Shown here: positions 1 through 64,000 of the stretch, in pieces
Layout: each line of letters starts with the position of its first letter
Numbering within the stretch: the stretch's first letter is position 1
Source: Allacma fusca
Lineage: Eukaryota > Arthropoda > Collembola > Symphypleona > Sminthuridae
DNA length: 64,000 nucleotides
Assembly: GCA_947179485.1 (NCBI GenBank)
Contig: OX359247.1
Location: 59,245,131 to 59,309,130, forward strand
Direction: 5' to 3'
Translations under genes and position numbers: made by a program
The notes under the pieces: generated by a model
Databases searched by the model: none
Seen by the model: only the letters and a program-made list of their open reading frames with translations
Told to the model about the DNA's origin: nothing

Positions 1-2624
1 TAGGGCTATGCGACGGGGACACGCGAGAAGACGAGGAACGATGAGGTGATAAGTTCATATTTGGGGACTGGGACTGATGATCTTTGTCCCGATGATTTTG
101 TAAAGGTTGTTGTAAAGAAGGGGCAGGGGATCGGTCTCTCGGGGATTCCTCCAGCTTAGTGCTGACCGCAGGCACAGGATGGTTTAGGTCCTTTGCCTCA
201 AAGTTAGGACTCTTTTTCCAGTCCGACATCATAGAACTGGACATAGGGGTCGGAGGAAGGATTGAAATGGGACTGGTGGGATGTGACAAAATAGTTGAGC
301 TGACAGTGTGAGAGGGGGACAGCCGGTTACGGGACATTGCATCAGACTTCGGAGGTAGGAGATATTGCTTGGACTTTTCTTCTTTGGTCTCTTTCGGGGC
401 CCTACGCTTCCTTGGATCTTGAAGGATTTCGGCAGTAAGAGCTTTCTGAGCATGAGGAGGAGTTGGTAACAAGGGTGAGGTCGACGGAGACTCGGTTTGT
501 GTTTTTGAAAGGATTGAGGTGGCCAGGTCAGTCTGATGTTTGGCTAATTCCGCTTGGATTTGCAGCTGCTATATTAAATAAATAACTTAATACGTCTTTC
601 AAAAACAATAACAAGAAGAGCAGAAGAGGGTTTGAAATATAATTACCTGTTGTTTTACATCTGCATCTCCATGCTGTTGTTTTGTTGCCTGATGCATTTC
701 CACTTGTTTCCTTGTCCGAGCTTCCAATTGAGCCTTAGTATGGAGAAGTTCCAGCTCTAACTTTTTCGTCTGCAGTTCCAAAAGCTCTTTCTGCTTGATT
801 AATAGTTGTTCTCGCATCTGAGCCTCGGTCTGATCTCCAGGTGGATCCAAAATAAACGGAGTTGAGAAGGAAGCTAAGCTGATGTCACCGAGGCCCCCAG
901 TTGTCAGCAAGGATGAGATGGGAGGAGACGAGACCGAGCTAGTAACAAAGGTAGGTGAGCTGCTAGTTGGTCCAGGGATAGTCAATGCCTGTGAAATATA
1001 TTTAGCCTTCAGTACAAATTAATTAGATTGTACTATTTACAACACATTATTAAATAACAACATGGTCAATCAACTGATTTATTGACCAGCTTATTGAATT
1101 AAATTCAATTTCTAAAGAAAATGCAAAAGACAATTAGGTGCATAGCATACCTTCTGTAGGAACTTTGGGTTCACGTGGATTGTGGCAGAGTTCGGCGGTG
1201 CAGCTGTGATTGGCCAGCCAGGGTCCACTTGATGACATCGGACATCAATTGAATACAACTTCTTAGTGGGAAACACATCATTCCAGGTCTGCCTCAACTT
1301 CCACAATTGAGTTCGTATCTTTTCAGGGACCTATTATAAATATGCAAACGTTATATATCATAAATTTCCTCACACTGAATATCACACTAAAGCTACTACA
1401 TTGCATTTATTTGTATATACCTGAGAAAACGCCTGGGTAAACGTGGTAGTGATATTCTCAGAGAACAAGGGCACGTAGTCCTTCTTTACGTTCTTGACAA
1501 TAGAGTCTATCAAGTACAAGATCGGCAGTTTGTATTCCGGATCAACCTATAAATATTAAACTCACCAGTGAGCAGGCAGCTTAGGGTACATGATACAGTA
1601 CTAAAACTGAGCATTTTAAATCCAACGTATATTCAAGAGCAGCTGTATACATAGAAAAACATTTTACAAACCTTCCTTAAGTGATTCTCAATAGTTAAGA
1701 CAATCATCTTTGCATGTCGTATATGATCCTCAGCCATCATCGTCAATGAGTTGATTAGGGGTTTGGAATTGTTCCGCAGCTCCGTCAACTGCGAAGCATA
1801 CTTGATGGCAATTTCTTCCACACTCGGCATCTTGACAAGATTATATGTCTTCAAAAATACCTAATTAACTCTATACAAGCTTCCTATTTGATCCCTCGGC
1901 GATCACTCCGGACTTCAGGCTCTCTGTAGCAACAAAAAACAATAAAAACTTCTTTAACCCACTAATACAATTCCAAACTACAAGCTAGCACACAAAACCT
2001 AATTCATTCCTCCACTCATATCTTTCCCTCACCACAACAAACAAACACACTCCCATTCTACTACCCTTAAAATAAATTCCGTCCCCCCCCCCTCCCCTGT
2101 CACTGCCACCAAAACTACCTCTCAAACCGTCACACCTTCCTTCTAAAATTTTAATACCACGAATACCTCAAGTTTAACCCTATTAATACTTCTCAATTCT
2201 TAAAAATACCCTTCAAACTTAACACCCTACCTCCAACCTCTCACTACTACAAATCTAACACTAACACACACACACAATTCATACAAATATGCAATCACTC
2301 TCAATATGAACATAAATCCACCAATATCGCAAAAACCAGCTCAAAACAAAATTAGTCTCACACAAAACATAACACTGAATTGAAGCCACTAGTTTAACAA
2401 GTTGTTAATAACAACTTTTAATTTTAGCATTTAATCCGGATCGTCAAGTCACAAGTGGATCGCAGTATACTCAGCTGCCATAACTTCACACAAATTAATC
2501 CCAAGAATTCAACCGTTCATTGAATTATCTAACAGGAAAACACAATTCCTAATAAATATGCAAGGATCCTCGAACTCACCTTTCCGTTGTCAAAGACAAG
2601 TTCCGATTTCGAAACTGTTGTCAT
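1..2624 (-). CDS. Pcf11: Pcf11, pre-mRNA cleavage complex II subunit, 5' part (3' end beyond window)
   Basis: Pcf11 couples mRNA 3'-end cleavage to termination by binding the phosphorylated RNA polymerase II CTD in the nucleus. Exons on the minus strand: 2580-2624, 1672-1860, 1421-1546, 1151-1330, 647-988 and 568 down to the edge; every coding length is a multiple of three and every junction is GT-AG in phase 0 (the last exon is open to the edge). The N-terminus is a CTD-interacting domain: helices with LTELRNNSKPLINSLTMMAE, then LPILYLIDSIVKNV, then LWKLRQTWNDVFPTKKLYSI and IHVNPKFL, in the order known for PCF11. After it come a Q/K/E/L-rich coiled coil (KELLELQTKKLELELLHTKA) and a Ser/Pro-rich region, also typical of the family. 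The downstream Pcf11 zinc fingers are not in the window. The first 15 codons come from a small exon with a perfect GTGAGT donor; starting instead at the internal ATG at 1828-1830 is possible. Confidence 0.9.
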
Positions 2625-2640
2625 TTTCAGTACCGCTCAT

Positions 2641-5600
2641 TGATTCTTCCCTCGAAACACTGATAGAACAGAGAATTTGAATCAACAATCACAAAAATCA
2701 CAGCCGAAGAAGAATCACATGAAAAAACACAAATACTTTGTGATCATTGGGATCCCGGAGCTCACTCAATTTGTTCACACTTTACGATAATAATAATTAT
2801 TATTATTATGATTTACCAAAGAATAAAATGAGAGTTGTTGCTTTTGAGAAGTTTTTAGTCCCAGAGAGGACGAAATAAACACACGCCCGGAGTTTCCTAT
2901 ATTTTGAGATGAGTGTTTGGGAATTGGTTGTTGGGACGTCCGTCGTCCTTCCTATATAGAAAATGTTGTGAGATAAGGATGGAGATGGAGAGAGATTGGT
3001 AGAAAATGGGAGATTTTCTCTATAAATTTCAATAAAAGTAAGAGAACTATAGCAACAATTGTAGTCCTCTAGGTAATTGGGTAGAAACTGCTTGGATTTC
3101 AAGGCAGGAACAGAAAACAGAACTCCGCTCAAGCACCGTACATACCCAGAGCAGCGACATAAACTAAACGTAAACGCACTACTTTACAATTACAACACTA
3201 ATCTGCCTATACGATACATACGCTTCAGCTCTGCACACGGGTGTACGTGTGTACGCGACCGTGGACGTTAATATAGGAAAAGGCCAATGCTTAACATGTA
3301 CATACTGTCTGTAGGTAGACTGTAGACTGCTCTGCTATCTCCATGTGTATGTACTTATATGTATGCACTCTCTGGTCATGTTCACTTGAGTTCAGTTCAC
3401 CTTCTGCTGGCTTGGGCTTGATTGTGCTTGTGCTTGTGCTCCGTCGTTCCTCTCAAAGGGAACGTTGCAATGCCATGAGTTCAGCCAACCCCATCATAGG
3501 ACACGCCCCCTCAGACCTATATTAGGCTGTGGATTCCAACATATAGTTCCAAATGTTTGTCTTTGGCTGAAAAGTATATCTTCATGGGGAATGATGATGA
3601 CTTCATGTTCATGGATATTGGATATATAGTTTGACTTTCATCCACTTCCACAATCCACACACACATCATACATTCAGCAAATACCATTTATTTATTTTCT
3701 TTTTTATCATTGCATTAAATGGCATAGAGTGAAACACCGACACATCATTCCGGAGCTAGGAAGTGTTGTAGGGAGAGGTGGACGCCGGAAAGAGGCCTTT
3801 TAGAAATACATGGGCCTCAAAGGGTTTTGAAGGGTTTTTGAGGGCTTTGGAGTGTATGATGACGCGAAGGCGCTTAGGAATTATACGTCAATTTCCCCTC
3901 ATAGGAGGATTAAATGTGTATATATCTGAGGCCTGAGGAGGACGCGTGACGTGGCTGAGGCAAGGGTGGGGTCTAGATGAGTACGACAGAAATAATAGAC
4001 TGTGATTGGTCCGTTTTGAAATTGTGCGCTTGGAAGAGAAAATTCTGAGAATGGAGAAACGTATACGGAAAGAAGTACGAACGTACGCTAAAATTATTGT
4101 ACACTTGGCCGAAAATGTGTGCATGAGCCATGACTCATACTTCATTCTTCATTCATAGTTTTATTATGAGGGAGCAGACTATGGACTGAGGATTGTATTG
4201 CGTGGTGTAGACATAGGGCAAGTGCGAACGTGACGGCTTGGGAAAAGCTTGTGAGGGAACGTGAACATATTTTGTAAACAGTTGTAGGGGATAATTGTGG
4301 TTGTGGTTATGGCTAGTTTGCTTGTTGGCTTGTAAAAATTAAGTATTACATTAAAAATTAAGCATTACGTTAAAAACTAAGCATTACATTAAAAATTACA
4401 CACGAATGAAGTAGGGGAGATTTTTTTCATCAGAAATAATTCTTATATTTCTTGTACTGTGTAGACATAAAACCTAGGATTATGACATGATTTTTCAAGA
4501 GCGATTTCAAAATTTTACGCGATCTTTAAATATGTGAAAGTATTACCGGGGATTTTTTTCAACTTCTAGTTTAATTACTCAAAAGGGGAAAGTGATTAAT
4601 AGGCTGTTTTTCTCAGATTTTTTACTCTGCAAGGGGAAATTTCCGGAGAACCTGACCAATAGTAATATTGAATGCAGACTATAATAAATTTGAGAGGCGT
4701 AATTTATTTGGATGAACTGAAAATTTTGCCTGTTTGAGAATTTCTGGATTCTATGAATGTATGGGGATAAACCCATGTGAGGGCAGCGGGCCCGTAATCC
4801 CCACGAGACAGGTCATGTGCCATGTGACATCTATTGATTGAGAGGAATTCCATTATATCATTATTATTATAGGCAAATGATGTGGCCGTCGGGAGTTTGG
4901 GATGGAGGCAGTCTTTTCTATTTAAAAACTTTACAATTGAATAGTTTCGAAGAGAATGTATAGTGATTCAGAAATAGAATGGACAAAGACTGGAAGAAGT
5001 TAAATAAAGAACATTATTTGATTTTGAAAAAAATGCTGAGACGACACATTATGTAACACACTTGATCAGCTTCAGTAAAATCTTACTCCGTGCAGTTCCC
5101 CGCCGTATTATTTTTTTTAAATTAAAATACATACGATTTCATGCATTTCACATTGTACATACTATAGCAGCAGAAAAGATAAGTCTGTTTATCGGTTCCA
5201 GTGTATCAGTTTTGTTCGCACCCTAATTGGAAGTACCCAGACTAGTATCTGTGGACAATGTAAGAAGTACATGACCCCTCCAGAATATTGAACCAAAGCC
5301 TAAATCTAAAAAGGAACAAAATTTAAATACATATCGACATACCTATGGCCATATGTTCTGTATACTTCCATATCTATAATCTTTCTAGACCCTGGAAAAA
5401 TATTGGCGTATAAGATACCTTCCCTCAGAAAAAGTCCGTTAATATTACATGACGTTATACGTCAAATTTTCCCTAAAAACAAAATAAACTGTATGTGCAA
5501 AGAAAAACATGGTGCAGTTGACCGTTTTGATTTTAGATAAAACTCCTTGATACCACTTCGTTTTTAATTTTTTTGTAAACAGCCCACTTTGCTTTGTAAA

Positions 5601-6533
5601 ACTGCGCGTGGATTATTTTGTTTCTAATCGAGAATGCATTGGCCAATTTGACTCTCCGCCGACAACATGCATCAGTGCAGTTTAAAATGTTTGCAGTTTT
5701 CAAGGGTATTCTACGTACATCATGAAATATTAGCAATAATTTGATTCCTATAAGTGGCTATATGATGGAGTCATTTGCTCGAGCTGTCCCTCCCATATTT
5801 TTTTCTGGTCATGAATGCCTGTCACATATGCAGTCCACTCTCGCTATTTGAAATCCTCTGGCTAACAGGAAACAAATATTTAGTGCTGTGGGTCTTGTAG
5901 TACTCGAACAGTATCCAGATCGTAGATACCACAGATGCAAGCTACGTGCCCATCATTGCTTCAATGACATTTTAATTTAAACTAGAGCAGAGTATAAAAA
6001 AGAAGAATATATGCATACAATTCTAACCTTAACCACTTGCTCGTTTCAGATGGTTTCAGTGGGAGAAACGCTGTAATATAATTCCCGTTGTTTTTGTACA
6101 TATTAATTAAGAGGACACAAATTGCTTCCAAATGTTCTGTAGAATCACCTAGAATTATGGACACATTCCAAGTATACCTTAAATACTTGTGTGTTACACA
6201 GAACAGAACCAAACTATTTGTTTACATAAGAAGGAACTGTTGGGAGTCTGGCATGCAGTCCTTCTTTGAGTGTCGTTGACACTTAATAGTAGCTATTTTA
6301 AATGTTGAGGAAATCGTAAGAACCGGCAACGTAGTAGTACTGTGTACTTTACCAATTACACTTACACACAACTTTTAAAAGCTTTTTCTCAAAGCTATAA
6401 ATATGTGCTTATATGTACATACATATGTACTTCCATATTACAGATATGCGTTGCTATTAAGTTAGTACTACGTTGTTTTTACTTGTGTAGGTGAGGATTC
6501 TTTCATGTCAGCTTTCATGTTGTTACTTTTTGT
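2641..6533. other. Non-coding DNA upstream of pcf11
   Basis: I see no supportable gene here. Open frames are short, AT-rich and without recognisable motifs. The first few hundred bases presumably hold the pcf11 promoter and 5' UTR. The stretch 3,070-3,540 is less AT-rich than its surroundings but shows no coding pattern. The only clear structure is a short tandem repeat at 4.33 kb. Confidence 0.6.
4334..4398. repeat. 20-bp tandem repeat, about 3 copies
   Basis: A unit close to AAAAATTAAGCATTACATTA is repeated about three times with a few substitutions (AAGTATTACATT, AAGCATTACGTT, AAGCATTACATT). No function is apparent. Confidence 0.7.
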
Positions 6534-6541
6534 ATAGGAAC

Positions 6542-7759
6542 CAGAGCTGCGTTCAAGTTCAAGTATAACTTGAATAGTTCAAGTGCGTATCAAGTTCAAG
6601 TCAAGTCAAGTGCAGACAATTTTGTAACTTGAAACTTGAACATCAAGTTCAAGTGAAATTATAATTTTAACTTGAATTTTCAAGTTCAAGTTCGATCAAG
6701 TTCAAGTTAATAATTTATTACTTGATTGTAAAATCAAGTCAAGTTCAAGTACAATGAATGGAAGTACTTGAATAAAACTTGAGTATAACTTGAGTTTTTG
6801 TGAGTGATAAGCAATATGTAATCAATGCCTAATTAGTGGCATCATTGTATCTCACTAAAAATAATATTGGGCGTCAATCATCATAATAAGGACATCTTTG
6901 TATTTGTTTTCATTCCATCGACATTAAAGCCGCCTCCACGATGGCCAGTGGTCGAGAATAATTCTTGTGTCCTGTTTCCATACTTTGAATTTTGAATAAT
7001 TAAAATTTCCGTCTTATTGTTTTATAAAGATGTTCTTTATACTCAGGGTTCTTGTTCCATTATAAAAATGGATTGTTCACTTCACCTGTTCTGAAGCTAA
7101 GAAGTTTAAGAATAATTTATTATTTCATGTAAAAATAATTTTTGCTGATATTAAACATGATGGCGCAGACGAACAACCTTATAAATCAACATTGGTTAAA
7201 CAAAATTAACGACGACAAATATTTATGAATATAACTGCTGGTTACACTCACCAGATGAGTGCAACACTAATGTGAACAGGCCAGTAATGTGATTTCTAAA
7301 CTCTTTATAGTGCAAATTAGTAAATTAGATTGGACTACAATGTTTACGTTTATTTGATCAAGCAATTTAAATTTTTTAGCAATTTTAAAGTAAAGAATAT
7401 CACCTGCATGCCGTTTAGTTTATCCTAATCACTACCTATGCATTATTAGCTATAATAGTTGTGGAAGAAATTTTTAGTACTGTTTATTCATTTACGAAAA
7501 AATTACTTGAATAATCAAGTTCAAGTACAAGTTCAAGTTCACGTTCAAGTCAAGTTATGTGCCCAACTTGAACGTCAAGTTATGATCAAGTTCAAGTTCA
7601 ATAAAATGAACTTGAAAATCGAGTACTTGAATACTCAAGTTGCTTGAGAAACTTGATTCATCAAGTACAAGTGCGGATACCTCGCTTAGACAATTTTTTC
7701 AAGTTCAAGTCAAGTTCAAGTCAAGTTATCTAAAATAACTTGACTTGAACGCAGCTCTG
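6542..7759. mobile_element. Non-autonomous hAT-type element, TTCAAG-repeat family, copy 1
   Basis: The left end begins CAGAGCTGCGTTCAAG and the right end is its reverse complement. The 8-bp ATAGGAAC flanks it directly on both sides (6534-6541 and 7760-7767), the target duplication length of hAT transposons. About 250 bp at each end are packed with TTCAAGT/ACTTGAA units in both orientations. I see no transposase frame in the 1,218 bp, so it must be mobilised in trans, if at all. Confidence 0.9.
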
Positions 7760-7767
7760 ATAGGAAC

Positions 7768-9145
7768 GCTCTTGTAATAATAATTATTCAAGTTTACGGT
7801 TTATGACATTCATCATTCATATTATTGTGGGGGTTATACAATGCATATTAGAGATGTTGTTTCATGTTATTGCTTCAGTACTGCACCTGTTAGCAGGTTA
7901 AGAGGCCATTTCCATAATATACAGTACATTTATTTGTAAGAGCACCCAGGAAAGTTAAAAAATGTGACTAATAACGGAACGGTCTTATTAGCAGTCAAAA
8001 TTAACGTTGCGGTCAATGGCAATATATCAGAGCTTTTATCCTATCAAATCGAAATGATCGTACCATAGGCGCTATCCGATAACGATAGACCACTGTATAC
8101 AGAGAGTCTAATGAGGACATGGAGGGTATAATATGTATAGCTAGTACCTATGGATATGTTACCCAGGTATGAAAAACAATTAAGGCGAAGTATATCGTGT
8201 CTTGAGCTAAGCCCGTCGGCGACTTTCACAACAGGAATAAATCCGCCGAGACAATCCAGATCTCAAAGGTATGAATTCCCGCTAGCTGCTATCCCTTCGA
8301 AAAGGTTCCGGACAAAAGTTGTATTTTGAAAACTTGAGTAAAAGTATTTTTGGGAATCGTTTATTTCAGTCGTTGTATTAGTTAAAACTGTATATATAGA
8401 CGATCAGTCGAATAATGACAGAATTCCCAGCATAAAAATTTGTCAAGGTTGGCCCACAGTACAGGGCCATGTGTTTGTATATTTTTTCGGAAGTAAAAAT
8501 CCCAGGACACCGACCATGTCTGGAAAGAAAACTGTAGTGATGAATTTCAAGTATTTTTTTTTACTTTTACTTTACTTACTTACAATTTTACTTTACATTA
8601 TTTCTAACGTACTTATTGATCCATTATTTTTGAATAAGTGCAGCCACATTCGGCAGGTTTTGCCTTTAATAAAAATAATTGCATTTGTTCGGGGTGGAAA
8701 CAGCTCACAATTGACAACGGAATATTTTTGAATTGGGCAACTTAATAACGTATAATACTGGGACAAGGGGAGTGATGATACTTGGGCAAAGTAAAAATGG
8801 GCAAATAAATATGTACTTACACACTTAGAAAGTGAAAGAAGTAGTGCGGCGAAAGCTATCAAAGGAGCAAAACCTGACTTTTATTGACGTATGCTTATAG
8901 AGAAAAAACTGGAAATTATGGAAAACTGGAACGTGTTCGTATATTTTGACTCCCATGTTGAGGAATATAATACTCTTATGAGGTTACTTTTAACGTTAGT
9001 ATACTGTATTTATTTAAATTCTAAACGAGTCTTTGGTATAAGAATGAACCATGGTCTATATGTTGACAGAGCGTGAAATTAGTGCAATTAGCACACTGAT
9101 GTAATAAACACTGAAAACGTGGTAATAAAGCCACAACGATCATTT
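7768..9145. other. Non-coding DNA between a hAT element and the elongase gene
   Basis: AT-rich, no supportable gene. A hydrophobic open frame at 8471-8731 (+) has low-complexity phenylalanine/leucine content typical of AT-rich non-coding DNA, and I do not call it. The part nearest 9,145 is the 3' flank of the elongase. Confidence 0.55.
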
Positions 9146-9150
9146 TTATT
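9145..9150 (-). terminator. Poly(A) signal AATAAA overlapping the elongase stop codon
   Basis: On the minus strand the coding end reads AAG AAA TAA AAA, so an AATAAA hexamer overlaps the stop. If used, the 3' UTR would be very short. Other A-rich hexamers lie further downstream. Confidence 0.4.
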
Positions 9151-12100
9151 TCTTTTTGTTATTGTGTGGAGTTGATTTATTAGTAGTTGTTGACGCTTTC
9201 CCATGCTCCAAAACTATTTCGTCCTCACTCTCAGAGCTACTACTGCTGCTGGAACTTGGATACTCAACGGGTCGGACTGTACACCACAAAGACCACACGG
9301 ACCGGACGTAAACAAGCATCAGAGTGATATTGTACAGGATGGAGACCGCAGCCACCCAATCGGGGTAACCGCATTTGTAGTACATAGCACTTCCTGAGAG
9401 AAACGTGACGACAATGAATTGGACCTAGGATCAAAACACACACATTTTATTTATAAAGTTTCCCCTCCCTCCGAGAGACTTTCTAATGAAAGAATTTTAT
9501 CCAAAATGACAAAATCAAAAGAAGAATTAATTTCCTGACGTATTCGAATGTGTCCACATATTGACAAATTTGTGACCCTATGAGGAAATGTCTCCCTGAG
9601 GAAATTATAAGGGGTCCTCTTATAATAGCAATTTCCCGCATACATCGGTAATTGAGACATTTACCAATTTGTCATACATTACCATACATTTATCTCTTGA
9701 GGAATCGAAGAAATTGGAATATTTCCCGTTAGAGAGTCCGTAGGTCTAAAGACGCTATATTTTAGATTTTGGAGTAAGTAAGTTTGAAATTAGAATAAAT
9801 AAGTAGGAAAAATGTGCTTCTCCAAATCGCAAACCAGGTGTAGTTACACCATTTAAATAATATAGACCTACAAATGAAGTTATTTATATTGGATGCACAA
9901 TTCCATAAATTAAGCATTTGGATTCCTAAAATATCAATACTTTGGACACGACATAGTTGAATAAATCAAAATAAGAATTTTATTGTATTTGATGTAAATA
10001 TAGTTAAAATGAATTTAGATCTGGAATGTATCCGAAAATAGAAACTTTCGAAGCGTTTTGTAAATTATTTAAATTCCTCAGTCATGTATATAAGCATGGA
10101 AGCTCTTCAGTGATTAAGTCCGTTCTAATTTCAGTCTAAACCGTTACACCCAAGAGCTGCTCATTCAAAATCCCTAGTAAATAAAATTTTTATTTTATTA
10201 AAATTCTCGTTACTTTAAAACTTTCATTTCGTCTTACTTACATCAAGTATTGGCATTGCAGCTAACCATGCGGTTTTGATACACGTAGTCACATATGTAG
10301 ATATAATTACATATATTTCATATATTCAATGTGAAGATTTGTATAATTTTCCCCGGTTACAAAATAATCGAGGAAATTACTGTATCATTGCTGTTCTATT
10401 TCCCATGAAATCTAAAAGTAAGTTCTTGATATTTCTTAGCATTTCTCAGTTTGATACGGCCCTTTGCTTTACCTTATAACAATCAATTGAAAACCTCAAA
10501 TTCGACAAGCGATAGACATTAAACTAGTGCTGCGCTCGGGTCAAGTATTTACAAAGATCCGACCACGAACTTGACTTGACCCCGACTTCTCAGGTACGTA
10601 TTTCAAGATTACCCGAACTTGACATTTTCATTTCAAGTAATACTTGAATGAAACAAGTTCAGGCTTTCAAGTAATTCTCAGATTACTTGACCATGATTTT
10701 ATACGCGCGTTTCGGGCCCAACTTCAACTTGACTTGACCATGACCCGAACTTGACCATGAACTTGAACTTTCAAGTGCTTTCAAGTAATCCATTGGACAT
10801 CAAAATACTTAAATTTTATTGAATTTATATTTATAATAAAAGTGAACCTGGGTTTCTAACACACTAGGTTTCACCCAACATTTTGCGAGCAACCGCCTCT
10901 AAAAATAATAATTGTATTTTTCGTTCCTTTCAATGAATGTAGAACGATGGTACACTGCAGATCTACTCTGATTTCGTGTAGCGGGTAGGTCTGGTGACTC
11001 AGTTGACATTTTAGGGGACTTAGAACTCCTTTTAGGTTTTGTTGCCACATACTATTATTAACATGGGTGCTAACATTTTTAAATCAATTCCCACGGAGCC
11101 ATATGAATGTTGAGCTTTCTTTTGTTAGCGTACACGAACAAATTAACAAATGCCGCTTAAAGTGATGTATTAAATGCCGTTTTAATTTTCATTTAGTACA
11201 GTGAATCGTAAGTGAATTGAAAACTCCCTCAGCCATGAAGAATTGCACAAACAAAATTACTTGAACTTGTACACGAAAAACTCAAGTTCGTGGTCAAGTA
11301 CTTCTTAATATTTACTTGAACATGACCAAGTATTAGGGTTCAAGTAAAATAATTATACTTGACCACGAACTTGACTTGAGGAAAGAAATCATGGTCAAGT
11401 CCATGAAATACCTGAACACGACCCGAACCGTTCATGGTTTTAAATTTATTTACTTGACCACGACCCGAACGCGAACTTGACTTGAAATACTCGTGTACTA
11501 CTTGTACTTGTGCGCAGCTCTGCATTAAACTAATTGTAAGATAGTCGGAAAAATGAGAAGAATAAAATATAAGTGGTTTGAGTGTCATTACAAAATAAAT
11601 GAGGATAAAAATCTTCCGGGACTGCTGTTGAGATAAGTGTCGACGTCCGTACTTGAAGTGGAGGTAAATGAGAACATGGATTAAGGAATTGAGGAGCGTC
11701 GGGAAAGTGGCAGAACCTCCTGGACCATACTTGACCCCGACCCATACAACAGCAACAATAGTCACGTGATGGAAGATGAGGATGAAAGGTGGATCCAGTT
11801 TCTTACACACGAGCGCAAAAGCATCCCCCAACTCAAATATCTTGAGGAGAAGCAGGGCATACATCAAGTATGCAATTAGGTCACTTGCTACATCTACAAT
11901 TTAGATTGGTCAGATAGTTCGGTTAAAACGTATAATCCGGCAGATTGCAAGTAATTATTACCAATTACCGAGAACAGAAACAAAATTCAAATTCTGATAT
12001 TAAAGTTGAATATAGTTGATAGTGTTTGGTAAAACATACTATTTAACCCTCCTCATACATAAATACCTTTTCCCTGTTAGACTTACGCAACAAAAGCAAA

Positions 12101-13412
12101 CTTGTCTTTTAATTTAAAATAATAGTCATGATACAGTAATTATTAAAAACCTGTGTTTTATCCCTTTTGAAGCTTAATATGTTAGTCTTTGAACCGATTT
12201 CACTGCTATACTACGTGCACGGGTACATATGGGCCTATTACGTAAATACCATTCACGTACGTAAAAATATTTGTATAAATACAATACATACTTTTGTAAT
12301 TCTGTGCACCTATATTTTTTTTAAAGTAGAGTTGTTTTAAAAAAACAAACGGTTTTTCTGCTTCGTTCTGAAACATGACACATATAAAGATGAAAATAAG
12401 AAAAACAAACAAGCCTTCCAATTATTGTTCTAACTAATCAAGTTATTAGAAGCTTCTATAATGATCTCTTAAACCTAATGAGGAATTTTTGAAATATTTT
12501 GCGAATTCAGACAAACAAAATTTCATTCAAAATATTTTGACCCCCTCGGGCTACACCACACGAGTTCCTTACCCGGCGGTACAGATAATTGGTATTTCCG
12601 GCAATCCTACACATACAGCTATATGAAGTAGTATTTACTCTTAATTATATGTTAAGCTTTTCTTTTCCGGGATGTACAGCCAGATTTATTCAGTTATTAT
12701 TTCATTATATTTTATGCTAAAAATAAACAGTCTACTCCCTATAATAAGTAAGGGTAGCTCTAACGAAACGAATTTTTTGTCACATTGTGGTATTAAGCTC
12801 CTATAACGAGAAGAATTACTACTACTGGGTCGTGGTTGTGATTGACGGAAATGTGCGAAAGTACACAGTGCATACATACGGAACTGCTTGACTGCCGATC
12901 TTCACTCTATATAAAAGTTAGACTTCCTTTCCCTACAATTAGCTGGAAAGTATTGGACGTTTAATGAGCTGTAACCGTCTCTGAGTTACCACAATGTTAA
13001 TTTTTCCCCACGTACTTACATACGAGCATAATGTAAAAAGAGTGACATTAGTTGGCTTTTACGAGTGTTGTTATTAATGGAGTATTGTATAATTACCTCC
13101 TTGTCTGACCGGCTCACACAGTAAATTCTGGTTGGAGTAAACCAAACAGGCCAGAAGACTCAGACCGAATAGGGCATTGGCAATGACCAGGAATAGATTG
13201 TGCCAAACCAGGTATGAGTAGGTGTCCAAGGGTTCAGAGAATCTACTCATAAATGCAGGACCGACCCAGTAAATTACGAAGAGGTAACTGACAATGAGGA
13301 TGGTCACATTCCAAAATGAACTCATAAGAAACAAATCCTGAGTTCTAGCATCAGGATATCCAGGCCCGAGTACAATCACATTTAATACCCTCTCCAACAC
13401 TACGCTGGCCAT
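9146..13412 (-). CDS. ELOVL/ELO-family very-long-chain fatty acid elongase (atypical histidine box)
   Basis: Members of this family are ER membrane 3-ketoacyl-CoA synthases that condense malonyl-CoA with long acyl-CoAs. Exons: 13097-13412, 11592-11893 and 9146-9424; lengths 316, 302 and 279 give 298 codons plus stop with consistent phases and GT-AG junctions. Family signatures in order: a GPGYPDART-like N-terminus, hydrophobic helices, CEPV, KIFELGD (family KxxExxD), the histidine-box region, WVGVKYGPGG, LLNSLIHVLIY (family LNxxVHVxMY) and a C-terminal VQF...CGYPDW helix. The length is normal. The odd point is the HXXHH box: the aligned segment reads ILIFHHVT, so the first histidine appears to be leucine. 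The C-terminus is acidic/serine-rich and ends in three lysines. The family call is firm; catalytic activity is uncertain. Confidence 0.88.
10525..11522. mobile_element. Non-autonomous hAT-type element, TTCAAG-repeat family, copy 2 (elongase intron 2)
   Basis: The 8-bp CATTAAAC flanks the element on both sides (10517-10524, 11523-11530). Left end TAGTGCTGCGCTCGG, right end ...GTGCGCAGCTCTG, imperfect inverted repeats related to the element at 6.5 kb. The ends are filled with ACTTGAC/GTCAAGT and CCCGAACTTGAC units. No transposase. It lies inside intron 2 of the elongase and contributes most of that intron's unusual sequence. Confidence 0.88.
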
Positions 13413-14085
13413 TTCTCATAATTACTTAAAATTTTACACTATTAGTTTGATTGATCTCTTTAATAATATAATTACTTCTCGTTACATAAATATACAGTCG
13501 CATTTTAAATGCTGTGGTACATCGGAATTAGAAAGTTTAAAATAAGCACGGTGTACTGTATACTATATAATATTTATACAACGTGTGTATGAACTAGCCT
13601 AAATGGATCCCACGCAAGATAATTAGAAATACCTTCGTCATCTACCAATCAAATAAAAAGTACCTAGTTTAAATTTACCTATTCAAAATAAAATAAAAAC
13701 GCAGCAATAATAATTTATTTAATAGAAACGTAATAATTTTTCTATTAGAAACTATTTTTTTATACAAACTGAAAAGTGACAAAACTAAATAGTAGTCTTG
13801 GAAAGATGTAATATGCATGTAAATTATCTACATATATATGCTATAATAAACTATACGGAATTAACAATATTCAAAATAATCCACAGTTCCAGCATCATCC
13901 ACGTTTATTGTGAATAATGACCATGAAGTAGATAAAATGACGTCACGTGAAACATAGAAACAACAATAATAACCCATTTCAGTTAGTGAAACGGATACCA
14001 CACTCTTACAGGAGTTGCATTTAAGGCATCTTGGAATTTCTTTTCTTAAAGAAATTAGTATTACAGACAGGGAGGGACCGTAATG
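13413..14085. other. Intergenic DNA between secreted-protein gene and elongase
   Basis: About 670 bp of AT-rich sequence that should hold the 3' UTR of the upstream gene and the promoter/5' UTR of the elongase. No other gene or RNA is visible. Confidence 0.5.
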
Positions 14086-17000
14086 TTATAAGTTTATCGC
14101 GTCATGTTCAAGTATCGTGCAATTCTTTGCCTTTATGGCTCTAAGGCACTCTTCACGTTCTGTAAAATAATGAGATAGACAGTTTTAATGTATTATAGTG
14201 CATTACGCATAACATCTTTACTTACTAGGACAAAATGGACTCGTTGTGTTTTAAAATAAAAGCAACATTATCTGTAAATGCAGTTTCATTAAATGCAAAA
14301 TGGACCTTGTTGTATTAAAAATTAAAAACAAGTGCAATTTATAAGCTGAAAGGAAAGCCATGAGCTACTTGCATCATATCTTTTAAAGTATTAAATATGC
14401 GCTTACTGTTAGTTTGTAGTAGTTTTAATGAATACTGCATGTAGGTTATTTTGCCTGTATGAGCAAAATACTTGAAGATCATTTTGCTTCTATTCGAGAA
14501 TTCATCTAGCCCATTTTGCATCATCATCGATATAATATTTTCTATACCCTAGTGTAATATTAAAAGATACTATCAAAACTTGAGGCATTAATATTGTCTT
14601 TCGGTTTAGAATTTACAACTACAACAATAAATTATTACGATTCATTACTACATTTAACGTTACATACATTATATCCAAATCAATTGCTGTTTTTGCTTTG
14701 CACGGATTGCAAGAATAATCTTAGCTGATTTTGTGAAAACTGTTTTTTAAGCTCTTTCACTCTATTTCTAGTTAGTATGAAGTATATACGAGCTTAGGAC
14801 GGGCTTAAAATTCTCGTTACCCTGTACAATGCGAATGAGAGGCACGTTCGTATTTTTCTTAGATTGTTATTGCTACTATAGAGGGTATACAGGTGAAGAA
14901 GATCTGGTCTTACCAATATAATCCCAGCATTTATAACCTTCAATTGTCTGTAGTTTACCAGTAGGTACACTAAAGACTAGGTCGGGAATGAAAGTCTCAG
15001 AGTCGATGTAGTGTTTGAACCAGGGATTGTAGCAATCGTCCAAAAAGTTGTTGCCAAATGGGTCTTTAATTGCAATGATATCGGAAATCCCGTTCTCAAT
15101 CATTGCCCGGTTATAGGGCCAGGCCCAGCAATTAGTCTTGTCCTTCATCAGCTGTTGCATTTCTATAAGAAACTTCTCTTCCCTATCGTTTTCTTTCATG
15201 TGAACAACATTGGGGATAGGGAGCCAACCTAGAACAAATCCGTCCTTGTTTTTGCAGGGGAAGAATTTGTACAAGAGAATATCCCTTGAAGTCATTGTTG
15301 TTTCATTGGAGGTAAGGTACTGTAGCCCTAGCATTTCTCTGACTGAAGGCATGGGGTACTTGGTTGATGATCTAATGGCTCTGCTTAGATACACTTTACC
15401 TGCAAAACGTTATTTTGTCTTTAATTATTGCTGGTTGGGAGTTCAAAGATACTGTTACAATGGAATGGGAAAGTTCTGAAAAGACTTGCTAATATAGCGA
15501 ACTGTGTGGTCAAACAGTTTTGTTAAGGAATATTTACCAATAAATCTCAAAGGAACGCTCAACCCATGGGGTATTTATACGGGTAACAATAATTTATTAT
15601 AAATAAATAGGTTGTTTACTGGTCGATTTGGTCCTAGTCCTTACACAGTTACTTTACAAAGTTTCAAATTAGTATGCTAAAAATGGGAAATCAAATAATG
15701 ATCGGTAGGGAATTTTGTATATATGAAAAAGAGAAAAAGGTTTAAGTGTTAGCACTATACATATAAACTCATGTAAATTTTGGAATGGGTAAAAAAGGTT
15801 CCCTCGTTCTATGTCATACATAAGGGCCAAACACCTATACGGTAACAAATACACAGTGGTATAAAACTATCACCCCCGTAGTCTATACGTAATGAATTAA
15901 TTCGTAAAATATTTGATATCCCCAGTCTGTAGCAAATTCGTTTTTAGATTTACTTAAATTTTTTCCTTTGACCTCCGTCAATTTTTCCGGTACAGAACGA
16001 ACGTGTGAAACAAAGTTAATTTGTTTTACATAATATTCTGAATTAAACAATTGTTTATTTCAACAAAAACCCTTTGCGCAGGTGGTTTTGATTTCTCTTT
16101 AAACTTACTCCCGTTTTTAGAGAGTTGTCCAGATTTCTTGGTTAAGTTAAGCAGAAAGGGAGCATTCCGGCGCTTTCGTTTCTTCCGGGATTTTGGAAAA
16201 AATAGTTCCACGGAACCCCATGAAGGTATTGTTTCATTAATCTTCCATTCTGGTATCCATTGATTCCGATGATCAATGCTGGGAATAAATAAATCCAAAT
16301 TAACGATATTAGAGTTCTAAATGAAGTTCTCAATGTAAGCATTTTTTGCAGTTGTTTTTAAAGCAACAAAAATGATTGTCTGTGTAAGTGATAAAAAAGT
16401 ATTGAAAGGAAATTTTGACAATACTGATAAAAAGCTATAAGGGGACATACATATATAACGTTATCAAATGGGTGGGTCGTCAAAAATCAAAAGGTTAACT
16501 CATGATAACTGTATGCATGGGTCATGGAGAAGAATTATAACGTTATCATTTATTGAGCCCAAAAGCCAACTTTTCAAATCAAACAGTATTCAGTGACTGG
16601 GCCATCTATAATACAATTAGAAACTACAAACAAAGATCGGGAGTAAATCATTGTGTGCACAACAGACCGTGTTTAATGGACCGTTTACATTCGATACATT
16701 CGTATCCCTCAATGTAATCCGCGTGTACATTAGCTGAGAGACAGACAACTTTACGTAGCATTGCCTCATTTAATTAATAAAAATCTTTTAACAAAATTGT
16801 GTACGCCAGAGAAAAAATTCGGGCTAGTACCTAAAAGGGCAAATGCCAAAATCGCCACAACTGAGAAGCACTGTTTGTGGAACAAATTGCAAAAAGTGTG
16901 AAAGAAACCCTAGCCAAATAAACCGAGTTGGTTTTAAAGCAGTATTATAATGGTGAACAGAAACAATGCTAATTAAATAATTATATGCATTTTTTAATGT

Positions 17001-20000
17001 TATTATCGAATAGCTAACGTCTTATTAATTACAAAGGGTGAGATCATGAACATGAGCTAGTTTTTTGTTACATGTACACGCTGAAATCTGAAACTTCAAA
17101 GCTCAACGAAACGTTATTTTTCACTGGACAAGTTTTTTAAACAATATTTTTTATATGTTACTAATCATAATGTAGGAATTTTCATAAAAAATACACTGGG
17201 ACTTAGGGAATAGATTAGACTGGACTAGGGAACCAGTTGCAGAATCAACACTAGGACTAGACTATTGCTACTTAAACATACAGCTGACTTGACTATACTT
17301 GACTAGCTGCGGGACTAAACTTTAAAGAATAGACTAGACTTGACCAGGTAGCCTGGCAGGCAGCAGTGGTTTGTATGGGGATCCTTTATTATTTAAGGGC
17401 ACTTTCTGTCCGTTTATTTAAAGTTTCGCACTTTCATAGTTCAATGGCCTCACACAACGCCCAGAAGGAGGCATGCCAAGCACTCATTATTAACGAGCAC
17501 TACCTATCCGTTTATTTAAAGCGCTACTCTTATTAAAATCGCACTATTTAGGCATACAACAAGTCCCTACAACAGGGCTTGATTCGTGAACCGTTTGGCT
17601 TTTAATTTCTACAATCACACTACCACCTCTTCAAGTAATCGTCCCTGTGAAGCACAGGGCTTTTACTAGTTGAGATTATAAATAGCAGTTCCATAATTTT
17701 GAATTTTGGTGCGGTTTAACTTGTGCATGCTAACGTTAGCAGTAGGTCGCCTATTTCCTCAATGCTAACCAATGATAACCAAAAGGTACATGGGTCTAAA
17801 TTATGACGAAAAATGATAACGTTATATATGTATGTCCCCTAACCTGTCCTACAGTAGTATCGATTTACATGCACTTGATTGGTTTAGAAGGTATATAGAT
17901 ATATTTCTCATTGCATGGAAGCTGTACTCGTACCGACACACATTTATGTAAGAGAAACTGGTTCTATTAAGGATATGTTTCAGAAGGTACGAAAACCTAC
18001 GGTCCCTTCGTCCCTTGCAAATAAATTAATGTTTCACTACACTTCCTTTCTCTACCGTAACCTACTCATTTTTTCAAACACTCTCTAGAGCAATAGTACT
18101 ATGGGAACAAATTTAAAAGTTTGACATACTTTACAGGACGAGGATGCCGACAAAAAAGGTAGACATTCGGTCCTTGAAATTCCACGAAGTACAGAAAATC
18201 GTAACAAAATTTCCCGAAAAGATAGCCGTAGACAGGTTTGTGGTGCTCCGCTATGGCAGAATGAATGAGCGCCAGACGACAGTACTTACGGAACTCTTTA
18301 TTCGTGCATTTCTCTGCTCCAAATAATTACAATTTTAGAATCACCAAGCTCAACGCCCACGGATTCCTTATTATTAGAACGAGCATAAACAGCCATCGGC
18401 TTCGCCAATGGGGAATAAAAGAAAGGCGATGAGCTTCGGCCCAAAGCTAAAAATACTAATCATTATTTAATATAATATTTTTAATCTTTATTAAGCTTCG
18501 TGCGAAATTCAAAAAGTTTATGACACGGCCAAATAATTATTGTTTGAAGGATTTTTTGTGCTTTTTTAGTAATACGCTCTTTTACTTTTTGTACTAATTT
18601 TTAAATTAGATGTAGCTTTCTTATTGGCTCGTAGATTTGGCGCGAAAATTCAAAAAGTTTATGACATGACCAAATTATTGTATAAAGGATTATTGAGGTT
18701 AGAAACACATGCAAGTGTAGCACACTCTATACAAAGTATTTAACTAAAAAAATAAAAGTTAACTTTAACTAAAAAGTTAACTTTAACTAAAAAGTTAACT
18801 TTAACTAAAAAGTTAACTTTAACTAAAAAGTTAACTAATAGTAAACACGCTTTTACAAGGGAAAAAAAGGGTAGCAAATATGGGAACGTGTTTAATGATA
18901 TTTACCAATATCGACAAAACACAAGGGTGGCTCTTATTGTGAGAGTACATGTGTTAGAAAGTATGCTTGGTGTAATAATATATGCAAATAACTAAATTAA
19001 CTATATTTACCAATAGCAGTCAAAGTTCTCCAGCAACGAATAGACGTAGTACTAGGAAATCCAGCATCTGCGTAAGCATCCGGTAAATCGGGTATTTCCA
19101 GCGTTTCGTATTTAAGAGTAGGTTTTTTGAACCGTCCAGTTCTACCTCCCATATCGAAGGTGAAGTCTGGAGTGTTGGGGGATCCACAGTCATCAAATCT
19201 AAGGTCGGATCCATCGCAAGCGACCAAATCTTTAATGTCGTCGCCCGCAAATGGATTCACACCGCAGTCCCTATTATTATCGTGAGTATCCACAAAGTAA
19301 TGCCGGGCTTTCCCGTGGTCTTGTTCACTGTCTCGATAAAAAAGGACGGGGTACACAAAGTCCCGGTTATGAATCGAGCTTCTGCATGTTGCAAAAAAAT
19401 CTCGATAGAACACCTTCCATTTTAACTCTGTAGACACATCGCAAGGGTAAATAGAGTCAGTGTGGAGCATCGTTGGTGCAGTCCAGTCTTCAGCATTCTG
19501 GCTCCACTTCGACTTGAACTGATTGTACATAGGTTCATTGAGAAACCGCGGGTATCGCTTCTGCAGGTCACGCAACTCTTCCCTGAAATAAAATGAATAT
19601 ACTAAAAAAAAAAGCATACGTTTGGTTCGCTAAGAATATATGAAGTTTCAGTTATTACATAATCATAATATGATGCTGACGACGTATGTCTTTTTTTTGT
19701 GTAAAATCGTAAAGCCTCCCTCAACGTAAAAAATCTTATACTATACATACGTAGTTTTTATTAAATGTAAAAGAGAGCTGTGTATATTCAAAAACGATGG
19801 AGAATGTAAGTAGTCCATTTTTTAGAATAAATTTTCCGTTTAAAATAAATTAAATGTAGCGAATCTTGCTTTTATAAGATACATTACATGTTGTACAATT
19901 TGTTATTAAGATGAACTTCTTGTAGATCATTAGCGCATGACGCTTGTGGGATAAATTATTTGCGACCCATTTTGATTTTAATTTTAAAAGCGCTTGGTTC

Positions 20001-20788
20001 AATTTGCATTTAAGGAAACTAGAAGTATCCCGTTTGGCTTTCAGGACAAGCTTATGCAAGGTCTATTTGGATTTTGGGGTGACACATGATTAATTCTGTT
20101 TAATTTTGATATATCCTGGTCCATTTTACATTTATAATACGCGAAACTTCCTAACTACACGTGCCTAAAGCTCTTTGTTGATTAATGCAAGTCCATTTGG
20201 TCTCTTCACCGATGATACATACTACATTTTCGATTCCTTTAAAAATTTCTTTTTACACTATACGTGCACACTAACTTAAATACCTTACGCCCTAATCGCA
20301 TGTGCTTATGGTAATCGCAACTTACAGAACACCAGTGAACTTGACACGACACATTCCAAAGTCAGCCTGAAGTACTTTGGATTGGGCGGCCGTAAAGATC
20401 GGGTCATAGCAGTTTTCAAAAAACCAAAAGTTCAAGTTGGGGTCATAAGTGATTTTTTGTTTGAGTATCTCTGAAAATCGATTTCTCCTCGTTCGATTCT
20501 TTACCTTCATCCGCATCCTAAAATAAAAAAAAATATTTCAGTCAATACAAAAATAAAAGAATAAAGTTTAAAAACTAAGCTTATAACTTGACGTGCTAAC
20601 TTGTGGCCTTTCATGCAGTAAAATCTGCCTAAGTCATCTTCGTAAGCTGGCAAACCAATGCATTTCTCACTGCTATTAGGCACCCACTCGATCAATGCTG
20701 ATGGCGCCTCTACTTGACACTGAATGATCATCGTCCAGAAAAAAGCCATTACCATTATACCCTGGGGATAACGACCCAGAAAATACAT
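14086..20788 (-). CDS. Unrecognised secreted cysteine-rich protein (five exons)
   Basis: Exons: 20601-20788, 20326-20517, 19011-19582, 14914-15399, 14086-14159. Lengths 188, 192, 572, 486 and 74 join in consistent phases (2, 2, 1, 1) at GT-AG sites to give 503 codons plus stop. The N-terminus has a hydrophobic signal-like stretch (GIMVMAFFWTMIIQC) and no later membrane segment is evident, so secretion is inferred. The mature part has about 15 cysteines. Two related blocks are visible: NFWFFENCYDPIF in exon 2 resembles NNFLDDCYNPWF in exon 4, and exons 3 and 4 both end with a Cys-Trp...Ile-Gly pattern, suggesting internal duplication. I do not recognise the family. A separate exon at 16142-16278 fits the same phase and could end a shorter 362-aa form. 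Confidence 0.65.
16142..16278 (-). CDS. Possible alternative 3'-terminal exon of the secreted-protein gene
   Basis: A strong acceptor (TTTATTTATTCCCAG) precedes an open frame that, joined to the phase-1 donor at 19010, encodes 45 codons ending in TAA. Use of this exon would replace exons 4 and 5. A second frame of the same exon runs to 16026 and is rich in Lys/Arg; the phase of the upstream donor favours the shorter frame. It could also be a non-functional leftover inside the intron. Confidence 0.35.
16441..17839. mobile_element. PIF/Harbinger-like non-autonomous element
   Basis: The left end GGGGACATACATATATAACG is repeated in inverse at the right end (17815-17839, ...ATATATGTATGTCCCC), about 25 bp of near-perfect terminal inverted repeat. 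TAA occurs immediately outside both ends (16438-16440, 17840-17842), matching the 3-bp TWA duplications of PIF/Harbinger. No transposase in 1,399 bp. The interior has a GACTAGACT-rich patch near 17.2-17.35 kb that may be a further insertion. Confidence 0.75.
18758..18837. repeat. 18-bp tandem repeat
   Basis: Unit GTTAACTTTAACTAAAAA occurs four times exactly (starts 18758, 18776, 18794, 18812) plus a partial fifth. It lies in the intron of the secreted-protein gene. Upstream, a block of roughly 40 bp (AAATTCAAAAAGTTTATGAC...) also occurs twice, near 18,508 and 18,643. Confidence 0.9.
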
Positions 20789-20831
20789 TTGAAGAACTTG
20801 TAAAAATTCATACCAAATAAATTATCAAGAG

Positions 20832-20835
20832 ATAT
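20832..20835. repeat. Target-site duplication ATAT (left)
   Basis: ATAT directly precedes the left LTR and is matched by ATAT at 49593-49596 after the right LTR. A 4-bp duplication fits Ty3/gypsy-type integration. Confidence 0.8.
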
Positions 20836-20849
20836 TGTTACGGATATAT

Positions 20850-20858
20850 TATAAATAG
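20850..20858 (+). promoter_or_regulatory. LTR TATA box
   Basis: TATAAATAG lies 14 bp inside the LTR. If used, transcription would start very close to the 5' end, giving a short U3. The start site itself cannot be fixed from sequence. Confidence 0.5.
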
Positions 20859-21242
20859 AGTAGAATAAGCATAATCTAAGTCAGCAAATAGTTTAGAAGG
20901 TCGTAAGCAGAGGCTACGTGAGACCAAACGCTGACCTAACATAATCATAAGTAAAGGAAAGGAAATGATTCAGATTATTTAATAAACAATAAACTAAGAA
21001 TAGGATAAGATTAGATTTAGATTAAGACACGTAGATTAAGTACAAGTTCTAATCTCGACTTCAAGCAAGCAACATCAAGAGGAGCAACACCTAGAGTCCA
21101 TTCCCTCCGGGATGGATCTCTACAGGTGGCAAGCGGGGCGACATGAAATCGGGAGATTTCATGAGAAGAAGAGATTCAGACTTCAAATTCTATTTGTGTT
21201 AAATGTTAATTGTTCAGTGTAAATTTGTATCAGTTTAAGAAC

Positions 21243-21268
21243 AATAAATTGGCCCAAAGTTAAATAAA
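21243..21268 (+). terminator. LTR poly(A) signals
   Basis: Two AATAAA hexamers (21243-21248 and 21263-21268) lie in the second half of the LTR; the same pair is in the right LTR, where it would end the genomic RNA. Another AATAAA lies upstream near 20.98 kb. Confidence 0.5.
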
Positions 21269-21452
21269 AGAACTACACACAGAATTCAATAGTTCCATTT
21301 ATTCATGCGTTTCCAACAACATCGGATTCCAGGAATTCAGGGGATGGAACACCCGAACCTAGGCTACATTGTCTATTACCCACACAACATCAATACCCGG
21401 GTAATACAAGCGTAACATGATGTTTCTGCCAGGCCTTCGGGTTTTTTTTTTG

Positions 21453-21458
21453 GTAAGG
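21453..21458 (+). promoter_or_regulatory. Candidate 5' splice donor in the leader
   Basis: After a T-tract, TTG|GTAAGG matches the donor consensus 36 nt past the LTR. A donor here could feed spliced mRNAs for the downstream ORFs, three of which have AG acceptor-like sequences directly before their ATG. No transcript evidence is available. Confidence 0.35.
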
Positions 21459-22097
21459 ACCCGGAGGATCCGTAGGTCGGGGACCTGCGGATGACCCTGT
21501 GACAAAAGACCGAACTTTGTAGCAAGTAAGGTCGTTAGTCAAATAAAATTCATGAGATGGAAGTATGGGGCTCGATAAGGAGATGAAGTTTCATCATTCT
21601 CCAGGGCCACCCGAAACTTCTCGTGAAAGGCAGTCATAACATGCGACAATGTTACCTCAAGAAAGAAAATTTGGCCATTATCATCACGCGCGGATTAAAC
21701 AACAATTCAGAAATCCTAGTGCCTCACTAGAAAAAGAACTATTTTTGTGGCCACGAATACTATTTTAAGTGCTAGTGAAATTGGGACTCTTTCCAACCGG
21801 AAAATTAGGGGAAGAGGACGTCCAATAAGGTAATACTATTTTCTTTAAGGTTCATGAATTTCATGTTTAGGAGCATACTAATTTTGTCAGGTAGTTACGA
21901 GGCGTAACTAATATTCAGGAGTAATTAACCAGAGTTTAGATACAAATCATATGTTTAAATTAGAAAATTGCGCATATATGTATATGTATTTTGTGGTTTT
22001 CAGAGTACATAGCAGGAGTATGTGCATAACAAATTTTCACCAAAATTAGCTTCTTCCAGTAACATAAGTCTTCTTCTATCTTTTTAAACGCCTTAAG

Positions 22098-23113
22098 TGC
22101 CGTTGTGAGCGGAGGCATAAACAGTGTTCGTATTGTAAAGAGAACTATTCCGGCTGAAGGGCCGACGTTAATTGAGCGCAGTATAATAGTAATCTTTCTC
22201 TTCGTAAGTTTTAAGTTCCAAATTTCAAAAGGGCCGTTTTTGAGCGTTGAAATTCTTTTAACTCTTCAAATTACTTTTCAAAGTTTTGGGAAACCCCAGG
22301 CTAGGGGATAGGAACCCAAAACACAATTAAAATCTTTCATTAAATTAGGACATTTTTTTTTATTAACACAAGACTCTCAGAATTTACTTTCCAAGCTTAG
22401 TTTAAAGCAACAATATGATCTATCTTTCATTAAACAACTCAAAAATAATTTTTCATTCTCTTCTTTCTCTACATCTTTTCTCCTTCTAGTATAAGTACAT
22501 TTGAAGGGCCGTCATTGAGCGCAAATATCTTTAGATTCTTTATCTCCAAATTACGTAATTAAGAGCCCCATGGCTAGGTGGCAAAACCCAATTAAAACTC
22601 TTTCGCTGAAAATTACTTTCTTTACCTGATGTGTAGGTTTACACGGGTAACAATAGGATCTATTATAAACTTTTCACAAACATCTTTTCTTCTTCCATCT
22701 TTCCATTTCTACCAGAAATGCCGTTTTGTGCGCTGGGTAATTAGGACATAATTTGTCATGATTTTGGCAAATATTAGGACTTTAAAGTTAATCCGGAAGG
22801 CCGAACGTGAGCACGGAGCATATCAGATTTCAGTTAGTCATTTTGCAAATCAAAACCTATATAGCTCAGTTAGAGAGCATAGGTAGATCAGACCATCTAA
22901 AGATTATAGTATGTAAGGTGAACAAAATTTGTTCGGAAGGGCCGATTATGAGCGCCGAGGTGATTAGGACAGTTTAATTAATGTTTGAACAAAATTTAGT
23001 CCAAAGGGCCGAGGTATATTGAGCATGGACACATTGGCATAGTACATAAGCATACATATAAGAAAATTCTCATCTACGTAGTTTAGGGATTGAAGGGCCG
23101 AGTTATGAGCGCA
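22098..23113 (+). repeat. Array of nine GGGCCG-N(3-9)-TGAGCGC motifs
   Basis: Degenerate copies at about 22098, 22156, 22228, 22503, 22716, 22795, 22936, 23003 and 23092. The best copies read GAAGGGCCG, a short variable spacer, then TGAGCGC. The flanks differ between copies, so this is an array of short sites and not a tandem duplication. A diverged inverted copy lies in the 3' region near 48,230. Gypsy of Drosophila carries a comparable array (Su(Hw) insulator sites) in its 5' UTR; whether this array binds a protein is unknown. Confidence 0.7.
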
Positions 23114-23914
23114 ATCATTGTTGTGTATAGGTTTTAGTATACGTAGAATCCGAGAGGCTAGGAAGATTAGGAGGGACCTTATGGTTTAGTAGGGTTCGAG
23201 TCATTCCAAGCACGGAGGTGATCGGATGGAGTGCCGACAAAAGTACCGATAAGCCTGTGACCTACTAGAGGTAATCGGAGAGGCTATGATTGACGCACCG
23301 ATATAGGTATATGTTTGTAATGTGCCCGAGCTAGCGGATAGGTAACAGCAATGACTATTACTAGTAAGGAGGTCCATGGTTTAGTGGATAGGATAACAGG
23401 GGACATTCCAAAGCACGGATGTTCACTTTAAAATCTATGTATGCGGTTTCCAGCTATGGCCATACATAGGGACTTTCATATTTATTACTTCTTCCATAGA
23501 TGACTCATGGTTTTGAGTGCATCATAAGGTTAGCCATTCTCGAAGGATTTTGCTAGAGTAGAGAGAATTGGCATAAGAAACCACAGGCTCATGGCTTTTG
23601 AGAGTTGGTTATAGGGATAGGAATTCAGTAAATTCTGGTGCTTTCAGTTTTTGCTGTCTACAACAGATACAAGCCTTGCTGATGGTAGGATCGGTTCAAG
23701 GAAGTTCTTAGGTACGAATTAGGACGCGAAACATATCCTTTGGGACAGAAGGGTAATTAGTAGCGAGGAATACAGTCCTTATTAATTCTGGGAATCATTA
23801 CAGGAGTATTTAGGGAATTTAGGCAACACCGGCCCGAATGTGAGGAGTGTTGATTGACAATAAGACTGCTAAATTAAGGAGTTAGACGCAACTAGCCATT
23901 GCAAATAAGTAAGT

Positions 23915-24260
23915 CTAAGAGGGTTAAGTTTTAAGGTGAGTAAGTTTAAGAGCTTTAAGTTTTAAGGAGGATAAGATTAAGGAGACTAAGTTTAGAGAAG
24001 GTTAAGTTTTAAAAGGACACTAAGTTTTAAGGGGAATAGGTTTTACGGAGTTTAAGTTTAAAGAAAGTAAGTTTACGCCAATTTAGGTTTAAAAAGACTA
24101 AGTTTAAAAACAGTTAGGTTTTAAGGAAGGATTAAGCTTTAAGGGGATTAAGATTAGAAAGTTTAGGTTTTAAGGAGATTCAGGTGGTAACACCAGGAGG
24201 TACTCATTGGAAACATTAGGATTACAGAGATTAAGTTTAAGACGATTCACAGCTAAGGTT
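23915..24260 (+). repeat. Degenerate GGAGNTTAAGTTTTAA repeat region
   Basis: About 15 imperfect copies of a 15-20-bp unit around TTAAGTTTTAAGGAG, mostly A/G/T with very few cytosines. The strong strand asymmetry may keep this leader RNA unstructured just before the Gag start. Confidence 0.65.
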
Positions 24261-24556
24261 AGGGACGTTCAGGGTTTGAACACTTAGGTTATAAGCACAG
24301 AAAATTTCTTTTCCAAGTGGTCAGCACCAATTGGCACAATTAAGTTTTAAAACTAGAATTAAAATAGCATAGGCATACAAGGCAAAATTTTAGGAAACGG
24401 TTTAAGTTGAAATTTGGCATAAGTTTTAAGAAGGTTTTCAGGATTGGAATTGACAAACGAACTCTCACAACCGTCAAACAAATTCATAAAACCAAACTCT
24501 ACGAAACGCCTTAGCATTTTTCAGCCCATCAAGAAAAAGTTAGGACGTTTACAGGT

Positions 24557-27500
24557 ATGGAACCCGAAAAGAACCAACATCCATCAAGAAGGGAACCACC
24601 ACCTGCACCTTCAATACCATCTCGAAGGACTACGCGATCGGCAGGACCAGTGCCACAGAATGAAACAGGCTTGGAGGAAATCCTCGCCCGCAGGAAAGAG
24701 GAGAGGAAAGCAGCGAAAGCCAAAGCTAATACAGCAACGGCAGGTGTAGACCTCTCTTCAACGTCTTCAGCTTCGACATCTACAGTCATGGAAGAATCCG
24801 GCAGTACAACCCTGGCATTATCTGCACAAAGTCCATCGGGCTCGCAGGCCATGGGGCACGGAGATAATCCTGACAATAATGATGAAAGCATGGATGTGTT
24901 CTTGGACACGGTGTCAACACCTGTAACAGGTACGGCAACCAGTCCTAAACGAACACCAACAGTATCGACAGCACAAACACCAAAATTTTCAAAAACAAAG
25001 GTAGTGCAAGGACAGAATCTCCATAGACTAGCCATGCAACGAGAATTGCGCGACCTCGAGGTAACCAACCTGGAGGGCCAACAGGTCCAACAAGCCCAGG
25101 AGGTTGAGGCCACAGGCGAATTCATGCTAAATGCTAGAGGAGACATGGTTTTTGTCAGTCACGATGCTGACCCCACGATAAAGGAAATCCTGTCGCAATT
25201 CAATCAACCTGAGGAAAGACCAACTAGTAGCGCTGCCATGTCATCATTTGAAATTCTCACGGATCCCGGAAGCAACCATACAAGCGTAGGGGAAGGCGAG
25301 CAAGGATTCGCAACTCCAGAAAGTGAGATGGAAGACGTGACCAATGAATCACCCAACAATGTGGTTGTCAGCAACCTGATAAACCCAGTTGGCAACGGAG
25401 ACATTCCTAAAGACACGAGCATACAATCCCAACAGGATGTACAAAGTCAAGGAATGTGCAGCAAAGCTACTGGACAAACAGAACAACAGGTTAATCAGCA
25501 AAGCTCAACGGAATTGGATGAGTTGGAGGATTCCAATAGACCAATTGCTATAGCAACAAGTACACCAGAGATTATCCAGCCAGGAAATCTCAGTACGCAC
25601 TCATCATTTAGGGACAATTTAGCAATAACTCAATCGGACGAGTCAACTGAACAGAGCGAACAAGGTGACTCACCAACAGGATTGCCACGTACTAATAACA
25701 GTATAGGGAGTGATCGTGACCAGGTCACTACTCAATTAAATCAGCAGTTATCAAATTTAAGCATCAGTGACCACCGTAAGGCTTCACAGTCGAATACTAC
25801 AGTTCCTCAACAACCAGACATACAACAACTTGTACGAGACAGGTTTCTATCAAGACCATCTCCAGGATTTTCCAATAGAGGAGACGTAGGCTTTCAGAGG
25901 ACACTCAGCCGGGTGTCTGAGTCTACAGAACAGGAAGGCCCAGTCGAGGATCAGTTACCACCGATCAGAGAAGGGCAAGATAACATCCAAAGAGTGGAGG
26001 AAAATTTCGTACAATTAGTGACAGGTACAGGTGTGATAGTACCAGCAGGTTCGTTTCAACAATTAGTGACCACCGCAGGCTTCCAACGGAACTCAGTGGA
26101 AAATTTTCTGGTAGTTCGAGGATTGGAAGGACAACTGATAGAGGTGTATCACAGGTTAGCTCAAAATCTTTATACAGGTACAGTCCAGTGGACACATTTT
26201 TTCCTTAGATTAGCTGAAGTCACCCACAGACGGGACAACAACAGAGATCCGAATAGGGAAGAAAGAGAAGTGTTACGTACACGTGCCTTCGAGTACGGTC
26301 GGAACGTCAGGGACAACATTTTCATCCCCACAGACGTCATCCGAAACCTTTTAGAGCACCGGGTATTGTCGTTGAGAAGTCACCAGGCACACCAGGATAG
26401 CCAGATTTTCTTCAACGATACACCTAGGTACACAACCGTGATACAATCCGGAAGACTTAGCGAAAATCTAGAATTTGGTCAACCACGACAAGAAAAACGA
26501 GTCAGCGACGAGAGTAGGCCAGGTCCAGAACAAGACTCAAATAACAACGGGACCACCCAACAAAGTGTAATCGACTCCAGTGCTGACGACATCATTAGCA
26601 GGTACCTTAGGTACGAACAACGAAACCCACCAGTAACACGGAATCCGGTTACGGGTTTATTAGAACCAGCATCTAGATCTACGCTAAGGACCATCTCAGG
26701 CGAACCTACAGTACAACCCGTTACGTCACGAAGAATTTCACCCGAAAGCTTGAATACCAGCTCAAGCTCAATCAACAAGGCTATAGCCCAGGCAATAGCC
26801 TCAGCGACACTTCAAGCAGGTTTAACAACCCCTCGAAATCGGAAGTCGAGTAACTCCGATCGGGACCATCTCAGACCAAGTAACCAGGTGACGGACAGTA
26901 ACCAGGTAGATTACTCATCACCTAGGTCACAACTTTTCCAGAAATCGGTGAGAAGCCATTACAGGGTAAATAGTGCTGGGGAAAACAGCAACTTAAATCC
27001 CAGAACCAGTCCACAAGGGATTACGACACGTGAGAGACCAAGCAACAGCCGTTGCGAGACAGCCATACAGAGGGGTAGCCCAAGAGCACCCACTACATCA
27101 CCCACAGTCCAGACAGGTAATCAGACGCCAACAGGGAGCTCTACGGCACAACCGAGAGTGACCCCGAGGTCCAGTAATTCCTGTCGCTCAACACCCGCAA
27201 CAGGTGACAGAGGACAGTCAAGCCGACACAGCAACTCTCACGAGACAACACAGCCGATTAACCCAGTACACATCTCACCAACCAGTCAAAACAGACAGGT
27301 TTCAACGGAAAATACGCCGAGAAATCGACCAACTCAACCTAACCTGCAATTTAGACCTCAACCCACCCAAGACGATTTGGAGACACCAACTGAGGAGGTC
27401 GAGGCCACCCAAATTGGTAGTACATCACAGGCTACCGTTAAGAGGGATTTAACAACAACAAAGTTGTACGTCAACACCGATTCCATCCAGGCCAACAATA

Positions 27501-30500
27501 ACGACCAACTGGTACACCGAGTTTACCAGTCACCGGGAGGTCGAATCTACGTACATCCACCCGTGCACGCGTTGCGAGCACCGCCACTTGACGTTAGTGA
27601 AACAGCTTTAAGAACATTGGTGCAAGTAGGGAGACAACTACGGGAACAGAATCCGTCATTGACTATTGCAAATACCATCAGAAATTCTGACACAGGTACT
27701 TACTATCAGGCATTTAGACCCCAAGATAGATTTACCGTCTATCAATCACCGAGAGGCTCGTTATATAACAGCCTACAGATAGGACGCACAGGTATACACC
27801 GCCACAGTTTACGAGGTCGAGACATCCTGCAACGAGCAACCAACAACGACAGGACCATCATAGAAGGTGGAGAGCTTGTAACAGCACCACAACCATCACC
27901 TTCAGAACAAACATCTAGAAGCAACGAGTCGTACGTCCAAGGTGACACCTTAAGGTCACGGACAGCAACACCCGCATCTACGACACGTGCAGCAACGACT
28001 TTTGCAGTACCAGCTAGACCAACCGGAAGGTTCATAACCAGGTCAGCAAACCGACCAACGACACCGACAGCTCCAGCTGTCCCCGTCAGACCAAATTCAG
28101 CAGTAGCGGGACCATCTCGAGTAACAATAACTCCAACCACAAGTCAAGGTAAAGTCAGTTGGCTTGACGACTTACAATACGGAGTTAACATTTGGACAGG
28201 ACCAAGTGGCAGAGTATACACCAGCGAGAACGAAGCAACCGAAGACGAGTTAGTACCAAGCAGGATAACAGCAAGACAATACTCTAAGATCGCGCGACAA
28301 CAAGACAGATTCAGAAACCAGGGGGTAGAAAACGAAGCAACGTGGACAGGTCAAGTGAGACGCCTGATCTACTATAACAGAAGGGACGGAATCATACAAC
28401 GAAGGTTTAGACCAGCTAGAGACTCAAACTTTGAAGCATTTGCAGCTACAAGAGCTGAACATGAGGAAATTGTTCTGAGTGAACACCCGATATTTACCTT
28501 CTGGAACATAATCACCCGAAGATCTTTAGATCCAGGACAGATCTCCAGCTACATCGCACCTAATTTCAGACTTTATCATAGACACATCAGTCTACCGAAC
28601 GGCGTTCGCAGACAAAGGGTACCGCCAGGCTTCTTGGAAAACATCGAGAACGAACACGACCACCAAGAGGCATTAAATAGATTAATTCAAGATCCTAACG
28701 TAGAAATCTTGAGTGACACGTCCAGCGAGGAAGAAGAAGAGCAGGTAATACAGAGAGACACTCCGAGACGTGAGAGTGGTCAGCATAACAGTGCACAGTC
28801 TAGTGAAGAGACAGACCACATTTTTATTGGAGTTGACGAAGAGGACTTCATTATTCCAGAAGTACCAGGTCAATTTACCATAAGAATTTCAATAGACGAC
28901 GCCTACGACGCAGCGTTCAGGGCAATAGAAAGAGACGAAGAAATACAAGAGGAAGTCCGATTTGTGGATAATACCGGAGAAACCCACTTCTTCCCAAGAA
29001 TCCGACTGCGAGACCTTAGCCCGGAAACTCAAGTTGTACTCACTCAAGTCAGAAAGAGACGTAAACCCTTACGAGCACGCCGTCAAATTGGAAATAACCG
29101 ACCCAGACCACCAGGCCCAGGACCAAGTGGGTCCGGGAGAGGAAACCAGTCACGAGGAGCTAATAACAATAACTCCCACAATCAGCGACCATCTCAACAA
29201 AGGTCAAATCCAGGTCGAGGAGGCTCAAGAGGAGGTAGACACATTGGAGGCAGACAGAGAGCAAGGAGTGACCCCGGGAGTTCCGGAGGAAGTAGCTCAT
29301 CATCCAGCTCCAGTAGTAGCAACTCAAGTAACCCTCACGACTTCGAGGCCTTCGACAACTGGAGGAATAGGCAGATTGTGAACAGAAATAATTTCTTCAA
29401 CCAGGTCAACGTTAACATCATCAACCCATACGTACCACTCAATCGCAATCAGGGAATACGTATTGAGGAAGTTGCAGACCAAGAACAAGTACGAATAATT
29501 CCAAGGAGACATCTGGACGACGACATGACCGCCCTCATGTTTCCCAAAGTAGAATTCAAACCGGGTGTAGATGACCCAGAGACAGCTTTCGCAACAGCCG
29601 AACTCCAAACCAACAGGTTTGGAGGAGATACCATCATAACTAGGATGCAATATGTACAGATCATCTTTGACCCACCCGTCAGGGATTGGATCAGAAATTG
29701 GATTGCCGAACGAAGACTACATGAGGAACAACCTTACGACACCATTAACTGGGACGAATTCAGGGAGGAATTTTTAATAAGGTACAGTATCACCGACCAA
29801 ATGATACGTACACTAATGGAAAAGCGAAAGATGAATACGGATGAAGATCCATGCGCATACATAGATGCGAAATTAGCACTAATCAATAGAGTCGACAGAT
29901 TTATGCCCGAACTGGAGAAAATCAGACTCTTACGCGCAGGTTTAACATCCGAATACATAGTTTTCTGCCGAGGATGGACAGCAGGGACGGTAGCAGATTT
30001 CATAGAGGGAATCAAGCAGTATGATGAAGACCGAAAGACGGACGGCGCGGAATCTATTGAGACAAGATTTGCCAAAGTCCAAGAAATGTTGGAGAAATTA
30101 ACCTCCGGAATGAAACCCGTTCCAGCGGAAACAACTGTAGTGAAAATAGCTGCAGTGAGAGAACAACAGGACTATCGGAGACCTGAGAATAGACCTAATG
30201 ACCAACGGGGACGAAGTCCAGGTCAGGGAAACTTCAACAACTCACGGAATTCCAGCCCAGGTTACAGTAACAATAACAACTACCCGGACAGGGGACGTAA
30301 CAACCAAGGGTATGATGACCGAAGAAATTATGGGAACCGAGGTAGATCTCCAACACCTGAGAGATTCTACAATAATCAAGACAGGAGTAGGCCTCAGTAC
30401 AGAAATGATGGCAACAGCTCCAACAACCAAGGTTACCCGCAGCGGAACCAAAATTTCGGACCCAGACAAAGTCCGAACCGACAATACTACAACAACAACC

Positions 30501-31123
30501 CTAACAATCAGGGGAATCGTCAGTGGAATGACCAACAGATGAACCAAGGATACAATCAATCCTACAACGGCTATAACAGCCAAGGATTTAATCAAACTCA
30601 AGGCTTTATGCCACCTCAAGGGTTTAATCCGAATCAAGGATACCCACCACAACAAGGTTATGCACCATTTCAAGGTTATGCACCTACCCAAGGGTATGGA
30701 CCATCTCAAGGATACGTACCTCAACAAGGATACGGTCAAGGGCAAAATGCAGGGTACGCCAACCCTGGCATGCAACAAATTCAGGCCAACCCACAAGGTT
30801 ACCAGAACCAGGGTTACCAGCCAAACAATAACCAAGGAGGTCAGCGACCCCAACAGTACAATAACAATAACAACAGGAGTAGAACTAACTCCAGGGACCG
30901 GAACAGCCAAAGCAATGACAGAAACAACTCTTGGAGAAATCAACCAGACCGCCAGGAGCAGTCACAACCGATACCGGGACAATTGGCGCTAGAATCCACT
31001 CAAACCGACCTAAAGTGTTTCGGATGTGGAGAGATGGGCCACCTGAGGAGAAATTGCCCACACAAAAGACAATCTAGCCCATATCCGTCGGGAAACTCAC
31101 AGAGGGGGACGCACCCCCAGTAA
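24557..31123 (+). CDS. gag: Gag polyprotein, unusually large (2,188 aa)
   Basis: Gag forms the particle and binds genomic RNA. The capsid-like Retrotrans_gag core is near residues 1680-1840 (FDPPVRDWIRNW ... WDEFREEFLIRY ... LRAGL). A CCHC knuckle (C2154, C2157, H2162, C2167; CFGCGEMGHLRRNC) lies 20 residues from the end. Ahead of the core are about 1,650 extra residues: a basic N-terminus, long Gln/Ser/Thr/Pro-rich disordered parts, a possibly folded segment near residues 480-640, three related Gly-Arg-Tyr motifs near 990, 1062 and 1213, and a serine run near 1580. Between core and knuckle is a low-complexity domain with about a dozen QGY/QGF repeats (residues about 1985-2110), like FUS-type prion-like domains. 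The ATG at 24557 follows TTTACAG, an acceptor-like sequence. Ordinary Ty3/gypsy Gags are a few hundred residues. Confidence 0.9.
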   Translation: MEPEKNQHPSRREPPPAPSIPSRRTTRSAGPVPQNETGLEEILARRKEERKAAKAKANTATAGVDLSSTSSASTSTVMEESGSTTLALSAQSPSGSQAMGHGDNPDNNDESMDVFLDTVSTPVTGTATSPKRTPTVSTAQTPKFSKTKVVQGQNLHRLAMQRELRDLEVTNLEGQQVQQAQEVEATGEFMLNARGDMVFVSHDADPTIKEILSQFNQPEERPTSSAAMSSFEILTDPGSNHTSVGEGEQGFATPESEMEDVTNESPNNVVVSNLINPVGNGDIPKDTSIQSQQDVQSQGMCSKATGQTEQQVNQQSSTELDELEDSNRPIAIATSTPEIIQPGNLSTHSSFRDNLAITQSDESTEQSEQGDSPTGLPRTNNSIGSDRDQVTTQLNQQLSNLSISDHRKASQSNTTVPQQPDIQQLVRDRFLSRPSPGFSNRGDVGFQRTLSRVSESTEQEGPVEDQLPPIREGQDNIQRVEENFVQLVTGTGVIVPAGSFQQLVTTAGFQRNSVENFLVVRGLEGQLIEVYHRLAQNLYTGTVQWTHFFLRLAEVTHRRDNNRDPNREEREVLRTRAFEYGRNVRDNIFIPTDVIRNLLEHRVLSLRSHQAHQDSQIFFNDTPRYTTVIQSGRLSENLEFGQPRQEKRVSDESRPGPEQDSNNNGTTQQSVIDSSADDIISRYLRYEQRNPPVTRNPVTGLLEPASRSTLRTISGEPTVQPVTSRRISPESLNTSSSSINKAIAQAIASATLQAGLTTPRNRKSSNSDRDHLRPSNQVTDSNQVDYSSPRSQLFQKSVRSHYRVNSAGENSNLNPRTSPQGITTRERPSNSRCETAIQRGSPRAPTTSPTVQTGNQTPTGSSTAQPRVTPRSSNSCRSTPATGDRGQSSRHSNSHETTQPINPVHISPTSQNRQVSTENTPRNRPTQPNLQFRPQPTQDDLETPTEEVEATQIGSTSQATVKRDLTTTKLYVNTDSIQANNNDQLVHRVYQSPGGRIYVHPPVHALRAPPLDVSETALRTLVQVGRQLREQNPSLTIANTIRNSDTGTYYQAFRPQDRFTVYQSPRGSLYNSLQIGRTGIHRHSLRGRDILQRATNNDRTIIEGGELVTAPQPSPSEQTSRSNESYVQGDTLRSRTATPASTTRAATTFAVPARPTGRFITRSANRPTTPTAPAVPVRPNSAVAGPSRVTITPTTSQGKVSWLDDLQYGVNIWTGPSGRVYTSENEATEDELVPSRITARQYSKIARQQDRFRNQGVENEATWTGQVRRLIYYNRRDGIIQRRFRPARDSNFEAFAATRAEHEEIVLSEHPIFTFWNIITRRSLDPGQISSYIAPNFRLYHRHISLPNGVRRQRVPPGFLENIENEHDHQEALNRLIQDPNVEILSDTSSEEEEEQVIQRDTPRRESGQHNSAQSSEETDHIFIGVDEEDFIIPEVPGQFTIRISIDDAYDAAFRAIERDEEIQEEVRFVDNTGETHFFPRIRLRDLSPETQVVLTQVRKRRKPLRARRQIGNNRPRPPGPGPSGSGRGNQSRGANNNNSHNQRPSQQRSNPGRGGSRGGRHIGGRQRARSDPGSSGGSSSSSSSSSSNSSNPHDFEAFDNWRNRQIVNRNNFFNQVNVNIINPYVPLNRNQGIRIEEVADQEQVRIIPRRHLDDDMTALMFPKVEFKPGVDDPETAFATAELQTNRFGGDTIITRMQYVQIIFDPPVRDWIRNWIAERRLHEEQPYDTINWDEFREEFLIRYSITDQMIRTLMEKRKMNTDEDPCAYIDAKLALINRVDRFMPELEKIRLLRAGLTSEYIVFCRGWTAGTVADFIEGIKQYDEDRKTDGAESIETRFAKVQEMLEKLTSGMKPVPAETTVVKIAAVREQQDYRRPENRPNDQRGRSPGQGNFNNSRNSSPGYSNNNNYPDRGRNNQGYDDRRNYGNRGRSPTPERFYNNQDRSRPQYRNDGNSSNNQGYPQRNQNFGPRQSPNRQYYNNNPNNQGNRQWNDQQMNQGYNQSYNGYNSQGFNQTQGFMPPQGFNPNQGYPPQQGYAPFQGYAPTQGYGPSQGYVPQQGYGQGQNAGYANPGMQQIQANPQGYQNQGYQPNNNQGGQRPQQYNNNNNRSRTNSRDRNSQSNDRNNSWRNQPDRQEQSQPIPGQLALESTQTDLKCFGCGEMGHLRRNCPHKRQSSPYPSGNSQRGTHPQ

Positions 31124-31143
31124 CTGAAGATATCCAAGAAAGA

Positions 31144-34100
31144 ATGAATGCAATTATAGCAACTAGAGTAGGAAGTCAGTCAAAAGACGACGAAGAATTA
31201 GAAATTATTGATCTCAACCCATGTCGTTTATCAAACGGCAACAAATCAACTTTACAAGTACAAATATGCAGTATGATGATACCAGCTTTACTAGACTCAG
31301 GAGCAACAAGATCCTGTATCCAAAGAAACTTAGTACCAAGATGTGCGGAAATAAAGGAAGTTCCAAGCGCTCTGCGAGTAGCAGTAGCTAATGCAGAATT
31401 GGTAAAACCAATTTGTCTCACCAAATTCACAATGATGATTGAAGGTGAAAAGCTTTTATTCAAAGGTCTAGTGATGGAAACACTAGAACCACGAATGATT
31501 ATAGGTGAAGATCTTTTATCACGTTATGGAATAACGTTGGATTACAAGAATAATGAAATACGGAGTGACCAATTTCAAACAGTTCCAATGACTAGAGACA
31601 CTCATCTCTACGTCGGAGAGAAAAAGGCCGACATAGAATTTGTCAGGTCAATTTTTTCATTTCATGAAGTCAAAGGACCAAAGAACATGATGTGCAGGAC
31701 TCGAAAAGCAGTCACAATACCAGCCTATGGACACATGAAAGTGCCCATACATATTCCAAAACGCATTAAAAAGGATTTTTATTTACAACCATCAGAGAAA
31801 CTATACACCAGCAAGCGACTTTTAGTAGCCGCAGGTGTAGTACCAAATGAAGAACCTTTTGCATATGTATTTAATCCAGCTCCATGCCCACAGACAATGT
31901 ATGGACGTACAGCTATAGGTCATGCTGAGGAAAATTTTGATCTCATCAAAATCAAGCGCAATCAATTACGTGATGCTCATAAAAGGCTCACACAAGAACA
32001 GCTCGATTGTTTCGACGTCAATGAAGAGCTCGACGAAGAAGGAAGAGCTAAGTACCGAGCATTGTTGACAAGATATCCAGAATGTTTCGCATTTAACAAG
32101 GGAGATTTGAAAGAACCAGCGTGGATTGACCCCATTCGGATCCATACGGGAAATAATCCACCCGTTCAGGCAAAACCTTTCCCTTGCTCACCTATGGAAC
32201 GACAAAAAGTACGAGAGGAAGTACAAAAGATGTTAGATGCAGACATCATTAAGGAAGTGAACGGACCTTACAGCAGTCCACTATTTCTTATCAAAAAGAA
32301 AGACGGAACATTCAGATCAGTTGTGGATTATCGAGCGTTAAACAAGACCATCACAGATCAAGTTTACCCTTTAGCAAGAATAGATGACATACTTATGCAA
32401 TTTGGAAAATCTGCAATGTTCGACACTCTTGACATGGAGTCAGGCTTCTTTCAACTATTAATACACGAGGATGATCAAATTATAACCTCTTTCATTACAC
32501 AGGACGGATTATATGCATTCAAACGACTACCTATGGGAGTCAAGATTGCACCGTCAGCTTTTCAGCGAGCAGCAGATCAAATGCTGGGCTCACTCAAATT
32601 TAGGGGAGCCATGGTATATTTAGATGATGTAATCTCTTATGGAATTCATCTTTTGGACAAATTAGCATCTCTCGAAGAATTGATGTTAAGAGCCAGCAAC
32701 AAGAACTTTAAGTTCAAGCCAAAGAAATGCAAATTCGGATATTTTGAAGTAATTGTTTTAGGATTCAAAGTATCCAGGGAAGGCACCAGTCCAGATCCTG
32801 CAAAGGTGGACGCTATTAGACATGTGCCAATACCAAAATCCGAAACAGAAGCTAGAAGATTTTTCGGAATATGCAGTTTCTATAGAAAATACATCAAGGA
32901 CTTCGCAAAAATTGCTAGTCCCATCTCACAATCATGGATTGGAAGTAAAGGGAAATCTGAAGGACAAAAACGCATAAGATGCTTCCAATGGAGTGCAGAT
33001 GCAACAATTGCCTTCAACATTCTCAAAACCAAGTTAATGACACAGCCAGTCCTAGCTCATTTCAACCCAGAGTTGGATTGCATACTACATACAGATGCAT
33101 CAATCTCAGGACTAGGATGCTGTATACTTCAAGATGATGGAGGAGAACATCCAATAGCTTATGCTTCAAGGACACTAATTCAATCAGAAAAGAATTACTC
33201 AGTCACAGAATTAGAACTAGCAGCAGTCGTATATGCAGTTCGCAAATTCAGACAATATCTTTATTTGAGAAAATTTTTAATCAGATCAGATCATTTAGCA
33301 TTGTGCTACTTAAGATTACAAAAAGATCCAAACCACCGAATAAGCAAGTTTGTAAATAAACTACAGGAATTTGACTTTCAAGTCACATACAAGAAAGGAG
33401 CATTACACTTGGATGCAGACTTTCTATCCAGAGCTCCGTTACCCTATACAAAGGAAGATTTGGAAGATACAGAGGACCGAGTGATTGAATTTGAACCAGA
33501 CCCGGTCAAGGAACACAAAATTGCTTTGGAAGAGCAAAAACAAATCCCTCAGGGGAATATAATAATGCCACCACCAGCGTGTGCAGCCAGCCTTACGACC
33601 AGGGAAAGCTATAAGGGAAAATATTGGACGGATGACGAAAGTCAATCCTCAGATGAAGATGAAGCCATAATCCCACAGCGACGAAATCCATGGTCAGGGA
33701 GATTGAAAGGTCAACCCAGACGTAAAGTCAAAGCACAAGTGGAAATTCTAGTACCTCAACCAAATTTGGAGGAAACGGATTGGGAGAACCATACAATGAG
33801 CGTAATGAGCAGTGTAAATGAAGTAACACACAGCTACTCAGCGCTCAAAGAATGGAAATTATCCGTAGACGACATCATTACAATCCACGAATTTCGGGAG
33901 GATGATCAACAAGAGGATGAAAATACCTGGAAATATACCAATGAGTATATCTACGAGAAAAATCTCAAACTAATACAAGATATAGAGCTTTACAATGCTA
34001 CAATAAATGAGTTAGATATGAAGGAATTTTTATCGCCAAAGGAAGCTCAAGTCCAAAATGAGCATGAAGATTTTGACAGAAATACTATCAATGACACTGG

Positions 34101-37100
34101 AATGGGGACTGATTGGTCTCCTACTCCAAAGTCAACGACAGCAATAACGTCACAAAGTCCAGCCAACGGGAAGGTCGACATTAATTCACCAAAATCCCAA
34201 GGGCAGATGACACGGAGTACAATGGAATTCACAACAATGGATGGGGCAGGTGAGGCTGAAACTAAAGCTGTACATCTACCACCAGCCATAATTGTAGACT
34301 CCGATACGGAAGTCCAAGATCAAACTTTGAAGAATCAGGAGACAGCGGATCTGGTGAGCCAGGCAGCTGAGACTACACAAAAGAAGTCCTCAACTAACCC
34401 GCCCACCCATCCCGCCAGTCCTAAAGAGGCCAAGAAATTGGTACTCACGGATGAAGATAGGAACGTCCAAAAGGAATGCGACCGACCGACACTGAGACAG
34501 GAAAAGTTCAGTGTGGAAAATCACATTCCATCCGGACACGATCCCACAGATGAGGAGAAATGGTTTGCATTTGAAGAAACTTGGAGGAATCCAACGCCAG
34601 CAAAAGGAGACGAATGGAAGCTCAAACAGGAAGTTATTTCGCAATTGAAGACATACACTGCACAATCTGCCAGGAAGACTGATCAAGTTCCTGATGCAGA
34701 AAGTCCAGGATATGATAACAATCCGGATCTTGATACCCCACAGCGGATCAAGGCGATGAAGATTTCCAAAGATGTGGATGAATGGATGAAAAATATCCAA
34801 CGAAGATCTGCAGCATGCGAGTCGGAGGAAAACAAAAACCCTCCGCCGTCGCATACGTACATATCCACAGAGAATCCAGATAATGAAGATAATTACTCTC
34901 TACTGGCAACCACAGTAGAAGAGCTGAGGAAAAATATCCGGGAAGGTGAAATTAAATTCACCGATGGAAGATCATGGAAGATTCAACCTTTGAAAGGGCA
35001 GGGTGTTGTGACAAGTAAAAAGACGTCACATTCACTATGTCTTTCACAGGATGAAGACCCAAAGGATAAAGACGCTCAGAAAACTGAGGACATGTCATTA
35101 AATAGAGCAATAAAATTTGTTCCAGGAGCTCACGCACTACAGGGGTGCGAAGGGAGCAAAGATACTTTTTCCACACACAAGCCTGTGTGTAGGATACTTG
35201 AAGATGAAGAGCAAGTTACTATGTTAGAGGAACATAACATGCAGGAGATGCAAAGGGACGATCCAGACTGTTTATTCATCATGGACAAAATAAAGATGCG
35301 GCATACGTTAAATTGGAAGGACAAAGAAAAGTATAGCCGATATGAAATTGATGAAGAAGGGATTCTTACTATAGTACATAAAGATGGACGTAAGTTATAC
35401 GTACCCCGAGTACTTAGAAATTTCCTACTATCAAAAGCTCATGATGGGATCCTATGCGGAGGACATTTAGGATTCCAGAAAACTCTTCATAGACTCAACA
35501 AAAATTATTTTTGGAGAAAAATGAACGTCTCAGTGGCAAAATATGTCATGTCATGTGAAAGTTGCCAAGCAGCTAAATCCATGAGAATGAAACCAGCAGG
35601 ATTACTTCATCCAATTAGGATAGAGAATGTAGGAGATGCATTATGTATTGATCTCATTGGACCCATGCAAATTAGCATAAAAGGGAATAAGTACATTATA
35701 ATCGCACAGGATTATGTTTCAAAGTTCGTGATCGCAGAAGCAATTCCAGATAAAACTGCTGACAGGATAGCAGAATTTTTGCTTCACAAAGTAGTTTTAA
35801 AATACGGACTGTTCAAAAACTTGCTGAGTGACGGAGGATCCGAATTCAGAGCGGAAATCACTCAAGCATTACTTCGTAGATTAGGCATGAACCATTCTAC
35901 ATCTACAGCACTAAGACATAATAGTGTTGGACAAATAGAAAGAATGGTCCAGACTATAAGCACTATGCTGAGTCATTATACTCAAAAAGAACAAGCATTA
36001 TGGTGCAGTTGTTTACCGTTTCTAATAAATGCTTACAATTGCAGTCACCATGACGTGACCAAAGAAACTCCTTATTTTATGATGTTTAGGCGACAACCCA
36101 TATATGATTTTAACTTACAACTGTGTTTAAGCAGCGTCGACACTAATTTTATGAGTGCTGAGGAAGCCACTACTAGAATAGAAAAAGCTATTGCTAAGAT
36201 AAGGGAACGTCAGGACTACAGTAAGGATTGGTATGATAGGAAAAGAAGGTTCGTTAAATTCAACATCGGAGACACAGTGCGAGTCTTTACACCGACCAGG
36301 ATAGTTGGAAAGAGCGAACGCTTTCTTCACCCTTACAAAGGACCCTTTGTAGTCATAGAAGTTTTAGCCAAAGACAATTATATCATTCAAGACCTTAGGA
36401 ATTCTAAAAAGAGACAGAAAGTCCATGTGGAGAGGCTTAAGAAGTGCCTGCAGCGAGAACACATTGAGGACGAGTATAGTTACGATTTAGATTCCGATAT
36501 AGTGGAATTGGTAACAAAACGAAATTGGAACAAGTGTGGAAAAGTTATAGTGAGTCAGCCACGGTCAATTCTTAAGAGTTCGACCACTTCAGATAACAGT
36601 TCAACTACGAGCAAGAAGGTGACTTTTAAAGTTCAACCTGCTCAAACCGAAGAAATAACTAGAGAGTTTTCATCCGAAAATTACTCAGACAGTTCAAGTG
36701 ACCAAACTCAGCCAGTACAACAGAGAGGAGAATTTTGTGACAAAAATTACTCACACTCTCAAATCACCCCAAGTGAAGGAGGGAGATCAAACCAGGGACC
36801 ACGTCAACACAAAGATAACACTCAAGGAGGAAAAGATACTATTAAGCAGTCAAGTACACAAGTAAGAAAATTTTCGTCAGAAAATTATTCAGATAATAGG
36901 GAATTTTTGGATAAAAATTACCCATATTTCACTCGCTCGAAAGTAAATGAACACCCTAGAGGAAATCAGGGACGAGATAAGGGGATTGAAACAACAGAGG
37001 AATTTAGTCCAAATAAAAATTTGGAAGTACGCAGCTCAGGAAGAGTACATCAAACAGAGAATCGCAGACTTAGAACTGCTAATTCAAGAAACAAAACCTC

Positions 37101-38340
37101 AAACGTCAAGTTTCTGCCCACAAGTGGAGAAATCTCAAGACGAGGTTCAACCAGAGTAACTGATGACACACACAAAGAGAGAATTAATCCTAATCATCCA
37201 GGGATTACAAGCCCAATTAATCAAGGCAAAGGAGAACGAAATTCGTCTCAAACAAAGAATTTTACATCAGATTTCGGAACAACAGGAAATACTGAACAAA
37301 TTGAAACAACTCGAGGGAGATCACAAAGCAACCCTCCAGGAAACTCAGAAAGCCAAAGAAGATATTTCGGATTTAATAAACCAGCTGAAAATAGCTCAGG
37401 TGTAATATCCGAAGGTGAGGAAGAAACTCAACCACTTATTGTCGAGAGTGACTTTAAAACACTTAAAGAATTAAGTAGTTCAGGGATAAGTCCAACAGAA
37501 TTTGATGTGGACGACAGCAGTGAGTGTAGAGAGACAAATTCTTACAATTCGGGATCAGAACCGAGAACTAATCAACCGCCTACGACAGAGAGAGGGAGAC
37601 CTGGACAAATTGAAACAGGAAATCAAGGACCTTCAGAAGCGACTTCACGAGTTGAGGTGCCTTGGCCCTCAGTAGCGGCGGATATTTCAACCCAATTGCT
37701 TCACTCAGATGAGCAAAAGGCCTTGGAAGAGCCCCCCTTTGTGGAACTCAACACCAAGCCCACCCAGCGAAGCTCAGAGACAGACACTGCAAAGCCTACA
37801 AGCGCAAGGCAGTCGGATCAGAGAGGCAATAGTACGAGTGGAGAGAGAAATAGAACAAACCGAGAGAGCCAAGAATATTCTGAAAAATCAGATACGAGCA
37901 GCAAACAGTCTAGCCAACAATTCAAACAACCCTCGGAACGAGAAGTCCTTGTAGAAAATTCTACAGAAGAGGACGAAGAGTTCCAGGAAGTTCCAACAGA
38001 CGAAAACGGACAAGACTCTGTAGATACGCATACAGAAGTCACCAATACACCTGTAGAATTTTCTACAGAAGAGGACAGGTCATTGGATGTCATCACGAAA
38101 GACAGTCCCAGAAGGCCTGAGAGAATTAGAACGAATACGTCAGATCACCGAGAGACAGTCAGCGATCCTCAGAACCCGACGAGCACAAATCCAACAGGAA
38201 CTTCAACAAGTTCAGGAGGAAATTCGGGAGTTAAAGAAGCAGGGGAAACACCTCAAGAAGGAAGCGCTGAAGAAACCGGAGAAAGTAGACGATACCCAAC
38301 TCGTACCCGAAAAAGGACGAGAAGATTTGGATCAGTCTGA
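31144..38340 (+). CDS. pol: Pol polyprotein: protease, RT, RNase H, integrase, long C-terminal extension (2,398 aa)
   Basis: Order: aspartic protease (LLDSGATRS, D51; later MIIGEDLL), reverse transcriptase (YLDDV, D494/D495; RSVVDYRALN), RNase H (HTDAS, D651), a disordered linker (about 765-1395), integrase zinc finger (H1433, H1441, C1471, C1474), catalytic core D1503, D1563, E1599 (DD35E) and a GPY/F module (PYKGPFVV, about 1730). All catalytic residues are present. The last 610 or so residues are Ser/Thr/Glu/Asn-rich, with a repeated F-x-x-x-NYS motif, and overlap five coiled-coil ORFs in another frame. The frame is -1 relative to Gag and is open from 31078, overlapping the Gag end by about 45 nt; the first ATG is 20 nt after the Gag stop. 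No canonical slippery heptamer is seen, so reinitiation is an alternative to frameshifting. Confidence 0.95.
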   Translation: MNAIIATRVGSQSKDDEELEIIDLNPCRLSNGNKSTLQVQICSMMIPALLDSGATRSCIQRNLVPRCAEIKEVPSALRVAVANAELVKPICLTKFTMMIEGEKLLFKGLVMETLEPRMIIGEDLLSRYGITLDYKNNEIRSDQFQTVPMTRDTHLYVGEKKADIEFVRSIFSFHEVKGPKNMMCRTRKAVTIPAYGHMKVPIHIPKRIKKDFYLQPSEKLYTSKRLLVAAGVVPNEEPFAYVFNPAPCPQTMYGRTAIGHAEENFDLIKIKRNQLRDAHKRLTQEQLDCFDVNEELDEEGRAKYRALLTRYPECFAFNKGDLKEPAWIDPIRIHTGNNPPVQAKPFPCSPMERQKVREEVQKMLDADIIKEVNGPYSSPLFLIKKKDGTFRSVVDYRALNKTITDQVYPLARIDDILMQFGKSAMFDTLDMESGFFQLLIHEDDQIITSFITQDGLYAFKRLPMGVKIAPSAFQRAADQMLGSLKFRGAMVYLDDVISYGIHLLDKLASLEELMLRASNKNFKFKPKKCKFGYFEVIVLGFKVSREGTSPDPAKVDAIRHVPIPKSETEARRFFGICSFYRKYIKDFAKIASPISQSWIGSKGKSEGQKRIRCFQWSADATIAFNILKTKLMTQPVLAHFNPELDCILHTDASISGLGCCILQDDGGEHPIAYASRTLIQSEKNYSVTELELAAVVYAVRKFRQYLYLRKFLIRSDHLALCYLRLQKDPNHRISKFVNKLQEFDFQVTYKKGALHLDADFLSRAPLPYTKEDLEDTEDRVIEFEPDPVKEHKIALEEQKQIPQGNIIMPPPACAASLTTRESYKGKYWTDDESQSSDEDEAIIPQRRNPWSGRLKGQPRRKVKAQVEILVPQPNLEETDWENHTMSVMSSVNEVTHSYSALKEWKLSVDDIITIHEFREDDQQEDENTWKYTNEYIYEKNLKLIQDIELYNATINELDMKEFLSPKEAQVQNEHEDFDRNTINDTGMGTDWSPTPKSTTAITSQSPANGKVDINSPKSQGQMTRSTMEFTTMDGAGEAETKAVHLPPAIIVDSDTEVQDQTLKNQETADLVSQAAETTQKKSSTNPPTHPASPKEAKKLVLTDEDRNVQKECDRPTLRQEKFSVENHIPSGHDPTDEEKWFAFEETWRNPTPAKGDEWKLKQEVISQLKTYTAQSARKTDQVPDAESPGYDNNPDLDTPQRIKAMKISKDVDEWMKNIQRRSAACESEENKNPPPSHTYISTENPDNEDNYSLLATTVEELRKNIREGEIKFTDGRSWKIQPLKGQGVVTSKKTSHSLCLSQDEDPKDKDAQKTEDMSLNRAIKFVPGAHALQGCEGSKDTFSTHKPVCRILEDEEQVTMLEEHNMQEMQRDDPDCLFIMDKIKMRHTLNWKDKEKYSRYEIDEEGILTIVHKDGRKLYVPRVLRNFLLSKAHDGILCGGHLGFQKTLHRLNKNYFWRKMNVSVAKYVMSCESCQAAKSMRMKPAGLLHPIRIENVGDALCIDLIGPMQISIKGNKYIIIAQDYVSKFVIAEAIPDKTADRIAEFLLHKVVLKYGLFKNLLSDGGSEFRAEITQALLRRLGMNHSTSTALRHNSVGQIERMVQTISTMLSHYTQKEQALWCSCLPFLINAYNCSHHDVTKETPYFMMFRRQPIYDFNLQLCLSSVDTNFMSAEEATTRIEKAIAKIRERQDYSKDWYDRKRRFVKFNIGDTVRVFTPTRIVGKSERFLHPYKGPFVVIEVLAKDNYIIQDLRNSKKRQKVHVERLKKCLQREHIEDEYSYDLDSDIVELVTKRNWNKCGKVIVSQPRSILKSSTTSDNSSTTSKKVTFKVQPAQTEEITREFSSENYSDSSSDQTQPVQQRGEFCDKNYSHSQITPSEGGRSNQGPRQHKDNTQGGKDTIKQSSTQVRKFSSENYSDNREFLDKNYPYFTRSKVNEHPRGNQGRDKGIETTEEFSPNKNLEVRSSGRVHQTENRRLRTANSRNKTSNVKFLPTSGEISRRGSTRVTDDTHKERINPNHPGITSPINQGKGERNSSQTKNFTSDFGTTGNTEQIETTRGRSQSNPPGNSESQRRYFGFNKPAENSSGVISEGEEETQPLIVESDFKTLKELSSSGISPTEFDVDDSSECRETNSYNSGSEPRTNQPPTTERGRPGQIETGNQGPSEATSRVEVPWPSVAADISTQLLHSDEQKALEEPPFVELNTKPTQRSSETDTAKPTSARQSDQRGNSTSGERNRTNRESQEYSEKSDTSSKQSSQQFKQPSEREVLVENSTEEDEEFQEVPTDENGQDSVDTHTEVTNTPVEFSTEEDRSLDVITKDSPRRPERIRTNTSDHRETVSDPQNPTSTNPTGTSTSSGGNSGVKEAGETPQEGSAEETGESRRYPTRTRKRTRRFGSV
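36947..37159 (+). CDS. Overlapping coiled-coil ORF A (70 aa)
   Basis: In frame +1 relative to Pol. It starts with an ATG immediately after an in-frame TAA and reads LEEIRDEIRGLKQQR ... KQRIADLELLIQE, with hydrophobic residues at heptad spacing. It is the first of five such ORFs in one frame. Overlap with an A/G-rich Pol tail means composition alone could produce part of this; expression is unproven. Confidence 0.45.
   Translation: MNTLEEIRDEIRGLKQQRNLVQIKIWKYAAQEEYIKQRIADLELLIQETKPQTSSFCPQVEKSQDEVQPE
37163..37405 (+). CDS. Overlapping coiled-coil ORF B (80 aa)
   Basis: Starts four bases after the stop of ORF A (TAA CTG ATG), a spacing compatible with termination-reinitiation. The protein is almost entirely amphipathic helix (LIIQGLQAQLIKAKENEIRL, then EILNKLKQLEGDHK). 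Same frame as ORFs A, C, D and E. Confidence 0.5.
   Translation: MTHTKRELILIIQGLQAQLIKAKENEIRLKQRILHQISEQQEILNKLKQLEGDHKATLQETQKAKEDISDLINQLKIAQV
37505..37675 (+). CDS. Overlapping coiled-coil ORF C (56 aa)
   Basis: A short frame from ATG 37505 to TAG 37673-37675. Its core NRELINRLRQREGDLDKLKQ and the following EIKDLQKRLHEL make near-perfect leucine heptads, the most regular of the set. In Pol's frame the same bases encode a Gly/Pro/Ser-rich disordered stretch, so the ordered pattern belongs to this frame. Confidence 0.5.
   Translation: MWTTAVSVERQILTIRDQNRELINRLRQREGDLDKLKQEIKDLQKRLHELRCLGPQ
37709..37954 (+). CDS. Overlapping coiled-coil ORF D (81 aa)
   Basis: A Pro/Ser-rich start (WKSPPLWNSTPSPPSEAQ) followed by a helix RETI-type heptad region (LQSLQAQGSRIREAIVRVER, EIEQTERAKNILKNQIRAAN) and a short Asn-rich tail. 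Same frame as the other coiled-coil ORFs. Confidence 0.45.
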   Translation: MSKRPWKSPPLWNSTPSPPSEAQRQTLQSLQAQGSRIREAIVRVEREIEQTERAKNILKNQIRAANSLANNSNNPRNEKSL

Positions 38341-38350
38341 AAGCGAATGA
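38087..38350 (+). CDS. Overlapping coiled-coil ORF E (87 aa)
   Basis: Heptads run through LRELERIRQITERQSAILRT and QIQQELQQVQEEIRELKKQG, then a charged tail. Its stop overlaps the next start as ATGA (38347-38350), the classic coupled stop-start arrangement. It ends 10 nt after the Pol stop, so only its tail is free of overlap. Confidence 0.5.
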   Translation: MSSRKTVPEGLRELERIRQITERQSAILRTRRAQIQQELQQVQEEIRELKKQGKHLKKEALKKPEKVDDTQLVPEKGREDLDQSESE

Positions 38351-38673
38351 GCACCACCAGATACTTAACAACAATACCAAACTGTGTTAGTTTTGGGCAA
38401 AGCGAGATTGATCTCAAGATTGGAGACCGTATAAATCTCATCAGCTATCTCATACGACAAGGTCGAAGGAGAATCCGATACGTAGGTACGTACACAATCA
38501 TTAAATCAGATTACTGCAAAGTATTTTATCTTCAACCAGATGTCAGAGAACAGAGGGTCACGTGCATCCGGGTCTCGAACCAACGAGACTCCACGCCAAG
38601 ACGCCCTACCCGCCGTCGACAGGGACGACGACGATCGACCACGTTATTGGACCCAATACGTGAGTCAAACTGA
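38347..38673 (+). CDS. Small basic ORF F, possible free-standing GPY/F-like (Sm-fold) module (108 aa)
   Basis: Starts in the ATGA overlap with ORF E and overlaps the first 134 nt of ORF3 in another frame. Residues about 24-76 read KIGDRINLISYLIRQGRRRI, then YVGTYTIIKSD and further beta-like strands to CIRVSN. The order IGD...(Y)xG(T/P)(Y/F)...VxxLQ...VxxxRV resembles the GPY/F module at the end of the integrase in the same element (NIGDTVRV...YKGPFVVIE...). A basic RRPTRRRQGRRR tail follows. The domain relation is inferred by eye and not proven. Confidence 0.5.
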   Translation: MSTTRYLTTIPNCVSFGQSEIDLKIGDRINLISYLIRQGRRRIRYVGTYTIIKSDYCKVFYLQPDVREQRVTCIRVSNQRDSTPRRPTRRRQGRRRSTTLLDPIRESN

Positions 38674-41600
38674 AGTGGAAATACCACAAGCGAAAATTCT
38701 ACCAAACTCAGATACGGGACGACTGGAAGTTGTTCTCAGAGTTGACGGGAAGTTACCCCACAGGATTATCATCCAAGGACGAGATGGACGAGAAATCGTA
38801 ACTCATTCAGTACTCATCGGAGCTCTCAGAAAGCCTAGAGAGTTAACACTAGATTATCGTATATTACGACGAGAACCGCACTTTTGCGGGTCAATAAATT
38901 TTCCGGAGCAGCAGGTGGAAGTAGATAGAGGCGAGCGAGCGCCAGATGATCTTGTTTACCTTTTTAAAGGACAAGAATTTAATCCCACTCCCATACGACG
39001 ACAGATCCCCATCTGTAGAACACGTAATAGACAGCCAGATGATCCATGGCTAGTCCAAAATTACAGGCAAGAAAAGGATGTGCCCGGACAAAAGAATCCA
39101 AGGGGAGATTATGAATATGACCCCTGGGCATTTACTCCAAGCCTTCAGTACGAACGAGGCAAGACAAGTCGAAGCTCATCTCGGAAAGTGATGGGAGCCG
39201 ACCCTATTTGTGGAGTTACCCGGGTCAACATCCCCGAAATCAGTGAATGGTTACCGCAACATGAAGAACAGGTCGAGGACGTAGCCCATAGAATCAGTAG
39301 ACGTATTGACGACAACTATGGACCCGATCTGAGACGAGGGAACTTGGAGGACCGACGAAGGGAACCTCCGAGATTCGCAGCCTACTCGGCACATATGGTA
39401 CCAGCCGGGAGAGGCCGCGGGCGGGCCATCACTACGGGAGAAAGTTCGAGCAGGCATCATAGAAGCTCAAGAGAAAGTTCGAGGGAAAGACACAGCTCTA
39501 AGGACAGCAGGACCAGGAAGCGGGAGACAGAGTCGTCATCGGAAAGGAAGAAGCGACGGGAGGACGACAGGTCAAGGAGTCGCTATGACAGTCCAGCGCG
39601 GTCAAGGAGCAGGAGAGAGTCAACCCCACCACCTTCACCATTTCTATCACCAGCAGCGAAAGATTATAAGGATCGAATGGAGAGGGAGTCAATACTGACA
39701 ACACCCATAGCAGCTCCAGCTTTAAGTTACACAGCGGTCACAAAGATGCCACCGCCAACAATACCGGTTAATACTGAACCACCTAAACCACAGCGTGCAG
39801 TTTGCATCGCTCAAAAAGAGAGACCAGTGGAAGTACCTGTAGTGACTCCACCATCAGTGGCTGTGACATTATGGAGCGAGGAAACTGCCACGGACACAGC
39901 TACAACAGCGGACAGAGATACCGCCAATGAATCTTCTTCAGACTCAGAAGAGGAAGAGACAGTACCCATCCAAACCTGTAGTAGGAAAGGATGTAAAAGG
40001 GTACGACAAGTAATTGCAACCGACAGTGGACCAGTGGTACAACAGGAATGTGAACATCATGCAAAGAAACGTGCAAAGAAGGAGAAGAAGGTCAAGAAGG
40101 AGGCTCAGATGACTATCTTAGAGCTATTTGGACAGAACACAGCACCAACCCAACCACCGGCGAAATGGCAGTCGAACATCCTAAAAATCGGAGAAGACTC
40201 CAGGAAAGCAGGGAAGCACGAGGAGATGGTAAACCGAATAAAAGATCTCGGGGAAATCATCCGCAACCTTGCCAGACAAAATGTCAACGCAGACAGTGCG
40301 AAAAAGCAAAAGGAAGAATTAATGAAAGAATTAGCACGCCACCGCCAGGAATGGATAAAGTGGAGAAATGATAACGACTTTCACTTGGTATGTGCTGAGT
40401 CAAAGATAGACCTTCAAACCAGAGAATTACCTCCAGCACACTTTGAACCAACGAACATTCCAACGTCAACAGCCACATCCGGAGAGCTAGAGCGTTTGCT
40501 CGCTCAGGAAAAACGAAATGGTCCAGAAACGGCAAGCTCAACAGGAATGGCAACGGAAATGCCACCTTCACCAGCACAAAACGTCGAAGTTGCAACATCT
40601 GAGCTATCTATAGCCGAACAACACAACGACCAGAGCAGTAGCTCAGAGGATTTTGAGGTGATCAGATCAAAGAGAAGACCTAAAGATCGAGAATCATCAA
40701 TAACTTCGGATACAACGGAAATTGTTAATCACCACCAGCTTTCATTGGCTGATTTTGCCAACTCACCCCAGGACGGAACCGTCATCCTCAGTGACGACGA
40801 GGAACCAAGACAGTCAACCTCATCAATTCAAACGCCACCTCACACGCCGGAGATGGGACGTGGAGGAGGAGGAAGACGAGGAGGACCCATACCTTACCTC
40901 GGTAACAGTTGGTTATCATTTTTATTAATGTTCGGTTTAATTACATCTGCTGTAGGACAATCCAACTTGAAAAAGGAATTGACGGGACACTACGGACCAT
41001 ATCCAACAACCCGGGCATCACATTACCAGTGGTGGACCCGATTGGAAACCGAGAATCTAACCAGTCCAAGAGGCTTTGACCATGTCAGCCTAGACTTTGA
41101 AAATAAGGAAGACTCAGAGGAAATCGGACACTATGACCCTTACGACAAACGGGAATGCCCACCGGTCGGAAATTCAGCCGTACGGTACCAAGGTTTCGGC
41201 TCAGCCACAGCGCACCGACTCTGGCAGAATGGAGTAGTACGAGGAGTAGCAGGAGCCGTAGGCATGTGTACCACGGGAATGGTCATAGTAGGAGTCTACA
41301 CCAGCTCAATCCTAGACGCAGTCAGGAGATGGAATAAACCACTCAAAACAGTCAAAATACCGCAGGATTGGGTACTCATTGAGTCCCAACTACCAGACCA
41401 ACGACCCATCTGGATGATAATGCCCGTCAACGCCAGTGAGGAAAAAGAATTAGAAGATTTTCTTAAAAAAGATCCAACAGCAACAGAAATATCTCCGAAT
41501 TTAATAGCATTACCAGGTGATATCCAAAGGAATGCTCATTACCTCAACGAAACTTCTGTAGCCAAAGTATGGAATCAAGCTTTAGGCAAGGAAGTGGAAG

Positions 41601-44600
41601 AGGAAGAATCCGAAAACGGGAGAGTGCGACGACATGCTCCTGAACCCACCTCGGAGGAAGAGGAACGAAGACAGAAAATTCGAGACCAACGGAAATTACC
41701 GCAAGCTATTTGGTTAATGTCACAAGCAATACGTGACGGTTACCATCTAACGACCAGAACTTTACAGTCAGTCGCAATGGACTTAATAACAAAACCAATC
41801 CAGCTACCACTACAAACCAAATACGAAATTTGGAAGGAATATGAAATACAATACGGGAAATTCATTGACAAAGTCATCCAAATTTTGGGACTCAAAACCA
41901 TACATAAACGCACCAGGCGGAGTATCTTGGCAAAAGACCAGATAAATAACCTCCAACGCCAGATGCAAAACAACCCTCACAGTATCACAAAAGGGGAAGA
42001 CTATGTTCACCCCACCGAGGAAATTGCAATAGGTGAAGTTGTACACTTCGCACTAGCAACGACAATCACAGAAGCAAACTGGACGATAGTTTTGCTCATA
42101 CCACACGTATACAACGGAGTTGACCATCTCGAAGAAGAAGAACTCAAGGGATGGGAGACAAAGGCACACGCCAACGTCTCACAAACCCACCCACTCTTCC
42201 AGCGAACGTCGGAACGAGCAGCCAGAGAACGGCAGAGGCGAGATGCATTCGTAGGACCGACCAACGCATGGTCACCCGTCAGTTATAGCAAACAATTCTT
42301 AAAACAACAGCTACAGCTTATGCTGGCACGAATCGAGGAAGAGGAGGCTCACTCATCGTCAGGAAGACCTACAGGGATTATTCAACAGCTTGTACGATTT
42401 ACCCTCAGAATGGTAATCTATATTGGCACGTCCGTCGGAATGGACTTCGGAGGGAACCAAGATCCAATACGGAAGAGTGACCCCGGAAGAAGCCACCCAC
42501 GAAGGACAGAGGGAGCAGAAGGACCGGTTTTGGCCTCAGAAGAGGAACCGGCTGTGCCAACGGAACAAGCTATGGAAGCTCAAGAAGAAGGAGCCGGAAC
42601 ATCATTGAACGTAATCAAGGAAGAAGTCTTAGACGACGAGGAAAAGCCACCATTGGAACATCAGGTAGATAGTTCGTCAGACAATGAGACAGACAGTAAG
42701 TGGGTGCAGACCAGATGCGAATACTGCCCACTCAAACATGGCCATAAGCCACCCGTACGACCAAAGACCAAGTTAGCAGCACATGAAGCTTGGCAAAGAC
42801 AAAAGGACATTCCGGTACAATACATCCGAAGGAGTAGACCCGAGTTGGACAGGTTGTATGGAAGAGACAACGCTCCAAACTGTACATTCCAGTATAGAGG
42901 ACGACGACGAGGTCCAGAGCCAGAAATTGAACGACCCAGGGTTAGAGTATACTCACCCATTAGGACTGTAATATTTAACGATACAAGGGACAGACGAGGA
43001 TCAAGGTCACCGTCACCCGGACCATCCACGATAACGGGACAACCTATACCACCCATTGAAGACAAACTGAAGTCCAGACGAGCTAGACAACGTCAACGAA
43101 AGGTGGAGTTCAAGGAAGAACGCCAGGAAAACCCACCAGCTCCAGCACCGGAAGACCCACTGGCACAACCCGACTCACCTGATGTAAGATTCGTTGATTT
43201 AGCTCACGTATCATTTTACATAGGAGTCCGTGGATGGATGGTAGCACCAAGTTGGGAAGATGAGGATGCGGAAATAGTCATCTTTACCAACCCAAACAAG
43301 ACACAGTTATACAGCCAACTGGATCCGGTACGACTTCAAGTGAAAAAGATGGTGGAAAGGGCCAATGACCCATTGGACCACTCACCACCGCCAAGATTCC
43401 CGGACCAAGTGATGGAAGATATATCCGGAGACGAACGCCACAGCCAGATAGAAGCGCAGTACTCCAGGAGAACGAACTACTTCAGCAACAACATAGACAC
43501 CAGGGAAAGATCCACCATGTGTCCTCATTGTTACCAGAAATCTACCATCGACCCAGAGAGATTTCCAACATATAATATCTCACACCGGTCAACCAACAGT
43601 CCAGAGCAAAATCTAGTGAGATGGCTCAACAGAATGTACAGGGAGACATTTATCGAGAGACTTGACATCCACCAACAACCCACCCAACCACCTCAACTAC
43701 GACTCGAGCAGTTACGAAGGGCGCTTAGCACTTTAAGCGAACCTAGAACAGATGCTCACGAATCAAATATAGAATACGCCGAACACCAGGCAGGAATAGA
43801 CTACAACAATCACGGAGAATTAATCCGGGAAAGAAGGGCATTGTTGTATGATGCAATGGACCATCCCACAGATTATCGCAGACTAGACCCAAGGGAGCGA
43901 GACCTGCTCATCCTATACGGGCAAAGTCGAAGAAACGTACCAATGGAAAACACCCGTCTGGAAACGATGGCAGGAGACATGAACATCTCACCAGGGGAAA
44001 TGATACCGAGACTTTGGACAACACTGTTCAATGGTCAAAGAGGTATTGACAATCACCAAGTACCAACATACCTAACATGTCGGGAACATCAAGGAGTAAT
44101 GCAAGGGCTCACGGGAACCGAGCTACGCAGATTGATTACTCAGATGTGGTTTGACATAGGAACTCAGCCAACCTGGCGAGAGCAAGAAATATGGATAAAT
44201 AGTTTCCTACTGAGAGGAGACGCCATCACCGGACGTGGAGAGAAAGCTCTACAACAACTAGCAAGTATACCAATACACATGCTAAGTTTTCAAGAATTTG
44301 CGAGTATGACCGAAAGGCTCATAACTCTTTATCATCAGGACGAGGCAATTCAGGAGTGGCGACAATTTGGAGCAATGAACCAAAGCGGCAGAAGTCAACC
44401 CAATCCAATAGACGACATAGAAGAAGAACTAGGACAATGGGAAGACTGGATATTCGCAATGAAACTAGCAGGGGAAGGCCAAAAGCCAACTACCCTATAC
44501 GCTAGAAAACTAAAAGGAGGAGTAGCCACCCTAAGACAACCCCGGAGAACAGGTTCTTTCAGAGACCTAAACGAACTTGTCACGATACGAATCTGGCAAA

Positions 44601-45109
44601 GAGAACATTTTCACAGGATTCGGGAGCAAATTAGCAACCGTGGAGACGGACCAAGTTACAAACCATATCATTTATCACCAAGAAATGAAAGACGACCAGG
44701 AATAACACCAATACATATGGTACCAAGCGCTATAGATCGATTCCAAACACCCCAATGGCGATCAATTGTCATTGATGGAAGACCAGATGAACCCGACATA
44801 ATAAATCTCATACGAACCCTCAGAGGTCGAACAAGAATCGAAATAGTTTTTCGAGACCTTGGACATGATTTTATTCAGGAAGAACTCAGGAGAGACCCAG
44901 TGACACAACAAAGAACCAGCTATCTTTCCATAACAAACCCTGTGGAGCATAGAAGGCTAATGGATCAGTTATGGGAAAGATCAGAACGGGCAAGATGGGA
45001 CCCGGAAATATTATCCGAGAATAGATTCGCAGTTATATCATTCAGAACACTAGCGGAAGGAGAGGAGGAGACAGGCACCCTCAGAGGGCCGTCCGAGGAA
45101 GACGATTAG
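38540..45109 (+). CDS. ORF3, giant accessory polyprotein with internal membrane-glycoprotein-like region (2,189 aa)
   Basis: No family recognised. Residues about 295-375 are an RS-rich basic region (RERHSSKDSRTRKRETESSS). Around 485-525 is a Cys/His pair cluster with a Lys-rich stretch. A hydrophobic segment at about 790-808 (WLSFLLMFGLITSAVGQS) looks like an internal signal peptide or TM anchor. It is followed by Asn-glycosylation motifs (NLT, NAS, NET, NWT, NVS), a glycine-rich hydrophobic stretch (about 896-920) and three furin-type sites: RVRR (1028-1031), RTRR (1124-1127 region) and RQRR (1231-1234). This part is envelope-like in layout. After a weak second hydrophobic stretch the last 900 residues are soluble-looking, with C-x2-C motifs and a helix-rich domain at about 1710-1990. 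The ATG directly follows TTTTATCTTCAACCAG, a good splice acceptor. A single 6.6-kb frame joining nuclear-type and envelope-type parts is unusual. Confidence 0.85.
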   Translation: MSENRGSRASGSRTNETPRQDALPAVDRDDDDRPRYWTQYVSQTEVEIPQAKILPNSDTGRLEVVLRVDGKLPHRIIIQGRDGREIVTHSVLIGALRKPRELTLDYRILRREPHFCGSINFPEQQVEVDRGERAPDDLVYLFKGQEFNPTPIRRQIPICRTRNRQPDDPWLVQNYRQEKDVPGQKNPRGDYEYDPWAFTPSLQYERGKTSRSSSRKVMGADPICGVTRVNIPEISEWLPQHEEQVEDVAHRISRRIDDNYGPDLRRGNLEDRRREPPRFAAYSAHMVPAGRGRGRAITTGESSSRHHRSSRESSRERHSSKDSRTRKRETESSSERKKRREDDRSRSRYDSPARSRSRRESTPPPSPFLSPAAKDYKDRMERESILTTPIAAPALSYTAVTKMPPPTIPVNTEPPKPQRAVCIAQKERPVEVPVVTPPSVAVTLWSEETATDTATTADRDTANESSSDSEEEETVPIQTCSRKGCKRVRQVIATDSGPVVQQECEHHAKKRAKKEKKVKKEAQMTILELFGQNTAPTQPPAKWQSNILKIGEDSRKAGKHEEMVNRIKDLGEIIRNLARQNVNADSAKKQKEELMKELARHRQEWIKWRNDNDFHLVCAESKIDLQTRELPPAHFEPTNIPTSTATSGELERLLAQEKRNGPETASSTGMATEMPPSPAQNVEVATSELSIAEQHNDQSSSSEDFEVIRSKRRPKDRESSITSDTTEIVNHHQLSLADFANSPQDGTVILSDDEEPRQSTSSIQTPPHTPEMGRGGGGRRGGPIPYLGNSWLSFLLMFGLITSAVGQSNLKKELTGHYGPYPTTRASHYQWWTRLETENLTSPRGFDHVSLDFENKEDSEEIGHYDPYDKRECPPVGNSAVRYQGFGSATAHRLWQNGVVRGVAGAVGMCTTGMVIVGVYTSSILDAVRRWNKPLKTVKIPQDWVLIESQLPDQRPIWMIMPVNASEEKELEDFLKKDPTATEISPNLIALPGDIQRNAHYLNETSVAKVWNQALGKEVEEEESENGRVRRHAPEPTSEEEERRQKIRDQRKLPQAIWLMSQAIRDGYHLTTRTLQSVAMDLITKPIQLPLQTKYEIWKEYEIQYGKFIDKVIQILGLKTIHKRTRRSILAKDQINNLQRQMQNNPHSITKGEDYVHPTEEIAIGEVVHFALATTITEANWTIVLLIPHVYNGVDHLEEEELKGWETKAHANVSQTHPLFQRTSERAARERQRRDAFVGPTNAWSPVSYSKQFLKQQLQLMLARIEEEEAHSSSGRPTGIIQQLVRFTLRMVIYIGTSVGMDFGGNQDPIRKSDPGRSHPRRTEGAEGPVLASEEEPAVPTEQAMEAQEEGAGTSLNVIKEEVLDDEEKPPLEHQVDSSSDNETDSKWVQTRCEYCPLKHGHKPPVRPKTKLAAHEAWQRQKDIPVQYIRRSRPELDRLYGRDNAPNCTFQYRGRRRGPEPEIERPRVRVYSPIRTVIFNDTRDRRGSRSPSPGPSTITGQPIPPIEDKLKSRRARQRQRKVEFKEERQENPPAPAPEDPLAQPDSPDVRFVDLAHVSFYIGVRGWMVAPSWEDEDAEIVIFTNPNKTQLYSQLDPVRLQVKKMVERANDPLDHSPPPRFPDQVMEDISGDERHSQIEAQYSRRTNYFSNNIDTRERSTMCPHCYQKSTIDPERFPTYNISHRSTNSPEQNLVRWLNRMYRETFIERLDIHQQPTQPPQLRLEQLRRALSTLSEPRTDAHESNIEYAEHQAGIDYNNHGELIRERRALLYDAMDHPTDYRRLDPRERDLLILYGQSRRNVPMENTRLETMAGDMNISPGEMIPRLWTTLFNGQRGIDNHQVPTYLTCREHQGVMQGLTGTELRRLITQMWFDIGTQPTWREQEIWINSFLLRGDAITGRGEKALQQLASIPIHMLSFQEFASMTERLITLYHQDEAIQEWRQFGAMNQSGRSQPNPIDDIEEELGQWEDWIFAMKLAGEGQKPTTLYARKLKGGVATLRQPRRTGSFRDLNELVTIRIWQREHFHRIREQISNRGDGPSYKPYHLSPRNERRPGITPIHMVPSAIDRFQTPQWRSIVIDGRPDEPDIINLIRTLRGRTRIEIVFRDLGHDFIQEELRRDPVTQQRTSYLSITNPVEHRRLMDQLWERSERARWDPEILSENRFAVISFRTLAEGEEETGTLRGPSEEDD

Positions 45110-45673
45110 GACGTCACAGAGGATAATAACCTGACCATTCCATCCAGGTCACGGTATAAAGAGAAGGAGAACTAGCGGGGAAAGCAGAAGCTAAATTACC
45201 TGATGACGGAAGAAATTCCCGAAGGGAATGTAAAGTGTAGATTATTTCGCAAGAGAGGATCTACGATAAAACATTTTTAAGATCTTATGTAGCATCAACC
45301 ATCGGGATTACGGCGGATGTTACATAATGATCACCATAACAGAATAGTCAGAAAAGAAAAACAAATAAAAATAAAATACAAAATAGAAAACAAAACAAAA
45401 ATAATTACTTACTAACACATTTCATAGAGTTCATAGGATAAAATACTAACAAAAGATTATGTCACCGGAAGTGGGACACACGGATTACAACATCGGAATT
45501 AGAAAAAGAATTCTCTTTCGCAATCGGAAGATGAAAACACAAACAATATACAGATATAAATAAGAGACTCTTAAACCAGAGTACTCATTATAATCTCAAC
45601 CCCCACGGAGAGCTCAAATACTTGAGGCTACTCAAAAATACGGAACCAAAAATAGATACAAAAGTTTCCAAGG
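45110..45673 (+). other. Spacer between ORF3 and ORF4, with a TATA-like box
   Basis: About 560 bp without a supported gene. It contains a short inverted repeat (GTAGAT...ATCTAC near 45.24-45.27 kb) and TATAAATAAG at 45555-45564, about 110 bp before ORF4, similar to the LTR TATA box. ORF4 could come from an internal promoter or from splicing at the AG just before its ATG. Confidence 0.5.
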
Positions 45674-46420
45674 ATGGAATACAAGTGGTATATTCTTTTG
45701 AGCCTTGCAATAACCCTAATTGCAATGGACGTTTCCGAAACCAGGCCGATAGCACAACCAAGTCCAGAACCATGGGGAGGACCACTGATGGCAGCCCTAG
45801 GAACTCAAGTCGGAAAATGGTTCGCAAATTACATGGTACCAGCCATAACCGTCGGAAGCGGAGCTATCACAGCATCAGTACTATCACAAAAGGACCCAAT
45901 AGTACACATACTACACCACAAGGATGACGGGAAACTAGCCATAGTACAGTATGACCCGAACGACCCAAACGTGGAAGCACAGAGAATCATGGAGAGAAAC
46001 CAACAAATGGCTCTACTACAACCCCAACAACAACTTATACAACCCCAATTCATACAAAACCAACAGCCCACGATGCTGAGGGATAGCAGACCACCATGGA
46101 TGGAACAATTCAACGAAATAGATTGGAAATCCAATGAGGTTCCAACATCAGACACGGATTACACCGTAGTCATTATTAGTTCATTCGGTTGTATTACCAC
46201 AGTAGTGATATTTATATTCACAGTAATACTGTACCGAATTCGAATGCAGAAAAGAAAATCAGATCAACAAACACCGAATGAGAGAGAATTAGACAATGTT
46301 GCAAGCACGCAGGCATTAGTCCAAAATTCTATAGAGCAGTTAGTCGGATGCAAAATTGTGAGGCCCAATACACAACAACAAGCCAGCCGACACACAACCA
46401 GAGCAACCGTACAACTATAA
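45674..46420 (+). CDS. ORF4, small type I membrane protein, envelope-like position (248 aa)
   Basis: Residues 1-19 are a signal peptide (WYILLSLAITLIAM core). The ectodomain has a hydrophobic, glycine/alanine-rich stretch at about 38-70 and a Gln-rich region at 105-133. Residues 163-187 are a TM helix followed by the stop-transfer RIRMQKRK and a 60-residue tail. The ectodomain has no cysteine and no Asn-glycosylation motif, unlike usual retroviral or errantivirus envelope proteins. It sits where env lies in errantiviruses, after Pol and before the 3' LTR. The role is unknown; a membrane or assembly partner of ORF3 is one possibility. Confidence 0.75.
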   Translation: MEYKWYILLSLAITLIAMDVSETRPIAQPSPEPWGGPLMAALGTQVGKWFANYMVPAITVGSGAITASVLSQKDPIVHILHHKDDGKLAIVQYDPNDPNVEAQRIMERNQQMALLQPQQQLIQPQFIQNQQPTMLRDSRPPWMEQFNEIDWKSNEVPTSDTDYTVVIISSFGCITTVVIFIFTVILYRIRMQKRKSDQQTPNERELDNVASTQALVQNSIEQLVGCKIVRPNTQQQASRHTTRATVQL

Positions 46421-49000
46421 CACCGACTCAACCGAGAAGGAAACAACGCAAGAAAGAAAATAAAGAAGAAAAATACGCAAAACCATAAAAATTGTATGGA
46501 AAAATATTTTAAAAATATTTATTAGTTATAAGATAGTATTAGCAAAATAATAGGATAAGTAGTTATAAGTAGAATAAGGTTAGGAAGAGAAAAGACAGAA
46601 AACCAAGTTCATATACAACAAAAATATAAAAACGCAATGAAAATAACAAAAGTTCAAATAACGAACGAGAAGTTCAATTTAGTTAAAGAGGCAGATCCCC
46701 AATAGGAGTAAAAGGAGAACAGTCTAAAGAATATGTGATTCAAATCAAAATATCTTTCGTGTCTCGATGGATTCATTATCCATTTTCTTTCCAATTTCCT
46801 TTTCACCCCATTGATTCCAGTGATTAAAATTTTATTGAATAGCAACACTATCAAGTCAGGCTATGTTTTGAAAACAAAGATTTATTTGTTAACGAGACGA
46901 AATTGTTTCAAGATAAGGTTCAGTTCTAACAAAAATTTTAGGCAATATCATAATTCCTTGAGGCTTGTTTACTCAACAGCCAATGAGTGATGATTGTAAT
47001 GCCTTGTGACTTATTAGGTCATTTAACTCCATATGAGAAGGATAAAATTAAATTTCTAACCTACTCATCGCTTGGGATGAGCGGGATACCAAAATTTCCA
47101 GCAAAAATCAGAACCCTGTATAAGCAAGTTCTCTACGATCAGGATCAGTTTACCTTTTAGCTTCAGTTTAACAAAATCTATTTAGCTAGACGTGCTAATA
47201 TTTTAGGTACCTAGAAAACAGATTAAGTAAAACGAAAGTCCGAAGGATAGATTCTTTCAAAAGAATTTCTGTAACACAGGTTTGTTTACAAAATTATTTA
47301 CTTGCAAAGTGTTTCGCATTTCAAATGATAGTTAGAAAATAATTTTGTCAAAAATTATTGACATGAATGTGCCCCGATCAGAAGGATCCTAATGTCGTTT
47401 GAGAGCAAGGACCTTCACCTATTCCAAGGGCCTACATGAATGATCTAGGGACCAGAAGAATAAACAAAAATATACCACGAATAGGTAGGAGGAACTTTAA
47501 ATAAAAATATAAAAAGTAAGAAAATTACAGTAATGGATATATTTGATTGTTAGTTGTAAACCAGTCCAATGTGAATCGAGAGGTGCAAGAGGCAACGAGA
47601 ATCACATTGCAAACAGTGTTGACATCTTTTTACAATTTTGAGTTAAAAGTCTAAGACGGAAGATATCTGTGCGAATACACATCATAGATGACAAAAGGTT
47701 TACGGAATCATTAAATTCACTTCGTTTATCCAATAAAAAGGATCAGTTTTAAATCTTAAAAGATCAAATGTCTTATTAGCTTTGATAAATTCCATAGTTT
47801 CCCAAGACAAAAATTATATTAAGAAAACACAATTCTGAAGGGAATTTTAAACAGAAAATTTAACTTACAAATTTGACACATTTCATCAAATAAGATTTTT
47901 TACAGATCAAGGTATATATATATATATTTATGATTATCGCCAAATTACATTCCGATCTCAGTTGAGGAAATAGCTCACGGTACAATATGATTTTATGCCT
48001 TATGGAGTAGTAAGAACCACTTACAGAACTTCATGGAGCACGATGTTTTCACATTTGGTGAAATTGCCAACAGTTGTGCATGAGAAGGACATAATTCCTA
48101 ATTTAACCACCGAAAAACAACTCAAATATTTCACAGGCGAAAATAAAAAGATTCTTCAAACTTTCTGTAGAGACCTCAGGAGGTTTCAGAGTCGGTTTTT
48201 CAAATAATTGTGTTTAAGAGCGACACTACTGCGCTCAAGACCGTCACTTCAAACCGTTAATAGTGATATTGGATAATCACACATTTCCCCACAACGATTT
48301 GTCTGTGACATGTTAAATTGTTTCACAAGGAAACTCACGGGATTTTACAAGCTTAATAATTAAATACACCTTTAACAATACATTAGGCCACTACCCTAGT
48401 AATAACAGTAATTGACAGTAGTCACAATGTTTCAACAACTAGTATTCAATATCAGAGAAAATTAGAAATCAAAATGAGAATAGAAACAAGAGTCAATAGT
48501 TTCATATCTGCCTTCAAGTAATCTTTGCTGATCTTTCCTTATATGTTTGGAGAGCAGTCAAGACAGTTTTACAAACAAATTCTTTTCAAAACATGTGTAC
48601 AAAATTTTCAATTCTGCTACGATGTTTCTAATCTTAGATACGATAAATAACATTAGAAATCAAGCCAAATAACGATATATTCCATGTAAATAGTGTATAT
48701 GTAAATGATGAAAGGATGAAAATGGTTGATTATCAGACGTAAGTATACAAACAGTAACACCATCAAATATTGTACAGCATTACAAAAGTATACACACATA
48801 TGATGATGAACATGTATGATCAATTGTATAAAATGCCTTAACAACTTATACCCATGAATACCATTACGACCTTGCTACAAAGTCAATATAACGACCAACA
48901 TATAGCTACAAAGTAAGGTAACATAAATAACATTAGTATAATTACAAATAATATGAACTTGAACTTCGACAGATGAAATTGTCGAGGTCGACAATTACCC
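46421..49000 (+). other. 2.6-kb retrotransposon 3' region
   Basis: AT-rich, with mostly short frames. Holds a (TA)n-like run near 47.92 kb, one possible small ORF at 47995-48207 and one inverted, diverged copy of the leader motif near 48.23 kb. No env-like or RNase H-like remnant is seen. Confidence 0.6.
47995..48207 (+). CDS. Small ORF in the 3' region (70 aa), uncertain
   Basis: ATG to TAA, with an ordinary amino-acid mix (SHLVKLPTVVHEKDIIPNL) that reads better than random AT-rich frames. No family recognised. It may be an accessory protein, a remnant or chance. Confidence 0.25.
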   Translation: MPYGVVRTTYRTSWSTMFSHLVKLPTVVHEKDIIPNLTTEKQLKYFTGENKKILQTFCRDLRRFQSRFFK

Positions 49001-49010
49001 AGAAGAGGAA
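49001..49010 (+). promoter_or_regulatory. Polypurine tract (plus-strand primer)
   Basis: AGAAGAGGAA directly abuts the TGTTACGG start of the right LTR, the expected position and composition for the plus-strand primer of reverse transcription. Confidence 0.85.
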
Positions 49011-49592
49011 TGTTACGGATATATTATAAATAGAGTAGAATAAGCATAATCTAAGTCAGCAAATAGTTTAGAAGGTCGTAAGCAGAGGCTACGTGAGACC
49101 AAACGCTGACCTAACATAATCATAAGTAAAGGAAAGGAAATGATTCAGATTATTTAATAAACAATAAACTAAGAATAGGATAAGATTAGATTTAGATTAA
49201 GACACGTAGATTAAGTACAAGTTCTAATCTCGACTTCAAGCAAGCAACATCAAGAGGAGCAACACCTAGAGTCCATTCCCTCCGGGATGGATCTCTACAG
49301 GTGGCAAGCGGGGCGACATGAAATCGGGAGATTTCATGAGAAGAAGAGATTCAGACTTCAAATTCTATTTGTGTTAAATGTTAATTGTTCAGTGTAAATT
49401 TGTATCAGTTTAAGAACAATAAATTGGCCCAAAGTTAAATAAAAGAACTACACACAGAATTCAATAGTTCCATTTATTCATGCGTTTCCAACAACATCGG
49501 ATTCCAGGAATTCAGGGGATGGAACACCCGAACCTAGGCTACATTGTCTATTACCCACACAACATCAATACCCGGGTAATACAAGCGTAACA
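49011..49592 (+). repeat. Right LTR
   Basis: 582 bp, same ends and no visible difference from the left LTR; followed by the ATAT duplication at 49593-49596. The host sequence resumes in the spacer past the receptor stop codon. Confidence 0.98.
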
Positions 49593-49631
49593 ATATTATA
49601 AAACCAGAAAGTAACCAGACTGTTATATAAT

Positions 49632-52194
49632 TTACCATACGATAACACAAGGAACCAAATTGAGTACAAAAATAAATGAAAACTAAAAAGCTGTTTGTGC
49701 AAAAAATAAGCTAAAACTTACTGAAAACACTTTTGCTTTCGTGATACCAAAGTAAGAATCTGCTGTTATTAACGGAGAATTGGGATCCGAAAAACTCATG
49801 TACAAACTATGTATCTGGAAATATTAAATGTAATTGAACAAATATTACAATAATATCAAGGAAATATTTTAACCGTTTCACGCATAAAGTATACCACATC
49901 AATTACAACATAACAGAAAGCTTACCATTCGCCTCTCATGCCGAGTGTTACATTGAATGAGGCCTTGACGTCGTACGAATTCAAATGATTCTTGCACCTG
50001 TAAAATGATGAATACAAAATTGTTAAAATAATGACAATTATCACAGAGCTCCTCAAAGTGTAGTATTTTTATTGTTTGCTCGATACAACTACACCGTGCT
50101 TAAAAGGTAAATTATTTATTACAATACTGCATTTTAGTAATTATTAGGCAATTACAGCCTGTGATCCCCAGCTAATTCCGAGTGTTCCTTGAATAAAATC
50201 AACCAAGCATTGAACCAGGACGACAAAAACCGTTGTCACTTCGTGCTGCTTGGGCAGTGTGTACTGAAAAATCCAGAAATATTAATAATTAGTATTATAT
50301 AAAACCTTGTTAGAGGATACCTCTTGGAGAAAATCTTTGCTAAATAAAAAGTACCAGGAAACCCTTTTAAAAAAGCATAGGTTATGAAATGAAAATGGTA
50401 CTTTTTAGAATTTAGCCAACGAAATTTAGCATTAGGCAAAAAGGGAATATGATTAAAGTTAACTCATACACATACAGACAAATTGCTCACAAGCAGACCT
50501 CCTTAGGAGGAATAATTGTATGTAACGTAAAAAATTAAATACATAAATAACGGCATCAGTGATATTATCGTGGAATTGTATCTTGTAGTCGTAATTAAAT
50601 TCCTTTGGGTCCTTCTCTTCATACCTGATGAAGTAAATCATAATGACAGTCACGAGACCCATCTGTTCATCCAAACGAAACCACAAAGTCAATTATCATA
50701 AGTAATTATCTAATTGCTAGAAATGTTATTTTAATTTACTGTATAAGACCATGAAACGGATATTTGACACCTTACATTTGTCACCATGTAGATGCACAAT
50801 GGATGGAGAAAAACTTTTCCGTAATAATTACATAGTCCCACAATGAGTCTGTGTTGATTATATAGTCGTATCATGTTCCCTTGAGTTGCAATACGAAGCA
50901 AATGAGCTCGATAGTAAGTGACAACTGAAAAAATGGAACACAGGAAACAGTAAACGCTAAATGCTTGTTCAAATGGATATTGACAAGAGCTTTCCGTCAT
51001 TAGGGACACATTTACTCAGCACCATCGTACATTAACTTGAAGACAGGAATGTTTTTACAAATGGAAAAAATCTCACATCCTTTGCTAATCCCTTTGTAAC
51101 TAGACTTTACTGCACTATGACTATGGAGTATGCATCGGTTTTTAAAAACGTTTCCCCAACACACAAGATTTTTAAAACGAAAAACATTGATTAGCGTCCA
51201 AGTCTAGATCTCCACATCAGTTATAAATTCATTATAAATACTCTCAAGCTGGAGAATACCGAAACACCAGTGTGTTTATAGGGGAGGCGTCATTATACAC
51301 ATTAATAAAATAATAATTAATATAAATAATAAATAATTCAAGGAACTAAGATCTCACTGAGTTGGAAACGAATGGCAAAGTTGAGGTTCCATTGATATGA
51401 GGCGTTCCGAAGGATGAGGGAGAATGAATGCATGTGCATGAATATATTCCGATTGACCCAGACGCAGTATAAGTACACAATGCAGCTTGCGAGCTGACCC
51501 CAGAAAAAATACGCTTCTGGTAGGAGCCTCACCTGAGGCCACATTTGTCGACATATGAGGATAAAGAGCTGTCCAAAAGTCCCTCGAGTGACCACGGGCC
51601 AGTCCAAAGCAAAAGATACTGCAACAACTGTCACATAGACCAAGTAACAGAACACATGGACCCGAATGTAGCTACCCAGAGCAAAGGACGGATTCATATC
51701 CAAGAATGGCATCGCTTTGGACCATAAATTGTAGTAGTTGGCCATAACTAAACAATAATGCAAGAGGACTAGCATACTCCAGAAAGCAGCGAGAAATACA
51801 TTGATGAACACTGCCAATACTGGGATGTAGTAAATCTGCAATTCCTCGTACTCCATTGTCCTACAGTAACAAATTATTTTATAGGGTTAAAAATTGACAA
51901 TATTACTTCAAGTATATAGACTTTATTTTTGTCATACTGGTACGAATCATCTTCCTCCGTGCGATACATCAAGTCAAGTGCATTTATCGTCATGAATCCC
52001 AACACCATCCAGATGAAGATAGTGGAGAAGCTGAAAATGACCATTCTCCTGCGGTACACGTGGACCATCGGCACCCGATTTCTGTAACAGGGTTGAATAC
52101 CAAAAGGATTTCGGAACGTGAGCGTCAGGATGCAGAAAAAGAGCGAAAGTGATCGGAACATTTTCTGGCTGGCGTAATTTAGACCGGGATCCAT
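49632..52194 (-). CDS. Seven-TM chemosensory (gustatory-type) receptor, eight exons
   Basis: Likely a ligand-gated channel subunit in the plasma membrane of sensory neurons. Exons: 51938-52194, 51358-51860, 50776-51014, 50543-50662, 50156-50263, 49926-49997, 49722-49814, 49632-49682. Lengths join in frame to 480 codons plus stop; the last five introns are phase 0, the pattern known for the C-terminal part of GR genes. About seven hydrophobic segments are visible. The C-terminal part has the GR/OR layout: a charged stretch ending RHERRM, then IHSLYMSFSDPNSPLITADS, YFGITKAKVFS and a final helix. The usual terminal TYxxxxxQF signature is absent; the last exon reads FSFIFVLNLVPCVIVW. Introns are as short as 39 bp. 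A giant retrotransposon lies 40 bp past the stop. Confidence 0.72.
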
Positions 52195-52221
52195 CCTATA
52201 GATACATTTATGAAGATTAAG

Positions 52222-53334
52222 TTAACTTATTGGTACGCGTGACCAGGTCAATTGAATTTGATACTGTGAAAATGTTCTTTTAAGAGGTTTAAGTATTATA
52301 TAGCGAGAGGACACATGCCATGGCTCAAGTGGTTTACGCATCCTTCTTATCCTTTGCCATTCAACGTCGTCTTCCTGATCGGTCGATGCTGACAGTTGTA
52401 GCCATTCACTATCGAGCTGATGACCGGACTGGGACAGTACCATGTAATGCGATCCGAGGGACAATTGTCGAACAATCGGTTTCCCCGCATTGATCGCCGT
52501 CTGCCTGGCAGCTTCAATTTGATTGACTGCAGTAAAATCCAATGGAGGTTCTGGGACCTCTTGCTCAATCTCACACTTGTCCCGGGTTGGAGGAACTATT
52601 GAGAAGCTTGAGGACGTCCTGCGAATGTGTTTTGAATTTTCATCGTGGCGAGAACGTTTCGGCTGAGTTTGTGTAGATTTCTTTGGTTCTGGCGCAATTT
52701 TCTTTTTCGCACAGAATTTACACATTATTTTACTACGTTTATTTTTGTTACAAAGTTCGGGGCAACAAGATTTCTTCTTCGAATTTTTCCGATTTGGCGT
52801 TGACCTCCTCCTTTTCTGGGGCTTGGGCTCCCCTCCTCCAGGAGCAACCGATCTTTCCAGGTCCGAATGATCCCGAGTGAAATGAGATTTGTGCATAGAT
52901 TGTACCTCTTGAGCAATTGTTTTGAGGAACTCGATCCTCTGGCGCTTCACATAGATTTCGCGGTAGCCCAATATTATTTGACAACGTGCTACCCGACCGT
53001 TCACAAAACATGATCCGATGATTGGTTCCGAAGGATCGAGTTCCGGGAGGTGCTTGTGCGGTAGTTTTTCTATTTCCACCTTTTCGCTATATTATGTCAA
53101 TTGAAAATTAAAATGGTAACCTTTGTACACATAGACCTTCAGCACAAATACACAGTCAGTGCATTCTTTTTTAAATTAGGTGAGACTTTCTGTACTTTTA
53201 TACCTGACATGTTGGGGTAGGTGGAACGGTGTGCTCAAAGGATTTCCAAAATACTCCGACAACCTTGCAGTGGCAAAATAGTTGGAATCGTCAACCCAGT
53301 AGGTCTTCCCATCCGTATCACTTTTCACCCACAT
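52222..53334 (-). CDS. Unrecognised basic protein, 331 aa, two exons
   Basis: Exons 53204-53334 and 52222-53086 join in phase 2 at GT-AG sites. The ATG at 53332-53334 is preceded in frame by a stop, which supports the start. The N-terminal part is mixed and probably folded (MWVKSDTDGKTYWVDDSNYF; QIILGYREIYVKRQRIEFL). The middle is Lys/Arg-rich with a cysteine cluster (CCPELC, later CKFC) that may bind metal or carry lipid. The C-terminal third is mixed. No signal peptide or TM. It ends only 27 nt before the receptor ATG; either two closely spaced genes or, by an alternative junction, an N-terminal extension of the receptor. Confidence 0.6.
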
Positions 53335-54120
53335 TCTTGCCGGACAATCAATTTACTATTTTTGTTTGTTAATTCAAGACAATTCGCGTTTATGAACTAC
53401 TGTAATGTAATGCAACGATGTAACTGATATAACTAAGAACATCTCTTGTGATATAATTGAAAATCCATATTTTGGATTCGCTAAACGTTAAAAGGTAATC
53501 TTAGATAGATACAAGGTGACAAGGTGACAAGTGACAATAATTAAGCTACCGCGCAACAACACCAAACAACAAACGGTCAAATTCACCCCGAAAACAAACG
53601 TTTAATGGAAACCAGATTACACAAGACACCCCGGTAAAACATCACATACACAGATTAAAACAGATGTCTACATTAAACACTCTCCTCATCTCTCATTGTC
53701 AATAATGATCCCGAAATCCCGATAGTGCCAATTGCCAATTATGCCATTACTTGTTTCTGTTATGTGAGATTGTAATTTGTAATACTTATGATTTTTGCAT
53801 GTTATTATAACAAACAATTTATTTCAAATAATTGCGAGATTGCTTCTAGAGCAGAAAGAGTAAAAATAAAAAAATAATAAATAAATCAATTTTTATTTCT
53901 TTGATAAAAACATAATTTTTATTTCTTTGATAAAAACATAATTTTTATTTCTTTGATAAAAACATAATTTTTAGTTATTACAAATACACTCTATGTATAC
54001 TTATGTATATATTCGGCCTTTAAAGGCACGCGGAAACCTGCGCAACAACATTATGAAATGAAACGTTATAATACGGAAAGGTGTCTCATTACTAGGTTAG
54101 GGTGAAATGCTGGGTGAGTA
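53335..54120. other. Non-coding DNA upstream of the 331-aa gene
   Basis: AT-rich. Contains a short 26-bp tandem repeat at 53.89 kb and presumably the promoter of the downstream gene. No other gene is visible. Confidence 0.5.
53888..53965. repeat. 26-bp tandem repeat, three copies
   Basis: Unit AATTTTTATTTCTTTGATAA plus AAACAT, exact copies starting at 53888, 53914 and 53940, with a partial fourth. Confidence 0.9.
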
Positions 54121-54428
54121 CTATCACTATAGCGGGGGTGGAAAAAGTTCGGGAACCCGGTTACTTGGCAAAAGAGCCCAGAGAGTTGACAAACGTTGGG
54201 TGAGTTGGAAAATTTTTGGAATAGGGCTCTGGTGGAGTACGCAAAACCCAACGTAGTTGACAAAACGTTGGGTGAGTTGGAAAATGTTTGGAATTATCTA
54301 CGATGGGGTAGTTGACAAAACCCAATGTAGTTGACAAACGATGGGTGAGTTGGAAAATTTTTGGAATAGGGCTCCGGTCGGGTAGTTGACAAAATGCAGA
54401 AAAGTTGACACATATTTCGGGTTTTTTA

Positions 54429-54926
54429 GGGGCGACGTAGACGATGCCCCTAGTAAGATGATCGATGGCCGTCCGTACGTCCATTCCCACGATAACTCAA
54501 AAACTAGTGGATCAATTCCGTCGAAATTTTTCGTTGACATTACTTATGTCAACAGGTAGTCTGAGTTCTTATTTGGTTGAAATCGGTTGGATAGTTTTGG
54601 AGAAAAAAATTTTTGAAATTTTCAAATTTCAATTACATCACGGTAGTTTCAAGCACTACTACACCGATTTCGATGAAATTTTTCCTAGACATTACTTATG
54701 TCAACATGTAACCTTGGTTCGTATTTTATTGATATCGGTTGGACAGTTTCTGAGAAAAAATTCTTGAAATTTCAAAGTTTCAATTAAATGACGGTTTTTT
54801 CAAGCACTACTGGACCGATTTCGATGAAATTTTTTATTCTTAATCCGAACTCAACAAATATTATGCACATCACATCCACCTTACTACCAAATCGGGTTTA
54901 CCCCGGAGGAGCGTCTACGTCGCCCC
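54429..54926. mobile_element. Small element bounded by GGGGCGACGTAGACG inverted repeats
   Basis: GGGGCGACGTAGACG at the left is inverted at the right (CGTCTACGTCGCCCC). The inside holds two to three tandem copies of a 151-bp unit (for example ACCGATTTCGATGAAATTTT at 54663 and 54814), with a diverged copy near 54.51 kb. No coding capacity. Target duplication not identified. Confidence 0.5.
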
Positions 54927-54985
54927 TTCGCGCAAGCAGTAAATTATCGCGAAGCGATGATTTTTCTTGAAGGAGTAGTTGACAA

Positions 54986-55413
54986 AATTAATAGCTAAAA
55001 AAGCTTAAACAGAAGTTGCTTTTGCGCCCTCAAAAGTTGAAAACAAGTTTTCTGGTAGATGCTGGCAGAATAAATCCCACTGGTTTATTGAAAATGATGA
55101 AAACTCTTGAAATGACGAAAAGCAACGCCACGATGGATAATTTCTCCTTGAATACTCTTTCAATAGGATTATTAATTAACAATTTCCATCTTACATCTCA
55201 AATTTGATAGTAATAATTGCAAACCAACTTTTTCCCGGTTATTTCTGCATCAGTGACAATTATGTCGTGGCGTTGCTTTTCGTCCTTTCAAGAGTTTTCA
55301 TCATTTTCAATAAACCAGTGGGATTTATTCTGCCAGCATCTACCAGAAAACTTGTTTTCAACTTTTGAGGGCGCAAAAGCAACTTCTGTTTAAGCTTTTT
55401 TAGCTATTAATTT
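54986..55413. repeat. 428-bp near-perfect hairpin (inverted repeat)
   Basis: Arms 54986-55133 and 55265-55413 are close to perfect inverse copies (AAATTAATAGCTAAAAAAGC at one end; GCTTTTTTAGCTATTAATTT at the other) around a loop of about 130 bp. It looks like a foldback/MITE insertion. A transcript through it would form long double-stranded RNA. Confidence 0.8.
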
Positions 55414-56440
55414 ATTTCGACCTTTTGGACTTGTGAAACTAGCCGTGCAGGAAGGTTTCAGACAATAATGATTTTTGCAGTGAAGTATATGCACGTAAAT
55501 GTTGGCTAATTTTTGGAGATTTTGTTTGCTTGGACGAGAAACATTCAAACTTGGCTTATAATGATTATTTACTTTTTTAACCACAAAAGGGTTAAAACGT
55601 TTTGAACCATCCAGGGTGCTATCAATGCATGATAGCTACATCATTTTAATTAATGTCGGATATATGTTAATGGACCCCAAAGTAAATCTTATACTGTACT
55701 TACTCTCTTATCCGAAGTTATAATTTAATCTTGGTGGTTAAAAGTTAATGACTGATCATATTAGTCACACTTTACTAAATATTCAAAGGCGTACAAAAAA
55801 AGTTAATTTATTCGAATTTATTTACCATTCAAATTACAAGATGCAAGATTTGCTAACTTGTTTAGCATTGCAGTATTTCTTTTCTATCCTTTTTTTTGTA
55901 CTCTAAAATGGCATTACTTTTTGTTGACTTGGACAGGACTAACAATAAGTTGTATAACACTTGGTTACTGTAATTTAAACTTACCCAAGTAAACAAAAAA
56001 TGAATGTTAAAAAAGAATAACGATTCATTGTTTTCTTGCATTCGTGCAAAAAATTCTTAATAATAAAAATAATTTTTTTTGCACGAATGAAAGGGGAAAA
56101 AATGAACCCGTATGTTTAACATGTCATGTACATAAGTGACCTGTAATCCAAATCAAGGATTCAACTAATATTTAAGGGGTGATCCCTTAAAGATCGCATC
56201 ACCAAAATTTTACAGTAACATCCTAGTTATAAAAAGCGTCTCACAATAAGTTTTCATGCGTTTCTGATTAGCGGAACACCCTCAAATATTTTCCAATGTT
56301 AAATGAACGGTCACCATGCAACTTAAATTCGCCTTTTGCCTCCAATTTTTGTTTATTTTTCCGAACGGCTCTACGACTTCAAGTGTTACAGGAACACAAA
56401 AATTCATGGAGATTCACAATGATCTCCCATTGACTTTAAG
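55414..56440. other. Interior of the 54.1-56.8 kb element, no gene seen
   Basis: About 1 kb of AT-rich sequence without a supported frame. An imperfect inverted pair (TTCGTGCAAAAAATTCTTAA and TTTTTTTGCACGAA) occurs near 56.04-56.09 kb. Confidence 0.5.
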
Positions 56441-56866
56441 CTTTTGATATCAGAAATACATCAATCTGTTCAGGAGATATCCAGGAAAGTCACTTTTTGG
56501 GGTATGGGTGAAAGCATAGAGGTTGCTTTTTTAAGGATTCTGGACAGACCTGGGCATGCACGCAGGCATGGGCGCGTAACCTTTAAAAGCAACTTCTCAA
56601 AAATCAAAAAAGTTGAGAAAAATTTTGGGATTTTTCCTAACGGGGTAGTTGACAAAAGCAGAAAAGTTGACAAAAATTTTGTTTTTTTCTGGTGGGGTAG
56701 TTGACAAAATCAAGTTGACAAAAATTCAGGGATTTTTATCCGCCGGGGTAGTTGACCAACTGGGATACAGTTGACATTTCGGTCAAAAATTGGTTACTTG
56801 GCAGTTTGGATCTTTTTCCATCCCCGCACTATAGTGATAGGGAGTATGGAGATAAATTTCCCCTCC

Positions 56867-56933
56867 GTACATAATCCCTCCGGTGATTATCCCTCCGGAT
56901 ATATTCCCTCCTGCAGTTGGAGATTATCTCTCC
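56867..56933. repeat. TCCCTCCGG repeats (left array)
   Basis: Five or so units like TAATCCCTCCGGTGATTAT. A matching array in inverse orientation (GGAGGGA) lies at 59306-59395, about 2.4 kb away, enclosing the nested elements. The two may be the subterminal regions of one larger, older TIR element. Between the array and 57,000 there is a small hairpin (ACGACAGC...GCTGTCGT). Confidence 0.5.
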
Positions 56934-57390
56934 GTCCCATGGGTTGGTTGTACGACAGCATGAGTCACTGCTGTCGTAGATTCCATTTGTTATAGCAACT
57001 GTGATTCCTAATTCGTTGCACACAAATTATAACAAAGTCAATAAGAAACTACGGGTATTCTTATTTCGCTAATTACAATGCTCTATAGTTCAAAATGAAT
57101 AAGACTCGGTCAGTCAGCAGTAACTTTCAACTTCCAGCTACTCCCGATTATATTCGAAAACATTGCTTTTCCTACTTGCTGTTTCAAAATGAGTCAGGTT
57201 AACGTCAGTTACATAGACTACTAGGACGTAAAAGCAGCGCCTGGTTGCTCGAGTGGCAGCTCGGACTTAGAATATTTTTGCTCTCCTCTGCTCTGATTGT
57301 ACTGTATGCATAAACACTAACTTTTCATATGCTCGTATGTTTGTTACGAAGCTCGAGTTCCTGTAGCTCACAACTCTATGGCATCCCAGG

Positions 57391-58100
57391 CAGAGGTGTC
57401 CATCCTTCGAAGGATTTCCTTCAAAGAAGGCTTCTTTGAACGAATAAAGTGTTAGCTTCAGCAATTGTGAAGGGAACGGAAGGAAGGCTGGAAAAGAAAC
57501 GAAGGCTGAATGAAGGCCTCTGCTGTTTGCAGAAATAATGGAATGTGAAGGAACATGTTAATTTTACAGCCTTCGAACGCCGTTGGAACTTGCAATCCCA
57601 TGTACTATATTTTAGGCAAAATCCTTCCGTAACTAAAGTTTATGTACACACGTACGTACACGGTTACGCAACTGAAAAACATTTTTCTGGCGGGCCTGCT
57701 TAATGTTATTCTAGAAACATTTATCTCAATGGAAGCGTGATACCCGGAGTATGTAGGCATTAAATTTCCTTCACTGTTCATTAAGTACATACTGATATTC
57801 ACAGTAATTGCAATTAATTGTAAACTAATTATTAGTTTTTCAGCGGTAAGCAGCTTGGATTTTAAAGATATGATTTTCCGACTTGTGTTGAACGAACATG
57901 GAAGGAAGGTAACGCCTGAAGGGCATTTAAATATTTTTGAAGGCTGAAGGAAGGATTATAGTAGGATTTGTATGAAGGAAGGGTGAAGGAAGGGTAAATA
58001 TTCAGAGGGCTTCATTTTACTGAACGATGAAGGAACGGGTAATTGGAAACGGTTCCCCTTCTGAAGGATGAACGAAGGTGATTTCAAATGGACACCTCTG
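57391..58100. mobile_element. Non-autonomous hAT-type element, GAAGG-repeat family
   Basis: Ends CAGAGGTGTCCAT and ATGGACACCTCTG, flanked by the 8-bp ATCCCAGG (57383-57390, 58101-58108). Subterminal parts consist of GAAGG/CCTTC-rich units. No transposase. It is inserted in the Mutator-like element. Confidence 0.88.
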
Positions 58101-58357
58101 ATCCCAGGAATCAAATGCAACTTCCACGGTAACACACTGACACACCAGCGCAATGTATTTTCAATAGCGAATACAAACGCGGGTGACAGCGTAACATTAG
58201 TTTGATTAAATCTGTTTGCTAAATTGTTTCCGTGGGTCAATATACTTTATTCCATTAGGTTTTATGTTGTACTAGTATTATGAAGCAACTATGGTTTTAC
58301 TAGGTTAGCTGAGTCCTTAAATTAGTATTTAAGGCTAGAAATATTCAAGTACACATA

Positions 58358-58694
58358 CTGTCGGGGCATTTGGAAATGACACTTGGCCAATTAAGGACAG
58401 GTGTGTTACGCACGCCTCTCTTGCCTCCGATAGGCTTGTGCTGGCTACCATAGAGTGACTGTCAACCATCGATTACTTGTCAACCATAGATTGACTCTTT
58501 ATCTGTAATATGAGTGAGTCAACCATCGAGTTTCAATTTGTAAATCCGTGCAAGAGATTTACATTGCATCTGCATACATGCTTTTATTTCGCGCTGAAAA
58601 TCCTGAAAAATAATCAGCCTATCGGAGGCAAAAGAGGCGTGCGTAACACACCTGTCCTTAATTGGCCAAGTGTCATTTCCAAATGCCCCGACAG
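58358..58694. mobile_element. Palindromic MITE with TA duplication
   Basis: Ends CTGTCGGGGCATTTGG and its inverse, flanked by TA on both sides, as in Tc1/mariner-type MITEs. The arms are about 80 bp, close to perfect; the centre has repeated GTCAACCATCGA units. Inserted in the Mutator-like element. Confidence 0.7.
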
Positions 58695-58832
58695 TATAGA
58701 AGCAGCAGTGTGCTGAGCAACTTGTATGGTAAAGTGCAGGCAGAGTGCAGAGCAGAGGAGAGCAAAAAATGCTAAGTCCGAGCTACCACTCGAGCAACCA
58801 GGCGCTGCTTTTACGTCCTAGTGTTACATAGA

Positions 58833-60150
58833 TAGCATCAATCAACTTTTAGAAGCTGAAAATTAACTGTTTGAAAAGAACAGAACTATTTCAATCGGTA
58901 TTTTGTAGCGTTGTTGCTTAGAATATAAAAATCCTTGCTGCTCCTCCAGAATCCATGTGACGGCAGATCGTGGACTTTCTTCAGGAGCGAGAGTTCTACG
59001 ATTGGCTGACTCATCAATCATGTTTCAAAGTTTTTATAACGCTACTTTAAAATGAATTGTTTGTGATTTTGATAGCAAATTATGTACAAATAAATCGCTG
59101 TAATTATTGCAAATGTTTCTTTTCCCGATTGATTGCTCCCGAAATGCAAACCTGACCCTAAACCTAACCGCTGAACATAAATAAAAGCTACTGATATTTG
59201 CGAATGTAGTTTATAATCGAATTAAATATATTAATCCAGCGTTGATTTTATTTATTGACTACAAAGAGTTGCCATGGAAAAATGCTTTTGTTATTTCAAA
59301 CAGAGGGACTATCTCTATTTTTTGGAGGGATTATCTACGGCGGGATTATATCAGAGGGGTTGTCTCCGGAGGGAATATCTCCCGAGGGAATATGTATATC
59401 TGACCACGGGCTGGAAGGCTGAAATCATCTGTACGCTAGAGGTTCCAGTAGGCTGGAGAACGTACTTACTGGCTGGAAGGCTGGAGAACTCACTAATAGA
59501 CTTTAAGGCTGGAGAACGAACTAATGGTCTAGATGGCGGGAGTGTTGGAAATTGCCACTGTGAATGAAGGTTGGAGTTGGAACGGTGGAAGTTCTTCACA
59601 CGAAGACGAAGACCGCCCGCTCTTTCAAATTAGTAGAGAGGTTAAAACATTTTTACATTAAAATTATTATTAAAATTCATTGCTGCCAGACATCCCATCA
59701 GCCTCGGCGGTAGGCTTGATTGCTGGTACTACAATAATTAAGTAAGGAGAGATGGTCGTAGGTGGCTCTACGCGACAGCCTAAAATAATCGCGGAGAGAT
59801 GATTTTTGTTAGTACCTTTAGAAAAAAATATTATTAGTGTATAATAACGAAGTACCCAACTACATCTCTGTAAGCGCATCGCTAAAAGGAGCAAAATCTT
59901 ACTCTTATGTTGGAATGCTCATGCAAATATATGTGGAGAAAAATTAAAAGTGTGACAGAAATGTTTACATTTAATGCCCCATTAAAGAAATCGTTCCTAC
60001 AAGCCGCACTGTAAGACTGTAAAACGCGATTAAGCTGAACAAAGTATAACGTACATGTGGAATGAAAACGGTTAGTGAAACAGTTAGAAGGAAGATTCCA
60101 GAAAGCCAGATATCGTATCAAAGAATGAGACGTGCTTGAATTTTAACCTT
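58833..60150. other. Non-coding DNA with short repeats
   Basis: No supported gene. Contains the inverted GGAGGGA array (59306-59395) and, just after it (59403-59575), a degenerate GGCTGGAGAAC tandem repeat. The remaining sequence is AT-rich. Confidence 0.5.
59306..59395. repeat. GGAGGGA repeats (right array)
   Basis: Units such as GGAGGGATTATC and CCGGAGGGAATATC; inverse orientation relative to the TCCCTCCGG array at 56.87 kb. Confidence 0.55.
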
Positions 60151-60942
60151 TCAAATCTTCTCCGATTCGCCTGCTTCTTTCGTTTGAGAGTTATCACTAC
60201 TGCTTGCCACGTCCACTTTGGAATTGCGATGGGTTTTATGTTTTCGAATGCGTCCACGCTTCCGCTCCTCAGTGTTTTTGAACTTCTTTTTCCCACCTTT
60301 TTTAAATGTTTTAATGGTATTTTGCTTGACACTACTATCTACATTTTTTTCTTTTCCCCCTGGAATGTTCAAGTTGACATTCATCGTGAACGACTGTCTA
60401 GTTTTCGATCCAGGCTTACTCGCAGCTAGTGCTGCACAAACCCTGCACTCATCTTGATCGGGACCTCGCTTAGTCTCTACAGCTGTACCTGATTTCTTTA
60501 GTCGGATAATGCGAGGTAGTCGAATCGGTATAATTACTTGCTGGTCAGTCTCTTTGGAAGGTAAAAGATCTGAGTCGGATTTCTCCAAGTTTTTCCGCGC
60601 CTTTTTCTTTCTCTTTCTGCGAAATCGATTCTGGAGATATATGATGATCGTAGGGGAGAGGAGTGCTGCAAGGAAAAAAATATACACCATCCACTCCAGG
60701 ATGATGAGTTTATTTTGATCAATTGGCTGCTCATGAGTTAAATGAGGGTTGTTGAAACGATGGTTCTCATCTCTCTTGGTATCATTCTCATAGATGACAT
60801 GGTAAGGCCTTTCAGTACCATTTTCATCGGTGAAGCCCTTGTTTTTGGTTAGGTCAATGACTCCATGATAACGTTTCTCACGTGATTGACGGATTGTGAT
60901 GTGTTGTCGGGAGGTAGGGGACTCAATTACAACTACTTTCAT
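60151..60942 (-). CDS. Unrecognised single-TM protein with a highly basic tail (263 aa)
   Basis: One uninterrupted frame from an ATG at 60940-60942 to a TGA at 60151. An N-terminal polar region of about 85 residues has one or two Asn-glycosylation motifs. A TM helix follows at about 86-104 (WMVYIFFLAALLSPTIIIYL), then an immediately basic stop-transfer (RFRRKRKKKARK) and a long Lys/Arg/Ser-rich tail with one CRVC motif. There is no cleavable signal, so it could be a signal-anchor protein, or this may be only the last exon of a longer gene. I do not recognise a family. Confidence 0.5.
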   Translation of the reverse strand: MKVVVIESPTSRQHITIRQSREKRYHGVIDLTKNKGFTDENGTERPYHVIYENDTKRDENHRFNNPHLTHEQPIDQNKLIILEWMVYIFFLAALLSPTIIIYLQNRFRRKRKKKARKNLEKSDSDLLPSKETDQQVIIPIRLPRIIRLKKSGTAVETKRGPDQDECRVCAALAASKPGSKTRQSFTMNVNLNIPGGKEKNVDSSVKQNTIKTFKKGGKKKFKNTEERKRGRIRKHKTHRNSKVDVASSSDNSQTKEAGESEKI

Positions 60943-61919
60943 TCTTCCGGTAGATACAGTTCATGCGGAGACCGACTCTGGTTAGATTCATTCGGACACA
61001 ACATTCAAATATTAAAAAAACGTTAGCACCAGTGGGAACACAACTGAAGGCTATTCAAGGTTGACGGAATGATAAAATTCGGATTAGAGATATACATAAT
61101 ATGCATATAATATCAAACTAAAAATTACAGTGTGTGTAATATTGAATTAAATTATGATAGATTAGAAAATAAATAAAATCATTGTGGAGGAAATCCTCAA
61201 TGAAAAATATATTTTTCGAATGTCCGTAATTTAACTATAAATGTTGTGGTGTTTTTAGAAATTTTTTATAAATTGTTAATATACCTCTCCTCTCAGCCAC
61301 AGCAATACAATGGCAAGTTAGTGGCCTCATTTTGTGTTTCTTCATCGTGATACTTATTGTGTATATTTATTAATTCAATAACTTTGCTTTGACTATTTTA
61401 AGTGTGTACTTTATGAATACGTCCGTTGCATTCAAAATTGTAGTGATTGTTTTCCCACAAATAAAATTAAAACAAATTTTTCGTGTACTATTAATTAGAT
61501 TCCATTTACTTGAAGATTCAAGCTCATGGTCAAGTTCGAGTCATGGGGTACGGTCAAATCAAATTGGAATAAGTCCCGAAACACGAGTATTCAATCTGGT
61601 CAAATAATCCAAGAATTACATGAAATCCCGAACTTATCTCATTCGAGTAGTATTTGAACTCAAAATTCCAGATTCAAGTAAAATTGAAAAAAGTACTTGA
61701 GTATTCGTTTAAGTCAAGTTCGTATACGATTTTTCAAATACTTACTTGACCCAGCACAACACTAATTATTCCATCCTTCAGTTGCAAAATAGATATTAAC
61801 ATGTAGAGAAGGAAATACTGTAAAATTGATAATGTAATAGTACATATCTACATAGGCACATCTCACAAAATTTTAAACTGAAAGGGATAAAAACCGTGTT
61901 AATGAACAACATAAACTAT
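60943..61919. other. AT-rich non-coding DNA with a TTCAAG-family element remnant
   Basis: No gene seen. From about 61.51 to 61.76 kb there are TCAAGT/ACTTGA units related to the hAT elements at 6.5 and 10.5 kb. Confidence 0.5.
61508..61764. mobile_element. Remnant or divergent short copy of the TTCAAG hAT family
   Basis: The right end, read inversely, is TAGTGTTGTGCTGGGTCAAG, close to TAGTGCTGCGCTCGGGTCAA at 10525. TCAAGT/ACTTGA units fill the interior. The left boundary and an 8-bp duplication could not be fixed. Confidence 0.55.
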
Positions 61920-63306
61920 CAGAGGTGTGGAAAATACAGGAAATTTATTATTGAAATACAAAATACAAATACGTTTTCAGAAAAGTTAAAATACAAATAT
62001 AAACTACAAATATCAGGTGTAACTTAGTTAAGATACAATATAAAATACAAATATCCAGAGTCATTTGGGCAAGATACAAAATAAAATACTTTCCTTCCAA
62101 CAAAAAGTGAAAATATGAAATATTTGTAATACGTGTGTATTTGAAATACGAAATACATATTGAAAATACTCTTGAATATATCTCAGAGTAATTACATATC
62201 TGAGATGTATCTAAAGTTTATTCTCCCAAAGTATTTTGTATAATTCGGCCAAATAATGTGATATTTAAAATTAAATCAACTTACGTAAGGTAACTGCATG
62301 TTATTAGACTTTAGAGTTGTGCATTTGTGTATTAAAGTAAATTAACATGGCCGCACGTACAGAATATTTTTCCTTTAAATAAATAATCTTATAACTCCTG
62401 GGTAATGTATTTATATTCGCGTCATTAAATTAGCTAGCTTTATAGTTCTCAGATACATTGAATTTTATGTATTTATACAGTAATTTCTTCAAACTAGTGT
62501 TTCTGTTCGGTATCGGGAATTCCCGAGGTTCCGGTTCGGTTTCGGGTCAACGATTTAAAGAACCGTTAAATTTCGGTCCGGTTTCGGGTCACGGGTTAAA
62601 GAACCGTTTCATTTCGGTCCGGTTTCGGGTACAAAAATTAAAACCGAAAGTGTTCGGGAAGGGCTTGTTAAAGCTGTAGTTTTGGATGAAAACGCGAAAC
62701 ATGCAATTGTCAAGCATCTGTCAACTATCTTTTGAAAATGCGACAAATTTTTCTACCGGTTCGGAAACGAACCGGAACCGGTTCGGGAACCGCTTTTATT
62801 TTCCGGATCGGTTCCGGGAAGGCAAAAATGCCCCCGACTCGAATATATCGATTCCAGTTTCGGGAACAGAAATGGGATTTTTTTCGGTTCGGGAAAACGA
62901 TTCCGGTCGAGTCCATGGTACCGTTCAGAAACACTATTTCAAACCCGTCAAACATGTTTCAAAAACTCGTTTAAAAATGTTTTAAATTTGTGCTTTTACA
63001 TTAAAAATATTTATTTGAGCATGCTTTAGAGACGACCTTTTGCCAGAGTCATGTATTTTAAAACTATAATTTGTATTTGAAATACTGACTGGGTAAATTT
63101 TATAAGATAAATAAATACAAAATACTATCACGTTCGTAATCTTCAAAATGCGAAATATAAAATACAGTAGACATGTTGGTGCTGACAAAATACGAAATAC
63201 AAAATACCTTAAACAATTTACGGCTAGAAAAATACCAAATACGAAATACTAAATGTATTTCAAATACTATTTCAATTACAATATTTCAAAATATTCCACA
63301 CCTCTG
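61920..63306. mobile_element. Non-autonomous hAT-type element, AAATAC-repeat family
   Basis: Ends CAGAGGTGTGGAAAATAC and ATATTCCACACCTCTG, flanked by the 8-bp TAAACTAT (61912-61919, 63307-63314). Both subterminal regions are packed with AAATACAAATAC-type units. The interior is split by the element at 62495-62936. No transposase. Confidence 0.88.
62495..62936. mobile_element. Non-autonomous hAT-type element, TTCGGG-repeat family (nested)
   Basis: Ends TAGTGTTTCTGTTCGGTA and its imperfect inverse. Flanks CTTCAAAC and TTTCAAAC match at 7 of 8 positions. The 442 bp are filled with GGTTCCGGTTCGGTTTCGGG-like units, much more GC-rich than the surroundings. Inserted inside the AAATAC-family element. 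Confidence 0.8.
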
Positions 63307-63314
63307 TAAACTAT

Positions 63315-64000
63315 ATATTTATAAAGAATGAAACTTGCGCATGTAGAATTATGGATAAATCAAGGCATGAATCATGAATCTGTGAAGTAAGCTTCGGAGT
63401 CAAGTTTAACATGTCTTGCGCTAAAAATAACGACATAACATGTTCGAAAATGAAACCAGAAAGAAATTGAAAACCTATGAAATTGCACATTTTAAGATTC
63501 TAAATTACTATTCAAATTAGCCCTTACAGAGTTTTCCCTCAGAACACTGTCCCAAAAATTATGCACATGGTATGGTGCAATCTCATTATCAAGTGACACT
63601 CAAATTCATACATACACTTTCACTGCATACTATATATAGTGACAAAACATTGTGCATATTACCTACTACTTTCATGAGTACTCATATATATGTATACAGT
63701 AAATTATTATTGTGAGATTGCGGGTTATTATTGTGAGAGTCAAATTTTGCTTCCCGTGAGAGATGCTCCTACTGTAAAGTACTGTATAAAGAATGCATTG
63801 TATTGTCTCTGTATCTGCAAAAATGTGCTTAAATAAGTGCTTATAAACACAAGTAAAACATTGCATAATTGTCGAAACTTTTATGTATAATTAGCACGCA
63901 CTGAAGAAAAAAGATGAAGAAATCCTTTGGAACTGCATATTTTAAATTACTTTTAAATGGTTCCTTGAAGATCTGTTCCAGGGGGTTATCCCATAATTAC
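63315..64000. other. AT-rich non-coding DNA to the window edge
   Basis: Only short AT-rich frames; nothing recognisable. Confidence 0.5.

What the first reader, a model, noticed from the sequence alone, without database searches (positions are those of the whole stretch)
20836..49592. An intact 28.8-kb LTR retrotransposon with four very large ORFs
Seen: 582-bp LTRs with no visible difference, ATAT duplication, PPT, complete catalytic motifs, and uninterrupted frames of 2188, 2398, 2189 and 248 codons. Known: Ty3/gypsy elements are mostly 5-10 kb, with a few giants (Ogre, Burro). Inference: a giant, recently mobile lineage with about 15 kb of coding sequence beyond standard gag-pol, which I cannot match to a named clade.
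Basis: partly seen in the sequence, partly recalled or inferred. Interest (0 to 1): 0.92.

Follow-up and report, generated by a model that had tools for sequence, protein, structure and literature searches.

The report
Giant young springtail LTR retrotransposon family
A springtail genome carries many nearly full copies of a 28-kilobase retrovirus-like jumping element with four long genes, two of them without a recognised relative in our searches, and the copies examined look very recently inserted and shaped by natural selection.

Summary
Confirmed and extended. Window 20836-49592 is one complete 28,757-bp Ty3/gypsy-type LTR element: identical 582-bp LTRs, ATAT duplication, PPT, frames of 2188, 2398, 2189 and 248 codons. 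The 27.6-kb interior shows no sign of being composite. The host assembly is Allacma fusca, a globular springtail: COX1 match, and contig length equal to the published N50 scaffold. 229 LTR starts lie in the 393-Mb genome; the 100 listed give 47 pairs, median spacing 28.2 kb. In 19 of 19 element pairs checked the two LTRs are identical, although elements differ from each other. Among best-scoring copies ORF1 is open in 22 of 22, ORF2 in 20 of 20, ORF3 in 21 of 22. dN/dS is 0.09-0.17 for ORF1, ORF3 and ORF4. New here: a -1 frameshift signal, ATAT targeting, a fast-changing but open Pol tail, and mosaic copies suggesting template switching. ORF3 has no relative in the libraries searched; ORF4 looks like a single-pass membrane protein. 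Most likely a giant, very recently active retrovirus-like element with roughly 16 kb of extra, mostly selected coding. Functions of ORF3 and ORF4 are inference.

The parts
20836..21417 (+). 5' LTR, 582 bp; TATAAA at 20850; AATAAA at 20981, 20988, 21243 and 21263
20832..20835 (.). target-site duplication ATAT, left
21418..21435 (+). candidate primer-binding site TGATGTTTCTGCCAGGCC (18 of 20 5'-LTR loci; TGG form in the other 2)
   Evidence: primer tRNA not confirmed
21418..24556 (+). 3.1-kb leader with 40 ATGs; best donor consensus AAG|GTGAGT at 23933
24557..31123 (+). ORF1, Gag, 2188 aa: about 1,650-aa N-terminal extension, capsid-like region, CCHC knuckle
   Evidence: selection
29711..29947 (+). 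weak Retrotrans_gag match (below Pfam cut-off), inside the most conserved part of ORF1
31013..31063 (+). CCHC zinc knuckle
31090..31118 (+). predicted -1 frameshift signal: G_GGA_AAC, 7-nt spacer, hairpin GGGGG-ACGCA-CCCCC
   Evidence: heptamer and hairpin unchanged in the 5 copies read, the window's included
31144..38340 (+). ORF2, Pol, 2398 aa: PR, RT, RNase H, about 600-aa linker, integrase, about 620-aa tail
31243..31539 (+). aspartic protease
32290..32772 (+). reverse transcriptase (YLDD at 32617)
32989..33372 (+). RNase H
35401..36444 (+). integrase: H2C2 finger, D,D35E core (rve just under its Pfam cut-off), p58-type C-terminal domain
37042..38337 (+). fast-changing Pol tail (aa 1967-2398), open in the 21 copies compared
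38524..38539 (+). acceptor-like TTTTATCTTCAACCAG directly before the ORF3 ATG
38540..45109 (+). ORF3, 2189 aa, no Pfam, PDB or sequence relative found; under purifying selection
39377..39664 (+). ORF3 arginine/serine-rich stretch (45% R+S, aa 280-375)
40898..41290 (+). ORF3 stretch holding two hydrophobic segments (aa 787-805 and 899-917)
45674..46420 (+). ORF4, 248 aa: signal-peptide-like N terminus, one predicted transmembrane segment (aa 167-185), basic patch
46421..49010 (+). 2.6-kb 3' region without a long ORF, ending in the PPT
49011..49592 (+). 3' LTR, identical to the 5' LTR
49593..49596 (.). target-site duplication ATAT, right

Best explanation
A multicopy, very recently active family of giant Ty3/gypsy LTR retrotransposons (retrovirus-like) in Allacma fusca. 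SHOWN by sequence: single complete unit, young copies, selected frames, ATAT target preference, mosaic copies. INFERRED: an LTR-to-LTR RNA of about 28 kb is packaged. Gag comes from ORF1 and Gag-Pol by -1 slippage on G_GGA_AAC just before the gag stop. ORF3, and perhaps ORF4 and Gag, come from spliced RNAs that skip the 3.1-kb leader. Reverse transcription of mixed genomes switches templates, and a D,D35E integrase inserts the DNA at ATAT. ORF3 most likely is a polyprotein whose R/S-rich, basic N-terminal part acts on RNA in the nucleus (for example export of the unspliced genome) and whose hydrophobic middle works at membranes. ORF4 most likely is a type I membrane protein for budding or cell-to-cell transfer.
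For: LTRs, TSD, PPT and ORFs. Domains. 229 LTR starts, reversed control 0; 47 pairs among the 100 listed, median 28.2 kb. Open frames in scored copies: ORF1 22/22, ORF2 20/20, ORF3 21/22. dN/dS: ORF3 0.094 over 20 copies; ORF1 0.125 over 5; ORF4 0.17 over 16; RT-RH 0.013 and IN 0.036 for one pair. Verified element LTR pairs identical, 19 of 19. TSD ATAT in 16 of those 19. Frameshift: in-frame heptamers expected in the overlap 0.048; hairpin window ranks 44 of 4581; unchanged in the 5 copies read. LD decay in 20 ORF3 copies: r2 0.205 below 100 bp, 0.072 above 500 bp; 0 of 500 permutations as extreme.
Against: No RNA or protein data, so activity is inferred. Copies were scored best-first (first looks: ORF1 1503, ORF2 3574, ORF3 637 candidates), so young intact copies are over-represented. 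Spacer distance (0.032 and 0.037) is well below dS (about 0.10), so dS may be inflated; against the spacers ORF3 would be about 0.26 and ORF1 about 0.37 (my arithmetic). The Pol tail is near-neutral by dN/dS (0.79). The primer tRNA was not confirmed. One of 19 elements lacks a TSD. The ORF1 and ORF4 acceptors are unremarkable (fraction of YAGs at least as good: 0.51 and 0.31). GGGAAAC also occurs once elsewhere in ORF1 in frame, at 30226. ORF3 fold predictions failed. The middle of ORF3 has few cysteines for a classical envelope. Of 22 ORF4 loci, one has a 144-codon frame and one lacks the usual start.
Confidence: 0.87

Rival explanations
1. Still-transmissible giant retrovirus: the copies are germline integrations of an agent that moves between cells or animals with envelope functions in ORF3 and ORF4.
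For: Env-like position after pol, acceptor-like site before ORF3, hydrophobic segments and basic cleavage-like motifs in ORF3, signal-peptide-like N terminus and TM in ORF4, identical LTRs with diverged lineages.
Against: No envelope family in Pfam for ORF3 or ORF4 and no PDB relative of ORF3 (ORF4 was not searched there); no relatives in IMG/VR by peptide pattern; few cysteines; ORF4 has no N-glycosylation sites.
Confidence: 0.35
2. ORF3 and ORF4 are purely intracellular accessory proteins (RNA export, silencing escape, capsid assembly), as the Cer1 CERV protein is for RNA export.
For: R/S-rich and basic stretches under strong constraint (dN/dS 0.048 and 0.024); a 28-kb unspliced RNA would need export; precedent in the Cer1 CERV abstract (PMC10309623).
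Against: Hydrophobic segments in ORF3 and the signal-peptide-like N terminus plus TM in ORF4 point to membranes.
Confidence: 0.4
3. Composite or assembly artefact: several elements fused, or a 28-kb unit made by the assembler.
For: Ultra-low-input HiFi library (PCR step recalled) and 744 contigs (PMC10427803 passages); mosaic copies.
Against: No internal LTRs; 36 of 47 listed pairs within 27.9-28.5 kb (one regrouped by eye); distinct flanks with matching TSDs in 18 of 19 elements; 80-fold HiFi coverage.
Confidence: 0.03
4. The extra coding is captured host genes carried as passengers.
For: LTR retrotransposons can capture ORFs (review PMC6431247, passages).
Against: No Pfam match in ORF3; the extra regions are constrained across copies; the 22 scored own-genome matches to ORF3 are full-length and 98-100% identical, as element copies are, though scored best-first.
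Confidence: 0.08

Closest known systems
Burro giant gypsy-like elements of planarians (PMC6431247, passages read)
   Same: Giant Ty3/gypsy LTR element, multicopy, coding far beyond gag-pol, proposed provirus
   Different: Burro interior is given as up to 25 kb, with a 4,873-aa ORF1 polyprotein in which BIR, MATH, ankyrin and (some Burros) BCL2-like motifs are reported, and an in-frame env-like region between gag and pol. Here the interior is 27.6 kb, there are four ORFs, none of those Pfam domains, and the unknown ORF3 follows pol
Ogre elements of plants (same review passages)
   Same: Giant Ty3/gypsy elements
   Different: Ogre size is attributed mostly to 1.9-6.5-kb LTRs with an 11-13-kb interior; here the LTRs are 0.58 kb
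Errantiviruses (gypsy, ZAM, Idefix groups; PMC5408687, listing abstract and passages)
   Same: ATAT-type target preference; an ORF after pol (general anatomy recalled)
   Different: About four times larger than the usual 7-8 kb (recalled); no recognised Env domain; Pol only distantly similar to the homologues found
MDG1-group elements with sORF2 (PMC11952523, abstract and sections 7, 8, 10 read)
   Same: Small single-pass membrane protein with basic patch and Tyr next to the TM segment (ORF4)
   Different: sORF2-like proteins are 63-107 aa, with an ectodomain near 30 aa, searched by an N-myristoylation motif and mostly upstream of gag; ORF4 is 248 aa, lies after ORF3, starts MEYK and has an ectodomain near 150 aa
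Cer1 of C. elegans (PMC10309623, abstract and outline)
   Same: Ty3/gypsy-related element with an extra nuclear protein from a spliced RNA
   Different: CERV is a tested protein; its sequence was not compared here

Membership tests
Ty3/gypsy LTR retrotransposon (Metaviridae) | Paired LTRs with TG...CA ends and a short target-site duplication | tested here: met
Ty3/gypsy LTR retrotransposon (Metaviridae) | Pol order PR-RT-RNase H-IN with Ty3 as nearest solved RT | tested here: met
   rve just under cut-off; 7q5b and 4ol8 best
Ty3/gypsy LTR retrotransposon (Metaviridae) | tRNA primer-binding site next to the 5' LTR | tested here: inconclusive
   conserved 18-mer; 12-nt complement in tRNA-like host sequences that ARAGORN does not call
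Burro | Interior of 20 kb or more with coding beyond gag-pol | tested here: met
   27,593 bp
Burro | BIR, MATH, ankyrin or BCL2-like domains in a single giant gag-pol frame | tested here: not met
   gag and pol are in separate frames
Ogre | LTRs of 1.9-6.5 kb | tested here: not met
   582 bp
Errantivirus | Env ORF related to baculovirus F protein (definition recalled) | tested here: not met
   no Pfam env family in ORF3 or ORF4 at E up to 1
Errantivirus | Specific palindromic target such as ATAT | tested here: met
   16 of 19 verified elements ATAT, 1 ATAC, 1 GTAT, 1 none
sORF2 (FAST-like) membrane protein | 63-107 aa with MGxxxS/T start | tested here: not met
   248 aa, starts MEYK
sORF2 (FAST-like) membrane protein | TM segment followed by Tyr and a basic patch | tested here: met
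   ...VILYRIRMQKRK
Infectious endogenous retrovirus | Particles and transfer between cells | not testable with these tools
   needs microscopy or RNA/protein data

The most novel reading that the evidence does not exclude
A still-circulating, freely recombining giant retrovirus-like agent of springtails with one of the largest coding capacities of any reverse-transcribing element (7,023 aa in four ORFs), carrying a new type of 2,189-aa transmission or RNA-handling polyprotein with no known relative.
Probability: 0.33. Interest if true: 0.87.

Novelty: new variant of a known kind. Interest (0 to 1): 0.74.

Why it matters
Size limits of retrotransposons have traditionally been put around 10 kb, with RNA length, polymerase processivity and particle capacity as reasons (review PMC6431247, passages). 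This family has many young copies near 28 kb with open frames in those scored, and roughly 16 kb of extra coding that is mostly under selection, so those limits become testable in an animal that can be collected. ORF3 is a large selected orphan protein. A 28-kb genome raises direct questions of capsid size, RNA export and reverse transcription.

Tried and rejected
Composite of nested elements: rejected; within the element the self-comparison shows only the LTR pair and a leader tandem repeat.

High dN/dS of the Pol tail: the first values 0.86 and 0.76 included one copy, L016, whose first 250 or so tail codons are unrelated because of an internal deletion. Without it 0.79 over 21 copies. Adaptive evolution is not claimed: the one window far above 1 (3.9) rests on a dS of 0.0057.

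LTR pair 10 (C12:55.19 Mb) was dropped from dating and target counts after I compared flanks: both its LTRs have the same upstream flank and one lacks a PPT, so I read it as a duplicated flank with a solo LTR, not one element. 19 pairs remain of 20; all 20 had identical LTRs and pair 10 also had ATAT.

ORF3 homology: protein search none among 7981 scored candidates (at most 100 words of five residues, lengths 0.55-1.75x), PDB none, Pfam none, IMG/VR none. ORF4, ORF1 and Pol pattern scans of IMG/VR gave no relatives. ORF3 against ORF4 and against ORF1: no significant similarity.

Fold predictions of ORF3 aa 780-1310 and 1640-2189: mean pLDDT 29.7 and 34.0, so no fold search was made. RT tree: nearest-neighbour support 0.29, not used. 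tRNA primer: unresolved.
Full report
WHAT IS THERE. The finding is real at the stated coordinates. Two 582-bp LTRs (20836-21417, 49011-49592) are identical, start TGTTACG, end CGTAACA, and sit between ATAT duplications. The interior is 27,593 bp. ORFs of 2188, 2398, 2189 and 248 codons follow one another on the + strand. ORF1 ends in a weak, below-cut-off Retrotrans_gag match and a CCHC knuckle; ORF2 holds PR, RT, RNase H, an H2C2 finger, an integrase core (32.2 bits, cut-off 32.6) and a p58-type C-terminal domain, with DSGA, YLDD and D,D35E motifs; Ty3 is the best solved relative. ORF3 has no Pfam family and ORF4 only sub-threshold membrane-protein matches. There is no internal LTR.

HOST. 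COX1 from the assembly's 14,936-bp contig C91 matches a Sminthuridae cluster best (93%). The published Allacma fusca assembly qeAllFusc8.1 has a scaffold N50 of 66,084,411 bp and a 14.94-kb mitochondrial genome (PMC10427803, abstract and passages); the window's contig C10 is 66,084,411 bp. So the host is A. fusca. In the main text of that paper and of the one on paternal genome elimination (PMC9630974) a term search finds no word starting 'transpos' or 'repeat'.

FAMILY. The LTR search scored 40 of 287 candidates, which pair into 20. A 28-base LTR start with up to 2 mismatches occurs 229 times, against 0 for the reversed control. Only 100 places were listed, all without mismatch; my script paired 94 of them into 47, median spacing 28,167 bp, 35 within 27.9-28.5 kb; regrouping one triple on C8 by eye makes 36. 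Six places stay single, one of them at the cut end of the list. Of the 20 LTR pairs read, one proved not to be an element (see Tried and rejected). In the other 19 the two LTRs are identical over about 11,050 sites, against 95-97% identity between the window's LTR and the others scored. With zero changes the 95% bound is about 2.7e-4, or about 45,000 generations at an assumed 3e-9 per site per generation (rate recalled; one search gave 43,000 with pair 10 included). Target duplications: ATAT 16, ATAC 1, GTAT 1, none 1 of 19. Two of the 19 are not full-sized or not standard: one is 20 kb long by internal deletion and one lacks the duplication.

SELECTION. Best-scored copies: ORF1 open in 22 of 22, ORF2 20 of 20, ORF3 21 of 22. 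First looks held 1503, 3574 and 637 candidates, so these are the best copies, not a random sample. NG86 dN/dS: ORF3 0.094 over 20 copies (0.092 over 21), 150-codon windows 0.02-0.19; ORF1 0.125 over 5 copies, 0.016-0.032 in codons 1651-1950 and 0.05-0.38 in the N-terminal extension; ORF4 0.17 over the 16 of 22 loci with 248 codons (four others have 243, one 144, one lacks the usual start), with its first 24 codons at 1.07 and its last 58 at 0.53; ORF2 against one copy: PR 0.067, RT-RH 0.013, linker 0.24, IN 0.036, tail 0.36-0.38. Caution: the two spacers differ by only 0.032 and 0.037, far less than dS near 0.10. Either the spacers are constrained or dS is inflated; with spacers as yardstick ORF3 is about 0.26 and ORF1 about 0.37 (my arithmetic), still below 1. 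If stops were tolerated, ORF3 should carry about 17 per copy at half of dS or about 6 at half the spacer distance (my arithmetic); one stop was seen in 22 copies.

POL TAIL. The last 432 codons of ORF2 change fast (dN/dS 0.79 over 21 copies, one deletion copy dropped) yet hold no stop, against about 10.6 expected if stops were tolerated like missense changes. So length and frame matter more than sequence, as for a disordered spacer, or selection on it changes.

EXPRESSION. Gag and pol frames overlap by 46 nt, with pol in the -1 frame. At 31090 lies G_GGA_AAC in gag phase, then 7 nt, then a 5-bp G-C hairpin (-10.1 kcal/mol). ORF1 holds 8 in-frame heptamers of this class in all; 0.048 are expected in the overlap; the hairpin window ranks 44 of 4581. 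Heptamer and hairpin are unchanged in the five copies read, the window's included. The leader has 40 ATGs and one 9-of-9 donor consensus at 23933. The AG right before the ORF3 ATG is in the top 1.6% of 1146 YAGs by pyrimidine count; those before ORF1 and ORF4 are not remarkable. The ORF3 CAG-ATG is kept in 22 of 22 loci.

RECOMBINATION. In 20 ORF3 copies, r2 falls from 0.205 (below 100 bp) to 0.100 and then 0.072, four-gamete violations rise from 30% to 48%, and none of 500 permutations matched the trend. Copies are mosaics. Template switching between co-packaged RNAs is the usual cause in retroelements (established knowledge); gene conversion, or PCR chimeras from the ultra-low-input library (PCR step recalled), are alternatives, the last unlikely at 80-fold coverage.

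ORF3 AND ORF4. ORF3 has a conserved N-terminal 230 aa (dN/dS 0.03), an R/S-rich stretch (45% R+S, 13 RS/SR steps, 0.048), a basic cysteine-containing patch (0.024), two hydrophobic segments around a faster-changing 78 aa (0.25), another faster stretch at 1421-1640 (0.22), several R-X-[KR]-R motifs, and a conserved C-terminal 549 aa (0.058). This fits a polyprotein with a nuclear or RNA part and a membrane part; it is inference. ORF4 has a hydrophobic start, one predicted TM segment and a basic patch. Its Tyr and basic residues after the TM recall the sORF2/FAST-like proteins of MDG1 elements (PMC11952523, sections 7, 8, 10), but length, start and ectodomain do not fit.

NOVELTY. Giant Ty3/gypsy elements are known (Burro, Ogre; PMC6431247 passages). 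This family differs in interior length, ORF plan and lack of shared Pfam domains. I found no description of it in ten library searches (open-access papers only, top rows of the listings seen). Repbase or Dfam were not searchable. Of 109 Pol homologues, 106 align over more than 300 RT-RH residues, at most 38% identical; pseudoscorpion (Cordylochernes) proteins reach about 50% over 131-147 residues. That set was limited by length and shared words and may leave out the host's own records.

VERDICT. A new variant of a known kind: a very young, selected, giant LTR retroelement family with two proteins of unknown kind; strong on structure and evolution, weak on proven function.

Noticed in passing
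G000:C12, C5, C8: Several nearly complete COX1-like stretches with TGA codons lie in long nuclear contigs, so large recent nuclear copies of mitochondrial DNA are likely.
   Followed up: no
G000:C12:55188566-55212571 (L041, L042): Two LTRs share the same upstream flank; one is followed by the element interior, the other looks like a solo LTR. A local duplication or two haplotypes joined in the assembly.
   Followed up: partly
G000:C1:24782567-24817946: Two ORF2 copies with equal scores lie 28,192 bp apart, suggesting a tandem pair that shares an LTR.
   Followed up: no
window 20507-20821 (-): An open frame with a signal-peptide-like start reads away from the insertion; the element may sit just upstream of a host exon.
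   Followed up: no
window 11340-11900 (-): Exon-like stretch of a fatty-acid elongase (ELO) gene, Pfam E 2.8e-15.
   Followed up: no
window 599-1018 (-): Pcf11_helical Pfam match, E 6.8e-14, beside a proline/serine-rich frame at the window's start.
   Followed up: no
G000:C10:56064422-56066142 (L070, L071): A cluster of four tRNA-like sequences; the one read has an odd anticodon arm and ARAGORN calls neither of the two fetched; 12 nt match the complement of the post-LTR segment.
   Followed up: partly
window 23908-24180: Degenerate 16/31-bp tandem repeat in the leader holds the best splice-donor match.
   Followed up: partly
window 54184-54834: Tandem repeats of 74 and 152 bp in the right flank.
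   Followed up: no
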